Of a stretch of 51,614 nucleotides of DNA, positions 1-51,614 are shown piece after piece (position 1 is the stretch's first letter; each line of letters starts with the position of its first letter). The stretch lies in the NCBI RefSeq assembly GCF_019037185.1, contig NZ_JAHHXM010000024.1:1-51614 (forward strand), given 5' to 3'. The translations under genes were made by a program, and so were the position numbers. Below the pieces are notes generated by a model, which did no database searches, was not told the origin of the DNA, and worked only from the letters and a program-made list of their open reading frames with translations. The DNA is from Oceanobacillus caeni (GTDB taxonomy: Bacteria; Bacillota; Bacilli; Bacillales; Amphibacillaceae).

Positions 1-2
1 TT

Positions 3-59
3 GATAAATTAAGTGTAAAAGAATATGAAGACCCTTTTAAGGGTGGCAAGAAATACTAA
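3..59 (+). CDS. Partial 3' end of an IS200/IS605-family tnpB
   Basis: Only the last 18 codons are in the window (frame 3, ending DPFKGGKKY and TAA at 57-59). I call it TnpB because it is followed directly by a run of GC-rich hairpins of the kind that form the right end and guide-RNA scaffold of these elements. The visible peptide is too short to prove the family. TnpB is an RNA-guided endonuclease that helps retain the transposon. It could instead be the end of an unrelated gene. Confidence 0.45.
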   Translation, partial: DKLSVKEYEDPFKGGKKY

Positions 60-203
60 CACTCCTTCAGGGGTTAGTAAAAGAGGCAACGACAATGAGG
101 CTTGAATGCTATATGAAAGCCAGCGCCTTGAGACGCTGGTCGGTAGTATAGGCTTATAGCCGTTGTGCAAACCACCCGTTGGACGGGTGGTCATGATTTT
201 AAT
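30..203 (+). mobile_element. IS200/IS605-type right end with predicted omega-RNA scaffold
   Basis: Four stem-loops follow one another: GACCCTTTTAAGGGT (30-44), CTAACACTCC/GGGGTTAG (57-78), CCAGCGCC/GGACGCTGG-like (about 120-140) and the perfect ACCACCC/GGGTGGT hairpin (170-191) followed by CATGATTTT. Such structure just after a tnpB stop is typical of an omega-RNA that overlaps the transposon right end. The element ends within a few bases of the ktr stop codon (203-205), so its insertion probably reset the 3' end of that gene. The family call rests on architecture, not on a match. Confidence 0.5.
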
Positions 204-1567
204 CATCCTATAGTGATTCTTTCTTTAGGGTAGCGGAAGGTTCTGTTCTTCTTATTGGATTTAAACATAATTAGAAATGTAAAAATCCCAACCCTACCAA
301 TAAGCATTAATACCATAAGAATAATCTTAGTCGTTGTACTTAAATCAGGTGTAATCCCCATCGATAAGCCAACCGTACCAAATGCCGAAGTGACTTCAAA
401 AATGATTTGGATCAACGAATATGGTTCCAGCTTTGAAATTACTAGTACGGATAGGAAACTAATAAACCCCGCCATAATTGTTACGGTTATTGCTTTAGAC
501 AAATCCTCTTCATAAATCTCCCTATTAAAAATTCGTATATTTTTTTCACCACGTACGGAAGCAATAATATAGATAATTACTAACGCAAATGTCGTCGTTC
601 GAATACCACCGCCAGCACTACTTGGTGAAGCCCCGATAAACATTAAAAAGGACATAAAAAGCTGGCTTTCTTCCGTAAGGGAACTTACATCCATTGTAGA
701 CAATCCAGCACTTCGTGTTGTTACAGATTGAAAAAGAGAATAAAAAAAGGACTCATGCCAATTTTTATCAGCAAGATAATGGTTCATATCCAATAAATAT
801 ATTCCAACTGCTCCCACTACAACTAAAATAAAAAATGTTATTGTCGTAATTTTCGTGAACAGACTAAATCTTTGAGTTTTTCTATGCTCTTTTTTCGCAA
901 AAATGTATTTCTTAACTTCAATTAAAACAGGGAAACCTATCGCCCCTAGAATAATTAGTAACATATTAATAAATTGAACAAAGTAATCATGGTTATACGG
1001 TATAAGTGATGAACCAGTTAAATCAAATCCACCATTCGTTATCGCGCTTACCGTCCCAAAATAACCATGAAAAAAAGCTTCTTTAGGAGATGGAAAGTAT
1101 TGTAAGAAATAAGTACCTAGAACTAAAAAAGCAATCAACTCAATGATAAGTAATACATAAATGATTTGTTTGATAAGACGTACCATTCCTTGGAAACTTG
1201 TTTGATTTTGGTCTGTCATAATTAATCTGCGTTCTTTTAATCCAATTTTTTTCCCAATTAATAACCAAATAAGTGTTCCAATAGCCATAATACCAACGGC
1301 ACCCAACTGTAAAATACCTGTTAGTATAAAAATACCTGTTACACTTAATGAATCTACTATGGATATAGTGCTTAGACCTGTTACACTAACTGCACTGACC
1401 GCAACAAATAAAACATCAATGAGCGGAATATGAACCCCATCCTTATGGGATATCGGTAAAGATAATAAAATTGTTGCAATGATCACAGTTAATATGTAAT
1501 AGGTAATCAATATTTGTACCGGTGTAAGTTTATTAATCCAATGAAAACGACTGTGATGTAATTTCAT
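203..1567 (-). CDS. Ktr-type potassium uptake channel subunit (KtrB/KtrD)
   Basis: 454 residues, polytopic membrane protein of the TrkH/KtrB superfamily, which forms the K+ translocating subunit with a cytosolic KtrA/KtrC gating ring. The four pore loops are visible: VSVTGLS (about 60), ITNGGFD (about 178), TRSAGLST (about 289) and FGTVGLSMG (about 397), each with the selectivity-filter glycine. No ktrA/ktrC regulator is adjacent, as for the orphan ktrD of Bacillus subtilis, so its partner must be elsewhere. The start follows a ywpF-like gene by 17 bases, so the two may be cotranscribed. K+ uptake is the first osmotic response, consistent with the ectoine genes further on. The 3' end abuts a transposon right end. 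Confidence 0.9.
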   Translation of the reverse strand: MKLHHSRFHWINKLTPVQILITYYILTVIIATILLSLPISHKDGVHIPLIDVLFVAVSAVSVTGLSTISIVDSLSVTGIFILTGILQLGAVGIMAIGTLIWLLIGKKIGLKERRLIMTDQNQTSFQGMVRLIKQIIYVLLIIELIAFLVLGTYFLQYFPSPKEAFFHGYFGTVSAITNGGFDLTGSSLIPYNHDYFVQFINMLLIILGAIGFPVLIEVKKYIFAKKEHRKTQRFSLFTKITTITFFILVVVGAVGIYLLDMNHYLADKNWHESFFYSLFQSVTTRSAGLSTMDVSSLTEESQLFMSFLMFIGASPSSAGGGIRTTTFALVIIYIIASVRGEKNIRIFNREIYEEDLSKAITVTIMAGFISFLSVLVISKLEPYSLIQIIFEVTSAFGTVGLSMGITPDLSTTTKIILMVLMLIGRVGIFTFLIMFKSNKKNRTFRYPKERITIG

Positions 1568-1584
1568 GATATGCTCCTAGCCCT

Positions 1585-1902
1585 TTATTTTTTCTTTTCC
1601 AAATTCCCTTTAAACAATACATTGATATTTTCACCTATTTTATTAATCCCAATAATTTTTGATTTAAAAAGAACAGGTTCATTCTCTATTTTACTTATTT
1701 TTACCTTTAACAAGAGTTCTTCTATGTTCATTACTTTTTCAAAATAGGTGGTATAATCTTTACTTACAAAAGCTTCAATTAACCACTGATTTGGATAATA
1801 ATCATCTTCCTTATTTATAATAAGGCCATCTAATAATTTTATTTCCTTTTGCTCTAGATTATTTGGTAGAACGAATAACATTTTTAACTTAAATGTCTTC
1901 AT
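1585..1902 (-). CDS. YwpF-like protein
   Basis: 105 residues, soluble, lysine-rich. The N-terminal MKTFKL and the central DGLIINKEDD segment resemble the YwpF-like family of Bacillaceae, whose function is unknown. GGAGAT lies 11 bases upstream of the ATG. It lies directly upstream of the Ktr gene on the same strand. No signal peptide or membrane segment is seen. The family call comes from remembered sequence similarity and is moderate. Confidence 0.6.
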   Translation of the reverse strand: MKTFKLKMLFVLPNNLEQKEIKLLDGLIINKEDDYYPNQWLIEAFVSKDYTTYFEKVMNIEELLLKVKISKIENEPVLFKSKIIGINKIGENINVLFKGNLEKKK

Positions 1903-2035
1903 TAGAATTCATCATCTCCAGTTACTTCTTTAATAGTTAAAGTCTACCAAAATTTATTTGAATTACAACAGATAAATTATTTTAAGAAAAAATATATTAA
2001 AGAAGACTTTTTAGTGAGGTCCTCCATCTCCATTA

Positions 2036-2068
2036 AAAAAATTCAGAGAATCCCTCTGAATTTTTTCA
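2036..2068 (-). terminator. Rho-independent terminator
   Basis: Inverted repeat AATTCAGAG-AATC-CCTCTGAATT with A and T runs on both sides. It overlaps the stop codon region of the 2066-2521 gene and would end its transcript. Confidence 0.75.
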
Positions 2069-2521
2069 GTTAAACATTAATGGTTCCACATGGTCAATAT
2101 TGACAAGTTTGTTATTTACAAGAAACTTTGCTCTTACATATAAATTACACTCACCCTTTACATCTATTGGAGATAAGATTTTTGACTCTTGATAATAAAT
2201 ATTACCTTTATTCAGCTTCTTTTGAATTAAACTTCCTGTAAAATCATGGTTTTTATCAAGCAAAGAAACAGAAATTAATGGGGTTTGATGTAAAATTTCC
2301 ACCGCACCTTCTCCTATGTATTGCAGGGAGTGATGTACTTCTATACCACTCTTTTCCCTTTCCACTTTCATATGTATAACAAAGTCATTGGCCTTTTTTT
2401 CGATTACTTTTTCTTTCTCTAAAACCCCTTCTTCTTCCCCGTATAGAGAAATTAGCATAAAAATTGAAGCAAATATAAGAAAACAAATAACCCCTATCTT
2501 TTTCAACCCTATTGTCCCCAC
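2066..2521 (-). CDS. Hypothetical exported or membrane-anchored protein
   Basis: 151 residues. An N-terminal hydrophobic stretch (about residues 8-26, GVICFLIFASIFMLISL) preceded by KK looks like an uncleaved signal anchor, leaving a beta-rich extracytoplasmic domain of about 120 residues. The listed start is GTG with GGAAAG upstream; an internal TTG five codons later (LKKIGVICF) with GGGG upstream is equally possible. No family recognised. It stands alone, with its own terminator and a divergent intergenic region shared with the spoVA2 operon. Confidence 0.7.
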   Translation of the reverse strand: MGTIGLKKIGVICFLIFASIFMLISLYGEEEGVLEKEKVIEKKANDFVIHMKVEREKSGIEVHHSLQYIGEGAVEILHQTPLISVSLLDKNHDFTGSLIQKKLNKGNIYYQESKILSPIDVKGECNLYVRAKFLVNNKLVNIDHVEPLMFN

Positions 2522-2668
2522 CTACTTTCCCCTATCTTAATACGATTGAAAAGACAAAATGTTTCATTTTTTTATTTTAACATGGTTCAGAAGGAAAAAT
2601 GTAGAAGTATATTTCAATAACATATAACAAAAACTACACTTGATAATTTTTTAAAGGAGAGGATCCCT

Positions 2669-2872
2669 TTGACTGTAGGAACTCAAGTTAAACAAACAAT
2701 TGCTGGTTTGAAAAGTGCTCAAGCAAGTTTTGAACAATTTGCATTACAAACAGATAATAAACAAGCCAAACAGATTTATCAGGCTGCAGCCCAACAAACT
2801 CAGGCTATTGTAGATAGTGTACAACCTAGGATGCAACAGATTGAACAAGAAGAACCTCAATATAAACAATAA
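2669..2872 (+). CDS. DUF1657 protein, first gene of a spoVA2-type operon
   Basis: 67 residues, glutamine-rich, predicted alpha-helical. TTG start with AAAGGAGAGG seven bases upstream. DUF1657 proteins occur twice in spoVA2mob operons and as the tail of the 2Duf protein. A second copy is at 5321 and a third DUF1657-like module is fused to the gene at 5553; all share a pattern of small and glutamine residues and end in EEPQYxK (the two free copies). The role is unknown; association with the spore inner membrane SpoVA channel is inferred from context. Confidence 0.85.
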   Translation: MTVGTQVKQTIAGLKSAQASFEQFALQTDNKQAKQIYQAAAQQTQAIVDSVQPRMQQIEQEEPQYKQ

Positions 2873-2888
2873 ACTCAATTTATATTAA

Positions 2889-2914
2889 AAGGGGCTGGAT
2901 GTTACCAGCCTCTT
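2889..2914 (+). terminator. Hairpin, possible attenuator or processing site
   Basis: GGGGCTGG-ATGTTA-CCAGCCTC forms an eight-base stem just after the first DUF1657 gene. The T run is poor, so it may allow partial read-through into the rest of the operon, or protect the upstream message. Confidence 0.45.
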
Positions 2915-2943
2915 ACATATTCTTGAAAAAAGGACTGAAGAAA

Positions 2944-3411
2944 ATGAAAAAAATTTATAAAACGATTTTTATTATAATAACTTGTTTTATTCTTTTTGGA
3001 TGTCAAAATAACTCTCCTGTAAAAAATACCAATAACCATGATCAAAAAGTAGAGGTTAAAAATATTTCTTCAAGCCAAATGATAGATCAAGAACCTTCTA
3101 ATGAAGCAAAAGAAATATTAAAAAAACATAATGAAGTTACTGGGATAAAAGCTGCAAATACTGATAAAGATTTAATTATTGCAGTAGAAATAGAGCACAA
3201 TAAACGATTTCAATTAAAGAAAATAAAAAAAGAGTTAACAAAAGAAGTAAAAAAACATTTTAAAGACTTTCATGTTGAACTTACGGTAGATAAGAAAATA
3301 TTTTTGGAATTAGATGAACTGGAAAAGAAAATCGAATCGGATAAAATCGAACCAACTAAATTAAATAAAGAGATTGATCGTATTACTAAATTATCTAAAG
3401 AGAAAACATAA
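2944..3411 (+). CDS. YhcN/YlaJ-family sporulation lipoprotein
   Basis: 155 residues from ATG at 2944 (AAAGGA 12 bases upstream). A longer frame begins at 2899, but that start lies inside the hairpin and would put 15 residues before the lipoprotein signal. The signal peptide ends in the lipobox LFGC (Cys about 20). After a low-complexity linker comes the YhcN/YlaJ-type alpha-beta domain, rich in lysine. In spoVA2 operons this gene always sits between DUF1657 and spoVAC. It is expected at the forespore inner membrane. Confidence 0.85.
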   Translation: MKKIYKTIFIIITCFILFGCQNNSPVKNTNNHDQKVEVKNISSSQMIDQEPSNEAKEILKKHNEVTGIKAANTDKDLIIAVEIEHNKRFQLKKIKKELTKEVKKHFKDFHVELTVDKKIFLELDELEKKIESDKIEPTKLNKEIDRITKLSKEKT

Positions 3412-3446
3412 TAAGAAAAGAAAATCTTTAAGAAAGAGGGATTAAA

Positions 3447-3926
3447 TTGTCTGATAAGAAGAAAAAAAAATTACCTCCTCAAGCCCAGGAATATCAATCA
3501 TTTCAGCAAGATAGGGAAGTAAAGCGGCCTATTTTCAAGAATTGTATAAAAGCCTTTTTAGTCGGAGGAACCATTTGTTTAATAGGACAATGCATAACAA
3601 CGTTTTATATTTACTTTTTTGATTTTACCGAACAAACAGCAGGAAACCCGACTGTTGCCACGTTAATATTTATTACGATGCTATTAACTGGTTTTGGCGT
3701 GTATGATCACATTGGGCAATTTGCCGGTGCAGGTACCGCTGTTCCCGTAACAGGGTTTGGTAATGCTGTTATTTCCTCTGCTATCGAACACCGTACAGAA
3801 GGTTTTATATTAGGTGTTGGAGGAAGCATGTTAAAGTTAGCTGGACCTGTTATTGTTTACGGTGTTTTTTCTGCCTTTATTGTTGCACTGATTAAAACCA
3901 TTCTTATTCAATGGGGTGGATTATAA
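3447..3926 (+). CDS. spoVAC: Stage V sporulation protein AC
   Basis: 159 residues, TTG start with AGAGGG six bases upstream. A charged N-terminus is followed by four or so hydrophobic segments with the family motif GAGTAVPVTGFGNAV (about residues 93-107). SpoVAC belongs to the membrane channel for calcium dipicolinate and behaves as a mechanosensitive channel in Bacillus subtilis. Its TAA overlaps the spoVAD start (TAATG), so translation is coupled. This is the spoVA2 (spoVAC-AD-AEb only) set, not the full spoVAA-F operon. Confidence 0.93.
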   Translation: MSDKKKKKLPPQAQEYQSFQQDREVKRPIFKNCIKAFLVGGTICLIGQCITTFYIYFFDFTEQTAGNPTVATLIFITMLLTGFGVYDHIGQFAGAGTAVPVTGFGNAVISSAIEHRTEGFILGVGGSMLKLAGPVIVYGVFSAFIVALIKTILIQWGGL

Positions 3927-4942
3927 TGCTCACTGGACATCAAACTTGGATTTTTCATAATAAACCTAGAATTATTGAAACTGGTACGGTTGGCGGACCT
4001 TTTGAAGCACAAGGAAATATTCCATATGCCTTTGACATTTTGCATGAAGATATGTGGATTAATCAAGATTCATTTGAAAAGGCGCATCAAGTTTTAATGG
4101 AACAAGCTTGTCAAGTTGCTATTAAAAAAAGTTCTATTGAGAAAGAACAGGTCGATTTTTTTATAAGTGGAGACCTTATCAACCAAATTACTCCGACTAC
4201 ATTTGCTGCTCGGACAATGGGACTCCCCTATTTAGGTTTATTTAATGCATGTGCTACTTCTACGGAAAGTTTAGCATTATCCGCTGCCATTATTAATGGG
4301 AATGGAGCTAATTATATTCTTAGCGGTACTTCTAGTCACAATGCTTCTGCTGAACGGCAATTTCGCTACCCGACAGAATACGGAGGACAAAAGCCACCTA
4401 CAGCACAGTGGACCGTGACAGGAGCAGGATGTGCATTAGTTGCAAAAGAAGGAAATGGTCCTATTATTACATCAGCGACCATTGGTAAAGTAGTCGATTT
4501 AGGAATGACAGATCCATTTAATATGGGTGGAGCCATGGTACCTGCTGCAGTCGATACAATTGAAACACATTTGAAGGAAAGAAATATTGATCATTCTTAT
4601 TATGATCTTATCATTACGGGAGATTTGGCTCGTATCGGGAGAGAAGTTTCATTGGATCTTCTTCATAAAAGAGGAATTAATATTCCAGAAGAAAAATACG
4701 TCGATTGTGGACTAACCATTTATAAAGAGGATCAACCAGTTTTTGCAGGAGGAAGTGGACCTGCTTGTTCGGCAATAGTAGCTTACGGACATTTTGTAAA
4801 AATGATTAGAGAAGGAAAAATAAATCGTATTTTAGTAGTAGCTACCGGTGCCCTACATTCGCCACTTAGTGTCAATCAAGGCGATTCCATACCTGGTATC
4901 GCACATGCAGTTTCTATCGAGTCAGGAAGTGATGTTTTATGA
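3926..4942 (+). CDS. spoVAD: Stage V sporulation protein AD
   Basis: 338 residues from the ATG at 3926 (GGGGTGGA upstream), the usual length; an ATG at 3911 lies within spoVAC and is less likely. Thiolase-like fold with the conserved FNACATSTES segment (about 105-114) and GGSGPACSAI near residue 279. In Bacillus subtilis SpoVAD binds dipicolinic acid on the outer face of the inner forespore membrane. It overlaps spoVAEb by four bases (ATGA), indicating translational coupling. Confidence 0.95.
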   Translation: MLTGHQTWIFHNKPRIIETGTVGGPFEAQGNIPYAFDILHEDMWINQDSFEKAHQVLMEQACQVAIKKSSIEKEQVDFFISGDLINQITPTTFAARTMGLPYLGLFNACATSTESLALSAAIINGNGANYILSGTSSHNASAERQFRYPTEYGGQKPPTAQWTVTGAGCALVAKEGNGPIITSATIGKVVDLGMTDPFNMGGAMVPAAVDTIETHLKERNIDHSYYDLIITGDLARIGREVSLDLLHKRGINIPEEKYVDCGLTIYKEDQPVFAGGSGPACSAIVAYGHFVKMIREGKINRILVVATGALHSPLSVNQGDSIPGIAHAVSIESGSDVL

Positions 4943-5289
4943 TTTTCCTTTGGTCATTTATTATCGGGGGACTTATTTGTGTGATTGGACAAATTATGTT
5001 TGATGCATTTAAATTAAGTCCCGCACATACTTTAACTACCCTTGTTGTAATCGGTGCTGTTTTAGATGGGATTGGCTTATACGAACCTCTAATTGATTTT
5101 GCTGGAGCAGGCGCGACAGTTCCAATTACAAGTTTTGGTAATAGCTTGGTTCACGGTGCTATGGAAGAAGCTGAGAAGCACGGATTAATCGGTGTCGTAA
5201 CAGGAATGTTTGAAGTTACAAGCTCAGGTATATCTGCAGCAATAATATTTGGAGTTATTGGTGCATTACTATTTCGTCCAAAAGGCTAG
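4939..5289 (+). CDS. spoVAEB: Stage V sporulation protein AEb
   Basis: 116 residues, three to four hydrophobic segments, with the motif GAGATVPITSFGNSLV (about residues 54-69) that parallels the one in SpoVAC. It is the third channel component of the DPA uptake and release system. ATGA overlap with spoVAD. Confidence 0.93.
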   Translation: MIFLWSFIIGGLICVIGQIMFDAFKLSPAHTLTTLVVIGAVLDGIGLYEPLIDFAGAGATVPITSFGNSLVHGAMEEAEKHGLIGVVTGMFEVTSSGISAAIIFGVIGALLFRPKG

Positions 5290-5320
5290 ATTTATTATTT
5301 TTTAAGGGGAGTATTCATTT

Positions 5321-5524
5321 ATGACAGTAGGTTCAGAAGTAAAAGGATGTTATGCATCTGTTAAAAATATAGAAGCAACACTTCAAATTCTTGCAAATAA
5401 AGCACAGGATGTAGATTCCCAACAAGCATTTAATGAAGCACAGCAAATCATTTCTGAAGTTAAAGAAAGTTTGAACCAACAAGTTATTCACCTCACACGT
5501 GAAGAACCACAATACAATAAGTAA
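5321..5524 (+). CDS. DUF1657 protein, second copy
   Basis: 67 residues, ATG preceded by AAGGGGAG. It is a paralogue of the gene at 2669 (same length, MTVGxxVK start and REEPQYNK end) but diverged in the middle. It sits 31 bases after spoVAEb and 28 bases before the 2Duf gene, the standard spoVA2 position. Function unknown. Confidence 0.85.
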   Translation: MTVGSEVKGCYASVKNIEATLQILANKAQDVDSQQAFNEAQQIISEVKESLNQQVIHLTREEPQYNK

Positions 5525-5552
5525 TTATAAAAGGAAAGGATAGAAACGTCAT

Positions 5553-6419
5553 ATGCCGGATTTTCCTGAATGGTTAGAGGTTATATTAAGGTCGCTTATT
5601 CTTATGGTTGTTTTATTCACGATTACGAAAATACTTGGATCAAAACAATTGTCCCAAATGAATGTTTTTGAATATGTAACAGGGGTTGTGTTAGGTGGAA
5701 TTGTTGCTATTCATACATTTGATCCTAATTCTCATATTATTTATGCCATTATCGCAATGCTTATTTGGTTTTTTGTTCCATATGCCGTTCAGAAAATCGC
5801 ATTAAAAAGTAAAGTTTTCCGTAATTTCACATATGGCAAAAGTACTGTTTTTATTCAGGACGGGAAAATAATGGAGGATAATCTAAAAAAACAAGGCTAT
5901 TCTACAGATGATTTACTAGAAAAACTTCGAGACAAAGATGTATTTCTTGCTACTGACGTGGAATTTGCTGTATTGGAGCCTGATGGAACTCTAAATGTCT
6001 TGCCAAAAAGAGAAAATCGTCCATTAACAGCCAAGGATCTAGGTATAAAATTAGCACCTCAAAAGGAACCCCAAACGGTTATTATGGATGGGAAAGTATT
6101 ATATGAATCTTTAGCTAATTTAAACTTAAATTTGGCATGGCTTGAAACGGAATTAGAAAAACTCAACGTAAGCATTGAAAATGTATTTCTCGGCCAAGCA
6201 GATACAGATGGACAATTGTATGTTGATTTATTTGATGACACAATAGCAGTGCCTAGTCCAAATGAAAAACCATTATTATTAGCCACCATGAAGAAGTGTC
6301 AAGCAGATTTGGAATTGTTTGCTTTGGCCACTGAAAATCCGCAATCTAAAACATTGTATCAAACGAATAGTAAAAAATTACAAGCTGCTATAGATAAAAT
6401 CGAAAAATATTTGAATTAA
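5553..6419 (+). CDS. 2Duf: DUF421 (YetF-like) membrane protein fused to a DUF1657-like tail
   Basis: 288 residues. Residues about 10-85 hold three membrane segments of the YetF/DUF421 type, then a soluble DUF421 domain (FIQDGKIMEDNLKKQGYS near 107, and VIMDGKV near 180), then an acidic linker and a C-terminal helical segment (about 240-288) that matches the pattern of the two DUF1657 proteins of this operon (QADLELFAL, LYQTNSKKLQAAID). Last gene of the operon. In Bacillus subtilis strains with spoVA2mob the 2Duf protein is the main factor raising wet-heat resistance of spores. By synteny the same is expected here. Confidence 0.9.
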   Translation: MPDFPEWLEVILRSLILMVVLFTITKILGSKQLSQMNVFEYVTGVVLGGIVAIHTFDPNSHIIYAIIAMLIWFFVPYAVQKIALKSKVFRNFTYGKSTVFIQDGKIMEDNLKKQGYSTDDLLEKLRDKDVFLATDVEFAVLEPDGTLNVLPKRENRPLTAKDLGIKLAPQKEPQTVIMDGKVLYESLANLNLNLAWLETELEKLNVSIENVFLGQADTDGQLYVDLFDDTIAVPSPNEKPLLLATMKKCQADLELFALATENPQSKTLYQTNSKKLQAAIDKIEKYLN

Positions 6420-6484
6420 ACGGGCAGTTGATCTCCCACCTACCTTCTTTGTTTTCCCAGAAGCTTGAACCGCCCTTAGATGGG
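6418..6484 (+). repeat. Dispersed folded repeat, copy A (3' hairpin part)
   Basis: Starts at the stop codon of the 2Duf gene. Contains CGGGCAGT, CTCCCACC, CTTCT...AGAAG and ACCGCCC, the nested-hairpin half of the repeat family described at 14078. Placed between convergent genes, where it may also act as a terminator. Confidence 0.8.
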
Positions 6485-6736
6485 ATGAATACAATGTGGA
6501 GAGCAACCATCGTGTCTCTCCACTTTCTATATTAATCATAGAAATGAATTGCTACTTTCCCAATTCCCTGGCATTTTTTGTAAATATTCCATACCATCGT
6601 CTCCCTTACATGTTTATATATATATGTATCTATTCAAACTATCAGCCTTTAATACCACTTCTAGTACCTAACCAATAAGGCCTTTCATTTCCGTAACTTA
6701 GCATTGGCAAATATCATCAATTCAGAATCTTTTATA

Positions 6737-6765
6737 AAAACAGCCCCATAATGGAACTGTTTTGG
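6737..6765 (-). terminator. Probable terminator of the glutamate dehydrogenase gene
   Basis: AAAACAGCCCC...GGAACTGTTTT stem with a T-rich tail on the minus strand, six bases beyond the stop. The rest of 6485-6736 holds no supported gene. Confidence 0.5.
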
Positions 6766-6770
6766 AATGC

Positions 6771-8150
6771 TTAATATAACTTTCCTTGTTTGTAAAGTAC
6801 AATGGATAATTTCATTACGGCTTGAATATAACAATTTTCTCTTAAGGAAAAATGATCACTAAAATATTTGGGATAAACAATCTCGAAGGTCTTTTTCATT
6901 TTCTCAAATAATTGGTTATTTACTTCATCTTCCGTGTAAAATTTTGTATCTCTTCCTTGCATCCATTCAAAGTAAGAAACAATAACACCACCAGCGTTTG
7001 CTAAAATATCAGGGATAATAATTTTTTTCTTCTTATTTAGAAAAAGATCCGCTTTACCCGTTATAGGTGAATTTGCTCCTTCAACGATTACCTTTGTCTT
7101 GATATTATTCATATTGTTCATATGAATTTGATCTTCAAGTGCAGCTAAAAAGAGGACATCTACATCTAATGTCAACAAGTCATCCCGAGGCATTATTTTA
7201 GCTGATATATTTGCTTTTTCTAATTCCTTCTCATTCTTTGGAAGATCCCCATAATTTCCTTGCGTATAGTTTATTAATTTAGTTATATCCAATCCATCAG
7301 AATGAAACAACGTAACATTTCGATCGCTTATAGCAATAATTTTATTTTCTAAATACGGACATCTAAAAGCTTCAGAAGCGATAATGGATCCTACATTTCC
7401 GAAACCTTGAATGGCTATGTTTAATGGCTTATTTTTTAAAGCTATAAGTTTGTTAGCATATTGATTATTTTGACTCCCAAGCCAATCTTTATTTTGATTT
7501 AAAAAGTCATACAACATGTAGCGAAAAGAGTAATACACGCCTTTACCAGTTGCTGTCTTTCTTCCAAGTGAGCCGCCATTTACAATACTTTTCCCTGTAA
7601 AGCTTCCAAGATAACTTTCACCCGGATGAATACTTTTATATTCTGCCATCATCCAATCCATTTCTCTTTCACTAGTACCCATATCCGGAGCCGGAATATC
7701 TTTGTCAGGTCCAATAATATCACTAAAATAACGAACATACTTTTTGCAAATTAAATTAAGTTCTTCGTTTTCAAAATTTCTGGGATTAATTATTACTCCA
7801 CCTTTTGCTCCCCCAAAAGGAACATCATGGACAGCATTTTTCAACGTCATTAATGTTGCTAAATTTATTACTTCATCTTCATTTACTGTCTCATGAAATC
7901 GAATACCACCCTTGTAAGCTCCTAAAATATTATTATGTTGAACACGGAAAGCAGGTATTCGAACTATTTCTCCATTGTTTAATGGCAGTCTTAAAAACGA
8001 TTTATACACATGATTTGGCGTTGAAAGAATAGAACGAATGGACCGTAACGCTTTTTCCCTCTCTTCATTCTGTAATTCCGGCAAAAAAGAACTATCCTCA
8101 AATAAAGCATCAAGTGATTCATGAACAATGGATCCCGTATTTTTTGACAT
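6771..8150 (-). CDS. Glu/Leu/Phe/Val dehydrogenase family protein (glutamate dehydrogenase-like)
   Basis: 459 residues. The N-terminal dimerisation and substrate domain has KGGIRFH (about 80), the catalytic-lysine segment VPFGGAKGGV (about 110) and PAPDMGTSEREM (about 152) with the catalytic Asp. The Rossmann domain has GFGNVGS (about 253). These enzymes oxidatively deaminate L-glutamate (or a branched amino acid) to the 2-oxo acid with NAD(P). It is longer than the usual 420-430 residues because of insertions near 225. A transporter gene lies 52 bases upstream on the same strand, so the pair may take up and catabolise one substrate. Substrate choice is not decided by what I see. Confidence 0.88.
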   Translation of the reverse strand: MSKNTGSIVHESLDALFEDSSFLPELQNEEREKALRSIRSILSTPNHVYKSFLRLPLNNGEIVRIPAFRVQHNNILGAYKGGIRFHETVNEDEVINLATLMTLKNAVHDVPFGGAKGGVIINPRNFENEELNLICKKYVRYFSDIIGPDKDIPAPDMGTSEREMDWMMAEYKSIHPGESYLGSFTGKSIVNGGSLGRKTATGKGVYYSFRYMLYDFLNQNKDWLGSQNNQYANKLIALKNKPLNIAIQGFGNVGSIIASEAFRCPYLENKIIAISDRNVTLFHSDGLDITKLINYTQGNYGDLPKNEKELEKANISAKIMPRDDLLTLDVDVLFLAALEDQIHMNNMNNIKTKVIVEGANSPITGKADLFLNKKKKIIIPDILANAGGVIVSYFEWMQGRDTKFYTEDEVNNQLFEKMKKTFEIVYPKYFSDHFSLRENCYIQAVMKLSIVLYKQGKLY

Positions 8151-8202
8151 TTTTCACTCTCCTATTAGTCTTGTTAACATTTATATGTTTCAAAGGATTA
8201 GA

Positions 8203-9621
8203 TTATCCTAATAGGAATACAGCTATAGCTGTTGAAACAATCAAGCCAATAATTACTGGTAAAAAGTTTTTCCGTACTAAATCCATTACGGAAACTCCAC
8301 ATAGTCCCGCTATGGCGATTAAAGATGACCATGCTATGATGGTTCCTCCTCCAGTCCAGATTGCACCCATTTGACCAATTGCTGCTAATGTTGTTGCATC
8401 GATAGAACCATTCTCCAAACTTGCTGCAAGCGCACCAGTTAATGGTAAACCAGAAAAACCAGATCCATCTAGCCCAGTAATAATACCTATAATTAAGATA
8501 CTAAACCCAGCAAAAAATGCACTCTGTGGTAGGAATTCTTGCGTGGCTTCAACTAATCCAAATAATAAAGAAGGCCCATTTTCCACTCCCAATATAGCTC
8601 CGGAAAAGTCCCCACTACCTAGAAAGAAGAAACCTGCAATCGGGATGACAGGCCCCATCGCTTTGAATGCAAATACGAAACCGTCCGTAATATGATTACT
8701 AATATAATTTAATGCTTCTGATTTACCGAAAGCAAGAGTTGACATTAGCAATAAAATAGCAGCTACACCACCAACAAAAGCAGCTCCATCTCCTCCTACT
8801 AATCCTCCATTACCGGAAGAAAGCTTATTCACTAACATAACAATAAGCACTAAGAGAAGAGCAATTGGTACAAATATTGCAAAAACCTTACTCCATAATT
8901 TAAGATTCACAGTCTTAGCCACATTTTTTGTTTCGTCCGATGTTTGCAAATTTCTTAATTCATTTTGAATATTTTCATTGTCCTTCGATCGGATTTGTTT
9001 TCTATAGAAAAGATAAGCTAATCCTAATGCTAAAACTCCAGAAATTAGCGATAAAATAAGAGCTTTATCCGCAACTATGGATGTATCTAATCCGCCAGAT
9101 GCAGCCGAGAGACTTGGGGCAACTTGAACAATATAGTCAGAAGATAAGGCCATTCCCTGTCCTGCTATGGCAATAGATACTGCAGCAATAATTGCTGGTA
9201 ATCCCGCACGAACTGCTGCCGGTACTAATAATGCACAGATTAACGGGACAGCCGGAGTTGGCCAAAAGAATAAGGATATGACATAAGTGACAACCGCCAA
9301 CACAAAGAAAGAAACATGACCATTGACCATTAATTTTTGAATGGGCTGAATCATTCGTTTATCCGCACCTAAATCCCGTAGTGAATTAAGGAGTGCAAGC
9401 ATGAACATAATAATTAAGAAAATGTTAAATAACTCTTGAGCTGCAACTAAATTGGCTTGGAAAATGGCTTTAAATCCACCAATGATGTCCCCCGTAAAAA
9501 CCCATGCAATAATAAAGGTTCCTAAAATCGTTGGTAAAACAACGCCTTTTCTAAATATCATGGTAACGATAATAACTATCGTAAATATACCGTATAGCCA
9601 GTGAGCTAAAGTTAAATCCAT
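8203..9621 (-). CDS. Multi-pass transporter of ion-transporter type (GntP/DcuC-like)
   Basis: 472 residues with about 12 hydrophobic segments in two halves separated by a charged loop near residues 205-235, the layout of ion-transporter-superfamily carriers. GDGAAFVGGVAA, GLDGSGFSGLPLTGALAAS and a re-entrant-like FFWPTPAVPLICALL segment are visible. Probably an organic-anion or amino-acid carrier; the substrate is not known. It is the first gene of a likely operon with the glutamate dehydrogenase, which suggests an amino acid or its 2-oxo acid. Confidence 0.7.
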   Translation of the reverse strand: MDLTLAHWLYGIFTIVIIVTMIFRKGVVLPTILGTFIIAWVFTGDIIGGFKAIFQANLVAAQELFNIFLIIMFMLALLNSLRDLGADKRMIQPIQKLMVNGHVSFFVLAVVTYVISLFFWPTPAVPLICALLVPAAVRAGLPAIIAAVSIAIAGQGMALSSDYIVQVAPSLSAASGGLDTSIVADKALILSLISGVLALGLAYLFYRKQIRSKDNENIQNELRNLQTSDETKNVAKTVNLKLWSKVFAIFVPIALLLVLIVMLVNKLSSGNGGLVGGDGAAFVGGVAAILLLMSTLAFGKSEALNYISNHITDGFVFAFKAMGPVIPIAGFFFLGSGDFSGAILGVENGPSLLFGLVEATQEFLPQSAFFAGFSILIIGIITGLDGSGFSGLPLTGALAASLENGSIDATTLAAIGQMGAIWTGGGTIIAWSSLIAIAGLCGVSVMDLVRKNFLPVIIGLIVSTAIAVFLLG

Positions 9622-9712
9622 TTAATCCCCTTCCTTTCCTTAATGTGCTATAGCCTATGCGTAAATAAATCAAAACGCTACAGTCCAATAAGGAAGGAAA
9701 TCATGTTTAACA

Positions 9713-9752
9713 AAAAAAGAACAACCAGTGTAAACAACTAGATGTTCTTTCT
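9713..9752 (-). terminator. Probable terminator of vanW-like gene
   Basis: AAAGAACA...TGTTCTTT stem separated by about 19 bases, just beyond the stop at 9757. Confidence 0.45.
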
Positions 9753-9756
9753 CCAT

Positions 9757-10623
9757 TTAATTGCCTGTAAAGTTTTCTGCAGACTCTGTAGAATATATCG
9801 TTACAATCATTTGACCGTTGCTAGCCTTCGCACGGATTAGAATAGGATCATTATATAAATTTTTAAATACAAAATCTGGTCCCCACCAACTTACGGTAGC
9901 ATCTCTTCCAGGCGGAACATATGGTACTCTCTTACTATGAGCATAACGTTCAACTATTTGTATACCTTTTAAATCAACAGCATTAAAAAGTGTGGAAGAT
10001 ACTTGGCAAATTCCCCCTCCAATATCCTCCGATAATTCTCCTCTCACAATGACAGGTGCACGTTTATACCCTTTCTCTTTTGTTCGCTCACCAACAATGT
10101 CATTAAAGGAAAAAGTCTCTCCTGGAAAAACAACAATATTATCAATTGCCTCTGTAGCCAATGAAATATTATGAGACCTTTCTTTATTACTACTACTAAA
10201 TGAAGTAACGTAGCTTCCTAACTTTTTTGCACTAATTTCCTTTAGTAACCCACTATCCACTTTAGGATATATTTCTCTTAAAGGAACTTTAAACTTTTTA
10301 TCGGTAGAACTATAATAATGAGTAAGAAAATTCTCCAGAAACTTATTTCTATCCAACGTTAGCCCATACTTCCCCTCGATTATTTCATTGCTTTTCCCAA
10401 ATTTTGCATTCGTTGGTTCTTTATAAACTTTAGACTCTAAGTTCTCCATTAATAATTCCAGTTTATTCATATCCAAAAAAATAGAATCAAAGTTAGTCAA
10501 TTCATACTGATGAATTTCCGCTTTTTCTAACCATATTTCATTATTCTTTTTTAACTCAAAGTCTTCTGAATCCGATGCGACAGGATGACCAACTAAAGCA
10601 AAAATAAAAGCTAAAAACAACAT
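9757..10623 (-). CDS. Secreted VanW-family protein
   Basis: 288 residues from ATG at 10623, with GAGGTG six bases upstream; a longer frame to 10653 has no ribosome site. Signal peptide (about 1-18, cleaved near VASDSE). The C-terminal half is the VanW domain: FSFNDIVGER (about 175), ICQVSSTLFNA (about 207) and GRDATVSWWGPDF (about 242). VanW proteins are cell-wall-associated, first seen in vancomycin-resistance clusters; the biochemical role is unknown. No van genes are near, so this is not evidence of glycopeptide resistance. Confidence 0.85.
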   Translation of the reverse strand: MLFLAFIFALVGHPVASDSEDFELKKNNEIWLEKAEIHQYELTNFDSIFLDMNKLELLMENLESKVYKEPTNAKFGKSNEIIEGKYGLTLDRNKFLENFLTHYYSSTDKKFKVPLREIYPKVDSGLLKEISAKKLGSYVTSFSSSNKERSHNISLATEAIDNIVVFPGETFSFNDIVGERTKEKGYKRAPVIVRGELSEDIGGGICQVSSTLFNAVDLKGIQIVERYAHSKRVPYVPPGRDATVSWWGPDFVFKNLYNDPILIRAKASNGQMIVTIYSTESAENFTGN

Positions 10624-10724
10624 CTTTTTCACCTCACATTTATTATGAGGCAAAATAACAGAAACATGTAAAAAGAAAAACGCAATCGCCCATTTAGCAC
10701 CGTATGGAGTGAGTCTTCGTAAAA

Positions 10725-10760
10725 AAAGCCACTTAGCTAAATTAGCTAAATGGCTTTATT
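10725..10760. terminator. Bidirectional terminator
   Basis: AAGCCACTTAGCTAA and TTAGCTAAATGGCTT form a near-perfect stem flanked by A and T runs. It lies beyond the end of the small 10762-10860 gene. Confidence 0.75.
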
Positions 10761-10761
10761 C

Positions 10762-10860
10762 CTAATAGAAGTCTCTTTTGTCTTCTAAACAATCACTTGC
10801 TACTCTATACCCTACCAATGCAACAAGCACAAGTAATATACCGTATAAGAAGTTTTTCAT
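10762..10860 (-). CDS. Small single-pass membrane protein (32 aa)
   Basis: ATG at 10860 has GGGGAGG nine bases upstream and the frame ends in TAG at 10762. The peptide MKNFLYGILLVLVALVGYRV continues ASDCLEDKRDFY: one membrane helix with a short acidic cytoplasmic or external tail. Good ribosome site, own terminator and membrane-helix composition make it a likely real gene. No family recognised. It may be cotranscribed with ndh, whose stop is 74 bases upstream. Confidence 0.7.
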   Translation of the reverse strand: MKNFLYGILLVLVALVGYRVASDCLEDKRDFY

Positions 10861-10933
10861 TTAAAAATTACCTCCCCTTTTAGAGCAATACTTTTTTAAA
10901 CTTTATACCATCAAACAATTGTCTACCTTCTTA

Positions 10934-12142
10934 TTAAAAAGGACGGAATTTACCTTTTTTCACTACTGTTTTTGCTCCACCGACTAGGAACAATGTACGG
11001 TCATCAACGACTTTCTTCATAGCTGCAGCAGATTTACCTTTTATTTTAGTTCCTTGGAAGATATTTCCGATTCCATCAGTCAAACCAAGTGAAGCAACGG
11101 TACCTTTATCACTGAAGACAAAGTCTTTTAACGGTGCATTATGAATTAATGCCGCAATGTTTTCAGCTGCTACAACACCTTCTTGAGTTGCTAATTGGCC
11201 AGTTGGAGGATAAGGTCTTCCCGTTTCTTTGTTCATTACCCATGAACAATCTCCTAAAGCAAAGATATCTTCTTCCCCTTGGATACGAAGATCTGCATCA
11301 ACGTTCACTTTACCTTTCACTAATTCAAAGCCAGATTTACCTAGTACTGGACTACCCGTTACGCCACCAGTCCAAACAACCGTTCCACCTTTGATTAATT
11401 CTTTATCTTCACCAACAATGAATCCTTCAGGTGTACATTCAGAAATTGCAGCACCCATACGGAATTCTACACCGCGAGATTCAAGTGATTGAATAGCGTA
11501 AGATACTAAATCTTTATCGAACATAGGTAATATAGAAGGAGCTGCTTCCACATTAATAATACGTACTTTGTTACGTGGAATATCATGTTTCTTACATAGT
11601 CTTGGTACTTCTTCTACTAGTTCACCAACAAACTCGATTCCAGTGAAACCGCCTCCACCGACTACTATGTTCAAAGCCTCGTCATCAGTGATTTCTCCCG
11701 CACTATATTTTGCGAACTGATATTCAATATGCTCTGCAATTAAGCGACTAGAATCTATATCTTGAATGAAGAATGCATTTTCTTCCATTCCTTTAATTCC
11801 AAATGTATTTGTTACAAATCCTAATGCGATAACTAGATAATCATAAGTAACTTCGCTATTTTCTAGGACAACGCGTTTTTCATCTTTATTAATTTCAACA
11901 ACTGTATCGTAAACTAAACGAACACGGTTTGGATTTACTACATCGCTAATCATAAAACGAGCTTGGTTAGGAGTAAGAGTTCCGGCTGCTACTTCATGTA
12001 ACCAAGTACTTTCGTAGTGATAATTGTGTTTATTAATAAGAACAATTTCTGCTTCTTCTTGTGATAATTTTTTGGTTAGGTGTCTTACTGTAACTAGTCC
12101 TGCATAACCAGCACCTAGTACGACCACTTTAGGTTTACTCAT
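10934..12142 (-). CDS. ndh: Type II NADH:quinone oxidoreductase (NDH-2)
   Basis: 402 residues, about the length of Bacillus NDH-2. FAD-binding GAGYAGL (about 10-16), NADH-binding VGGGGFTGIEFVGEL (about 161-175) and a second flavin motif IFALGDCSWV (about 294). It oxidises NADH and reduces menaquinone at the membrane without pumping protons, feeding electrons to oxidases such as the quinol oxidase at 29-33 kb. ATG start with AAAGGTGATG upstream. The C-terminal amphipathic stretch rich in lysine is the usual membrane anchor. Confidence 0.92.
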   Translation of the reverse strand: MSKPKVVVLGAGYAGLVTVRHLTKKLSQEEAEIVLINKHNYHYESTWLHEVAAGTLTPNQARFMISDVVNPNRVRLVYDTVVEINKDEKRVVLENSEVTYDYLVIALGFVTNTFGIKGMEENAFFIQDIDSSRLIAEHIEYQFAKYSAGEITDDEALNIVVGGGGFTGIEFVGELVEEVPRLCKKHDIPRNKVRIINVEAAPSILPMFDKDLVSYAIQSLESRGVEFRMGAAISECTPEGFIVGEDKELIKGGTVVWTGGVTGSPVLGKSGFELVKGKVNVDADLRIQGEEDIFALGDCSWVMNKETGRPYPPTGQLATQEGVVAAENIAALIHNAPLKDFVFSDKGTVASLGLTDGIGNIFQGTKIKGKSAAAMKKVVDDRTLFLVGGAKTVVKKGKFRPF

Positions 12143-12236
12143 TTAAAACATCACCTTTCTTAATCTTTAATATGTACTTTTAGTAAAGTTAAATGTATAA
12201 GGTTTCACACATTTATCTCTACGTAACATTAAACCT

Positions 12237-12266
12237 CTTATACAATAAAAAGTAAAGTATAATCAA
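12237..12266 (-). promoter_or_regulatory. Candidate SigA promoter of ndh
   Basis: On the minus strand TTGATT, 18 bases, TATAAG, about 95 bases upstream of the ndh ATG. The rest of 12143-12498 shows no gene or other feature that I can support. Confidence 0.4.
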
Positions 12267-12497
12267 GTGAAACTTATCAGAACCCCACTAGCCACCCCAT
12301 CACAACTCACAATTCTTAATTGAATCGAATTTCTAACTAGGGACTTACAACATAGAACGTGCTAATTCCGCCGAGACTACATTTTTTGATGATGGAACTT
12401 AGTAGTTAGGGTCCCAAGAGTTGCATTTTAATAAGCCAGCTAGTTAAGATATGATTAATTCACATCTAATATAATACCAAATTTTTCACCAATAGGC

Positions 12498-12530
12498 TAA
12501 TAAAGAAGACTTCCATCAGTGGGGGGGTTA
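12498..12530 (+). repeat. Dispersed folded repeat, copy B (5' end only)
   Basis: AATAAAGAAGACTTCCATCA then a G run: the conserved left end of the repeat family up to the first arm of hairpin 1, after which similarity stops. A truncated copy. Confidence 0.7.
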
Positions 12531-12574
12531 CACGTGATAAACGAGTGTTTTCTCAGTGAATTTCCAAAAAAAGA

Positions 12575-14065
12575 TTAAAAAACTTGGTGTTCGCTATTAG
12601 GTTGAGCGAACGCCAAGTTTTCTAATTGTTGCATTTGTTCTTTCCATTCTTCTACTTGATCTCTAATGTCTTTCGCTTCTTGATCGATTTCCTCAAGTTT
12701 ATTTGTACGAAATTCACTGATAATATCTAACTTATTACGATATTCTTCAATAATGAGCTCAGACACTTGATCAACAATTGATTGATCAACGAATTTTTCC
12801 AAACTTAGAATTTGAACGGCTTGGTCATATCTTGATTTTTCCGTTTTAATAACTTCTCTAATTTGGTTTAAGTCCTCATCAAATCGATTATATTCATCTA
12901 ATATTTCCCATGGCCCTGGTGCTTTGGTATGAGCAAGAGCTAAATCAATGTAGTTTTTTAGCCATTTCTCACCAATGATATTCTTTAACTCTTCTTCATT
13001 TTTTACGGAATAGTAGGATCCTTTTCCTAAAATGGAAAGTTCCTTCAGCATATCCCCTGCATCTTCATCAACTTCAAGGCCGATAATATGAACGGATCTA
13101 TCTACATTTTTACTCATAAACGTTTTAATTTCCTTAACTGGATCTCCATTACATGTTTCCGCACCGTTACTTATCACATAAATAGAAACTTCTTCATCTT
13201 CCTCTCCGCTAATTTCTTCCGCCTTTTTCAAAGCTTGTGACAACGGAGATTCACCATTACCTTCTATCGTTCTTAATGATTGTTTGAATTGCTCTTCATC
13301 AAAGGCCCCCATCGGATACATTTCTTCAACCGCATTACAGGCTTGTACATGATCGGTTTCCGAATTATTATTTTTATGACCGTAGACAATTAAGGAAACC
13401 TCATTATTTTGGCCAATTATTTTTGCAAATCGAGTAATAGAATTTTTAATGGTTTCTAATGTTAACTGACCATCTTGCGATAAAAGCATGCTAGATTTTG
13501 CATCTAATAGAATGATAGCCTTTCCACGATTAGACTGCACATCATTATTATCTTCCTCACTAACGCTTGGCATAAATGGTTTATCAAATCTTGGCTCAAA
13601 ATTCTCTGCTCTATTAATTATTTCTTTATAATTAGGGGAACGGAGTAATTGAACGATTTTATTATAAATCTCCGTTGAATCCGCTGTTTCATTAGTTAAT
13701 TTTTCTAGTTCCTCAATCATTGCTTTTATTTGATTAGAATTTAGTGGTTCAATAGCCGAATTCTCTACCTCAAATTGGGGCGTAGCATCTTGTACTAATG
13801 ATCCTGATTTTTGTTCTTTCATCTGTTCTAAAGAATTTATTTTAGAAACTGACTCACTTTCTGAGGAAGTCTCTATACCCGGGTCATTCTCATGCTTCTC
13901 TTCATTTACTTGTTCATTGCCTTTTTCTTCTTTTACCTCGGTTTGATTATTATTAGTTTCGTTATTTGGATTTTTGATTACGGTATTAACTTTTTCTCCA
14001 TTGTTACATGCACCTAAGAATAATAAACAGATGATACAGATGGATACCATTTTTTTATTAAACAT
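12575..14065 (-). CDS. Lipoprotein with a von Willebrand factor A domain and C-terminal coiled coil
   Basis: 496 residues from ATG at 14065 (GGAGGGAGAAA upstream); the frame extends to 14134 but that part is repeat DNA. Lipoprotein signal with LGAC (Cys about 20). A long acidic, Asn/Glu-rich linker (20-115) leads to a VWA domain (about 180-370) and then a charged coiled-coil (about 400-485). The metal site looks degenerate: DAKSS where DxSxS is usual, ESPL for the Thr motif and SNGAETC for SDGxxTC. It resembles the YwmC/YwmD group of secreted VWA proteins. Function unknown; probably protein-protein contact at the cell surface. Confidence 0.8.
   Translation of the reverse strand: MFNKKMVSICIICLLFLGACNNGEKVNTVIKNPNNETNNNQTEVKEEKGNEQVNEEKHENDPGIETSSESESVSKINSLEQMKEQKSGSLVQDATPQFEVENSAIEPLNSNQIKAMIEELEKLTNETADSTEIYNKIVQLLRSPNYKEIINRAENFEPRFDKPFMPSVSEEDNNDVQSNRGKAIILLDAKSSMLLSQDGQLTLETIKNSITRFAKIIGQNNEVSLIVYGHKNNNSETDHVQACNAVEEMYPMGAFDEEQFKQSLRTIEGNGESPLSQALKKAEEISGEEDEEVSIYVISNGAETCNGDPVKEIKTFMSKNVDRSVHIIGLEVDEDAGDMLKELSILGKGSYYSVKNEEELKNIIGEKWLKNYIDLALAHTKAPGPWEILDEYNRFDEDLNQIREVIKTEKSRYDQAVQILSLEKFVDQSIVDQVSELIIEEYRNKLDIISEFRTNKLEEIDQEAKDIRDQVEEWKEQMQQLENLAFAQPNSEHQVF
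12579..12622 (-). terminator. Terminator overlapping the VWA gene end
   Basis: AAAACTTGGTGTTCGCT and AGCGAACGCCAAGTTTT form a 17-base stem with one G-U type mismatch, with T runs following on the minus strand. The last codons of the gene lie in the stem. Confidence 0.8.
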
Positions 14066-14077
14066 TTTCTCCCTCCA

Positions 14078-14212
14078 ATAAAGAAGACTTCCGTCAGTGG
14101 GGGGTTCCTTCATCCCACTGATGATTAGTCGCACTTATCGAACCTTTACGGGCAGTCAGTCCCCCACCTACCTTCTTGGTTTCCCTAGAAGCTTAAGGTA
14201 GGATAAAATCCC
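14078..14212 (+). repeat. Dispersed folded repeat, copy C (most complete uninterrupted 5' part)
   Basis: Layout of the family: left end AATAAAGAAGACTTCC; hairpin 1 TCAGTGGGG/CCCACTGA; spacer GATTAGTCGCACTTATCGAA; then a nested rod, ACGGGCAGT ... CCTACCTTCTT / AGAAGCTTAAGGTAGG, which in full copies closes with ACTGCCCGT. Here the last arm is missing. It lies just upstream of the VWA gene ribosome site, so it may be transcribed in its leader. The remainder of 14213-14432 shows nothing I can support. Confidence 0.85.
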
Positions 14213-14432
14213 ACAGTCTAATAAGTCTGCAAACTATGTTCTTGTCCAATATTACCTAACTACTAAAAATGTTGCAACCACAGTAATAAGGACTAGTTGT
14301 CGAAATAAGTCTAAATATACTAGAAGGATTAAAATTAGATTGAGAAAGAATACATTACTACATTATTATAAGTGAAATGAACAAGCATTATGACTATTTT
14401 CTATAGGTTGAAAATAACCAAGGTCAGCTCCC

Positions 14433-16589
14433 TTATTTTTTCTTAAATTCCATTTTCCAACTATAGTAATCGTTGTCTGCATTTTTTTCATAGCTTAAAT
14501 ACGCATTAAATTTTTTACCATTTTTACTCGTTAATCCTTTTACATATGCTTTATTATTTTTCAGAATTTGCTTTACCATCGTTTTTGTTGGCTTCTTTTT
14601 CATCGTTTGTAAAAATTTATCATTCTTCCATATGATAAATTTACATCCATTCTTCCAATTACTACATCCAAATCCTTTATATCCATCAATAATTTCATTT
14701 CCACATTCTGGGCATTTACCAAGTACTTCATTAGTCACCTTTTTACTTTTCACTTCATGAATGATTATGTCTTCAGCACTTTTAACTGTTTCTACGGAAT
14801 TTATGGTAAATTGGAAAACGGTGCTTAAAAATTCCTGTTTACTCGCCTTCCCTCTTTGAATGTCTGAAAGAACTTTTTCTAATCTACCAGTAAAGTCCAA
14901 ATCAAATAATTGTTGAACTGGAAAAGTTTCTACCAATTTCACACCGAGTTCCGTACAGCTTAAATTTTTCCCAGAATTAGAAATATACCCTACATCTTTT
15001 AATTTTTTAATCGTTTCAGCTCTTGTTGCCGGGGTTCCAATGCTAAATCCTTTCAAAATACTGCCAAGAAGTTCGTCACTTTCCTCTTTCAAGTTTTTTC
15101 CACATGTCTCCATTACACGAAGAAGTGTTTTCTCTGTATGGGGTTTTGGTGGTTTTGTGACATGATTGGTAACCTCTGAATGTTTTATATGCACCTGTTC
15201 ATTTAATTGTACATGTGGTAATAAGGTATCTTTTGATTCCATTTTTTCTACCTTTTTCCATCCATCTATAAGTTGTACCCTTCCTTTTGAGTGAAAATCT
15301 CCATTCAATGGACTGGAATCAACTTTCATGGTTAAAGTCGTTTCTTCATATTCCGCGACGGGCATAAACTGCATGATAAAACGATTTAATATAGCAGAAT
15401 AAACGATAGATTCATCTTGTGTCATACGTTTAGGCTTTAGATAAGTAGGAATAATGGCGCTATGACTTTCCACCTTAGCATTGTTAAAAATTCTCTTTGA
15501 TTTGACAAATTTTATTTCATCTTTATATGGCAAATTTTCTGTATGTACTTTTAAAACTTGAGCGGTCTTTCCTACTAAACTTTCTTCTAGTGCGATGCTT
15601 GCTGTCCGCGGATATGTGATTAACTTCTTTTCATAGAGTGATTGTGCTACTTTCAAAACTTTATCAGAGGTCCAACCTTTATATTTATTCGTTATATGTC
15701 CTTGTAAATTGGAAAGATTAAATAGAAATGGCGGAAACTCTTTCTTCCTCTGTACTTGTTTATCTACAATAGTAGCTTGTCTACCTAGAAGATTTCTTTG
15801 TATTTCTTCTAAATACTCCCTGTCTTTAAACTTATCTTCTTTTTTCTCCCTATAAATTCCTTTATATTCTTCACTATTATTTGTCTGAAAAGTGGCTTCT
15901 AATTTAAAGTAGTTTTCTGGGACGAATTTTTCAATTTCTTTATCACGATCATAAATAATCTTTAACGTGGGTAACAATACTCGACCAATATTTAGTGCTT
16001 TTCCTCTGCCTTTTTGATATTTCAATGTTGCTACAGAAGTTAAGTTTATTCCAATAACCCAGTCCGCCCATTGTCTACTTATCCCAGCATCTCTTAGGGC
16101 TTTCATCGCTTGATTTGGTTTTACTTTTGCCAATCCTTCTATTACTTCATTCGGTGTCCATTCATTTAATAGTAAACGATATACCGGTTTGGACTGTCTT
16201 CCCCCACGGTATATAATACTATCGCCTATTAACTGTCCTTCTCGGTCATAGTCACACGCTGAAATAATTGCTTCTACATCTGTTCTATGTATTAATTGAT
16301 GGATTAGTTTTAATTGTTTATTTGCTCCACTATCTGGTTTTTCTCTATCTCTTGGATTACTTTTCACCTTATATTTAAATTCATTAGGGATAAATGGAAA
16401 GTTTTCCATTTTCCAGCGAGCCATTTTGCTATCATAATCCTTTGCATCATAAAGCTCTACCAAGTGGCCGAATGCCCAGGTCACTAAATAGCCATTGCCT
16501 TCAAAATAGCCGTCCTTTTTCGATTTTATTTTTAAAGCATCCGCTATATTTTTAGCAACAGAGGGTTTTTCTGCGAGTATTAATTTCAT
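14433..16589 (-). CDS. topB: DNA topoisomerase III
   Basis: 718 residues from ATG at 16589 (AGGTGAT five bases upstream), close to the usual 720-730. Toprim domain with KLILAEKPSVAKNIADAL (1-18) and the metal-binding ACDYDREG (about 105). Type IA active-site tyrosine in LITYPRTAS (about 324). C-terminal zinc ribbon with CPECGN and CSNWKNGC (about 640-665). It relaxes and decatenates negatively supercoiled DNA. It stands alone with no operon partners in sight. Confidence 0.95.
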   Translation of the reverse strand: MKLILAEKPSVAKNIADALKIKSKKDGYFEGNGYLVTWAFGHLVELYDAKDYDSKMARWKMENFPFIPNEFKYKVKSNPRDREKPDSGANKQLKLIHQLIHRTDVEAIISACDYDREGQLIGDSIIYRGGRQSKPVYRLLLNEWTPNEVIEGLAKVKPNQAMKALRDAGISRQWADWVIGINLTSVATLKYQKGRGKALNIGRVLLPTLKIIYDRDKEIEKFVPENYFKLEATFQTNNSEEYKGIYREKKEDKFKDREYLEEIQRNLLGRQATIVDKQVQRKKEFPPFLFNLSNLQGHITNKYKGWTSDKVLKVAQSLYEKKLITYPRTASIALEESLVGKTAQVLKVHTENLPYKDEIKFVKSKRIFNNAKVESHSAIIPTYLKPKRMTQDESIVYSAILNRFIMQFMPVAEYEETTLTMKVDSSPLNGDFHSKGRVQLIDGWKKVEKMESKDTLLPHVQLNEQVHIKHSEVTNHVTKPPKPHTEKTLLRVMETCGKNLKEESDELLGSILKGFSIGTPATRAETIKKLKDVGYISNSGKNLSCTELGVKLVETFPVQQLFDLDFTGRLEKVLSDIQRGKASKQEFLSTVFQFTINSVETVKSAEDIIIHEVKSKKVTNEVLGKCPECGNEIIDGYKGFGCSNWKNGCKFIIWKNDKFLQTMKKKPTKTMVKQILKNNKAYVKGLTSKNGKKFNAYLSYEKNADNDYYSWKMEFKKK

Positions 16590-16737
16590 AAGTATCACCT
16601 GATTCTATTATTTTTATGGATTTAAAAGAGAGGACTTTGGAAGATTCCATGAAGATATTCAGATAAATTTACACACCATTCTATCATATTTTAGGATAGG
16701 ATAATATTTTAGTAGATATATCTTTAATATAATGAGG

Positions 16738-16771
16738 AAGAAGGGAAATGAATAATCATATCCCTTCTATA
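16738..16771 (-). terminator. Probable terminator of the catalase gene
   Basis: AGAAGGGA...TCCCTTCT stem just downstream of the stop; the T tail is short. Confidence 0.5.
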
Positions 16772-16773
16772 AT

Positions 16774-18834
16774 TTATTTCCTATTCCAGAAGCGTTGTTT
16801 TGCGATTGCTTCGACAAAATCATTTCCGAAGTTTGGATTATTTGAGGCAAATACTACTTCATCTAAATTGTTTTTATCAGATGGTTGAATATAAGACTGA
16901 GCAGTCGTTGCAATACCAATTGGTTTATAGTGTTTATATTGTTCATTTATAAAATGCATAACACTCTGGTTGAATTTTTCTTGATTTTTAGTATTTCCTC
17001 CAACGACATAGATAGAGTCAAACAAAACAGGATATGTTGAGGTAAATATTTTATCAACGTTAATTTTTGTGCCATCATCCCCTATAACTGTACCTAGATT
17101 TTCACTTACAATGTCCACCCAAACCCCATATTTGCGTAATACATTAAGCGCATTAGTTACCTCTTGCCCGTTAAAACCATTACCAATCAAAACAGCAACT
17201 GTTCGGGTATATGCATAATACTTCGTCCGAGTAAGAGCGGGGGAACTTTTAGTAACCGGTACATTGGTCCCGCTTGGACGTTCAACACCAATATTATCTG
17301 CAATTTGACATGCCATCCCTTTGTCAACGTTGACAAACATATCCACAACTTGTTGCCTAACAGATTTACTTTTTACATATCCAAGGTGAAAAGTAAAGGT
17401 TTCTACAATATGCTGTTTTTCAACTGGGTTCATACTATTCCAAAAAAGTCTTGGTTGTGAAAAGAAATCATAGAACGATTCACCTGGACGTTCTCTCGTC
17501 TTGTGTCCTTCAACTTTCTCCGGATAATGTGCATACCCACCTTCTTCGGGAGGGGTCTCTGCCGGCGTATTATTAGCTAGTGAATTTTTATGATAATTTA
17601 CGGAATCAACATCAATCCGATGACGCGCAACTCCTTGGCGTTGGTTAAAGTTTCTTTCAACGATAGGCTGGTTGACCGGTATATTATTTATATTTGCCGT
17701 ACCAAGTCGATGATAATCTGTATCTCGGTAGGCAAATGATCTACCTTGTAGGACAGGATCATCGGTGAAATCAATTCCTGGAACAACAGTTGCTGGATCA
17801 AATGAAGACTGTTCCTCTTCTGCAAAATGGTTATCAACTAGACGATTTAACGTCATTTTACCGATTATCTCAACAGGAATGACCTCTTCCGGCCAAAATT
17901 TTGTATCATCCAGAATGTCAAATTCATACTTAAATTCATCTTCTTCTGCAATCAGTTGCACACCTAGTTCATATTCGGGGTATGCTCCACGCTTAATAGC
18001 CTCATGTAAATCCCTGCGATGGAAGTCCGGATCGACCCCTCCAATGGTATTCGCTTCATCCAATAATAATGAATGGACACCAAGCACAGGCTTCCATACA
18101 TATCTAACAAATGTTGATTTGCCCTGTTCGTTGATAAATCGGAACGTATTAACTGGCCAAGCTTCCATCATCCGCCAGCTTCTTGGACGGCCCCGATAGG
18201 ACATAAGCCACATAATAAAATGGGCAATTTCCTGATTATTGGAGATATAATCCCAGGCATTATCGTGCGCAACAGTTGCTTGTGGGACACCTGTCCTTGG
18301 ATTCGGTTTGACCGCATGGGTAAAATCGGCAAATTTCATGGCATCCATAATAGCGAAGATAGCAAATGAGAGTGCCAGCATATCATAATTTCCTTCTTGT
18401 GTGTAAAACTTGGTTGCAAAACCACGTATATCAATGGCTGTATCCTTGGACCCTTTACTCCCTATAAAGTTGGAAAATCGGACAAATACAGGTGTTTTAG
18501 TGCCAGGTTCTTGCAAAAAGTGTGCTCTTGTTACATGTTTCATGGATTTGTATAACTCAAATTCCCCATATGCTCCGTCACCTCTTGCATGAACAACTTT
18601 TTCTGGTATCCGTTCCCGACTAAAATGTGACTGTTTTCTGTAAAAATGGAAGTCCTGAAATAATGTCGGCCCCCGCTTTCCGGCTCTTAAGGACCACCGA
18701 TCGTTCGAAATTTTAAACCCAGCGTCATCTGTCATTTTCTCGCCTTTACCTGTGTTTTTCTCTCTATACTGTTCCAACTGCTCCTGTTTTTTATCTTTAT
18801 CAAACTTATTGTTATCTCTTGGTGACTTATCCAT
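16774..18834 (-). CDS. katE: Large-subunit catalase (KatE/HPII type) with substituted distal-site residues
   Basis: 686 residues from MDKSPRDN (AAAGGA 11 bases upstream), the same length as Bacillus subtilis KatE. The core has the catalytic His82 in VVHARG and the haem-ligand Tyr369 in SFAYRDT; the C-terminal 150 residues form the flavodoxin/glutamine-amidotransferase-like domain of clade 2 enzymes. The conserved distal segment DLVGNNIPVFFIQD reads DMLALSFAIFAIMD (151-164), so the catalytic Asn and a channel Phe are replaced. The DNA gives no sign of a frameshift there. Either a divergent catalase with altered chemistry or a catalase-fold protein with another role. Divergent from the 18995 gene. 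Confidence 0.85.
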   Translation of the reverse strand: MDKSPRDNNKFDKDKKQEQLEQYREKNTGKGEKMTDDAGFKISNDRWSLRAGKRGPTLFQDFHFYRKQSHFSRERIPEKVVHARGDGAYGEFELYKSMKHVTRAHFLQEPGTKTPVFVRFSNFIGSKGSKDTAIDIRGFATKFYTQEGNYDMLALSFAIFAIMDAMKFADFTHAVKPNPRTGVPQATVAHDNAWDYISNNQEIAHFIMWLMSYRGRPRSWRMMEAWPVNTFRFINEQGKSTFVRYVWKPVLGVHSLLLDEANTIGGVDPDFHRRDLHEAIKRGAYPEYELGVQLIAEEDEFKYEFDILDDTKFWPEEVIPVEIIGKMTLNRLVDNHFAEEEQSSFDPATVVPGIDFTDDPVLQGRSFAYRDTDYHRLGTANINNIPVNQPIVERNFNQRQGVARHRIDVDSVNYHKNSLANNTPAETPPEEGGYAHYPEKVEGHKTRERPGESFYDFFSQPRLFWNSMNPVEKQHIVETFTFHLGYVKSKSVRQQVVDMFVNVDKGMACQIADNIGVERPSGTNVPVTKSSPALTRTKYYAYTRTVAVLIGNGFNGQEVTNALNVLRKYGVWVDIVSENLGTVIGDDGTKINVDKIFTSTYPVLFDSIYVVGGNTKNQEKFNQSVMHFINEQYKHYKPIGIATTAQSYIQPSDKNNLDEVVFASNNPNFGNDFVEAIAKQRFWNRK

Positions 18835-18994
18835 GTATTCTATCATCCTTTCTTATAAAAAGCTTTAAACTTAAACTCGATATTTATATGTATATGACTA
18901 TTCCGCAAAATTAGAACATTAGGGGGAAAATGTGGATTTTACAGAATTGGCTGATTATATTATCATTAATTTATACAAAAAAGGGGTGTTTCAT

Positions 18995-19774
18995 ATGGAC
19001 TACAATATAATAGAAGAAATCGTTACAAAAATTTACCAAGCTCGTGAAACAAAAACTCCAATTGAGTTTATTCGAAATGATTATACTTTAGATGAAAATA
19101 CTGCATATGCTGTTCAAGATGAGTTAATGAAGAGAATTCAAGAAGTACATAACGAGGAAATTATCGGATATAAAATTAGTATGACAAGTAAAGAAACACA
19201 GGCTATAGCAAATACTCATGAACCGGCATACGGAACATTACTCACTTCCAATATTGTCGAATCCGGTAACAATATTTCCTTATCTAATTTATTTGCACCA
19301 TTAGTTGAGCCAGAATTAGTGTTTATATTAACAGAGGATTTATCCCCTACTGCAACAGAAGAAGAAATTCTTAATAAGAGTAAGATAGCAGCTGGACTTG
19401 AGATTCCTGATTCACGCTATATAGATTGGTTCCCTAACTTCTCTTTAGCTGACCTACTTTCCGATGATACAGCAACAGGACTTGTGGTTGTTTCTGAAGG
19501 AGTTACGCCACCTTCATTGGATGAATTAGCTAATATTAAAATGGAACTGTTCCACAATGGTGAAAAAATTAGTGAGGGTGTTTCTTCAGCAGTGTTAGAT
19601 AATCCGGTATCTGCTGTAGCATGGTTAGTTAAAAAGCTTGCTAGTCATCATAAAACACTAAAAAAAGGAATGATGATTTCTTCTGGAACCTTTATTTCAC
19701 CTTTACCTGTACAAGTTGGTAAATACGAAGCGTCTTACTCCTCCATCGGAAAATTAGAAGTCACCTTTTCATAA
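18995..19774 (+). CDS. 2-keto-4-pentenoate hydratase / fumarylacetoacetase-family protein
   Basis: 259 residues from the ATG at 18995 (AGGGGTG seven bases upstream); the frame opens at 18932 without a good ribosome site. Helical N-terminal part, then the FAH-type fold: GYKISMTS (about 56), EPELVFIL with a metal-binding Glu (about 102), GLEIPDSRY (about 131) and DNPVSAVAWL (about 206). Family members hydrate 2-hydroxypentadienoate in aromatic degradation or decarboxylate 4-oxalocrotonate. No other aromatic-pathway gene is near, so the true substrate is open. Confidence 0.8.
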   Translation: MDYNIIEEIVTKIYQARETKTPIEFIRNDYTLDENTAYAVQDELMKRIQEVHNEEIIGYKISMTSKETQAIANTHEPAYGTLLTSNIVESGNNISLSNLFAPLVEPELVFILTEDLSPTATEEEILNKSKIAAGLEIPDSRYIDWFPNFSLADLLSDDTATGLVVVSEGVTPPSLDELANIKMELFHNGEKISEGVSSAVLDNPVSAVAWLVKKLASHHKTLKKGMMISSGTFISPLPVQVGKYEASYSSIGKLEVTFS

Positions 19775-19779
19775 CAAAG

Positions 19780-19945
19780 GCGTAAGTGCCCTTACAGGCT
19801 AAAAACGCGACGTCCTGACGCAACTCCTGTGCTTCGTAGCAACATACAAACTGCACTCCGCAATAACAGGTGGTCCGATTGCCGGGCGCTTCGGGGACGC
19901 GGCCTGGGATAGTGGAAAAACCCCTTTTTATGAGACTAGTTTTCT
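19780..19945. repeat. GC-rich intergenic element
   Basis: AAGGCGTAAGTGCCCTTACAGG at the left, then CGCGACGTCCTGACGCAACT and GGGCGCTTCGGGGACGCGGCC: much richer in G and C than all neighbouring DNA. It has short inverted repeats (AAGGCG/CGCCTT-like, AGTGCCCTTA) and resembles the multicopy GC-rich intergenic elements of Bacillaceae. The 70-residue minus-strand frame in it lacks a ribosome site and is not called. Confidence 0.5.
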
Positions 19946-19952
19946 TGCCCTT

Positions 19953-19979
19953 ACTCTCTTTTGCCTTATCCATATACTA
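19953..19979 (+). promoter_or_regulatory. SigK-type promoter of the yjcZ-like gene
   Basis: AC (19953-19954), 16 bases, then CATATACTA (19971-19979), a full match to the mother-cell SigK pattern AC-N16/17-CATANNNTA. The ATG is 24 bases further on. Confidence 0.65.
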
Positions 19980-20002
19980 TTATTGTAAATGGAGGTGAGA
20001 TT

Positions 20003-20107
20003 ATGAGTTACAGCGGCGGTTATGGCGGAAGTAGTAGCTTCGCGTTAATTGTAGTTCTATTTATCCTTTTAATTATCGTTGGAACTTCCTATGTTGGTGG
20101 TTACTAG
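20003..20107 (+). CDS. YjcZ-family sporulation peptide (34 aa)
   Basis: [20 protein letters not shown] continues [14 protein letters not shown]. Glycine/tyrosine/serine-rich head and one membrane helix with the family core [15 protein letters not shown], shared with the two genes at 51082 and 51229. Strong GGAGGTGAG eight bases before the ATG and a SigK-like promoter. Such peptides are made late in sporulation; Bacillus subtilis YjcZ lies in the crust-gene region. Confidence 0.88.
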
Positions 20108-20116
20108 TATGTAATA

Positions 20117-20154
20117 AATACGGGGATGCGACTTCAGCATCCCCGTATTTTTTT
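20117..20154. terminator. Strong bidirectional terminator
   Basis: AATACGGGGATGC-GACTTCA-GCATCCCCGTATT with a T8-like tail; serves the yjcZ-like gene and, in reverse, the CBS gene. Confidence 0.9.
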
Positions 20155-20587
20155 ATTGTTGTGGGGAAGACGGGGTAGAAATACTTGCTAGCGCTTGTCC
20201 AGCTTCATCAGCATGTTGATTCTGAACTGCTAAATCTCCTAATGCTACCATTCCAACTAACTGACCATTTTCCTCAATTGGCAATCGACGAATTTGTTGC
20301 TGTGACATTAACTCTGCAGCCTGGTCTGCATCCATATCTGGAGTACCTTTTACCATTTGTTGCGCTGTCATTACTTCGGAAACCGGCGTTTGTGCATTTT
20401 GTCCTTGTGCTGTTGTACGTAAAGTGATATCACGATCCGTTACAATCCCTACCATTTGACCTCCACTGTTAACAACAGGTACCGCTCCAATATTGTACTG
20501 GCTCATAATAGCAGCTGCCTCTTGTACCGATTGTGATTCATTTACGGTCATTACATTTTGCGTCATCATATTTCTTAATTGTGTCAT
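20153..20587 (-). CDS. Two-CBS-domain protein
   Basis: 144 residues: CBS 1 (about 7-60, ending GQMVGIVTDRDIT) and CBS 2 (about 72-122, ending GQLVGMVALGDLA), with a Gln/Ser-rich tail. It resembles Bacillus YhcV/YlbB-type stand-alone CBS proteins, which bind adenine nucleotides and are often stress-induced; ligand and target are unknown. ATG preceded by GGAGGTAATAC. Confidence 0.88.
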   Translation of the reverse strand: MTQLRNMMTQNVMTVNESQSVQEAAAIMSQYNIGAVPVVNSGGQMVGIVTDRDITLRTTAQGQNAQTPVSEVMTAQQMVKGTPDMDADQAAELMSQQQIRRLPIEENGQLVGMVALGDLAVQNQHADEAGQALASISTPSSPQQ

Positions 20588-20659
20588 GTAAGTATTACCT
20601 CCTTCACCCTTAGAGTGGTTTAATTTTTCCTAGTTATACCTCCTTTTCATTAATACGTG

Positions 20660-20765
20660 ATAAAGCCATCAGTGGGGATCTCCCTTCATCCCCCACTAAT
20701 AATTAGTCGCACTTATCGTCTTTACGGGCAGTAAAACTCCTACCTCAAGCTTCTAGGGATAAAAG
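20660..20765 (+). repeat. Dispersed folded repeat, copy D with inverted distal half
   Basis: The 5' half is in the usual sense (CATCAGTGGGG/CCCCCACT, then AATTAGTCGCACTTATCG). After TTTACGGGCAG it continues TAAAACTCCTACCTCAAGCT, which is the reverse complement of the normal 3' end (AGCTTGAGGTAGGAGT...ACTGCCCGT). The rod hairpin has thus been flipped or copied in reverse. Confidence 0.8.
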
Positions 20766-20785
20766 TTTTCCGGAATAAATTCCCA

Positions 20786-20829
20786 TTGCTATTTTTAAAA
20801 AAGTTACCTAAAATAAGAACATACGTTTC
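20786..20829 (+). promoter_or_regulatory. SigA promoter with a LexA (DinR) box for uvrX
   Basis: TTGCTA (20786-20791), 17 bases, TAAAAT (20809-20814), then AGAACATACGTTTC (20816-20829), matching the core GAACRNRYGTTY of the Bacillus SOS box. A repressor there would block the start of transcription, so the polymerase gene should be SOS-induced. Confidence 0.7.
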
Positions 20830-20851
20830 ATAACTTTAGGCGGTGAAGATG

Positions 20852-22105
20852 ATGGATTACTCTCCTTATCCTCGGAATGATGTATTATGTATTGATATGC
20901 GTTCATTCTATGCTAGTGTAGAAGCAATTAAATTAGGACTTGATCCAATGACTACCTTACTCGCAGTAGTTGGGGATCCTAATCGTTCGGGCAGTATTGT
21001 ACTGGCTGCTTCTCCAACTTTGAAAAAAAAGTATAGTATCAGCAATGTCAGCCGCTACTTTGAACTACCGAAAGATCCAGATATTCATATTGTTCCTGCA
21101 CATATGGCAGATTATCTCCATGTTTCTATTGAAATCACAAAATTAATTAACCAATATGTTCCGAAAGAAGCCATCCATCAATACTCTGTGGATGAAGTTT
21201 GGGTTACTGTAAATGGATTGAAAAAGCTTTTCGGTGATCGTTGGGAAGTAGCAAAAAAGATCAAACAAGATATTTTCGATCATTTTGGAATCACTTCTTC
21301 TATTGGAATTGGTGATAATAAGTTTCTTGCTAAGGTAGTGATGGATATTCATGGGAAAAAATCCGGGATTGCCGAATGCAAATATGAAGATGTAGAAGAA
21401 AAACTTTGGCCCTTTCCTGTTGAAGAAATTTGGGGAATTGGTAGCAGAATGAAACGCAATCTCAATCGAATGGGCATTGTTACTCTCGGTCAACTTGCCA
21501 ATTATAGTTTAGACCACTTAAAAAGTCGCTTTGGGATTATGGGGGAACAGTTATACTTTCATGCTTGGGGAATTGATTTAAGTCCCGTGTATGGAAACTT
21601 TACGAAAACAGAACAAAAAGGGTTTGGTCATGGAATTGCTTTATTACGTGATTATACAAAGGAAGAAATTTCTACATGTATTCTTGATTTATGTGAAGAG
21701 GTATGCCGAAGAGCCCGAACTGCTGACAAGGTAGGAAAAACCATTCACCTAGGCATCTCTTATTCCAAAGATACAGGTGGAGGCGGATTTTCTCGTTCCA
21801 AATCAATCGAGATTCCGACAAATGTGACAATGGATGTTCATCATGTTTGTATGCAGCTTTTTCATCAATTTTACGATGGCTTTAGTAATATTCGTCATGT
21901 CTACGTTACGTTAGATAACCTCTCTAATAAAGCAGAAACCCAACTCGATTTATTTGAAGACCGTTCAAAAAAGACGGATATTGGATATGTCATGGATGCG
22001 ATTCGTGACAAATATGGTTCTACTGCTATTCTTCGTGCTTCTAGTTATACAGCTGCTGGCGTAACCCTTGAACGTAGTAAAAAAATTGGAGGCCATTTTG
22101 CATGA
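20852..22105 (+). CDS. uvrX: UvrX/YqjW-type Y-family DNA polymerase
   Basis: 417 residues from the ATG at 20852 (AGGCGG eight bases upstream; 20849 is also possible). Palm motif IDMRSFYAS (about 15-23) and YSVDEVWV (about 110) carry the metal-binding acidic residues; helix-hairpin-helix region EEIWGIGSRM (about 193). The little-finger domain follows and a clamp-binding motif TQLDLFED lies near residue 370. Translesion synthesis on damaged DNA. LexA box upstream. YqjW/UvrX genes are common on prophages and chromosomes of Bacillus. Confidence 0.92.
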   Translation: MDYSPYPRNDVLCIDMRSFYASVEAIKLGLDPMTTLLAVVGDPNRSGSIVLAASPTLKKKYSISNVSRYFELPKDPDIHIVPAHMADYLHVSIEITKLINQYVPKEAIHQYSVDEVWVTVNGLKKLFGDRWEVAKKIKQDIFDHFGITSSIGIGDNKFLAKVVMDIHGKKSGIAECKYEDVEEKLWPFPVEEIWGIGSRMKRNLNRMGIVTLGQLANYSLDHLKSRFGIMGEQLYFHAWGIDLSPVYGNFTKTEQKGFGHGIALLRDYTKEEISTCILDLCEEVCRRARTADKVGKTIHLGISYSKDTGGGGFSRSKSIEIPTNVTMDVHHVCMQLFHQFYDGFSNIRHVYVTLDNLSNKAETQLDLFEDRSKKTDIGYVMDAIRDKYGSTAILRASSYTAAGVTLERSKKIGGHFA

Positions 22106-22167
22106 TTAGAAACTCGGTATTGGATATACCAAAAATAGACAAACCATTCATAGATGACTTAACATAG
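22102..22167 (+). pseudogene. Possible remnant of a YolD-like gene
   Basis: ATG overlaps the uvrX stop (ATGA) and encodes 21 residues, MIRNSVLDIPKIDKPFIDDL. In Bacillus a YolD-like gene beginning MIRDRG overlaps yqjW in the same way, and IDKPxxD resembles a conserved part of that family. Position and two short matches suggest a collapsed copy, but a chance frame is possible. Confidence 0.3.
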
Positions 22168-22266
22168 TAAATACCATGGGAAGAAATTTAAGATTCCACG
22201 TCCTCACAGAAGGTATAGAAAAGAACTAACAAATCTATTAAAAAATCTGATTAAAGGAGGATTTAA

Positions 22267-22692
22267 ATGTATGAATTAAAGACAAAAGAAAATGATAATA
22301 GTGTAATTGAGTTTATTGAACAAGTCGAGAATTCAAAAAAACGTGAGGATGCCTATCGTTTGCTAGATATCTTCACAGAAACGACCGGATACAAAGCAAA
22401 AATGTGGGGAACCAGCATCATTGGCTTCGGATCTTATCATTACAAATATGCAACCGGCCATGAAGGCGATGCACCTTTAGTTGGCTTTTCACCGCGCAAA
22501 ACCAATTTTAGTTTATATTTTGCTACCGGAGATACTGAACGTGATATGTTACTACAGGAATTCGGAAAACATAAAGCAGGGAAATCTTGTGTATATATAA
22601 ATAAAATCGCCGACATTGATGTGGAAGTGTTAAAGAAATTAATCCAACAATCTATTCGATTTCTAAGGGAAATGTATCCCGATACAAAGTAA
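22267..22692 (+). CDS. DUF1801-family protein
   Basis: 141 residues, alpha-beta, with the family pattern of an N-terminal helix, GFGSYHYKY (about 57) and FSPRKTNFSLYF (about 75), and a C-terminal helix (LKKLIQQSIRFL). YdhG/YobT-like proteins of this group have an SRPBCC-like or ferredoxin-like fold and no settled function. ATG preceded by AAAGGAGGATTTAA. Follows uvrX on the same strand after about 160 bases. Confidence 0.85.
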   Translation: MYELKTKENDNSVIEFIEQVENSKKREDAYRLLDIFTETTGYKAKMWGTSIIGFGSYHYKYATGHEGDAPLVGFSPRKTNFSLYFATGDTERDMLLQEFGKHKAGKSCVYINKIADIDVEVLKKLIQQSIRFLREMYPDTK

Positions 22693-22808
22693 CATCTCTC
22701 CAATTCAACTAGTTGTACAAGTCCAAATCATTATGTAAGATAGATGAAGAATTAAAATTTAAAATCCATAATGAAAAAATGTTGGATTGTAAGGAAAGCG
22801 TGTTTAAT

Positions 22809-23054
22809 ATGGGATTCATCATTATTGAAGTATGTGATTACAATATACTCTCTTCTGAAGAATTAGAGGAAGTATTTAACCGTCCCGAAGTTGCCGTCAT
22901 GAGTTATGAATGCATGAATTATTGTGGAATGTGTGCAATGAGACCATATGCCATGGTAAACGGAAAACGGGTATTCGGCAAAACAACAGAAGAATGTATT
23001 GAAAAGATAAAAAAAGAAGTAGAGAAGGAACTTGAAGAACTTGAAAATTTTTAA
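22809..23054 (+). CDS. DUF1450 family (YuzB-like) protein
   Basis: 81 residues from the ATG at 22809 (AAGGAAAG upstream), which matches the usual family length; the frame extends to 22713 without support. MGFIIIEVCDYN start and a cysteine cluster ECMNYCGMCAMRPYAMVNGK (about 37-56), typical of this thioredoxin-like/iron-sulfur-like fold. Function unknown. An acidic, Lys/Glu-rich helix ends the protein. Confidence 0.85.
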   Translation: MGFIIIEVCDYNILSSEELEEVFNRPEVAVMSYECMNYCGMCAMRPYAMVNGKRVFGKTTEECIEKIKKEVEKELEELENF

Positions 23055-23056
23055 AT

Positions 23057-23092
23057 AGAAAAGAACAGATACACCGTGTACCTGTTCTTTTA
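23057..23092. terminator. Bidirectional terminator
   Basis: AAAGAACAGATACA/TGTACCTGTTCTTT stem between the convergent DUF1450 gene and ectC. Confidence 0.85.
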
Positions 23093-23098
23093 TATACC

Positions 23099-23485
23099 CT
23101 ATTCCGTTAATAGTGGATAGTATCCTTCTTCATTATGCGTTTCCGTCCCTACCAAAGGTGGATTAAATACGCAAATCATTTGCATTCTCTTTCTAACACG
23201 TACTATGTGTTTATCATTCTGATCTAATAAATACATCGTATGTGGTTTAAGTTGCCACACTTCCCCTGTTTCTACCTTTTCAATCTCACCTTCACCTTCA
23301 ATAAGATAAACGGCTTCAATATGATTTTTATACCAAAAGTAATTTTCTGTTCCAGCTTCAATAACTGTATTCGTCATACTGAAACCTACACCGTCTTTCT
23401 TTAAAACAAATCTGCGGCTAGCCCATGTTTCCCCTTTTGTTTCAGCTTCTGTTCCCATAATATCTTCAAGTGATTTTACGATCAT
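23099..23485 (-). CDS. ectC: L-ectoine synthase
   Basis: 128 residues starting MIVKSLEDIMGT; AAAGGAG lies ten bases upstream, while the ATG three codons earlier is too close to it. Cupin fold with WASRRFVLKKDGVGFSM (about 24-40), HIEAVYLIEGEGEIE (about 55) and DKHIVRVR (about 92). It cyclises N-gamma-acetyl-diaminobutyrate to ectoine, the last step. Last gene of ectABC; no aspartate kinase or ectD follows. Confidence 0.96.
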   Translation of the reverse strand: MIVKSLEDIMGTEAETKGETWASRRFVLKKDGVGFSMTNTVIEAGTENYFWYKNHIEAVYLIEGEGEIEKVETGEVWQLKPHTMYLLDQNDKHIVRVRKRMQMICVFNPPLVGTETHNEEGYYPLLTE

Positions 23486-23533
23486 ATGGTTCATCTCCTT
23501 TTCTATTCGTTTTTTATATATCCTACGCGGGAA

Positions 23534-24817
23534 TTAGCTAGATAGAACTTGAGCAATGCTATCGTCTAGAATTGCCATCCCTTTCATTATCCCTTCTTCA
23601 TCAATAATAAGAGGCGGAAGGAACTTAACAACTTCATCATTAGGTCCAGATGTTTCTAAAATTAGCCCACGTTCAAATGCCTTTGTGCAAATTTTACTAG
23701 CGAGGTCATCAACATGAACCGCAATTCCTTGCATTAAACCTCTCCCGCGAGCTTCCCCATTTAATTCAGGATATTTGGCGATTATCTTGTCTATTTTCAC
23801 TTTATACAATTTTGCTTTATCTTGTATTTCGCTGGAGAATTGATCCGTTTCCCAAAATCTAAGTGCTTCTTTTGCTGCGATAAATGCTAGGTTGTTACCG
23901 CGGAAAGTTCCGTTATGCTCACCAGGTCCCCATTTGTCATATTCAGGTTTAATCAGTGTTAGTGCCATTGGTAGTCCAACGCCGCCGATTGATTTAGAAA
24001 GACAAACGATATCCGGTTTAATCCCAGCTGGTTCAAAACTAAAGAATGTACCAGTTCTTCCACATCCTGCTTGAATGTCATCGACAATTAATAGAATATC
24101 CCAACGACGACAAATACGCTCTATTTTCTTCAGCCAGTCCATACGCGCAGCATTAATTCCACCTTCTCCTTGCACCGTTTCTAAAATAATCGCTGCAGGT
24201 AATGCAACACCGCTACCACTATCTTCTAGAAATCTTTCAATATATGCAATAGAGTTTTGATCTTCCACATAATCATCAAAAGGCATGGATACCGTATGGT
24301 GGAGCGGTACACCAGCACCATGGCGTTTAAAAGAGTTACCTGTCACAGATAATGATCCGATTGTCATTCCATGAAACGCGTTTGTAAAACTTATTACCGT
24401 ATCGCGCCCTGTAACTTTCCTAGCTATCTTCAATGCACTTTCTACTGAATTGGTTCCAGTTGGGCCAGGAAACATAACTTTATAATCGAGGTTTCGAGGT
24501 GTAAGTATGATTTCTTGGAAGGTTTCTAAAAATTCTTTTCTTGGAGTTGTTCCCATATCGAGGCTATGAAGGATCCCATCTTGTTGAATATATTCAATAA
24601 TTTTTTCCTGCATTTTCGTATCATTATGCCCATAGTTTAATGTACCTGCCCCAGCAAAAAAATCGATATATTCTTTTCCATCTACATCCCATAGTTTATA
24701 TCCTTTTGACTTCTCAAATACTGTAGGCCAACCACGACTGTAGCTCCTAACAGCAGATTCCAATTTCTCAAATGTTTCCATCTTATTATTGTTTATTACA
24801 GCAGTCGTCATTATCAT
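23534..24817 (-). CDS. ectB: Diaminobutyrate-2-oxoglutarate transaminase
   Basis: 427 residues from the ATG at 24817 (AAAAGGA seven bases upstream); the frame reaches 24958 but that part is inserted repeat DNA. Class III PLP aminotransferase: GPTGTNSVE (about 108), [11 protein letters not shown] (about 243) and the PLP lysine in CLSKSIGG (about 267). It makes L-2,4-diaminobutyrate from aspartate semialdehyde with glutamate as donor, the first ectoine step. 222 bases separate it from ectA because of a MITE-like insert. Confidence 0.96.
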
Positions 24818-24839
24818 TATCTCATCCTTTTCAAGGTTA

Positions 24840-25022
24840 TTCAAAAAGTCCGGTGAAAATGACACGTCGATGTTTCTAGTTGGCTTGCTTTTCCGTTCCT
24901 TGGAAAAGAAAACCACTTTTCCGGCGTGCAAGAGCGTCTGCTCACGTATTAATTGCATACGTTCCGCTACTCAGAGCTACGCCGCCTCGAACTTCTTGGT
25001 CCTTTTCATCCACCTTTTTGAA
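24840..25022 (-). mobile_element. MITE-like GC-rich element between ectA and ectB
   Basis: 183 bases bounded by inverted TTCAAAAAG termini (24840-24848 and 25014-25022 on opposite strands). The inside (AAGTTCGAGGCGGCGTAGCT, CGTGAGCAGACGCTC on the minus strand) is far richer in G and C than the genes around it. It carries no gene. It lengthens the ectA-ectB spacer from an expected few bases and will be part of the ect transcript, where it can fold. Confidence 0.65.
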
Positions 25023-25038
25023 CACGTATTTTTTATTT

Positions 25039-25572
25039 TTATTTTTCAAACGGTCCAATTTTAAACAACAGTTCCTCTTCATGTTCTAAACTTGGAAAGT
25101 CATCCGAAGTAAAATAATCACTAATTACCCAATTTGTCTCAAACTTTCTTGCAAGGCCTAAGAATAAACGCTTTGAAGGAGTATTTGACGGTGATACGGT
25201 CGCTTCAACATAGTGAACATTTTCACTTGTATCACGGTCAAGTAACTGTAACAACATCTTTGTTGCCAATCCATTTCCCCGTTCAGATTCATGAACTGCA
25301 ACCTGCCAAATAAACAACGTATCTTCCTTTTCTGGATGAATAAATCCAGAAATAAAACCAACGACTTTTTGTGCACCTTTTCTTACCACTACAATAGAAG
25401 TATCGGAAAAAATCTCACACCACATTAAATAGCTATAAGAAGAATTGAGATCTAAATTTCCAGTATGTTTAACAAGCTCCCAAACAGAAGCCCCGTCATC
25501 TTTATTCGGCTTACGGAAATGGTATTCCGTGGTCTTTATATTCAATCTATCCACTACTTCTGAAATATTAAT
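25039..25572 (-). CDS. ectA: L-2,4-diaminobutyrate acetyltransferase, probable non-canonical start
   Basis: 177 residues if read from ATT at 25572. GNAT domain: IWQVAVHESERGNGLATKML (about 82-101) with the acetyl-CoA loop, and VEATVSPSNTPSKRLFLGLA (about 115-134). It acetylates diaminobutyrate. The frame has no ATG before the domain. A perfect GGAGG (25584-25580) sits seven bases before ATT at 25572. The only other starts are TTG at 25644, without a ribosome site, and GTG at 25554, too far from GGAGG. So ATT initiation, as known for infC, or a sequence error is indicated. First gene of ectABC. Confidence 0.88.
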   Translation of the reverse strand: MNISEVVDRLNIKTTEYHFRKPNKDDGASVWELVKHTGNLDLNSSYSYLMWCEIFSDTSIVVVRKGAQKVVGFISGFIHPEKEDTLFIWQVAVHESERGNGLATKMLLQLLDRDTSENVHYVEATVSPSNTPSKRLFLGLARKFETNWVISDYFTSDDFPSLEHEEELLFKIGPFEK

Positions 25573-25770
25573 GATTTCACCTCCGAGAAAATTTTTATTA
25601 TTCAATACGTTAATTAGCTTAAATGGTAAAAAATGTTTCGTCAAAATAGATAAAATTGGATAAGATGTGTTTAAACATCATGCGCTACCATTCATAAACA
25701 ATACATGCCAAAACCTATTAAATACTAAGCTATAGTGTCAAATAATATGTTTTTTAAATAATCCTGTATA

Positions 25771-25820
25771 ATCAAAAACTAGCAATCCCTTATGGGGCAA
25801 GGGATTGCTAGTTTTTGATA
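25771..25820 (-). terminator. Strong terminator of the rocB-like gene
   Basis: CAAAAACTAGCAATCCCTT and AAGGGATTGCTAGTTTTTG form a perfect 19-base stem. The gene's TAG stop (25810-25808) is within it. Confidence 0.9.
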
Positions 25821-27451
25821 TTTACTTTATCTTCGTCAATACTTTTTTCATTTATGATCATTTTAATCATGTCTTCCAATAAAACCGGAGTTTCTACAAA
25901 GGCATTTTGTATATGCAAACGTTCCGAACGTTTATGTGGATCTTTGCCGAAAGGACCGACATTTAATACAGGAGCTTGCAGTTTTTGCATATCTTCAAAG
26001 GGGATAGAATACGTATCTCCCCAAACCGGTGTATTCTCTTCAAATGCACTCCACCCTTCCTTAGGACCGTTATAATTAACATAACTTAAATCACAAATAC
26101 CATTAAAGTAATGGATTTGACTAATCGTCAGTTGATATTTTTCCTTTGCCCTCTGTATGATATATTCGGAGCATTTCTTGACTAATGGATGATTAGACGA
26201 ATTAACTGCCGGATAATACGGAGGAGCAAGTAATACAACAATAGCCGGTGCCAACTCTTGACAATGAATCATCAATCGATCCGTCATACGAAGTGATTTT
26301 TCCCGGTCATCCCATTCCTCGTGATAATAAATATCAGATTTAATATCTTTAATGAATTCGGTACCAAACCTTTTCTCGGCATATTGTAATAAATCTTTAT
26401 ATTTAATAACTTTTACTTCGCCAATGGGCTCAGTTTCATTAGCTTTACATATATTTTTATAATCGTTATTACATTTTTTTGCCGCTTGTTTCGCTACTTG
26501 CTCGAACAGTTCGAAAACTTCTGATGCATTTTTTCTAAATACAAAAATATTATATAGTGCGGAAGAACGATAAGGGGTTTGAGTGGAATATAAAAGCCTT
26601 AAATCCGTTTGTTGTAAAGTTATTGGCAGAGGAGTTTTTTCATTGAACACCGTTTCTTGAAAACTAGCATTCCATTCCATTTCTCTCGTTAAATAAGAAC
26701 TTATAAACGGTGAGGTCATCCCTTTTAATGATTCGCCTGCATGTGTCTCTTTCCCATAGAATAATGCAGCCGCTAATATTTTCCCAATGGAACCTGTGTA
26801 AAAATAGTGATGATCGTTATTTGGATTCTGGGAAAATACCGGTTCACTATTTAAAAACAAACTGTATGTTAAATGATGTTTCCTTTGTATCTCGATTAGT
26901 TTCGGAACCGCATGGCGCATCCCAGATGAATTTACTTCCTCATCAGGTACAGTAAGCAACAATAGATTAATTGGCCAACTTTCTACACTTGCTTTTTCAA
27001 TTATACGCATATGCATCACAAGTCCCATCTTCATATCCATGGTGCCCCGTCCAAATAAATATTCACCAGATTCAATATCGTGAATAACCTCATTAGGTAA
27101 ATGATCCGTTCGTTCTTTCCAAACCTTCGTTAATTCCTCCGGTTGTGTTGCAAGCGGTTCATCATCTCCATATTCTTCCGTATTTACCGTATCAAAATGA
27201 CTAATGAAGCAAATCGTCTTTTTCGCTTTTGGATGTTTATAAAGTGCAGTTAGAAATTTTCTTCGTAGGTCAGCATCATGCAATTTAAGATATTCCGGAT
27301 TTTTTTGAAAATAAGTCAAATCCTGTAGCTTTGCTTGTAATTTAATAGGAAACTGTCTTTCCCCTTCTGACAATGTCATACTTTTCCAACTAACAAGCTC
27401 CGCTAACAAACTCCGTAATTCTTCTGGTGTCTGCCATTTCATATTCTCCAT
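25808..27451 (-). CDS. RocB-like M20-family peptidase
   Basis: 547 residues. Metal-site motifs of the M20 zinc peptidases: FISHFDTVN (about 83), GRGTMDMKMG (about 133) and TVPDEEVNSSG (about 168). The overall length and order match Bacillus RocB (arginine utilisation), a protein of uncertain reaction. Start at ATG 27451, with AGGAGG 12 bases upstream; ATG at 27442 is an alternative. It is not in a roc operon here: neighbours are ectABC and dpaA, so an arginine role cannot be assumed. Confidence 0.85.
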   Translation of the reverse strand: MENMKWQTPEELRSLLAELVSWKSMTLSEGERQFPIKLQAKLQDLTYFQKNPEYLKLHDADLRRKFLTALYKHPKAKKTICFISHFDTVNTEEYGDDEPLATQPEELTKVWKERTDHLPNEVIHDIESGEYLFGRGTMDMKMGLVMHMRIIEKASVESWPINLLLLTVPDEEVNSSGMRHAVPKLIEIQRKHHLTYSLFLNSEPVFSQNPNNDHHYFYTGSIGKILAAALFYGKETHAGESLKGMTSPFISSYLTREMEWNASFQETVFNEKTPLPITLQQTDLRLLYSTQTPYRSSALYNIFVFRKNASEVFELFEQVAKQAAKKCNNDYKNICKANETEPIGEVKVIKYKDLLQYAEKRFGTEFIKDIKSDIYYHEEWDDREKSLRMTDRLMIHCQELAPAIVVLLAPPYYPAVNSSNHPLVKKCSEYIIQRAKEKYQLTISQIHYFNGICDLSYVNYNGPKEGWSAFEENTPVWGDTYSIPFEDMQKLQAPVLNVGPFGKDPHKRSERLHIQNAFVETPVLLEDMIKMIINEKSIDEDKVNIKN

Positions 27452-27638
27452 CTCTCATTCATTCCTCCTATCCAAAAGGAAACAATCTATTCTTACCATA
27501 TTATATTCATTCCATTATAATTTTGTCATAAGACAAGATAGAAAAAGATAAAATGGAAAAAGTGATACTTATTCAGTCGATTTTCTTTTATCTTCTACCT
27601 GAGTTAATACTTAACGGAGACAGATTATTATTTTAAGA

Positions 27639-27755
27639 TATAAAGAAGACTTCCATCATTGGGGTTTTTCCCTCAGGCAGTTGATCTCCCACCTGCCTTC
27701 TTTGTTTCCCCAGAAGCTTGCAGGTGGTAGTTTTATTGCCTGTTTAGGTGGGAAA
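27639..27755 (+). repeat. Dispersed folded repeat, copy E
   Basis: ATAAAGAAGACTTCCATCA left end, shortened hairpin 1, then GGCAGT...CCACCTGCCTTCT/AGAAGCTTGCAGGTGG and TTGCCTGTTTAGGTGGGA. The stem CCACCTGC/GCAGGTGG changes both partners relative to other copies, so base pairing is kept. It lies between divergent rocB-like and dpaA genes, 39 bases before the dpaA start; no other feature is seen in 27452-27638. Confidence 0.85.
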
Positions 27756-27793
27756 TATAAATTCTTTTAGACTAAAGAAAGGTGAGGATACAT

Positions 27794-28666
27794 TTGAAAT
27801 CTGGCTTAAACATTCTTATCTTAGGTGGCGATAACCGCTACCTAGAAGTAATAAATATATTAGCTTCGAATAATATGAATATATTTTTAAATGGATTTAA
27901 CAAATTATCTTTCGAGGATCCATCTATCCATAATCTAGAAACATCAGAAATTGATTTTAGTATCATGGATGCGATTTTACTCCCCGCATCCGGAACAGAT
28001 AAAGATGGTGAAATAGAAGCTACATATTCTAATACATCGATTAGATTAACAGAAAAACAATTACAACAAACACCTGACCATTGTACGATTTATACTGGAA
28101 TATCCAACGACTTTTTAGATAAAATAACGCACTCAAGTAATCGAAAAATGGTTCGTTTATTTGCTCGTAACGATATTGCCATCTATAATTCAATCCCTAC
28201 CGCTGAAGCTACATTAAAAATCGCAATAGAAGAAACAGATGTAACGATACACGGATCTGAAGTTCTCGTAATAGGTTTTGGGAGAGTTGGAATAACGGTA
28301 GCTCGCCTTTTTGCAGCATTAGGAGCGAAAGTAACGGTTGCTGCCAGAAAGTCGGAACATTTTGCTCGCATAGCGGAAATGGGGTTAAAATCCATTGAGA
28401 CCAGTAGGGTAGAAAATATCGTAACGAATATGGATATTTGCATTAATACGGTTCCCCATTCCATCATCGGTCCAAAAATCATAGATCAAATGAAATCCTC
28501 CTCCCTCATCATTGATCTTGCATCCAAGCCAGGTGGAACAGATTTTGATTATGCTAATGAAAAAGGGATTAAAGCCATTCATGCATTGGGGTTACCTGGA
28601 AAGACTGCGCCAAGAACGGCAGGAGAAATAATTGGCGGGGTTTTTTTAGAACTATTGCAAGCTTAG
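27794..28666 (+). CDS. dpaA: Dipicolinate synthase subunit A
   Basis: 290 residues from TTG at 27794, with AGGTGAGG six bases upstream; the GTG at 27782 lies inside that ribosome site. Closely follows SpoVFA: LNILILGGDNRYLEV start, IYTGISN (about 101), FARNDIAIYNSIPTAE (about 122-137), Rossmann GFGRVG (about 158), INTVPHSIIG (about 217) and LASKPGGTDF (about 240). With DpaB it makes dipicolinic acid from dihydrodipicolinate in the mother cell. The dpaB gene, normally next, is absent from this window. Confidence 0.93.
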   Translation: MKSGLNILILGGDNRYLEVINILASNNMNIFLNGFNKLSFEDPSIHNLETSEIDFSIMDAILLPASGTDKDGEIEATYSNTSIRLTEKQLQQTPDHCTIYTGISNDFLDKITHSSNRKMVRLFARNDIAIYNSIPTAEATLKIAIEETDVTIHGSEVLVIGFGRVGITVARLFAALGAKVTVAARKSEHFARIAEMGLKSIETSRVENIVTNMDICINTVPHSIIGPKIIDQMKSSSLIIDLASKPGGTDFDYANEKGIKAIHALGLPGKTAPRTAGEIIGGVFLELLQA

Positions 28667-28949
28667 GAAAAACTTGACTTAGTGAATTCCTTTATTGCAC
28701 TTATGCAGATCTTTACGTAGAGGCAAGTAATCGGATCCCCACAATGGGAGGAATCTAGAAGTTCCTTCCCACAACAAATGCTCACTTCTTAACAATTGGC
28801 TTTATTTACCAGCTATGCAATGTCCCATTTGATAATACTGCAAAAAGACATCAATCCCTCTTGTTTACTGGATTCATCACAAAATTCAAATATAATATTA
28901 ATTACCTTTTTTATATCTGCCCCAAAAAATACATAGCTTATTGAACTTT
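28667..28949. other. Intergenic stretch with no supported gene
   Basis: TTGCACTTATGCAGATCTTTACG (28695 on) is vaguely like the spacer of the dispersed repeat (CGCACTTATCG...TTTACGGG) and may be a very decayed copy. Nothing else is seen. Confidence 0.3.
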
Positions 28950-28978
28950 TTGTGAAATTTATCTCAAACCATTGTAAA
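28950..28978 (+). promoter_or_regulatory. Candidate promoter of qoxABCD, overlapping a Rex-like half site
   Basis: TTGTGA (28950), 17 bases, TGTAAA. The -35 box is part of TTGTGAAATTTATCTCAAA, whose first half matches the Rex operator TTGTGAA while the second half is poor. Tentative. Confidence 0.35.
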
Positions 28979-29065
28979 TAGCTTTCTGTAATACTAGTAT
29001 ATTTAATGCCAGTAAGTGATAAATCTAGAAAAAAATAATGGATAACTCGAGAAAGGGGTACCTAC

Positions 29066-29956
29066 ATGAAATTAAAATGGGCTTTATTATCGTTAGTTTT
29101 CACTATGGCGTTAGTGTTAACTGGATGTGAGCCACTATTAGTCTTAAATCCACAAGGGCCACAAGCAGAAACACAAGCTAATGTTATATGGATATCTATT
29201 GCTACAATGGCCATCATTCTTATAATTGTTCTAGCAATTTTAATTACTGTGTTAGTTAAATATCGCGCATCCAAGCAGAGTGATGACTATGAACCTCCGC
29301 ATATTAAGGGTAATCCTATTGTCGAAGGAATTATCGTTGGTTTTCCAATTTTAATTATTATCTTCTTAGGTATCGTTTCCGTTAACTCTGTATATAAAGT
29401 TGAGGCGACACCTGAGGGTTATGAAGACCAAGAACCATTAGTAATTTATGCTTCCTCATCTAACTGGAAATGGCACTTTAGCTATCCAGAGGAAGACATT
29501 GAAACAGTAAATGCTGTGTTTATTCCAGAAGATAGACCTATCGAATTTAAACTTTACTCATATGGTCCAATCACAAGTTTTTGGATTCCACAACTTGCTG
29601 GTCAAAAATATGCAATGGCTGATATGGTTACAACCTTACATTTAGCTGCGGATCAACCAGGTGATTACATGGGACGTAATGCAAACTTTAGTGGAGAAGG
29701 ATTTGCAGAAAATATATTTGATGTAACTGTTTTAACACAAAAGGATTTTGATAAATGGGTGGACGACATCCATAATACAGCTGAACCTATTACAGAGAAA
29801 GAGTTTAATAAACTATTAGAACCCGGACATTTAGGTAAACTCTTCTACACAGGTACACATTTAGATTTCTCACCTGCACCTGAAGGAGAGCATGCTGGAC
29901 ATAATCACGGTGATGCATCTGAACATGAGGATCACTTAGAACACAGTCATCATTAA
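29066..29956 (+). CDS. qoxA: aa3-type menaquinol oxidase subunit II
   Basis: 296 residues. Lipoprotein signal with LVLTGC (Cys21), two membrane helices (about 37-60 and 82-102), then the cupredoxin domain (WKWHFSYPEED about 134; PITSFWIPQLAG about 169). The CuA cysteines of cytochrome c oxidases are absent, as expected for a quinol oxidase. Histidine-rich tail (HAGHNHGDASEHEDHLEHSHH, in part). First gene of qoxABCD; GGGGTACC upstream of ATG. Confidence 0.95.
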   Translation: MKLKWALLSLVFTMALVLTGCEPLLVLNPQGPQAETQANVIWISIATMAIILIIVLAILITVLVKYRASKQSDDYEPPHIKGNPIVEGIIVGFPILIIIFLGIVSVNSVYKVEATPEGYEDQEPLVIYASSSNWKWHFSYPEEDIETVNAVFIPEDRPIEFKLYSYGPITSFWIPQLAGQKYAMADMVTTLHLAADQPGDYMGRNANFSGEGFAENIFDVTVLTQKDFDKWVDDIHNTAEPITEKEFNKLLEPGHLGKLFYTGTHLDFSPAPEGEHAGHNHGDASEHEDHLEHSHH

Positions 29957-30011
29957 TTCTCTATGAAACATCATGATTTTCAATTAAAGATTCTCGAAAG
30001 GAGATAAAAGC

Positions 30012-31961
30012 ATGGAATTCTTTGAAAGATTTGCCATTCCTCATCCAAGTCCATTGATTTATGCATCAATGGTAGCAATTGGATTAGTATCCATTGCTAT
30101 AATAGTTGGGATAACTTACTTTAAAAAATGGGGATATTTATGGAATGAATGGTTGACTACTGTAGACCATAAGAAAATTGGAATTATGTACATCATTTCA
30201 GCATTACTAATGTTATTCCGTGGTGGTGCAGATGCAATTATGATGCGTCTTCAAACAGCTGTACCTGAAAATTCATTTTTAGACGCACAACATTATAACG
30301 AAGTATTTACAACACATGGGGTTGTAATGATCATGTTTATGGCTATGCCATTTATTATCGGTTTAATGAACTTTATCGTGCCATTACAAATTGGTGCGCG
30401 CGATGTAGCATTTCCTAGATTAAATGCCATTAGCTTCTGGCTATTCTTTTTCGGTGCTATGTTATTTAATCTGTCCTTTGTTGTTGGTGGATCACCAGAT
30501 GCAGGTTGGACAAACTACTATCCACTAGCAAGTAATGAATTTAGTCCTTCTGTAGGGGTTAACTACTATAACTGGGCACTGCAAATTTCAGGTATCGGTA
30601 CATTAATGACTGGTATTAACTTTATAGCAACCATTCTAAAAATGAGAGCACCTGGAATGAAGTTAATGAAAATGCCAATGTTCACATGGGCAAGTCTTTT
30701 AACTAACGTTATTATCGTATTTGCTTTCCCTGTATTAACCATTGCACTAGTTATGGGGACTTTCGATAGACAATTTGGCACACACTTCTTTACAAGTATG
30801 AATGGCGGAATGGATATGATGTGGGCCAACCTATTTTGGGTTTGGGGCCACCCTGAGGTATACATTCTAATTTTACCGGCATTCGGTATTTATAGTGAAA
30901 TAATTTCTACGTTCTCACAACGTAATTTATACGGATATAAATCTATGGTTTGGTCTATGGTTCTTATTTCCTTATTTTCATTTACGGTTTGGCTTCACCA
31001 TTTCTTTACAATGGGCCAAAATGCGTTTACAAATAGTATATTCTCTATTACTACTATTGCCATTGCGATTCCTACAGGGATTAAGATCTTTAACTGGCTA
31101 TTAACGATGCGTAAAGGAAAAATCAGATTTACCGTACCAATGCTCTATTCGATAGCCTTCATTCCCCTATTTACAATAGGTGGGGCTACAGGGGTTATGC
31201 TTGGTATGGCAAGTGCTGACTACCAATATCATAATACGATGTTTTTAGTTGCACACTTCCACAATGTTATTATTCCTGGTGTTGTATTTGCTGTACTAGC
31301 AGGATTCACTTATTGGTGGCCAAAAATGTTTGGTTTTATGTTAAATGAAAAAATTGGTAAATGGGCTTTCTGGTTCCTTTCAATTGGTTTCTGTTTAGCA
31401 TTCTTCCCAATGTATATAACTGGTCTTAATGGGCAAGCACGTCGTATGTACACATACTCAGAAGCAACTGGATTCGGACCATTAAACTTGCTTTCCTTCT
31501 TCGGGGCAGGACTAATGGCAATCGCTTTTGTACTAATTGTATACAATGTGTACTACAGTTTCCGTCATTCACCAAGAAATGTTGGAGATGATCCATGGAA
31601 TGCACGTTCATTAGAATGGGCAACCCATAATCCAGTACCTGAATATAACTTTGCCGTTGCACCAGAAGTAAAATCTTCTGAAGCCTTATGGGATCAAAAG
31701 AAACATGGTCATAAGCTATTTAATAAAGAATATGAAGAAATTCATATGCCAAATAAGAGCGGCGTTCCATTCATTATGGGAGTATTATTCTTTATATTTG
31801 GCTTTTCATTTATTTTTGCAATTTGGTTAGGCGTCATCCTCTCTGCTATTGGAATATTTGCATGTATGATATACCGTACATTCGAGCAAGATCATGGATT
31901 TCATATATCTGTGAAGGAAATAAAAGAGACGGAAGAAAAATTTGGAGGTGCTGATAAATGA
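30012..31961 (+). CDS. qoxB: aa3-type menaquinol oxidase subunit I
   Basis: 649 residues, the Bacillus subtilis QoxB length. Haem-copper core: low-spin haem His in FTTHGVVM (about 98), CuB His and the cross-linked Tyr in VWGHPEVYIL (about 277), the CuB pair in WLHHFFT (about 326), and haem ligands in VAHFHNVI (about 412). It reduces O2 to water and pumps protons. Its stop overlaps the qoxC start (ATGA). Confidence 0.97.
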   Translation: MEFFERFAIPHPSPLIYASMVAIGLVSIAIIVGITYFKKWGYLWNEWLTTVDHKKIGIMYIISALLMLFRGGADAIMMRLQTAVPENSFLDAQHYNEVFTTHGVVMIMFMAMPFIIGLMNFIVPLQIGARDVAFPRLNAISFWLFFFGAMLFNLSFVVGGSPDAGWTNYYPLASNEFSPSVGVNYYNWALQISGIGTLMTGINFIATILKMRAPGMKLMKMPMFTWASLLTNVIIVFAFPVLTIALVMGTFDRQFGTHFFTSMNGGMDMMWANLFWVWGHPEVYILILPAFGIYSEIISTFSQRNLYGYKSMVWSMVLISLFSFTVWLHHFFTMGQNAFTNSIFSITTIAIAIPTGIKIFNWLLTMRKGKIRFTVPMLYSIAFIPLFTIGGATGVMLGMASADYQYHNTMFLVAHFHNVIIPGVVFAVLAGFTYWWPKMFGFMLNEKIGKWAFWFLSIGFCLAFFPMYITGLNGQARRMYTYSEATGFGPLNLLSFFGAGLMAIAFVLIVYNVYYSFRHSPRNVGDDPWNARSLEWATHNPVPEYNFAVAPEVKSSEALWDQKKHGHKLFNKEYEEIHMPNKSGVPFIMGVLFFIFGFSFIFAIWLGVILSAIGIFACMIYRTFEQDHGFHISVKEIKETEEKFGGADK

Positions 31962-32554
31962 AATTAGATCACTCACAGCCTCTAGAATACAGTACCGATC
32001 AAAATCGTTTAAATATCCTAGGCTTTTGGATATTCCTAGGTGCTGAAATTATGCTATTCGCAACACTTTTTACATCCTACTTCGTTTATGAGGATCGTAT
32101 AGGAAGTGGACCATCTGGTGCTGATATTTTTGAAATTACACCAGTATTAATTGAAACTATCATTCTTCTAACAAGTAGTTTTACAATTGGTCTTGCCATT
32201 CATGCAATGCGCATTAATCGCACAAAAGCAATGACTGTATTTTTAGGAATTACGCTTCTTCTTGGAGCTGCATTCCTGGCAACAGAAATCTATGAATTTA
32301 ATCATTATTATCATATTGGGGCAACGTTACAAACTAGTGGGTTTACCGGAATACTACTCACTACGCTTGGTACTCATGGAGCCCACGTTACGTTAGGTTT
32401 ATTCTGGGGTGCGATGATTTTAATACAAATTATGAAACGTGGATTAACGCCACAAATAGCAAATAAATCATTCATATTCTCCTTATATTGGCATTTCTTA
32501 GATGTAGTCTGGATCTTTATTTTCAGCTTCATCTACTTGAAAGGAATGATGTAA
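31958..32554 (+). CDS. qoxC: aa3-type menaquinol oxidase subunit III
   Basis: 198 residues with five membrane helices. Conserved FLGAEIMLFATLF (about 27) with the family Glu, THGAHVTLGLFWG (about 134) and SLYWHFLDVVWIFIF (about 171). Overlaps qoxB by four bases and is followed by qoxD after one base. Confidence 0.96.
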   Translation: MKLDHSQPLEYSTDQNRLNILGFWIFLGAEIMLFATLFTSYFVYEDRIGSGPSGADIFEITPVLIETIILLTSSFTIGLAIHAMRINRTKAMTVFLGITLLLGAAFLATEIYEFNHYYHIGATLQTSGFTGILLTTLGTHGAHVTLGLFWGAMILIQIMKRGLTPQIANKSFIFSLYWHFLDVVWIFIFSFIYLKGMM

Positions 32555-32555
32555 G

Positions 32556-32843
32556 ATGAAAGAATTATTTCCTATGAAACAAGTAAATGGTTTTATATTC
32601 TCTATGCTACTTACGGTGATCGCACTCAGCGTTTACTTCTTAGATATGTCGTATAGCGTAGCTCTAACTATATTACTTGTAACAGCATTCATTCAAGCAG
32701 GTGTTCAATTAGTATTATTTATGCATGCCGGTGAAAGTGAGGATAAGACCTCCATATACACTACTACGTTTTATGCACTAAGCATTGCATTATTTACTGT
32801 TTTTGGTTCCTTATTAGCAATGATTTGGGGCTACATGTTTTAA
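32556..32843 (+). CDS. qoxD: aa3-type menaquinol oxidase subunit IV
   Basis: 95 residues, three membrane helices, starting MKELFPMKQVNGFIFS and with AGVQLVLFMHAGE (about 47), typical of small subunit IV. Last gene of the operon, followed by a terminator. Confidence 0.94.
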   Translation: MKELFPMKQVNGFIFSMLLTVIALSVYFLDMSYSVALTILLVTAFIQAGVQLVLFMHAGESEDKTSIYTTTFYALSIALFTVFGSLLAMIWGYMF

Positions 32844-32848
32844 GGCAT

Positions 32849-32883
32849 TTAAAGACCATCCAGAAAATGGATGGTCTTTTTAT
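32849..32883. terminator. Bidirectional terminator after qoxD
   Basis: AAAGACCATCCA-GAAAA-TGGATGGTCTTT with T tail; also ends the convergent small membrane-protein gene. Confidence 0.9.
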
Positions 32884-33098
32884 ATTCCGCTTCTTTTTCT
32901 TTTTAACATTTCCTCTGTTGAAACAAGGAATATGCTCATGATAAAAATAAAAACTCCTCCCATTACCGTGCCATACCCTATTCCAACCACATCTGAGTAA
33001 CCGTTTACAAAACCATATAGAAATAAAAGTGTCCCAATTGTAATTAAGGACCCACAAATAACCTTTGCCGCACTGAGTAATCGTAAATTAGATTTCAT
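32880..33098 (-). CDS. Small two-helix membrane protein (72 aa)
   Basis: Two hydrophobic helices (about 9-29 and 38-60) and a basic C-terminal tail KRKRSGI. Strong ribosome site AAAGGAGGG before the ATG and a near-consensus SigA promoter at 33122-33150, so it should be expressed in growing cells. No family recognised. Confidence 0.8.
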   Translation of the reverse strand: MKSNLRLLSAAKVICGSLITIGTLLFLYGFVNGYSDVVGIGYGTVMGGVFIFIMSIFLVSTEEMLKRKRSGI

Positions 33099-33121
33099 AA
33101 TCTAATCCCTCCTTTTCCTTT

Positions 33122-33150
33122 ATTATCCTATTTGTTCACACTTTTGTCAA
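33122..33150 (-). promoter_or_regulatory. Near-consensus SigA promoter for the 72-aa membrane protein
   Basis: Minus strand TTGACA (33150-33145), 17 bases, GATAAT (33127-33122), with a leader of about 18 bases to the AAAGGAGGG-preceded ATG. Confidence 0.75.
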
Positions 33151-33283
33151 ATGTTTATTAATATTTTATGATACTTTAAAATAATTGTTGACATTTAATT
33201 TATTACCCTGATTAATTAATCCGTAAACATTACCCGTAGACAATAGGCGAAATTCCAATTTCCTACCCTACCATTCATACGCT

Positions 33284-33418
33284 TCATTCAGTTCTGTTTT
33301 GTTGATTTTCTTTATTCCTTGTCACTGTAATTGCTCTATCAATATCAAGGTGTGGTTTACCACGTAATGCATGATTTACAAAAATATTCATTGATTCTTC
33401 TTTGCTGTCTTTAGACAT
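33284..33418 (-). CDS. Small hydrophilic protein (44 aa)
   Basis: ATG at 33418 with GGAGGGA five bases upstream; ends TGA at 33284. Sequence MSKDSKEESMNIFVNHALRG continues KPHLDIDRAITVTRNKENQQ NRTE. Charged, no membrane segment or cysteine. Ribosome site and amino-acid content favour a real gene; no family recognised. It is transcribed towards the membrane-protein gene. Confidence 0.65.
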   Translation of the reverse strand: MSKDSKEESMNIFVNHALRGKPHLDIDRAITVTRNKENQQNRTE

Positions 33419-33449
33419 ATCCTTCCCTCCACATCACAATAATCAGTCC

Positions 33450-33768
33450 TTCCTAGTCTGTACTAATATTTTCATATTCAAACACTGGATCCGGGCTTTT
33501 GTTCCTCCGACTCCCCTTGCACTATTTCTTATAAACCCGTCTATCCTTTTTGACTGCTGATATTTCGGTGACGATTGCCGATGGTTTTTCTTATAAAACC
33601 ATGAATACTCCCATCACTTAATCTCCTACAAAATTTGATGTAAGGGTTTCTTGGGTACCAAAACAAAATGTATGTTCCTATAACTATTATCAAAAAAGGA
33701 AGTGAAATACAAAGGATAAAACCGTCAGTTCACTAGTCTGAACTAGTATTTCCATATTTAAAAACAAT
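33450..33768. repeat. Degenerate direct repeats bounding a gene-free segment
   Basis: AGTCTGTACTAATATTTTCATATTCAAACA at 33454 (quoted in part as AGTCTGTACTAATATTTTCA) recurs at 33735 as AGTCTGAACTAGTATTTCCA. The DNA between (GGATCCGGGCTTTTGTTCCT, GACGATTGCCGATGG) is richer in G and C and has no supported gene. It may be a small decayed element. Confidence 0.4.
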
Positions 33769-33844
33769 CCTTCTAAACCAAGAATTGAACCATTGATTTT
33801 AAACGATTATATAGACAATCACATAGTCATTTAATGAATATACA

Positions 33845-33853
33845 CATAGTATA
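33845..33853 (+). promoter_or_regulatory. SigK-like -10 box before cotW
   Basis: CATAGTATA fits CATANNNTA, 31 bases before the ATG. No AC at the ideal -35 spacing. Confidence 0.45.
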
Positions 33854-33883
33854 AAGTGAAACTGTTCAAGGAAAGTGGGTGAA

Positions 33884-34096
33884 ATGTCTATGGGTGATTC
33901 ATCAAAAAATTTTAAAATGCCACAAAAAGTAGTAGAGGTAATGATTGATAATATATTTAGAAAAAATGACATTAAAAAGGAAGAAATTAAGAAAAATATA
34001 TCGGAAGAACAAAAAATAATGATCAAAGAAATGATTGAAGACTTAAAACAACAGGTTGAACAATTTAATAAGAAGAATGATGAAACAAAAGAATAG
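33884..34096 (+). CDS. cotW: CotW-like spore crust/coat protein
   Basis: 70 residues from ATG at 33884 (AAGGAAAG upstream); the frame opens at GTG 33875. Lysine/glutamate-rich helix with MIDNIFRKNDIKKEEIKKN then SEEQKIMIKEMIEDLKQQ, which parallels the CotW core (NIFSKHG...KK.SDEEKEML...VKDLQ) of Bacillus subtilis, here without its basic C-terminal extension. CotW takes part in the spore crust with CotX, CotY and CotZ. A CotX-type gene pair lies 1.8 kb downstream, separated by an intron remnant. Assignment from remembered similarity. Confidence 0.65.
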   Translation: MSMGDSSKNFKMPQKVVEVMIDNIFRKNDIKKEEIKKNISEEQKIMIKEMIEDLKQQVEQFNKKNDETKE

Positions 34097-34203
34097 CACA
34101 ATAGGTCTATGAGTGCCTATTTGAGTTTTTTGTTTATGGTATGGATCCTAAATGAAATAAATGAGTTGCATGTTGCAAGGAAATCATGAGTTAAATGACA
34201 GAA

Positions 34204-34241
34204 TATCTCAAGTGTGAATGTTCACTTGGGATATTTTTTTG
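34204..34241 (+). terminator. Terminator
   Basis: ATCTCAAGTG-TGAATGTT-CACTTGGGAT followed by T7, downstream of cotW. Confidence 0.85.
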
Positions 34242-34278
34242 GAAACTTTGTATTAACTTCTTTAATATCAACCCATAT

Positions 34279-34329
34279 GAAGAAGAATTCCATCAGTGGG
34301 GGGTTCCTTCATCCCCTACTGATAATTAG
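34279..34329 (+). repeat. Dispersed folded repeat, copy F, 5' half
   Basis: GAAGAAGAATTCCATCAGTG with hairpin 1 (ATCAGTGGGG/CCCCTACTGAT) and AATTAG, exactly where the intron begins. The 3' half is at 35657-35757. Confidence 0.85.
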
Positions 34330-35656
34330 GTGTGCCAGTGTGCCAGGCATGCGCACATTCTCTAGAGTTGAAGTCCCGAACCATGAAGGCAGTAGTAGTG
34401 GTTCGCCTAAGACAAGGGTGTCTGGAGCGACCCAGAATTTGAAGGAAGTCGGCGGCAAATCTCCGCCCTTAGGGACACGAACTTCATATGAGGCTAGATG
34501 CACTTGGGTAAGACTGCCTAACAAGTCAAAGCCCTTACTGCCAAAAGGTGCATAGAATAAATGAAGTGGGGACATGGAAAGGAAGAGTGTGTGCTTACCC
34601 TGTGAGGTCTGATAGAAATGCGGTACACCTACCGTAACCGAACATGTGAATGTTCGCTGAACTATCAGAAGTCAGCAGAAGCTGTAGTACTGGGTACTTC
34701 TAGAATATCCGGGAAGAGCTGAATCATTTGAGAAGAATTGTTGCATTGCGTACGCAATACTTGATAAAGCAGAAACATATAAACCTTCCTAATGGAGGAA
34801 GGGTGAATCCCGTGGGGGACATTAGAAGGGTTGAAAGTAATTGCCACCCAAGAAGATCGGACAATTCACGTAGGAGTTAGATATCATGTTGGAGCGAATC
34901 CTATCACGAGAAAACTTAATACTCGTAATAAAGCTTGTAGAACGAAATAAAGGAAGCCGCTGTTTAGATGAGATGCCTGTACAAAACCTACGAGCGCATA
35001 TCATGGAACACTGAGCTTCTATTCGAGAACAACTCGAAGAAGGTACCTACTATCCACAACCCATTCGTCGTGTCGAAATCCCGAAACCAAACGGCGCCAT
35101 GTGTTTGACGAATAGGTAGGGACTTTCTATGTTTGGTCGTCCGTATTTGAGATAATCGATTTTCAAGGGGTTCTTTTGCATGAAGCATTAAATTCATTGA
35201 AAGAAAACTTAAATTAAAAGTAAATGAACAGAAAAGCGCAGTAGACCGACCATGGAAACGTCAATTTCTTGGATTTTCTTTCACTTTCCATAAAGCGAAC
35301 CCAAAGATTCGGGTTTCTAAAGAAAGTATCAAACGTTTTAAACAACGCATCAGAGAACTAACCTTTAGAAAGAAGTCTATGAATATACAGGATTGAATCG
35401 AAAAGCTAAATCGATACTTAGGCTAGGCTAAGGAAAAACGTAGGAATGGGCAAACACAAGAAAGACTTACTGGCGTATAGCCAAAAGGCCAATCCTGCAT
35501 AGAGCGCTAGGCGACCGATACTGGTAAAACCTAGGCTTAAAGTGTCTACTTAAATGATATCAAACAATACGTTGGACTTAAATGAAACCGCCATATACGG
35601 AACCGTACGTACGGTGGTGTGAGAGGTCGAAGGTTAGTCACCCCCTCCTACTAGAT
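34330..35656 (+). mobile_element. Decayed group IIC intron
   Basis: Begins GTGTG and ends ..CTAGAT (AY). The boundaries are fixed by comparison with uninterrupted copies of the repeat (AATTAG|TCGCACTTATCG). The 5' ribozyme part has GTTGAAGTCCCGAACC-type domain I sequence; the 3' end has domain V/VI remnants (CGTACGTACGGTGG, GTGAGAGGTCGAAGGTTAG). 1327 bases against about 1.9 kb for intact class C introns, because the reverse-transcriptase centre is deleted. Class C introns insert next to terminator-like hairpins, as here. Confidence 0.85.
34886..35560 (+). pseudogene. Broken intron-encoded reverse transcriptase/maturase
   Basis: N-terminal part MLERILSRENLILVIKLVER, NKGSRCLDEMPVQNLRAHI then a stop, continuing QLEEGTYYPQPIRRVEIPKP NG. 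The palm domain with the YADD site is gone. The C-terminal thumb/X-domain part remains from about 35190 (KLKLKVNEQKSAVDRPWKRQ FLGFSF; later TYWRIAKRPILHRALGDRYW), with several stops. The order and wording are those of class C intron proteins such as the Geobacillus GsI-IIC enzyme. Non-functional, so the intron could move only with a maturase from elsewhere. Confidence 0.85.
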
Positions 35657-35757
35657 TCGCCCTTATCGAACCATTACGGGCAGTTGGTTTCCCACCTACC
35701 CTCTTTGTTTCCCCAGAAGCTTGATCAGGAAGTCTTACTGCCCGTTTAGGTAGGAGA
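35657..35757 (+). repeat. Dispersed folded repeat, copy F, 3' half
   Basis: Resumes TCGCCCTTATCGAACC, then ACGGGCAGT, CCCACCTACC, AGAAGCTTG and ACTGCCCGTTTAGGTAGG, the outer arm being complete. Confidence 0.85.
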
Positions 35758-35878
35758 AATAGACCTATAAATAAATTAATATATATTTCAAGATATTAGC
35801 TAGGGCATAAGCTGGTAGGCTTATTTATTAAATTATATTTCTCTAGTGAATCTGTACAGTCCTACTTAGTAAAAAGAC

Positions 35879-35887
35879 CATAAAGTA
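35879..35887 (+). promoter_or_regulatory. SigK-like -10 box before the cotX/cotV-type pair
   Basis: CATAAAGTA fits CATANNNTA, 29 bases before the ATG; the -35 AC spacing is not ideal. Confidence 0.5.
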
Positions 35888-35915
35888 TTGTATAAATAAG
35901 GAAAGGAGTGTTAGT

Positions 35916-36437
35916 ATGACAGTTTTTAGAAAATCCGATTCAGACAGAAGTAACACTAGATATTTTTATTTGGATGACAACGATTGTCATTCCAACCACC
36001 ACTGTTATTCTGAACCAATGGATGAAGAAACTCATAAAGAGGGTAATTTTTTTGATAGCCCTGAGGCTACAGTCGTGGCTGAATCCGGTGAGTTTTCTTT
36101 TATGGATCAGGAATCCGCTGAATTAATATGGGTGAAAGAATCCTGTGATATTACAATAAATACAACAGATACCCAAGCAGCTGTTTCACTTCAAGTGGCT
36201 TTACAATTGGCAATTGCTATTGTAGTAAGTATCACAATAGGCGATAGTGATCGAAGTGATCATGTTTCTGATCAACTGTTACAACTATCTAATATTGAAC
36301 AAACAAATAAACAAAAAATTTATATTTACAATACAAAAGATGCTACTGTTACTACAACAGATACAGATGTGGCTATCAATGTTCAAATATTACTACAAAT
36401 ATTACTGACGTTAGTAGTATTGGTGGATATCTTATAA
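35916..36437 (+). CDS. cotX: CotX-like spore crust protein with two Coat_X segments
   Basis: 173 residues (Bacillus subtilis CotX has 172). A polar N-terminal third rich in Asp, His and Ser is followed by two copies of the coat-X motif: ITINTTDTQAAVSLQVALQL (about 79-98) and ATVTTTDTDVAINVQILLQI (about 144-163), each ending in a hydrophobic beta/helical run. CotX is a structural protein of the spore crust. GGAAAGGAG upstream of ATG. Forms an operon with the next gene, 23 bases away. Confidence 0.9.
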   Translation: MTVFRKSDSDRSNTRYFYLDDNDCHSNHHCYSEPMDEETHKEGNFFDSPEATVVAESGEFSFMDQESAELIWVKESCDITINTTDTQAAVSLQVALQLAIAIVVSITIGDSDRSDHVSDQLLQLSNIEQTNKQKIYIYNTKDATVTTTDTDVAINVQILLQILLTLVVLVDIL

Positions 36438-36460
36438 ATTACTAAAAAGGGGTGAACAAC

Positions 36461-36892
36461 ATGTCAAGATTGAAAGAATGGCGAGCTTTAGATCATTGTG
36501 ATACTACAGGTGGTGATAATGCTACAATTGAAAAAGATTCAGATCAGTTAGCAAAGACACAACAAGTTTCCGATGAATGGATCATTATTAAAGATTCCGA
36601 AAAGGTTAATGTTACAACAACTGATACACAAGCAGCTATTTCATTACAAGCTGGTATTCAAGTTGCCATTGCAATAGTTCTTAATATTACTATTGCTGAT
36701 TCAAACCGAGCTGAGCAAGTCTTCGATGATCTTAAACAAGTGATTAAGACAAGGCAAGCAAATAGACAGAAAACAATTGTTGAAAAATCAGTAAACGTAG
36801 AAATCACTACTCAAGATACAGATGTAGCAATTAATATTCAACTATTACTTCAAATTCTTGTTGCGATTGTTCTACTATTAGACGTTCTATAA
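36461..36892 (+). CDS. cotV: CotV/CotX-like spore crust protein
   Basis: 143 residues from ATG at 36461 (AAAGGGG upstream; the GTG at 36452 is inside the ribosome site). Again two coat-X segments, VNVTTTDTQAAISLQAGIQV (about 51-70) and NVEITTQDTDVAINIQLLLQ (about 112-131). Clearly paralogous to the preceding gene. Called CotV from its size and position in a CotV-W-X set; the exact orthology is uncertain. Confidence 0.82.
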   Translation: MSRLKEWRALDHCDTTGGDNATIEKDSDQLAKTQQVSDEWIIIKDSEKVNVTTTDTQAAISLQAGIQVAIAIVLNITIADSNRAEQVFDDLKQVIKTRQANRQKTIVEKSVNVEITTQDTDVAINIQLLLQILVAIVLLLDVL

Positions 36893-37020
36893 AATGGAGC
36901 TTATCTAGAGGGGAATAGAAAAACTAACACCTACTCCCCCACTATCAAATTTTTCTTTAGCATGTTCTTTTTCTGTCTACAACCTTTAACCAAAACTTTA
37001 ATGGAAAGGAATGATGATAA

Positions 37021-37383
37021 ATGCCTCTAACAGACCGTCAAAGAGCTTTATTGCAATTGATTAGTCAATTGAACCAAAACTTAATTTCAGATACGTTAGG
37101 TTTAGTTGATTTTGACCTAGATCTAGGTCTAGATTTAGGTATTAGTTTGGGTGGTAATAATGGTAATACTCCCCCACCAGATAACGAGCCAGGAACACCG
37201 CCAAGCACAATTACAGAATTATTGTCATCTTTAGTGAATGAGTTAGTGGAAATCACTACTCCTTTTGGCACAATAACAGGCACATTGCTTCAAGTTCTAG
37301 ACGACTATATTGTCATGTTGGAAAACACTGGTGATAGAGTATTAGCCCGTATTGACAAAATCGAACTAGTTAACGAATTATAA
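37021..37383 (+). CDS. Possible crust-associated protein with a small SH3-like C-terminal domain
   Basis: 120 residues: an amphipathic start (LTDRQRALLQLISQLNQNLI), a low-complexity Asp/Leu/Gly stretch (DFDLDLGLDLGISLGG), a Pro-rich linker, then about 50 residues (ITTPFGTITGTLLQVLDDYI and VLARIDKIELV) that look like the DUF2642/Lsm-like folds found in Bacillus coat and spore proteins. GGAAAGGAATG upstream. 12 bases before the next gene, with which it shares the C-terminal fold. I do not recognise a named coat protein. Confidence 0.7.
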   Translation: MPLTDRQRALLQLISQLNQNLISDTLGLVDFDLDLGLDLGISLGGNNGNTPPPDNEPGTPPSTITELLSSLVNELVEITTPFGTITGTLLQVLDDYIVMLENTGDRVLARIDKIELVNEL

Positions 37384-37395
37384 GGAGGGATTTAA

Positions 37396-37608
37396 GTGTT
37401 CCAAGAAACATTCGCTGCCGAATTAGCCAATCGAATTGGTTCAACGGTTGAAATAGCTACCGATAATAATTTAGTAGAAGGTATCCTGTCAAGCGTTACT
37501 CCGGAACTAGTTCTCGTTCTTGAGGTGAATGATGGCTATGGCGGCAATATAAAAATTTATTTGTCACTAGGTGCAATTAACTTTGTCCGCTTTCCTCAGG
37601 CTGCTTAA
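37396..37608 (+). CDS. Small SH3/DUF2642-like protein
   Basis: 70 residues, GTG start with AAGGAGGG seven bases upstream. One beta-barrel-like domain: GSTVEIATDNNLVEGILSSV then LVLVLEVNDG and INFVRFP. It is a stand-alone version of the C-terminal part of the preceding protein. In an operon between crust genes and a glycosyltransferase; a coat or crust role is inferred. Confidence 0.72.
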   Translation: MFQETFAAELANRIGSTVEIATDNNLVEGILSSVTPELVLVLEVNDGYGGNIKIYLSLGAINFVRFPQAA

Positions 37609-37621
37609 TAAATGATCATTT

Positions 37622-37660
37622 TAGGGATACATCGGATTTCATACGGTGTATTCCTTTTAA
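37622..37660 (+). terminator. Terminator
   Basis: AGGGATACATCGG...ACGGTGTATTCCT stem followed by TTTTAATTT, separating the small coat genes from the glycosyltransferase. Confidence 0.65.
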
Positions 37661-37681
37661 TTTATAAATGGAGGGTTTGAT

Positions 37682-38932
37682 TTGAAAGATATCACTGCAA
37701 TTTTAATTAACTATACCAACCCAAATTTCTTGCACAGGGCAATAAACTCCCTTAATACTATTCGTACTAGACTTAAATCTATTATTGTTTTAAAAGAAAA
37801 GAAATCAATTGTCGATCATACCTATAACTGGATAGAGAAAATTGAATTTATAGCGATCAAAGAACACGACTTAAGAAAAACAATAAATCAGATTATTAAT
37901 CAAATTGAAAGTACCTACATCTTCTTCCTCCAAAATACAGAATATGTTTCTCCAACTTTAAAAGTTCATAGCCTTAACCTTCCACAAACTAAGGAAGTAA
38001 TGGAAACGATTGATCATAATAACATCCATCAACCTGTACTCATCCGCACCTTGTTTTTAAAAAAGCAACCTTTTTTTCCTATCCCCTTTAAAGAGGCACT
38101 GCTACCCTCTTGGCTCAGCAACATCAACAGTTCTTATAGATATGTTGAAAAAAACATTGTAAAACAGGCAAGAAATGATAGTTCTAAAAATCAAATTGTG
38201 AAAAACGAGTTTATACAAAAGTATCAAAAAGATACTGAAACGAATAATCCAAGTCTTGCTGTCGTTATTGCAAATTATAATATGGAAAAGTATATAGAAA
38301 CCGCTATTACATCCTGTCTACTTCAAAATGAAAAACCCGAACAAATTTTAATCATCGATGATGGTTCCACGGACTCCTCTTATGAAAAAATTCAAAAATG
38401 GAACGATAAAAGAGAGGTTAATATTTTTCACCAGGAAAATAAAGGGAAAGCCCAAGCATTAAACCATATACTCCCTAACATAACATCTGATTTTATTTTA
38501 GAACTTGATGCAGATGACTGGCTTGATCCCGATGCCATTTCCACGATTAAAAAGTATTTAATACATCTCGATCAGGATATTTCGGTATTGTACGGTAATC
38601 TTAGAAAGTGGAAGCAATTAACAAACAGGGATGTCCTCTATAAAAGGATTGCTAAAGGCATGCCAGTTATTAAACGAAAAGATTTATTAAATTATCACTT
38701 TCCACTTGGACCAAGAATTTATCGAAGCTCTACATTAAAGCAAGTTGGAGGATTTCCAGTGATTGATTTCGAAAATGGCCATCTTTACGAAGATGTGAGT
38801 GTTTTAAACCGCTTAATTAATTGTTCTCGAATCGAATATAAGGATTTTACTGTATATAATGTGCGAGACCACAGTGAAAGTATCACTAAAAACAATCTTT
38901 CCAAATGGAAGGATTTTATTAAAACACTGTAA
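37682..38932 (+). CDS. Family 2 glycosyltransferase with an N-terminal extension
   Basis: 416 residues, TTG start with GGAGGG upstream. The C-terminal 220 residues are a GT-A domain: VVIANYNMEKYIETAI (about 197), IIDDGSTDSS (about 226), ELDADDWLDPDA (about 270) with the metal-binding DxD, and a LYEDVSVLNRL acceptor region (about 365). The first 190 residues begin like a second GT-A domain (ITAILINYTNPNFLHRAINS) but lack its DxD. Cytoplasmic sugar transfer from a nucleotide sugar. The TTG-started gene follows crust genes, which suggests a spore-surface glycan. Confidence 0.85.
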   Translation: MKDITAILINYTNPNFLHRAINSLNTIRTRLKSIIVLKEKKSIVDHTYNWIEKIEFIAIKEHDLRKTINQIINQIESTYIFFLQNTEYVSPTLKVHSLNLPQTKEVMETIDHNNIHQPVLIRTLFLKKQPFFPIPFKEALLPSWLSNINSSYRYVEKNIVKQARNDSSKNQIVKNEFIQKYQKDTETNNPSLAVVIANYNMEKYIETAITSCLLQNEKPEQILIIDDGSTDSSYEKIQKWNDKREVNIFHQENKGKAQALNHILPNITSDFILELDADDWLDPDAISTIKKYLIHLDQDISVLYGNLRKWKQLTNRDVLYKRIAKGMPVIKRKDLLNYHFPLGPRIYRSSTLKQVGGFPVIDFENGHLYEDVSVLNRLINCSRIEYKDFTVYNVRDHSESITKNNLSKWKDFIKTL

Positions 38933-38948
38933 TATAAATAAATCATGT

Positions 38949-39014
38949 AAAAAATACCCAAGTGAACTTCCCCTGTCATGTGGATGGGGAATATTCACTT
39001 GGGTATTTTTTTAT
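38949..39014. terminator. Strong bidirectional terminator
   Basis: AAAAAATACCCAAGTGAAC and a matching ATTCACTTGGGTATTTTTTT arm with an inner TTCCCC/GGGGAA stem; placed between convergent genes. Confidence 0.92.
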
Positions 39015-40132
39015 TTACTTTCAAAATAACGCTCCACGGAAGAAATAATATAATTTTGATTTCGGAAAGTTAATGTAGGGGAAATAGGAAGAGCTAATAT
39101 CCTTTCAGCTGTTTCTTCTGCGATTGGGAAATCTCCACTCTTATAATTCAAATAATCAAAAGCTTTCTGAAGGTGAAGGGGAATCGGATAATAAATGGCG
39201 GTGGCAATTCCAGAGTCGTTTAAATAGGATGCAAGTTCATCCCTTTCATCTAATTCAATACAATACTGATGAAAAGTATGTTCCCGATTTTTAGCTATTG
39301 ACGGAGTTGTTAAATAGGAAGGCAGGTTTTCTGTATACATTCTAGCTACTTCTTTTCTTTTATGCAGAAAAATATCTAAGAAGTTAAATTTGACTAATAA
39401 TATAGCCGCTTGGATTTCATCCAATCTACTATTCATACCGATAGTTGAATGATGATATTTTTTTTCACTTCCGTGGTCTCTAATCTTTTTAATCTTTTCA
39501 TAAATATGTTTATGATTGGTTGTTATAAACCCCGCATCACCGAACGCTCCTAAATTTTTTGATGGAAAGAAAGAAAAACAACCAACATCCCCTATTGCTC
39601 CAACCCTCCTACCATTAGACTCAGTTCCAATAGCTTGGCAGGCATCTTCTATTACTTTCAAATGATGAGTATTAGCTATCCTCATTATTTCCTTCATGTT
39701 TGCGGCTTTTCCAAACAGATGGACGACAAGAATTGCTTTTGTATTTTTGGTTATTACTTTTTCAATATTAGAAGGATTCATATTGTATGTTTCTTTTTCA
39801 ATATCAACAAAAACAGGTGTAGCCCCTGCCTCCGCAATCGCCTCTGCGGTGGCAAAAAAAGTAAACGGAGTTGTAATAACTTCATCTCCTGGACCGATAT
39901 CTAATGCTTTTAGAGCCAATAATAAAGCATCCGTACCATTTGCTGTACCGAGCCCATAAGAAGCCTCAACGTATGATGCAATAATTGTTTCTAATTGTTT
40001 TCCTTTTTCCCCTAGTACATAAACCCCACTATCTAAGACTTCTGTCATCATTTCTAAAATAGGTGTTCTCATTAGCTTTAATTCCTCTTTTAAATCAATC
40101 ATTGGTATCTTTTTAAAGTTATTGTTTGACAT
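39011..40132 (-). CDS. DegT-family PLP aminotransferase (WbpE-like)
   Basis: 373 residues. Sugar aminotransferase fold with GTANGTDALLLAL (about 58), VVHLFGK (about 131), EDACQAIG (about 157) and the PLP lysine in FFPSKNLGAFGDAG (about 183-196). WbpE transfers an amino group from glutamate to the 3-keto group of UDP-3-keto-GlcNAcA. ATG follows directly on the stop of the dehydrogenase gene upstream (no gap), so the two proteins are co-translated. The 3-amino assignment rests on the company of the other four pathway enzymes. Confidence 0.85.
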   Translation of the reverse strand: MSNNNFKKIPMIDLKEELKLMRTPILEMMTEVLDSGVYVLGEKGKQLETIIASYVEASYGLGTANGTDALLLALKALDIGPGDEVITTPFTFFATAEAIAEAGATPVFVDIEKETYNMNPSNIEKVITKNTKAILVVHLFGKAANMKEIMRIANTHHLKVIEDACQAIGTESNGRRVGAIGDVGCFSFFPSKNLGAFGDAGFITTNHKHIYEKIKKIRDHGSEKKYHHSTIGMNSRLDEIQAAILLVKFNFLDIFLHKRKEVARMYTENLPSYLTTPSIAKNREHTFHQYCIELDERDELASYLNDSGIATAIYYPIPLHLQKAFDYLNYKSGDFPIAEETAERILALPISPTLTFRNQNYIISSVERYFESK

Positions 40133-41425
40133 TTAACCATCATTCCCTATTCCTAGATACGTAATTCCCAACTTCGATATGCTATTTTTATCCAGTTTAT
40201 TCCGACCATCCATTATAATTTTACAATTATTAAATATTCTAAAATCTAAGTTTTCATATTCTTGATGGAAAGCTTGAAGGATGACAACATCCATTTTAGA
40301 TATATCTAATGAGTCTAGTGACAAAGGGTTGATATGGAATCTTTCAATTTCACTATCGGAGAACAGTGGATCATTTACAAATACGTTTGCATTTTTATCT
40401 TTTAATTGGTCTATTAATAGTAATGTAGTAGATTTTGTTGTCTCCTTTACATTTTCCCTATAAGCCAATCCTAAAATAAGAACATTTTTATTCTCTAATT
40501 CCCCTATCTCTTTTTCAACTTTGGAAATCGCATAATGAGCCATATGATCATTTATTTGTCTTGAAAGAGGAGTCAGTCCTTGGTCTAGACCTTTATTAAT
40601 GAAGAAATATGGATAAATTGGTATACAATGCCCCCCAACACCAATTCCTGGAGAGTGAATATTGGAATATGGTTGACTATTACTAGCCTCTATCACTTCT
40701 GATATTTGAACGTTTTGCTTTTCGGCAAATAAACTTAATTCATTGGCAAGTGCAATATTTACATCACGATACACACATTCTGCGACTTTCGAAAATTCAG
40801 CAGTCTCTAAAGAACTTACTTCCATTACTTCACATTCTAAAGCACGTTTATAAAAGTTTTTAGCAAGCTCAAGGCTTTTTTCATCTATTCCTCCCACCAC
40901 TTTGGGATAAACGTTCAAATCCTGTATGATTCGGTTTGAATAAACTCTTTCAGGACTATAAGCTAAATGAAAATCTTTTCCCATCGTTAATTTTGATATT
41001 TCTTCTACTTTCCTTCCAAATCTATTTTTCGTTGTTCCTGGTGGAAGAGTTGTTTCAAAAACTAATAGAGAACCTTTCTTCATTCCCTTAGCTATTTCCT
41101 GAACAGCCAAATCAATATATTGATAATCAATATGATTCTCTTCATCAACTAATACCGGAACAATAACTATAATAATATCTGATTGACTGACTGCTTCAGA
41201 TGTATTAACTGTCGCACTAAGTGTTTGTTTCTTATAAGCGTTATAAACAAGTTGTTCTATACCTGGTTCGTTCATTATATGTGATTTTCCTTGATTAACC
41301 GTGTCAACAACTTTTTGGTTTATATCTGCACCTATAACTCTATATCCATTATTGGCGAATACAGCTGCTAAAGTTAGTCCAATCTTTCCTAGTCCAACAA
41401 CCGTCACTACTGCCAACGGTTCCAT
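40133..41425 (-). CDS. UDP-N-acetyl-hexosamine 6-dehydrogenase (WbpA/WecC-like)
   Basis: 430 residues. N-terminal Rossmann VVGLGKIGLTLAAVFA (about 9-24), FETTLPPGTT (about 123), YSPERVY (about 157), active-site Cys in GVGGHCIPIYPYFF (about 264-277) and the C-terminal UDP-binding domain with GLAYRENVKETTKS (about 320). It oxidises C6 of UDP-GlcNAc or UDP-ManNAc to the uronic acid using NAD. GGAGGCTAACC upstream. First gene of a two-gene operon with the aminotransferase. Confidence 0.88.
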   Translation of the reverse strand: MEPLAVVTVVGLGKIGLTLAAVFANNGYRVIGADINQKVVDTVNQGKSHIMNEPGIEQLVYNAYKKQTLSATVNTSEAVSQSDIIIVIVPVLVDEENHIDYQYIDLAVQEIAKGMKKGSLLVFETTLPPGTTKNRFGRKVEEISKLTMGKDFHLAYSPERVYSNRIIQDLNVYPKVVGGIDEKSLELAKNFYKRALECEVMEVSSLETAEFSKVAECVYRDVNIALANELSLFAEKQNVQISEVIEASNSQPYSNIHSPGIGVGGHCIPIYPYFFINKGLDQGLTPLSRQINDHMAHYAISKVEKEIGELENKNVLILGLAYRENVKETTKSTTLLLIDQLKDKNANVFVNDPLFSDSEIERFHINPLSLDSLDISKMDVVILQAFHQEYENLDFRIFNNCKIIMDGRNKLDKNSISKLGITYLGIGNDG

Positions 41426-41547
41426 AGGTTAGCCTCCTTCGTATTGATTTTAATTTTTATAGTATTTATATTATTAAATGAGTTGTTGAACGGATTGGAC
41501 TTATTGTATGGTTTAGAAAAAATTGGCTAAGATCTATTAGCTTAACT

Positions 41548-41613
41548 TTTAAAGAAGACTTCCACCTACTGTTTCCCCACAAGCTTGAGTCGGGAGTCTT
41601 ACTGCCCGTTTAA
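41548..41613 (+). repeat. Dispersed folded repeat, copy G, forming the end of a gene
   Basis: Left end TTTAAAGAAGACTTCCACCT joined to the right end TTTCCCCACAAGCTTGAGTC and ACTGCCCGTTTAA; the middle is deleted. The minus-strand glycosyltransferase gene reads into it, and its final NGQ and TAA come from AACGGGCAGTAA of the repeat. Confidence 0.8.
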
Positions 41614-42843
41614 TTGAGATAAATCTTTCATTAATTTGTCATAAATTGCAAAAAGTTTTTTCTCCATATGCTCCCAACTGTACGTTGATTCCATTATCCT
41701 TCGTGCATTTACACCCATACTTTGGATTTTCTCTCTATTGGAATTTAGCATCAGAAGAGCTTGAAAATAATCTTCAGCAGTAGCATATAGTTTTTTAACG
41801 ATGTGACCGCATTGGTATGTTTCAACAAATCGTTCTATATCCTTGCCCTGATTAGCTAAAATTGGAACACCATTATTTAAATAACTAAAGAACTTGTTCG
41901 GCATGGCAAATCTATGATTTAAAGAATTCGCTGCATTTACGTCTACCCAACCTAAATCAACATCCTTCATAAAATGAGGAATTAAATCATAATTAACCCA
42001 ACCAGAAAACTCTAACTTTTCCTTTAAATGAATTGGAATTTGTTGAATGAGTTCTTTATCAGACTCTTTCTTCCCTCCAATAATTCTTACTTTTAAATCA
42101 ATCTTTTTATTACTCATTTCCAATAACTTTAATAATTTTGGGTAATTTCCCCTTTTTTTATTTAAAGTACCTTCGTAGGCTAGTAGAAGGCCGGATTGGG
42201 AAACGTTTCTCGGTTCATAGTTAGGGGCTAGTGGCGGAGAGTTATAAATGACTTCTACCTGGAGATTAGAGTCAATCGAACGATACCATGATTGAATAGA
42301 TGGTGATACAGTAATGACATAATCCGTTTCTCTTAACATCGCTCTTAACATTTCTGTTTTCACTTTCTTTTTATTTTGTGACTGATCTATTAAAGGGTCT
42401 GGTTCTAATTCATGGCTATCATAAATAACTTTACATGGTTTTCCCTTACCAGCTAATACCCGTTTCACTCCAATAGCCGCATACAATGAAAAAAACTCAT
42501 GTGCATGATAAATATCCGCTTTCTGCTCAACTCCTAATTGGAACAAAGAATCTGTAAAACGGTGATGACTTCGAGATTGCAAATTAGATCCTAAATATTT
42601 TAAATGCTTTTCATAAGTTATCTGTTCATACGTTACTATCTTAATCCCTTCATATATAAACGTTTTTTCCAGAAAACTATCCTTAAAAATAGCACCGTTT
42701 ATATCAAAGAGGTAACCATTCTTCCTCGGTACAATCATGGTTACGTCATAGCCAATTTTCATTAAACTCTTCGCTTCCTTCTTGTATATACGCGCATCTA
42801 AAAAAGGGTGTTCAGTTATTAAAAAGCAAACACTTTTCCCCAT
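41599..42843 (-). CDS. Family 4-type glycosyltransferase
   Basis: 414 residues from ATG at 42843 (AAGGAGG six bases upstream). GT-B fold: SVCFLITEHPFLDARIYKKE at the start, DIYHAHEFFSLYAAIG (about 110), IYDSHELEPDP (about 140), LLLAYEGTLNKKRGNYPKL (about 218), and the donor-binding MPNKFFSYLNNGVPI (about 325) close to the end of the fold. A paralogue lies at 44396-45643 on the other strand, on the far side of the epimerase gene. The last residues derive from a repeat insertion. Confidence 0.87.
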   Translation of the reverse strand: MGKSVCFLITEHPFLDARIYKKEAKSLMKIGYDVTMIVPRKNGYLFDINGAIFKDSFLEKTFIYEGIKIVTYEQITYEKHLKYLGSNLQSRSHHRFTDSLFQLGVEQKADIYHAHEFFSLYAAIGVKRVLAGKGKPCKVIYDSHELEPDPLIDQSQNKKKVKTEMLRAMLRETDYVITVSPSIQSWYRSIDSNLQVEVIYNSPPLAPNYEPRNVSQSGLLLAYEGTLNKKRGNYPKLLKLLEMSNKKIDLKVRIIGGKKESDKELIQQIPIHLKEKLEFSGWVNYDLIPHFMKDVDLGWVDVNAANSLNHRFAMPNKFFSYLNNGVPILANQGKDIERFVETYQCGHIVKKLYATAEDYFQALLMLNSNREKIQSMGVNARRIMESTYSWEHMEKKLFAIYDKLMKDLSQLNGQ

Positions 42844-42913
42844 TTTATCCTCCTTCAAAAAATCATAGTTTACCTATTTAATGTTTGCTTAAATAATACT
42901 TTTGTTTTTCACT

Positions 42914-42951
42914 CAATAACTTAATAAATAATATTATTAATTAAGTTATTG
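42914..42951. promoter_or_regulatory. 38-base near-perfect AT-rich palindrome
   Basis: CAATAACTTAAT (42914-42925) and ATTAAGTTATTG (42940-42951) with an inner AATAATATTATT-type palindrome; only the 26/39 pair fails. It lies in the divergent region between the glycosyltransferase and epimerase genes and may be an operator or a cruciform. Confidence 0.5.
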
Positions 42952-43091
42952 AATTATTCATATAATCTTATACTTTAGCATTCATTACCTGCCTAATAAA
43001 CAGGTTTTAGCAATATATGCCCTCAACCTTACAACTATATTGGAATAAGATGGAGAAGCAGTAATTACTTTTAGGAGGATTAAAAAAACAA

Positions 43092-44365
43092 ATGAAAATG
43101 CCAAACTTTACTACACGTTTAAAAACAGTTAGCAATCACCGTTATAAAATTAAATTCATGGAAGATGGGTATCCCGGGAAGGATTTAGGAGAAACGGTTG
43201 CTTGTCATCCGATTTATGGAGTATATGTCATAAGAGACTACCTGTTTCAATTCAAAAAAACGAAAGATATCAACTATCAAAAAGCAGCGATGAGAGTTGC
43301 TGATGCAGCTATTCATAGAATGGAAAGTTTTAAAGATACATTGGTGTTTTGGTACAAATCAAACTCTGCCTTTAACTCTATGAATAGAGATTATTATTCT
43401 GGTTTAACACAATCATACTATGCCGAAGTCTTTGCACAACTTTATGCCTCAACAAATAAAGAAAAATACAAAGATGCAGCCCAAAAGGTTTACCATAGCT
43501 TAAAAATTCCAGTTACTGAAGGTGGGGTCTTTCATCATTCCTTATACGGGCCAAGTATACAGGAATACCCTATGGAGCCAAATGGCTATGTTCTAAACGG
43601 GTGGCTGTCAGCGATATCTTCAATTAAAAAATATGCTGATATCATACAAGACAAAGATGCAACTAAATTTTGGAATAAAAATCTAAATACATTAGCTAAC
43701 TTACTCCCTTTATATGATGCACCACAATTCGCAAATTCTAGATATACATTAAACGGCAGTACAACTATTAAGATTCAATCAACTGCAGGTAATATGGAGC
43801 TACAAGGAATTCATTTAAACGTTCCTGGGGAAGGGACATTTGAATTATTAGTTGATGATAAAAAAAATATATGAATTGTATTCATGATAATTCAGTGGTA
43901 AAAAAAGGACAGAAGATTTTCACCAAAAATCAATCCGCATTAATAAATGTATTATTAAGCAGATATTCATATCCTGAGACAAACGAAATTACGATTCATC
44001 TAGTTAGCGAAAACGCAGGATTGTTGACTCTCTCTATGATAAAACCAAAGTATTCTGCTAAAACTATGAAACCTGACAAATCTGTGGTGCTAGATAAAAT
44101 TCCAATTCAAAAAGGAAAAAATGTCATCAAGGTTAAAATACCTTGGCAACACTTAGAGGCACTAGGAAATCCCACTACTTTTAAACAATTTGGCAATAAA
44201 TGGCATAATGTTTATCACTTCATACACATTAATAGACTTGAAGAATTTTATCATATCACGCAAGACAAAAGATTATTGCATTATATAAACAAATGGAAGA
44301 AATATGTAGATTCATGGAGTAATAATCCATTATATAAGGGAGTGGAAACAGTTCCCTATAAGTAG
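43092..44365 (+). pseudogene. D-glucuronyl C5-epimerase-family gene split by a poly-A frameshift
   Basis: Two frames, 43092-43874 (260 aa) and 43871-44365 (164 aa), meet at A8 (43860-43867). One extra A would give a continuous protein of about 424 residues (DDKKKYMNCIHDN). The first part is the C5-epimerase alpha-helical domain: RDYYSGLTQSYYAEVFAQLY (about 98-117), EGGVFHHSL (about 144) and EPNGYVLNGWLSAI (about 160); the second part carries a beta domain and a last helical segment. Family members invert C5 of hexuronic acids in polymers. AGGAGG before the ATG. The break may be a sequence error, phase variation or slippage, so 'pseudogene' is provisional. Confidence 0.75.
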
Positions 44366-44395
44366 TTACTTCTTAGTAATTCAAGGAGGATAAAA

Positions 44396-45643
44396 ATGAA
44401 AAAAAAAGTATGTATGTTAATACACACCCATTCTTTTTTAGATTCTAGAATATTTAAAAAGGAAGCCAAAACGTTACAAAAGAATGGTTATGACGTAACA
44501 ATGATTGTACCTAGGGTTAAAGGGAATTTATTTGATATCGATAAGGCTCCTTTTAATGACCGTTTCTTACAACCAAGTTTTATGCACGAAGATATAAAAA
44601 TAGTTACCTATAAAATAGAATCTTTTAAACCCTCCCCCATCGAAATGCAAAGCCACATAGATCATGGTAATCATACCAAATTCGAAAATCCACTAACACA
44701 ACTCGGACTGGAAGAAAAAGCAGATATTTATCATGCCCATGAGTTAGGTTCATTATATGCAGGTATTGGCATCAAACGAAAGATGAAGGAATTACACAAT
44801 ACAGAAGTAAAATTAATATACGATAGTCACGACCTAATTCCGGATCCATTAGATAATAAAACCATTCCACAAAAAAGGAAAACAGCAATGTTAAAGTTAC
44901 TAAATACCATGATTAAAGAAATTGATCAACTTATAACGGTATCTCACTCCATCAAATCCTGGTATCTTTCAAAAAATCCATTGCTTCCGGTTGAAATTAT
45001 TTACAATTCTCCTCCTCTTGCCAAACCATTTGAACCTAAAGATTACAAGAATAACAAACTTACGGTTTGTTATGAAGGTCATATTGCAGATAACAAAAAA
45101 GGAAGCAGGGATAAAATATTCGATATTACAAATATATGTTCAAAGCAAACCGACTTTAACTTTAAAATAATTGGCGGTGTATTACATGGACACTCCTTAA
45201 CTGTCCCAGATAATTTGAAGAAACATGTAGAGTTAACAGGTTGGGTTGATTATCATTCCATTTCAAAGCATATGGAGAATGTTGATATTGGTTGGATTGA
45301 TTTTGATGATTTATCCCAATCCCTTAATCGATCCTATGCATTACCTAATAAATTTTTTAGTTATTTAAACAATGGAATCCCTGTAGTTGTTAATAAATGC
45401 CATGAGATGGAAGAATTTATTCGAACACATAAGTGTGGGCTTGTTATCAATAAACCGAAAGCGACAGCACAAGACTACGCAAGGGCGTTTCTATATTTAA
45501 ATAAAAATAGAGCAAAACTAACACAAATGAGTGTAAATGCGAGAAAGGTAATGGAAAACTTATATAGCTGGGAACACATGGAAAAAAGGTTGTTAAATGT
45601 CTATGAATCGTTAATAAATGGTAATAGCCCATTCATTCTATAA
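44396..45643 (+). CDS. Family 4-type glycosyltransferase, paralogue
   Basis: 415 residues, ATG with AAGGAGG seven bases upstream. Same layout as the 41599 protein: VCMLIHTHSFLDSRIFKKEA start, DIYHAHELGSLYAGIG (about 112), IYDSHDLIPDP (about 142), LTVCYEGHIADNKKGS (about 222) and LPNKFFSYLNNGIPV (about 318). It follows the epimerase gene by 30 bases on the same strand. The two enzymes probably add related sugars; donor and acceptor are unknown. Confidence 0.87.
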   Translation: MKKKVCMLIHTHSFLDSRIFKKEAKTLQKNGYDVTMIVPRVKGNLFDIDKAPFNDRFLQPSFMHEDIKIVTYKIESFKPSPIEMQSHIDHGNHTKFENPLTQLGLEEKADIYHAHELGSLYAGIGIKRKMKELHNTEVKLIYDSHDLIPDPLDNKTIPQKRKTAMLKLLNTMIKEIDQLITVSHSIKSWYLSKNPLLPVEIIYNSPPLAKPFEPKDYKNNKLTVCYEGHIADNKKGSRDKIFDITNICSKQTDFNFKIIGGVLHGHSLTVPDNLKKHVELTGWVDYHSISKHMENVDIGWIDFDDLSQSLNRSYALPNKFFSYLNNGIPVVVNKCHEMEEFIRTHKCGLVINKPKATAQDYARAFLYLNKNRAKLTQMSVNARKVMENLYSWEHMEKRLLNVYESLINGNSPFIL

Positions 45644-45645
45644 TA

Positions 45646-45673
45646 GTGGGGGGAGCTTTTTACCCCCCACGAA
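45646..45673. terminator. Bidirectional terminator
   Basis: GTGGGGGG-AGCTTTTTA-CCCCCCAC between convergent genes; includes the last codons of the 2-epimerase gene. Confidence 0.7.
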
Positions 45674-46733
45674 TTATCCTATAAATTTTTTCCGATGTTT
45701 TTCCATCTCCAAATAACATTGGGTAGGAATCTGGTTCCTTTTTAGCTGATATTTCTTTTAAAATTTTCTGGTGATCAGACGCACCAACAATACTATTCCA
45801 TTTTGCTTCTACCGTTTCAATCCATTCTGTTTCATCCCGCAACGTGATACAAGGAACTTGAAGCATATAAGCCTCCTTTTGAACACCTCCAGAATCAGTT
45901 AATATCATCTTTGCTTCGCTTTCTAAAGCAAGCATATCAAAATAATTCAAGGGTTCAATCGTATGAATATGGGAGGCTGTGATCATGGATTCCAAATTCC
46001 AATGCTCTATCTTTTTCTTTGTTCGCGGGTGCAATGGAAGTACTACAGGCCTATCTAATTGGGACAGTACCTTCAACAATGTTTGAAGTCTATCCATTCT
46101 ATCCGTATTTTCCGCACGATGAACGGTAGCAAGGTAATAATCTTTCTTGTCAAGATTCAACCTGCTAAAAAGGGTAGAATGTTTTAAAGCTTCAGACTTA
46201 AAATGAAGAACCGCATCATACATAATATCACCTGTTATAAAGACCCTATCTTTTATCCCTTCCCTCTTTAAATTACTATGAGCACTTTTCGTTGGACAAA
46301 ATAACCATGTAGAAAGATGGTCCGTTAAAAGTCGGTTAATCTCCTCCGGCATCTTTTTATTAAAACTACGCAGCCCTGCCTCTACATGGGCAATTGGTAT
46401 ATGCAACTTTGAAGCCGCTAAGCTACCTGCAAGGGTAGAATTGGTATCCCCATAAACAAGAACGATATTAGGTTCTTCTTTGAATAAAATAGATTCAATT
46501 TCTGATAACATTCTTCCCGTTTGATTCCCGTGAGTACCAGATCCAATCCCTAGATTATAATCTGGCTTCGGAATTTTCAACTGGTCAAAGAAAATATCGG
46601 ACATATTTGCATCATAATGTTGTCCTGTATGAACTAATATTTCTTTTATGTTAGGATCTTTCTGGAATAATCTTGATAACATGGAAACTTTTATAAATTG
46701 TGGCCTTGCTCCAACTACAGTTACAATTTTCAC
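45660..46733 (-). CDS. Non-hydrolysing UDP-sugar 2-epimerase (WbpI/WecB-like)
   Basis: 357 residues. KIVTVVGARPQFIKVSMLSR start, TGQHYDANMSDIFFDQLKIP (about 36-55), VYGDTNSTLAG (about 93), HVEAGLRSF and MPEEINRLLTDHLS (about 113-137), LTDSGGVQKEA (about 281). The NMSDIFF and KPDYNLGIGSG wording is closer to WbpI, which epimerises UDP-2,3-diacetamido-glucuronate to the manno form, than to plain UDP-GlcNAc 2-epimerases. Last gene of a minus-strand operon with the acetyltransferase (15 bases) and the CgeB-like gene. Confidence 0.87.
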   Translation of the reverse strand: MKIVTVVGARPQFIKVSMLSRLFQKDPNIKEILVHTGQHYDANMSDIFFDQLKIPKPDYNLGIGSGTHGNQTGRMLSEIESILFKEEPNIVLVYGDTNSTLAGSLAASKLHIPIAHVEAGLRSFNKKMPEEINRLLTDHLSTWLFCPTKSAHSNLKREGIKDRVFITGDIMYDAVLHFKSEALKHSTLFSRLNLDKKDYYLATVHRAENTDRMDRLQTLLKVLSQLDRPVVLPLHPRTKKKIEHWNLESMITASHIHTIEPLNYFDMLALESEAKMILTDSGGVQKEAYMLQVPCITLRDETEWIETVEAKWNSIVGASDHQKILKEISAKKEPDSYPMLFGDGKTSEKIYRIIRGG

Positions 46734-46748
46734 GATAAATCCCCCCTT

Positions 46749-47429
46749 CTAGGAATTAATCTTTCGAGCAGGAACGCCAACAACAGTAATATTTTCTTCT
46801 AAGTCTTTAGTAACAACGGAACCAGCACCTACTATTGTATTTCTGCCTATTTTAATTCCTGGAAGTAGTGAAGCATTGTTCCCAATCTTTACTCCCTTTT
46901 CGATATATGCTCCTTTTAAAGAGTATGGTTTAGTCCCCATATACTTATCATTCGACATCGAGACACAAGGTCCGATGAAAACATCATCCTCCAGCGTTGT
47001 ATCCCCAGTTACATATGCAAGTGTTTGAATGGTGCAATTTTTCCCTATTTTTGAATTCAATTCTACAATAGCTGCTCTTCCAACAACAGTTCCTTCCCCT
47101 ATTAAGACATTCTCTCTAATGCTTGCATGATCACCAATAAATACATTTTTGTCAATATGTGTCCCTGAATAAACGGAAGCCAAATTTCCAATTCTAGTCC
47201 CTGATTGAATAATTAATGAAACATTTTCCTGTGAAATTTTTCTCATTCTTTTGTTGACCGCCGGTTTTATACCTAATACACAGCTGTTTCCAATAACAAC
47301 ATCATCAGCGATTTTAGTGCCTTGTAATATAGTGGTGTGATGACCGATTACGACATTTTCTCCAATTGTCACACCTTTTTCAATAACGACATGACTTCCT
47401 AACTCTACACTTTCTGGAATGACAGACAA
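46749..47429 (-). CDS. Hexapeptide-repeat N-acetyltransferase (WbpD-like)
   Basis: 226 residues, TTG start preceded by GGGGG. Left-handed beta-helix throughout: repeats such as VVIEKGVTIGENVVIG (12-27), NVFIGDHASIRENVLIG (about 96) and IKIGRNTIVGAGSVVTKDLE (about 193-212), with the sugar acetyltransferase insert FIGPCVSMSNDKYMG (about 153). WbpD acetylates the 3-amino group of UDP-GlcNAc3NA with acetyl-CoA. It is about 30 residues longer than WbpD, with an extra segment near 55-75. Confidence 0.85.
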   Translation of the reverse strand: MSVIPESVELGSHVVIEKGVTIGENVVIGHHTTILQGTKIADDVVIGNSCVLGIKPAVNKRMRKISQENVSLIIQSGTRIGNLASVYSGTHIDKNVFIGDHASIRENVLIGEGTVVGRAAIVELNSKIGKNCTIQTLAYVTGDTTLEDDVFIGPCVSMSNDKYMGTKPYSLKGAYIEKGVKIGNNASLLPGIKIGRNTIVGAGSVVTKDLEENITVVGVPARKINS

Positions 47430-47444
47430 AATAAATCCCCCTTA

Positions 47445-48365
47445 TTAAAAAACAATGCTTTCCATTCTTTCAACTAATTGCCGAGCTCTTATTTTAACGG
47501 AGTGGTTTTCGTGAATAAAATGATAGCCTTGTTCAGCAATTTGCTGTCGTTTAATTTCATTCTTTAAATAGTATGCAGCCTTCTCTTTAAAGTTGTTTTC
47601 ATCGATTGGAACAAAGTGTGTACCTGGAATAAAACCAATATCTTCCAGTTCCTTGAATGTAGGTGCTAAAAGTAACGTATTACACGCTAAAACCTCAAAA
47701 TATTTTCTGACAGGATAATAATATATCGATGGGCACGTAAAAAAGATCTTGGCTCGATTTATCTCCTTAGCGTAATAGGAGCCAATAAAATGTTGGGTTT
47801 CTTCCTGTTCATTAAATGACTTATATCCCGGATGCTCGTGGTAAACAAAATTAGAGTTTTCTTTATATGTGTTACGTATTTTTTTTCTTAATGGATAAAT
47901 ATCGTTTACCGCCCCCATCATTAATAGATGAATAGTCTTTTGTTTATGATAATCCCTATAAATTTTTGTATTAATAAAATGAGGAAACCATTCCATTTTA
48001 TGTTGAAATTCTGGGTAAATTTCGATGAATTTATCTCGAGCTATTGTGAATAAATAAGGTATTTTATTTTTGGAAATAAAATTTCTTCGATGATTTGTAA
48101 ATCGATGAACATCATTAATAAATAATCCTACGGGAATGTCAATGTTCGCTAAACCCTTAATTAAAGGAGAAAATTTTTTGCCTATATCATTTAATAATAA
48201 AATAAAATCTGGTCGGATAGATAATTTTTTGAGAATAGAACTGATATGTCCATTTTTTCTCCAGAATGTGACATGTGCTATCTTAACAAGCTCCTGTTCA
48301 AGATAATAAAAGTTTTTGTTCAAAAGTTGAGATGTATCTTCAGCAATAAATAATATATGAATCAT
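47445..48365 (-). CDS. CgeB-like glycosyltransferase
   Basis: 306 residues from ATG at 48365 (AAAGGGTGGG upstream). GT-B-like: IHILFIAEDTSQLLNKNFYY start, GLFINDVHRFTNHRRNF (about 82), MEWFPHFINTKIYRD (about 122), and the C-terminal donor site KYFEVLACNTLLLAPTFKEL (about 223-242), as in the spore maturation protein CgeB family. CgeB decorates the spore crust of Bacillus subtilis late in sporulation. First gene of the operon with wbpD- and wbpI-like genes. Specificity unknown. Confidence 0.8.
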   Translation of the reverse strand: MIHILFIAEDTSQLLNKNFYYLEQELVKIAHVTFWRKNGHISSILKKLSIRPDFILLLNDIGKKFSPLIKGLANIDIPVGLFINDVHRFTNHRRNFISKNKIPYLFTIARDKFIEIYPEFQHKMEWFPHFINTKIYRDYHKQKTIHLLMMGAVNDIYPLRKKIRNTYKENSNFVYHEHPGYKSFNEQEETQHFIGSYYAKEINRAKIFFTCPSIYYYPVRKYFEVLACNTLLLAPTFKELEDIGFIPGTHFVPIDENNFKEKAAYYLKNEIKRQQIAEQGYHFIHENHSVKIRARQLVERMESIVF

Positions 48366-48446
48366 ACCCACCCTTTCTTAGATTTGTAGTTAAAGAGCCA
48401 ATTTATCTCTTTCATTACCATCGTCCATATCAATTTTTAACCAAAA

Positions 48447-48455
48447 CATAGTATA
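48447..48455 (+). promoter_or_regulatory. SigK-like -10 box before the Gfo/Idh gene
   Basis: CATAGTATA fits CATANNNTA, 35 bases before the ATG at 48490; identical to the box before cotW. The -35 AC spacing is not met. Confidence 0.45.
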
Positions 48456-48489
48456 TATTAGGAGTTCAACAAATATGAGGAGGTTAAAT

Positions 48490-49443
48490 ATGAAAATCGG
48501 AGTAATCGGTATTGGGAAAATGGGAGAAAATCATGTTCGAACATACTTATCCCTTCCAAACCATTGCGAACTCGTGGGTATATACGATATAGACGAAAAG
48601 AGAGCAAATGAAATTGCTAAAAAATATCAGATTAAACCTTTTCATTCTTTAGATAACCTTCTCCGATCAGTTGATGCTGTTAGTATTGCTGTACCAACAG
48701 AATTTCATTATAAAGTTGGCTTATCTTGTATAAAGCATAACGTGCACATGTTAATGGAAAAACCAATTACTAGTACAGTAGATCAAGCAAAGGATTTGAT
48801 TAATCGGGCAAAAAAAGCTGGTATTAAACTACAAATTGGTCACATTGAACTCTTTAATCCATTAATACAATTCCTAAAAAATAAATTGCAAACTGAGAAA
48901 ATTGTAGAAATTGTTCATTACAGAATGAGTCCACATGATGATAGAACGAAAGATATTGATGTGGTGAAAGATCTAATGATTCATGATTTATATATCTTAG
49001 ATGAACTCCTTAAAGATGACTATAGCGATTTGTATTCCCTTGGGAAAGTAATAAATGGAATCCCAGAACACGCTGTTACTATGATTAAATCTTTAACAGG
49101 AGTGACAGCTCAGCTAACTGCAAGTTTTAAATCTATAAGGAAAGTTAGGACGATTAACGTCGTCACAGAAGATGCCTTTTTTGAGGTTGATATTTTAAAT
49201 AACGTGATGAAAATCTCTCGCTCTATTAAAGAAGATAACAGTGATATTCCAGTACCGATTATAGAAACCATTCAATTTGACAGCTCTATAAAGCCATTAA
49301 GCCTACAAGTATTAGATTTCATGAATTGTATTAATAAAGATGGAAAACCTAAAGTGACCGGAGAAGATGGATTGAAAATATTATTTTTGACGAATAAAAT
49401 TAGCGAATCTATTATTCATTCAAATGAAAACAAGGATAAATAA
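48490..49443 (+). CDS. Gfo/Idh/MocA-family UDP-sugar 3-dehydrogenase (WbpB-like role)
   Basis: 317 residues from ATG at 48490 (GAGGAGG six bases upstream). NAD-binding KIGVIGIGKMGENHVRTYLS (2-21), AVPTEFH (about 69), the family lysine in LMEKPIT (about 92) and HIELFNPLI (about 119), with VKDLMIHDLYILD (about 160) holding the catalytic His. Enzymes of this group oxidise C3 of UDP-GlcNAc or UDP-GlcNAcA. It supplies the 3-keto step otherwise missing from the pathway. It is closer in pattern to UDP-GlcNAc 3-dehydrogenases than to Pseudomonas WbpB itself. Confidence 0.8.
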   Translation: MKIGVIGIGKMGENHVRTYLSLPNHCELVGIYDIDEKRANEIAKKYQIKPFHSLDNLLRSVDAVSIAVPTEFHYKVGLSCIKHNVHMLMEKPITSTVDQAKDLINRAKKAGIKLQIGHIELFNPLIQFLKNKLQTEKIVEIVHYRMSPHDDRTKDIDVVKDLMIHDLYILDELLKDDYSDLYSLGKVINGIPEHAVTMIKSLTGVTAQLTASFKSIRKVRTINVVTEDAFFEVDILNNVMKISRSIKEDNSDIPVPIIETIQFDSSIKPLSLQVLDFMNCINKDGKPKVTGEDGLKILFLTNKISESIIHSNENKDK

Positions 49444-49482
49444 ATGGGTATTCCCTGCCTTGGGGAATACCTTATTTTTTAT
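49443..49482 (+). terminator. Terminator of the Gfo/Idh gene
   Basis: GGTATTCCC-TGCCTT-GGGGAATACC followed by TTATTTTTTATTT. Confidence 0.88.
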
Positions 49483-49516
49483 TTGGAGTGGTAAAACTGT
49501 ATACTGTATTAAAATA

Positions 49517-49621
49517 CTACCGTCTTTTTTTTCTTTTTCCACAACCACAACCTGACTTTTTCCTTCTCCTTGAATATGTTACTTCCTTTGATCCCTTTTT
49601 TGATTGGTGTTTCTCCTTCAT
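49517..49621 (-). CDS. Small basic Cys-Gly protein (34 aa)
   Basis: Read from ATG at 49621, GGAGG being seven bases upstream (an ATG six bases earlier is too near). Sequence MKEKHQSKKGSKEVTYSRRR continues KKSGCGCGKRKKRR: strongly basic, with a CGCG pair. It lies downstream of the YjcA-like gene on the same strand. Possibly a cross-linked or DNA/polyanion-binding spore peptide; no family recognised. Confidence 0.65.
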   Translation of the reverse strand: MKEKHQSKKGSKEVTYSRRRKKSGCGCGKRKKRR

Positions 49622-49642
49622 TTCCATTCCTCCCTGTTAAAA

Positions 49643-49999
49643 TTAAAAATCTGTGAGTCTATTTACTACAGATTCCAAAAATCCTGCCGCACCTGTAATT
49701 GCAAGAACGATAATGACGAATTCCATAACAGTCGGCCAAACATAATAAAGCCCTAACAGCAAAACTGCACACCATACTCCTGTGCACCAATAACAGCTAA
49801 GTAATTCGCCTACCCATTTTTTAATTCCATTTCCTTTTATTTGTATATATGTTACAACTGTTCCATCCTCTTCTACTTCTTCCACTTCCTCTATAAATGG
49901 TGATCTTAAAAATGCGGTTATTTTATCAAAAACAATCAATCTAGTTAATCGAAATGTTGCCAATGCTAACAATAAAAATTCGAAAACTGATAAATTCAT
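49643..49999 (-). CDS. DUF1360 protein, YjcA-like sporulation membrane protein
   Basis: 118 residues from ATG at 49999 (AGAGGATGATGAA upstream); the longer frame to 50098 has no ribosome site. FLLLALATFRLTRLIVFDKI start (about 8-27), an acidic segment EEVEEVEEDG, the family motif ELLSCYWCTGVWCAVLL (about 66-82) with three cysteines, and two or three membrane helices. In Bacillus subtilis yjcA is a sporulation gene beside cotVWX and yjcZ, which matches the content of this locus. Confidence 0.85.
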   Translation of the reverse strand: MNLSVFEFLLLALATFRLTRLIVFDKITAFLRSPFIEEVEEVEEDGTVVTYIQIKGNGIKKWVGELLSCYWCTGVWCAVLLLGLYYVWPTVMEFVIIVLAITGAAGFLESVVNRLTDF

Positions 50000-50112
50000 T
50001 TCATCATCCTCTTTAATGAACGTATTGAAAAAAACGTATTGTATTGTATGAGTTTTAATAACAATTGGTATAGGCAGCAACGTACAGAGTAATGGCAATT
50101 TATCATGAAGAA

Positions 50113-50121
50113 CATATTGTA
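50113..50121 (+). promoter_or_regulatory. SigK-like -10 box before the yjaZ-like gene
   Basis: CATATTGTA fits CATANNNTA; the start codon is 68 bases on, across repeat copy H. Confidence 0.35.
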
Positions 50122-50122
50122 A

Positions 50123-50163
50123 TAATGAAGACCTCCATCAGTTATCGGATCTTCACGGGCAGG
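50123..50163 (+). repeat. Dispersed folded repeat, copy H (short)
   Basis: AATGAAGACCTCCATCAGTT joined to ATCGGATCTTCACGGGCAG: the left end fused to the start of the rod, hairpin 1 and the 3' half being lost. In the leader of the YjaZ-like gene. Confidence 0.65.
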
Positions 50164-50189
50164 ATAAATATTGTAAAGGAGGGAATGGA

Positions 50190-50968
50190 TTGAGTGTTAT
50201 CAATACAAAAAAATGGTTAGATCAAGAATCCTATAATCCAATCAAACTTTGTAAAAAATTAGAACCTTACTTTAATAAATTGGATGCCCAAAATATTTAT
50301 CATTATTTAACATTAAACGGAATGTTTCGTAAATCTAAAGCAGTAGAAAATAATTTCATAAAGGATCCAAATAAAATTTATAACATCATTAAACGGGAAC
50401 ATCAGAGCCTTAGGAAGGAATGGCATGGCCCGGATATTCCTATTATTATCTTACCTTCCGATCCAATGAATCAAAAATTAATAAAAGAGTTCAATGGGAA
50501 GTCTGGACTAGCTTTTAAGGATAAGTTATTTCTTTTTTTATCTAAGAAAAATACGACGGACGAAATTCGGGCATTGTTCGTTCATGAATATAATCATGTT
50601 TGTCGGTTGAAACATTACAAAAAAAAAAGGAAGAAAAGTTCACATTACTTGATACGGTTATTCTTGAAGGGTTAGCTGAACATGCGGTATTAGAAAGGTT
50701 TGGAAAAAAATACCTAGCAAGCTGGACCTCTTACTATGACTCCTCCATCCAACAAAAATTATGGAAAAGGTTTGTTCAACCTAACAAAGACATTTCTGTC
50801 CAAAACCCAAAGCATAACCATATCCTTTACGGTTTAAAGTTATATCCTAAAATGACTGGTTATTCCGTTGGTTATTATTTAGTTAATAACTATATCCAAA
50901 AACACAACACAGCTATTAAAGACATGTTAAGTATGGATTCAACAAGGATTGCGTCGATTTCAACTTAG
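50190..50968 (+). pseudogene. DUF2268 (YjaZ-like) predicted zinc protease, frameshifted
   Basis: Frames 50190-50675 and 50600-50968 overlap. At A10 (50619-50628) one extra A would restore a single protein of about 259 residues, the size of Bacillus YjaZ. Part 1 ends with the zinc-metalloprotease motif FVHEYNHVCRLKHY (HExxH, about 131-144); part 2 continues LDTVILEGLAEHAVLERFGK with the third metal-ligand Glu. TTG start (50190) preceded by AAGGAGGG. Either sequence error or loss; the intact protein would be a cytoplasmic protease of unknown substrate. Confidence 0.8.
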
Positions 50969-51040
50969 AATTTTATTCATTACACATAGCCCAAATTACC
51001 TCAATCTAGACGTACACCCATATCATACAAACGCCCGACA

Positions 51041-51049
51041 CATATAGTA
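51041..51049 (+). promoter_or_regulatory. SigK-like -10 box before the yjcZ-like pair
   Basis: CATATAGTA fits CATANNNTA, 33 bases before the first ATG; only the -10 element is clear. Confidence 0.5.
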
Positions 51050-51081
51050 ATATTGTAAATCACTTTGGAGGTGATGTTTAA

Positions 51082-51180
51082 ATGAGTAATGTTGAAGGTG
51101 GCTATGGTGGAGGCTTTGCCTTACTTGTAGTATTGTTCATACTATTAATTATTGTGGGCTCAGCTTACGTTGCCTGCTAA
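51082..51180 (+). CDS. YjcZ-family sporulation peptide (32 aa)
   Basis: MSNVEGGYGGGFALLVVLFI continues LLIIVGSAYVAC. Gly-rich head plus the conserved membrane helix [25 protein letters not shown] upstream of the ATG. Ends in a cysteine, unlike the 20003 copy. Confidence 0.88.
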   Translation: MSNVEGGYGGGFALLVVLFILLIIVGSAYVAC

Positions 51181-51228
51181 AGTAAAATAAGGATGGTTTC
51201 TTAAATAAATAAAAGGAGGAATTCAATA

Positions 51229-51357
51229 ATGGGCTTCGGATGTGGATGTTACGGATACGGTGGTTACGGCTATGGTGGTTATGGACGCGGAAACGGATTT
51301 GCGTTAATCGTTGTTTTATTTATCCTTCTAATAATCGTTGGTGCAGCTTGGCTGTAA
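51229..51357 (+). CDS. YjcZ-family sporulation peptide with Gly-Tyr-rich head (42 aa)
   Basis: [20 protein letters not shown] then [22 protein letters not shown]. The head consists of GYGG repeats with a CGC pair; the helix is nearly the same as in the 20003 peptide. AAAGGAGG upstream. Probably cotranscribed with 51082, 48 bases away. Tyr and Cys suggest oxidative cross-linking in the spore envelope (inference). Confidence 0.88.
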
Positions 51358-51379
51358 ATTCTATCATTTAATATTGTTT

Positions 51380-51415
51380 AAGAAGGGAAACCATCCAACT
51401 GGTTTCCTTTTCTAA
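51380..51415 (+). terminator. Terminator of the yjcZ-like pair
   Basis: AAGGGAAACCA-TCCAAC-TGGTTTCCTTTTC stem-loop with T run. Confidence 0.8.
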
Positions 51416-51452
51416 TGATGGAAAATAGGGAAAGTAACGACTATAAGGAATA

Positions 51453-51520
51453 GGTAACCTTTACGGGCAGTTCATCTCCCACCTACCTTCTTTGTTTCCT
51501 TAGAAGCTTGAGGTGGGTTA
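51453..51520 (+). repeat. Dispersed folded repeat, copy I (rod part)
   Basis: TTTACGGGCAGTTCATCTCC, CACCTACCTTCTTTG and AGAAGCTTGAGGTGGG: the inner stem CCCACCT/AGGTGGG is intact, the closing ACTGCCCGT arm is missing. Confidence 0.8.
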
Positions 51521-51614
51521 AACAAGAATTTTTCTATCTATGTGTAAAATAGTTCTCGGGGATTTGAAACAAAATTCTAGAAAAAAAAGAAAAGGCGCTC
51601 TATCATAAATGTAT

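Follow-up and report, generated by a model that had tools for sequence, protein, structure and literature searches.

Spore-crust-type genes and a predicted ManNAc3NAcA glycan island in Oceanobacillus caeni

What is a set of acidic-sugar genes doing among genes of the spore crust? The question is raised by a locus at 33.9–51.4 kb of a contig of Oceanobacillus caeni (the window, i.e., the whole stretch of 51,614 nucleotides that was analysed), where open reading frames (ORFs) and Pfam/NCBIfam searches reveal spore-crust-type genes together with a glycan island. The original prediction had listed crust-gene neighbours, a CgeB-like transferase and the enzyme families for UDP-ManNAc3NAcA. Beyond these, the locus carries one GT2 and two GT4 glycosyltransferases, a pair specifying a DUF2642-like and a small protein, and a frame-broken homologue of D-glucuronyl C5-epimerase. 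We consider it probable (roughly 0.7) that the island serves spore-surface glycosylation, with the mother cell as the place where UDP-ManNAc3NAcA is produced and the sugar transferred to crust proteins.

Gene content of the locus

The left end of the locus encodes a CotW-like small protein of 73 aa (nt 33875–34096, + strand) and two Coat_X proteins, a CotX-like one of 173 aa (nt 35916–36437, +; PF07552, E 1.6e-38) and a second of 146 aa (nt 36452–36892, +; PF07552, E 5e-40). The right end carries a YjcA-like DUF1360 protein (nt 49643–50098, −; PF07098, E 4.4e-39), a YjaZ-like DUF2268 gene broken near 50.6 kb into two overlapping frames, both matching PF10026 (nt 50190–50968, +), and two YjcZ-family sporulation proteins (nt 51082–51180, +, TIGR01732, E 2.7e-14; nt 51229–51357, +, TIGR01732, E 1.9e-10). 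Profile matches thus confirm the two Coat_X and the YjcA/YjaZ/YjcZ-family genes as crust neighbours. The CotW-like ORF is conserved beside Coat_X in congeners G016, G021, G013, G023 and G001 (51–79% identity), but its name rests on synteny: NCBIfam gives no match, and the one Pfam match is spurious and under the cut-off. Next to the Coat_X genes, a DUF2642-like protein with a Pro/Thr-rich linker (nt 37021–37383, +) falls just below the cut-off of PF10842 (E 4.8e-4), which its Virgibacillus orthologue passes (23.2 bits); it is a candidate glycan acceptor or anchor. Its 70-aa partner (nt 37396–37608, +) has no family match in Pfam or NCBIfam.

All five enzyme families for UDP-ManNAc3NAcA are present, as had been claimed, judged by Pfam/NCBIfam searches and nearest solved relatives. 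The WbpE-type 3-aminotransferase (nt 39011–40132, −; PF01041, E 6.4e-117) is closest to 7b0d (E 1.9e-106) and also matches Pseudomonas aeruginosa WbpE (3nyu, E 1.5e-79). It is accompanied by a WbpA-type UDP-sugar 6-dehydrogenase (nt 40133–41425, −; PF03721/PF00984/PF03720, with TIGR03026 over its cut-off), a WbpD-type hexapeptide N-acetyltransferase (nt 46749–47429, −; PF00132, E 1.6e-35; E 1.5e-23 to the N-acetyltransferase 7s43) and a WbpB-type 3-dehydrogenase (nt 48475–49443, +; PF01408, E 6.8e-32; nearest solved relative 7bvj, E 1.4e-36). None of WbpB, WbpE and WbpD reached an NCBIfam equivalog cut-off. The WbpI-type 2-epimerase (nt 45660–46733, −; PF02350, E 5.8e-111) has as its nearest solved relative the UDP-2,3-diacetamido-glucuronic acid 2-epimerase 8sxv (E 1.7e-128). 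Residues suiting UDP-GlcNAc3NAcA in the Thermus thermophilus enzyme are given as Trp307, Tyr96 and Ala18 (PMC10622841). Trp304 and Tyr94 of the window WbpI match the first two, and Val replaces Ala. Among 15 island WbpI proteins the Trp and the Tyr are each found in all 15, and the third position is Ala in 13, Val in one and Ser in one, so by sequence these enzymes would suit UDP-GlcNAc3NAcA as published.

Four glycosyltransferases accompany the enzymes: a GT2 protein (nt 37682–38932, +; GT2 domain at residues 194–320, PF00535, E 1.1e-24, preceded by an N-terminal part with no family assigned), two of GT4 type (nt 41599–42858, −, PF13439, E 4e-9; nt 44396–45643, +, PF13439, E 9.4e-9 and PF13692, E 1.2e-8) and a CgeB-like one (nt 47445–48371, −). 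The CgeB-like assignment stands as a match to PF13524 (E 1.3e-17) but has no NCBIfam match, and the gene name is one that we assume fits this domain. The CgeB-like and GT2 genes may be relatives of cge-type genes, a suggestion made by setting names, rather than sequences, beside those of Bacillus subtilis.

The C5-epimerase family gene (nt 43092–44365, +) is split into two frames (nt 43092–43874 and 43871–44365), the first matching PF06662 (E 6.1e-27) and the second showing no PF06662 match. An unbroken form of 443 aa occurs in G016, and the first frame break lies within an A-rich run, so a sequencing error is also possible. The broken C5-epimerase and YjaZ genes could mean that the island is decaying in this strain and that the finished glycan is not made. 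Against this, the genes for all five sugar-nucleotide enzymes and all four transferases have open frames that reach full length when compared with congeners, and we regard decay as very improbable.

Islands in other genomes

Sixteen such islands were mapped across several genera; gene order and surroundings vary, and the set is kept together, all five enzyme families being present in 15 of them. The exception is Geomicrobium (L095), where WbpA is only a fragment and no crust genes lie within 10 kb of the glycan set. High scores of the gene profiles are to be expected in the five islands from which these profiles were derived. Named carriers are Salinibacillus kushneri, Salibacterium aidingense, Lentibacillus sp. 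CBA3610, Virgibacillus salexigens and Geomicrobium halophilum, mostly from salty places. Sigma-K genes were found in all 16 carrier genomes and the CotY/CotZ family in 15.

The linkage of crust and wbp-type genes, which the original prediction had proposed to look for in related genomes, does recur: Coat_X adjoins the set in 11/16 islands and the DUF2642/small-protein pair in 15/16, in differing surroundings, while in the remaining five no Coat_X was seen on the stretch read. In the window and the four congeners whose WbpI is of the island type, the distance between Coat_X and this gene is 6 to 10 kb, in two layouts, a linkage that is more than chance. Outside the genus, both Coat_X and the DUF2642 pair accompany the set in V. 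salexigens, Lentibacillus, Salibacterium, G322, G191 and G216, and the DUF2642 pair only in Salinibacillus, G297, G265 and G068. The WbpI of congeners G005 and G012 is more distant, and Coat_X is not near it; that of G001 lies on a 4666-base contig, beyond which its neighbourhood is unreadable. Six of 14 WbpB relatives in the order belong to other or partial sets.

These retained neighbours also bear on the idea that the glycan decorates another spore layer, such as the outer coat or an exosporium-like layer, and that the crust genes are neighbours under the same late control. One study suggests at least two spore-surface glycans in B. subtilis, on outer coat and crust (PMC7439481), and in G033 a collagen-like protein adjoins a coat module. 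What is retained beside the island, however, is the Coat_X genes and the DUF2642 pair, and another layer seems an unlikely target.

Most surprising is the C5-epimerase gene, which occurs in 10 of the 16 islands. PF06662 is matched in other carriers with E 1.2e-30 (L095) and about E 1e-54 (L093 and L094).

Export genes, WbpI phylogeny and promoter boxes

As in the original prediction, no flippase, polymerase or ligase was found among the ORFs of 33.9–51.6 kb. More widely, the 16 island spans contain neither the flippase/transporter nor the polymerase of a Wzx/Wzy or ABC-type locus. A polytopic ORF of at least four segments and 200 aa was absent from all 16 spans, whereas under a different threshold (at least seven segments and 250 aa, within 10 kb rather than inside the span) one lies near 24 of 26 other Bacillota WbpI loci. 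Four controls had been set aside, L120 and L153 with polytopic ORFs and L130 (a 6.4-kb contig) and L170 without; including them, the figure is 26/30. Eleven loci of other genera, short ones of about 4 kb, did not enter this comparison. Some islands have polytopic ORFs outside the span, e.g., ctaD in the window. Capsule-type export genes just outside the island, which the original prediction had set against a spore role, were seen neither in the window, whose contig and readable neighbourhood end at nt 51614, nor in G016. The latter has the same layout, and about 7.5 kb past its YjcZ gene showed no glycan or capsule genes, judged by eye from translations.

On a quick tree the island WbpI proteins cluster with modest support (84), and the island label requires 3 changes, compared with 14.3 in shuffles. 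The WbpI of G005, G012 and other Bacilli loci fall outside the island group. Exporter-free spans and this tree position are why a wall polymer or capsule was set aside as the main reading and kept as a rival: a ManNAc3NAcA-containing polymer of vegetative cells (a secondary cell wall polymer, a teichuronic acid or a capsule), with export genes elsewhere and crust genes adjacent by position only. ManNAc3NAcA is reported from a teichuronic-acid-like wall polymer of Streptomyces griseus (PMC13274773), and in each of G005 and G012 a wbp set is accompanied by two polytopic proteins. The absence of crust linkage in Geomicrobium would also fit, as would the single WbpI (E 1e-60 or better) in the window's genome, because of which any use of ManNAc3NAcA there must come from the island. 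With crust-type linkage retained in differing surroundings as a further point against it, we judge such a polymer improbable.

Promoter boxes, which had been taken as a link to sporulation, lend this weak support. The motif CATAnnnTA occurs in 18 of 71 upstream regions (5.8 ± 2.4 in shuffles), yet also in 11 on the antisense strand, and the strict sigma-K two-box pattern is confined to 2 of 58 upstream regions; both belong to G021, and the window has no match. Both kinds of box were rejected as proof of sigma-K promoters, being too weak to carry weight.

Proposed route and known systems

Spore-surface glycosylation, the preferred reading, is based on the gene families, the WbpI residues, the linkage, the absence of exporters and the sigma-K genes, and from these we infer timing, place, acceptors, sugar structure and order of steps. 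Late in sporulation, five soluble enzymes would convert UDP-GlcNAc to UDP-ManNAc3NAcA in the mother cell: the 6-dehydrogenase WbpA, 3-dehydrogenase WbpB, 3-aminotransferase WbpE, 3-N-acetyltransferase WbpD and 2-epimerase WbpI. The CgeB-like, GT2 and two GT4 transferases, also soluble, would then attach ManNAc3NAcA, with other sugars, to crust proteins from the mother-cell side, the likely acceptors being the Coat_X and DUF2642-like proteins. In many relatives the C5-epimerase may subsequently invert a uronic acid in the chain. A flippase or polymerase would be unneeded, since crust assembly takes place in the cytoplasm of the mother cell. A bolder reading, which we judge less likely than not, is that sister species replace the island with different ones next to these crust genes (the alternative island of G001 includes a sulfotransferase and PAPS-forming genes), so that spore-surface glycans would vary among species much as O-antigens do.

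Wetting and adhesion are set by spore-surface sugars (PMC11708026 and PMC7439481), and according to the former even B. subtilis has crust glycans of unknown structure. No spore glycan built on ManNAc3NAcA appeared in the literature searched by title and the start of abstracts, a body mostly outside subscription journals, and the conserved acidic-sugar set beside crust genes points to one not yet described. Since sugar route, transferases, candidate acceptor pair and crust genes stand together, the locus offers a single unit for testing donor, transferase and acceptor, and also a C5-epimerase that does not belong to the usual export pathways.

The C5-epimerase resembles human D-glucuronyl C5-epimerase (GLCE) in its PF06662 domain, and by sequence the long form, to which the window's gene belongs, is more distant than the short form. 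The short form of Virgibacillus L094 matches GLCE chain 6hzz with E 3.6e-59 and keeps the Tyr at which GLCE chains 6hzz and 6i01 differ; the long form gave E 7.1e-10 (L095 to 4pw2). With the teichuronic-acid-like polymer of S. griseus the island shares a Gram-positive setting and, by prediction, the sugar, but that polymer belongs to the wall of growing cells and is specified by gene clusters of another kind (PMC13274773). The five enzyme families and the WbpI specificity residues are those of the wbp pathway known from T. thermophilus and from the O-antigen of P. aeruginosa. Unlike O-antigen-type wbp loci, the island lacks Wzx, Wzy and an initiating transferase, and is not a locus for a lipid-linked exported polymer.

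In B. subtilis, legionaminic acid is described as a mother-cell product that becomes attached to the crust (PMC7439481), and CotV/CotX and CgeA are named as glycosylated or candidate acceptors (PMC7439481 and PMC11708026). Crust glycosylation in that species (spsA-L with spsM; cgeAB-cgeCDE; yfn; ytd-ytc) shares with what is predicted for the island a rare sugar, mother-cell synthesis and soluble transferases. It differs in the sugar, legionaminic acid, rhamnose and others rather than the predicted UDP-ManNAc3NAcA, and in the arrangement, the island's sugar genes standing with Coat_X genes and a C5-epimerase being added in 10/16 islands. The sps and cge genes of B. subtilis lie away from the crust-protein genes, and adjacency is no requirement there. 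The locus would belong to the known sps/cge-type crust glycosylation, as a variant with a different predicted sugar.

Gene order of the locus and its counterparts in the genus

The window spans one complete contig (G000:C16) of 51614 bases. The locus opens with a CotW-like ORF, two genes of the CotX-like crust family (Coat_X), a DUF2642-like gene with its 70-aa partner (the DUF2642 pair) and a GT2 gene. WbpE- and WbpA-type genes follow, then a GT4-type glycosyltransferase (GT4a), and a frame-broken D-glucuronyl C5-epimerase family gene (C5-epimerase). Next come another GT4 gene, genes of the WbpI and WbpD types, one for a CgeB-like transferase and one of the WbpB type, ahead of YjcA, a frame-broken YjaZ and two copies of YjcZ. 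Genes that we take, from their translations, to be of the ctaD/E/F type (30012–32843) precede the CotW-like ORF. The gene list of the original prediction, a spore-crust locus joined to diacetamido-mannuronate glycan genes, was correct; the GT2, both GT4 genes, the C5-epimerase and the DUF2642 pair had not been named. The two frame breaks lie less than 7 kb apart, in the C5-epimerase gene (43871–43900, at a run of eight A) and the YjaZ-like gene (50600–50675), and stem from decay or else from sequencing error. The CotW-like and Coat_X genes are separated by a group II intron (34330–35656, plus strand; about 1.33 kb) that contains no ORF. Its D1–D4 parts exceed the Rfam cut-off while the domain V/VI part is below it. 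The intron interrupts a dispersed repeat; the two pieces on either side of it (about 54 and 104 bases) adjoin each other elsewhere in the genome (61 matches), and it is absent from the equivalent site of G016.

A single set of 58 genomes was searched for WbpI, Coat_X and the CgeB-like protein. The predicted linkage of crust and wbp-type genes was recovered in four congeners (G016, G021, G013 and G023), where the full set adjoins cotW-like/Coat_X/Coat_X/DUF2642/partner genes as in the window. The WbpI–Coat_X distance is 6 to 10 kb in all five genomes. In G016 and G021 the island occupies the same place, after the cta genes; in G013 and G023 the coat genes lie on the opposite side of WbpB and the surroundings differ. 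More distant WbpI proteins occur in G005 and G012, far from Coat_X and each with two polytopic proteins, and in G001, on a 4.7-kb contig too short to place relative to Coat_X.

Coat_X clusters were found in 21 of the 28 genus genomes searched; six had none and G017 only a broken frame. Eight of the 21 have the DUF2642 pair: five are the genomes with the island, one is G001, where a different glycan set adjoins it, and two are G009 and G027, where only a GT2 does. The pair was not seen in the other 13, whose loci of about 3.2 kb reach just 0.8–1.5 kb past Coat_X. Since the eight have a glycan set or GT2 beside it, the pair tends to accompany transferases. CgeA of B. subtilis is described as a glycoprotein required for the start of polysaccharide assembly (PMC11708026), and by analogy the pair may be a glycan acceptor.

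In G001 the coat module and DUF2642 pair adjoin a different glycan set (L090, 5970–17742) encoding CgeB-like, Polysacc_synt_2, sulfotransferase, GT61 and PAPS_reduct-domain proteins and an APS kinase fusion; the sulfotransferase and sulfate-activation genes suggest a sulfated spore glycan. A similar set with sulfotransferase and APS kinase (L173) lies about 20 kb from the coat modules of G033. In that genome a collagen-like protein (GATGAT... repeats read as Gly-Ala-Thr) adjoins a Coat_X module that includes the DUF2642 pair and a GT2 (L174, 12173–16815). An ORF whose translation resembles an N-acetylmuramoyl-alanine amidase is next to a 440–450-aa ORF in Salibacterium-type islands (L092, 5703–8571; L201, 6855–9779) and near a G033 coat module (L174, 3676–6465).

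Islands beyond the genus

A WbpI alignment was scanned against 84,980 species genomes, and the best 80 of 571 confirmed loci were used. Among these 80, crust-type genes occur within 10 kb only at L091–L094, and none in the remaining 75, Geomicrobium (L095) having a glycan set without crust-type genes in that range and only a fragment of WbpA. Coat_X and the DUF2642 pair both lie within this distance in Virgibacillus, Lentibacillus and Salibacterium; Salinibacillus has the pair only. When 397 genomes of the order were searched for WbpB, 15 matched, including the window's own. Eight of the other 14 (G322, G377, G191, G309, G216, G297, G265 and G068) have the DUF2642 pair beside WbpB and a wbp set, and six (G166, G243, G091, G344, G081 and G282) have other or partial sets. 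Taking G377 as the Salinibacillus island and G309 as the Salibacterium island (using L092 data), 16 distinct islands were counted, with Coat_X in 11, the DUF2642 pair in 15 and all five wbp families in 15. The G216 stretch ends before CgeB and cuts WbpD, and GT4a was not seen in the two shortest islands (G265, G068). Island WbpB profile scores are 378–620 (high by construction for the profiles' five source islands) versus at most 224 in the other 75 listed loci.

A quick tree was built from 106 WbpI rows, and one of its branches (support 84, under the starred level) sets the 15 island rows, together with G166 and Geomicrobium, apart from the others. On this tree 3 changes account for the island label versus 14.3 in shuffles (0/500 as low); kinship among rows by itself makes labels of this kind cluster.

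Predicted sugar, polymer and export

The closest solved relative of the window WbpI is the Thermus UDP-GlcNAc3NAcA 2-epimerase (E 1.7e-128). Trp307, Tyr96 and Ala18 are described as changes fitting the 2-epimerase to this substrate (PMC10622841). In the window protein, Trp and Tyr align with the first two and Val takes the third place; the 15 island proteins all have Trp and Tyr, with Ala (13), Val (1) or Ser (1). These residues would indicate substrate rather than a spore link, since most of the other 91 rows also hold Trp (85) and Tyr (83). The closest families of WbpA, WbpB, WbpE and WbpD agree with their predicted roles in the UDP-ManNAc3NAcA pathway, the last three scoring below the NCBIfam equivalog cut-off.

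C5-epimerase family proteins occur in ten of the 16 islands and were not seen in G021, G013, G023, G297, G265 or G068. The window (broken), G016, G191, G216 and Geomicrobium have a long form; Salinibacillus, Salibacterium, Lentibacillus, Virgibacillus and G322 have a short one. Pfam was run on the copies of the window, L093, L094 and L095, and the others were assigned by profiles from these and relatives. The Virgibacillus short form matches human D-glucuronyl C5-epimerase (E 3.6e-59). Enzymes of this type work on chains, so a polymer containing uronic acids would be expected.

No flippase, polymerase or ligase had been recognised in the locus. A simple hydropathy count gave no polytopic ORF (at least four segments, 200 aa, inside the span) in any of the 16 island spans; at a differing threshold (at least seven segments, 250 aa), one lies within 10 kb at 24 of the 26 further WbpI loci compared in Bacillota, or 26 of 30 with four left-out loci (L120, L130, L153, L170) added back.

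Link to sporulation and known crust glycans

All 16 carriers have a sigma-K gene, 12 over the cut-off and four as two separate halves. These halves lie about 37 to 55 kb apart on the same contig (G023:C7, G216:C34, G265:C4, G068:C8); the skin element of B. subtilis likewise splits its sigma-K gene. CotY/CotZ family proteins are found in 15 carriers and are missing from G297. CATAnnnTA boxes occur in 18 of 71 upstream regions versus 5.8 ± 2.4 in shuffles (11 on the antisense strand), and TATAAT and TTGAC in these regions are not above chance. A CATA box upstream of WbpB is conserved in the window and four congeners, but neither L093 nor L094 showed it; a strict two-box sigma-K pattern occurs in 2 of 58 upstream regions.

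Legionaminic acid is reported to be made in the mother cell and then linked to the crust (PMC7439481), ManNAc3NAcA is not among the crust sugars listed in PMC10502511 and PMC11708026, and a Gram-positive wall polymer containing ManNAc3NAcA is described from S. griseus (PMC13274773). On these grounds, rare-sugar crust glycosylation from the mother cell is an already published principle, and the predicted ManNAc3NAcA-based form would be a new variation on it.
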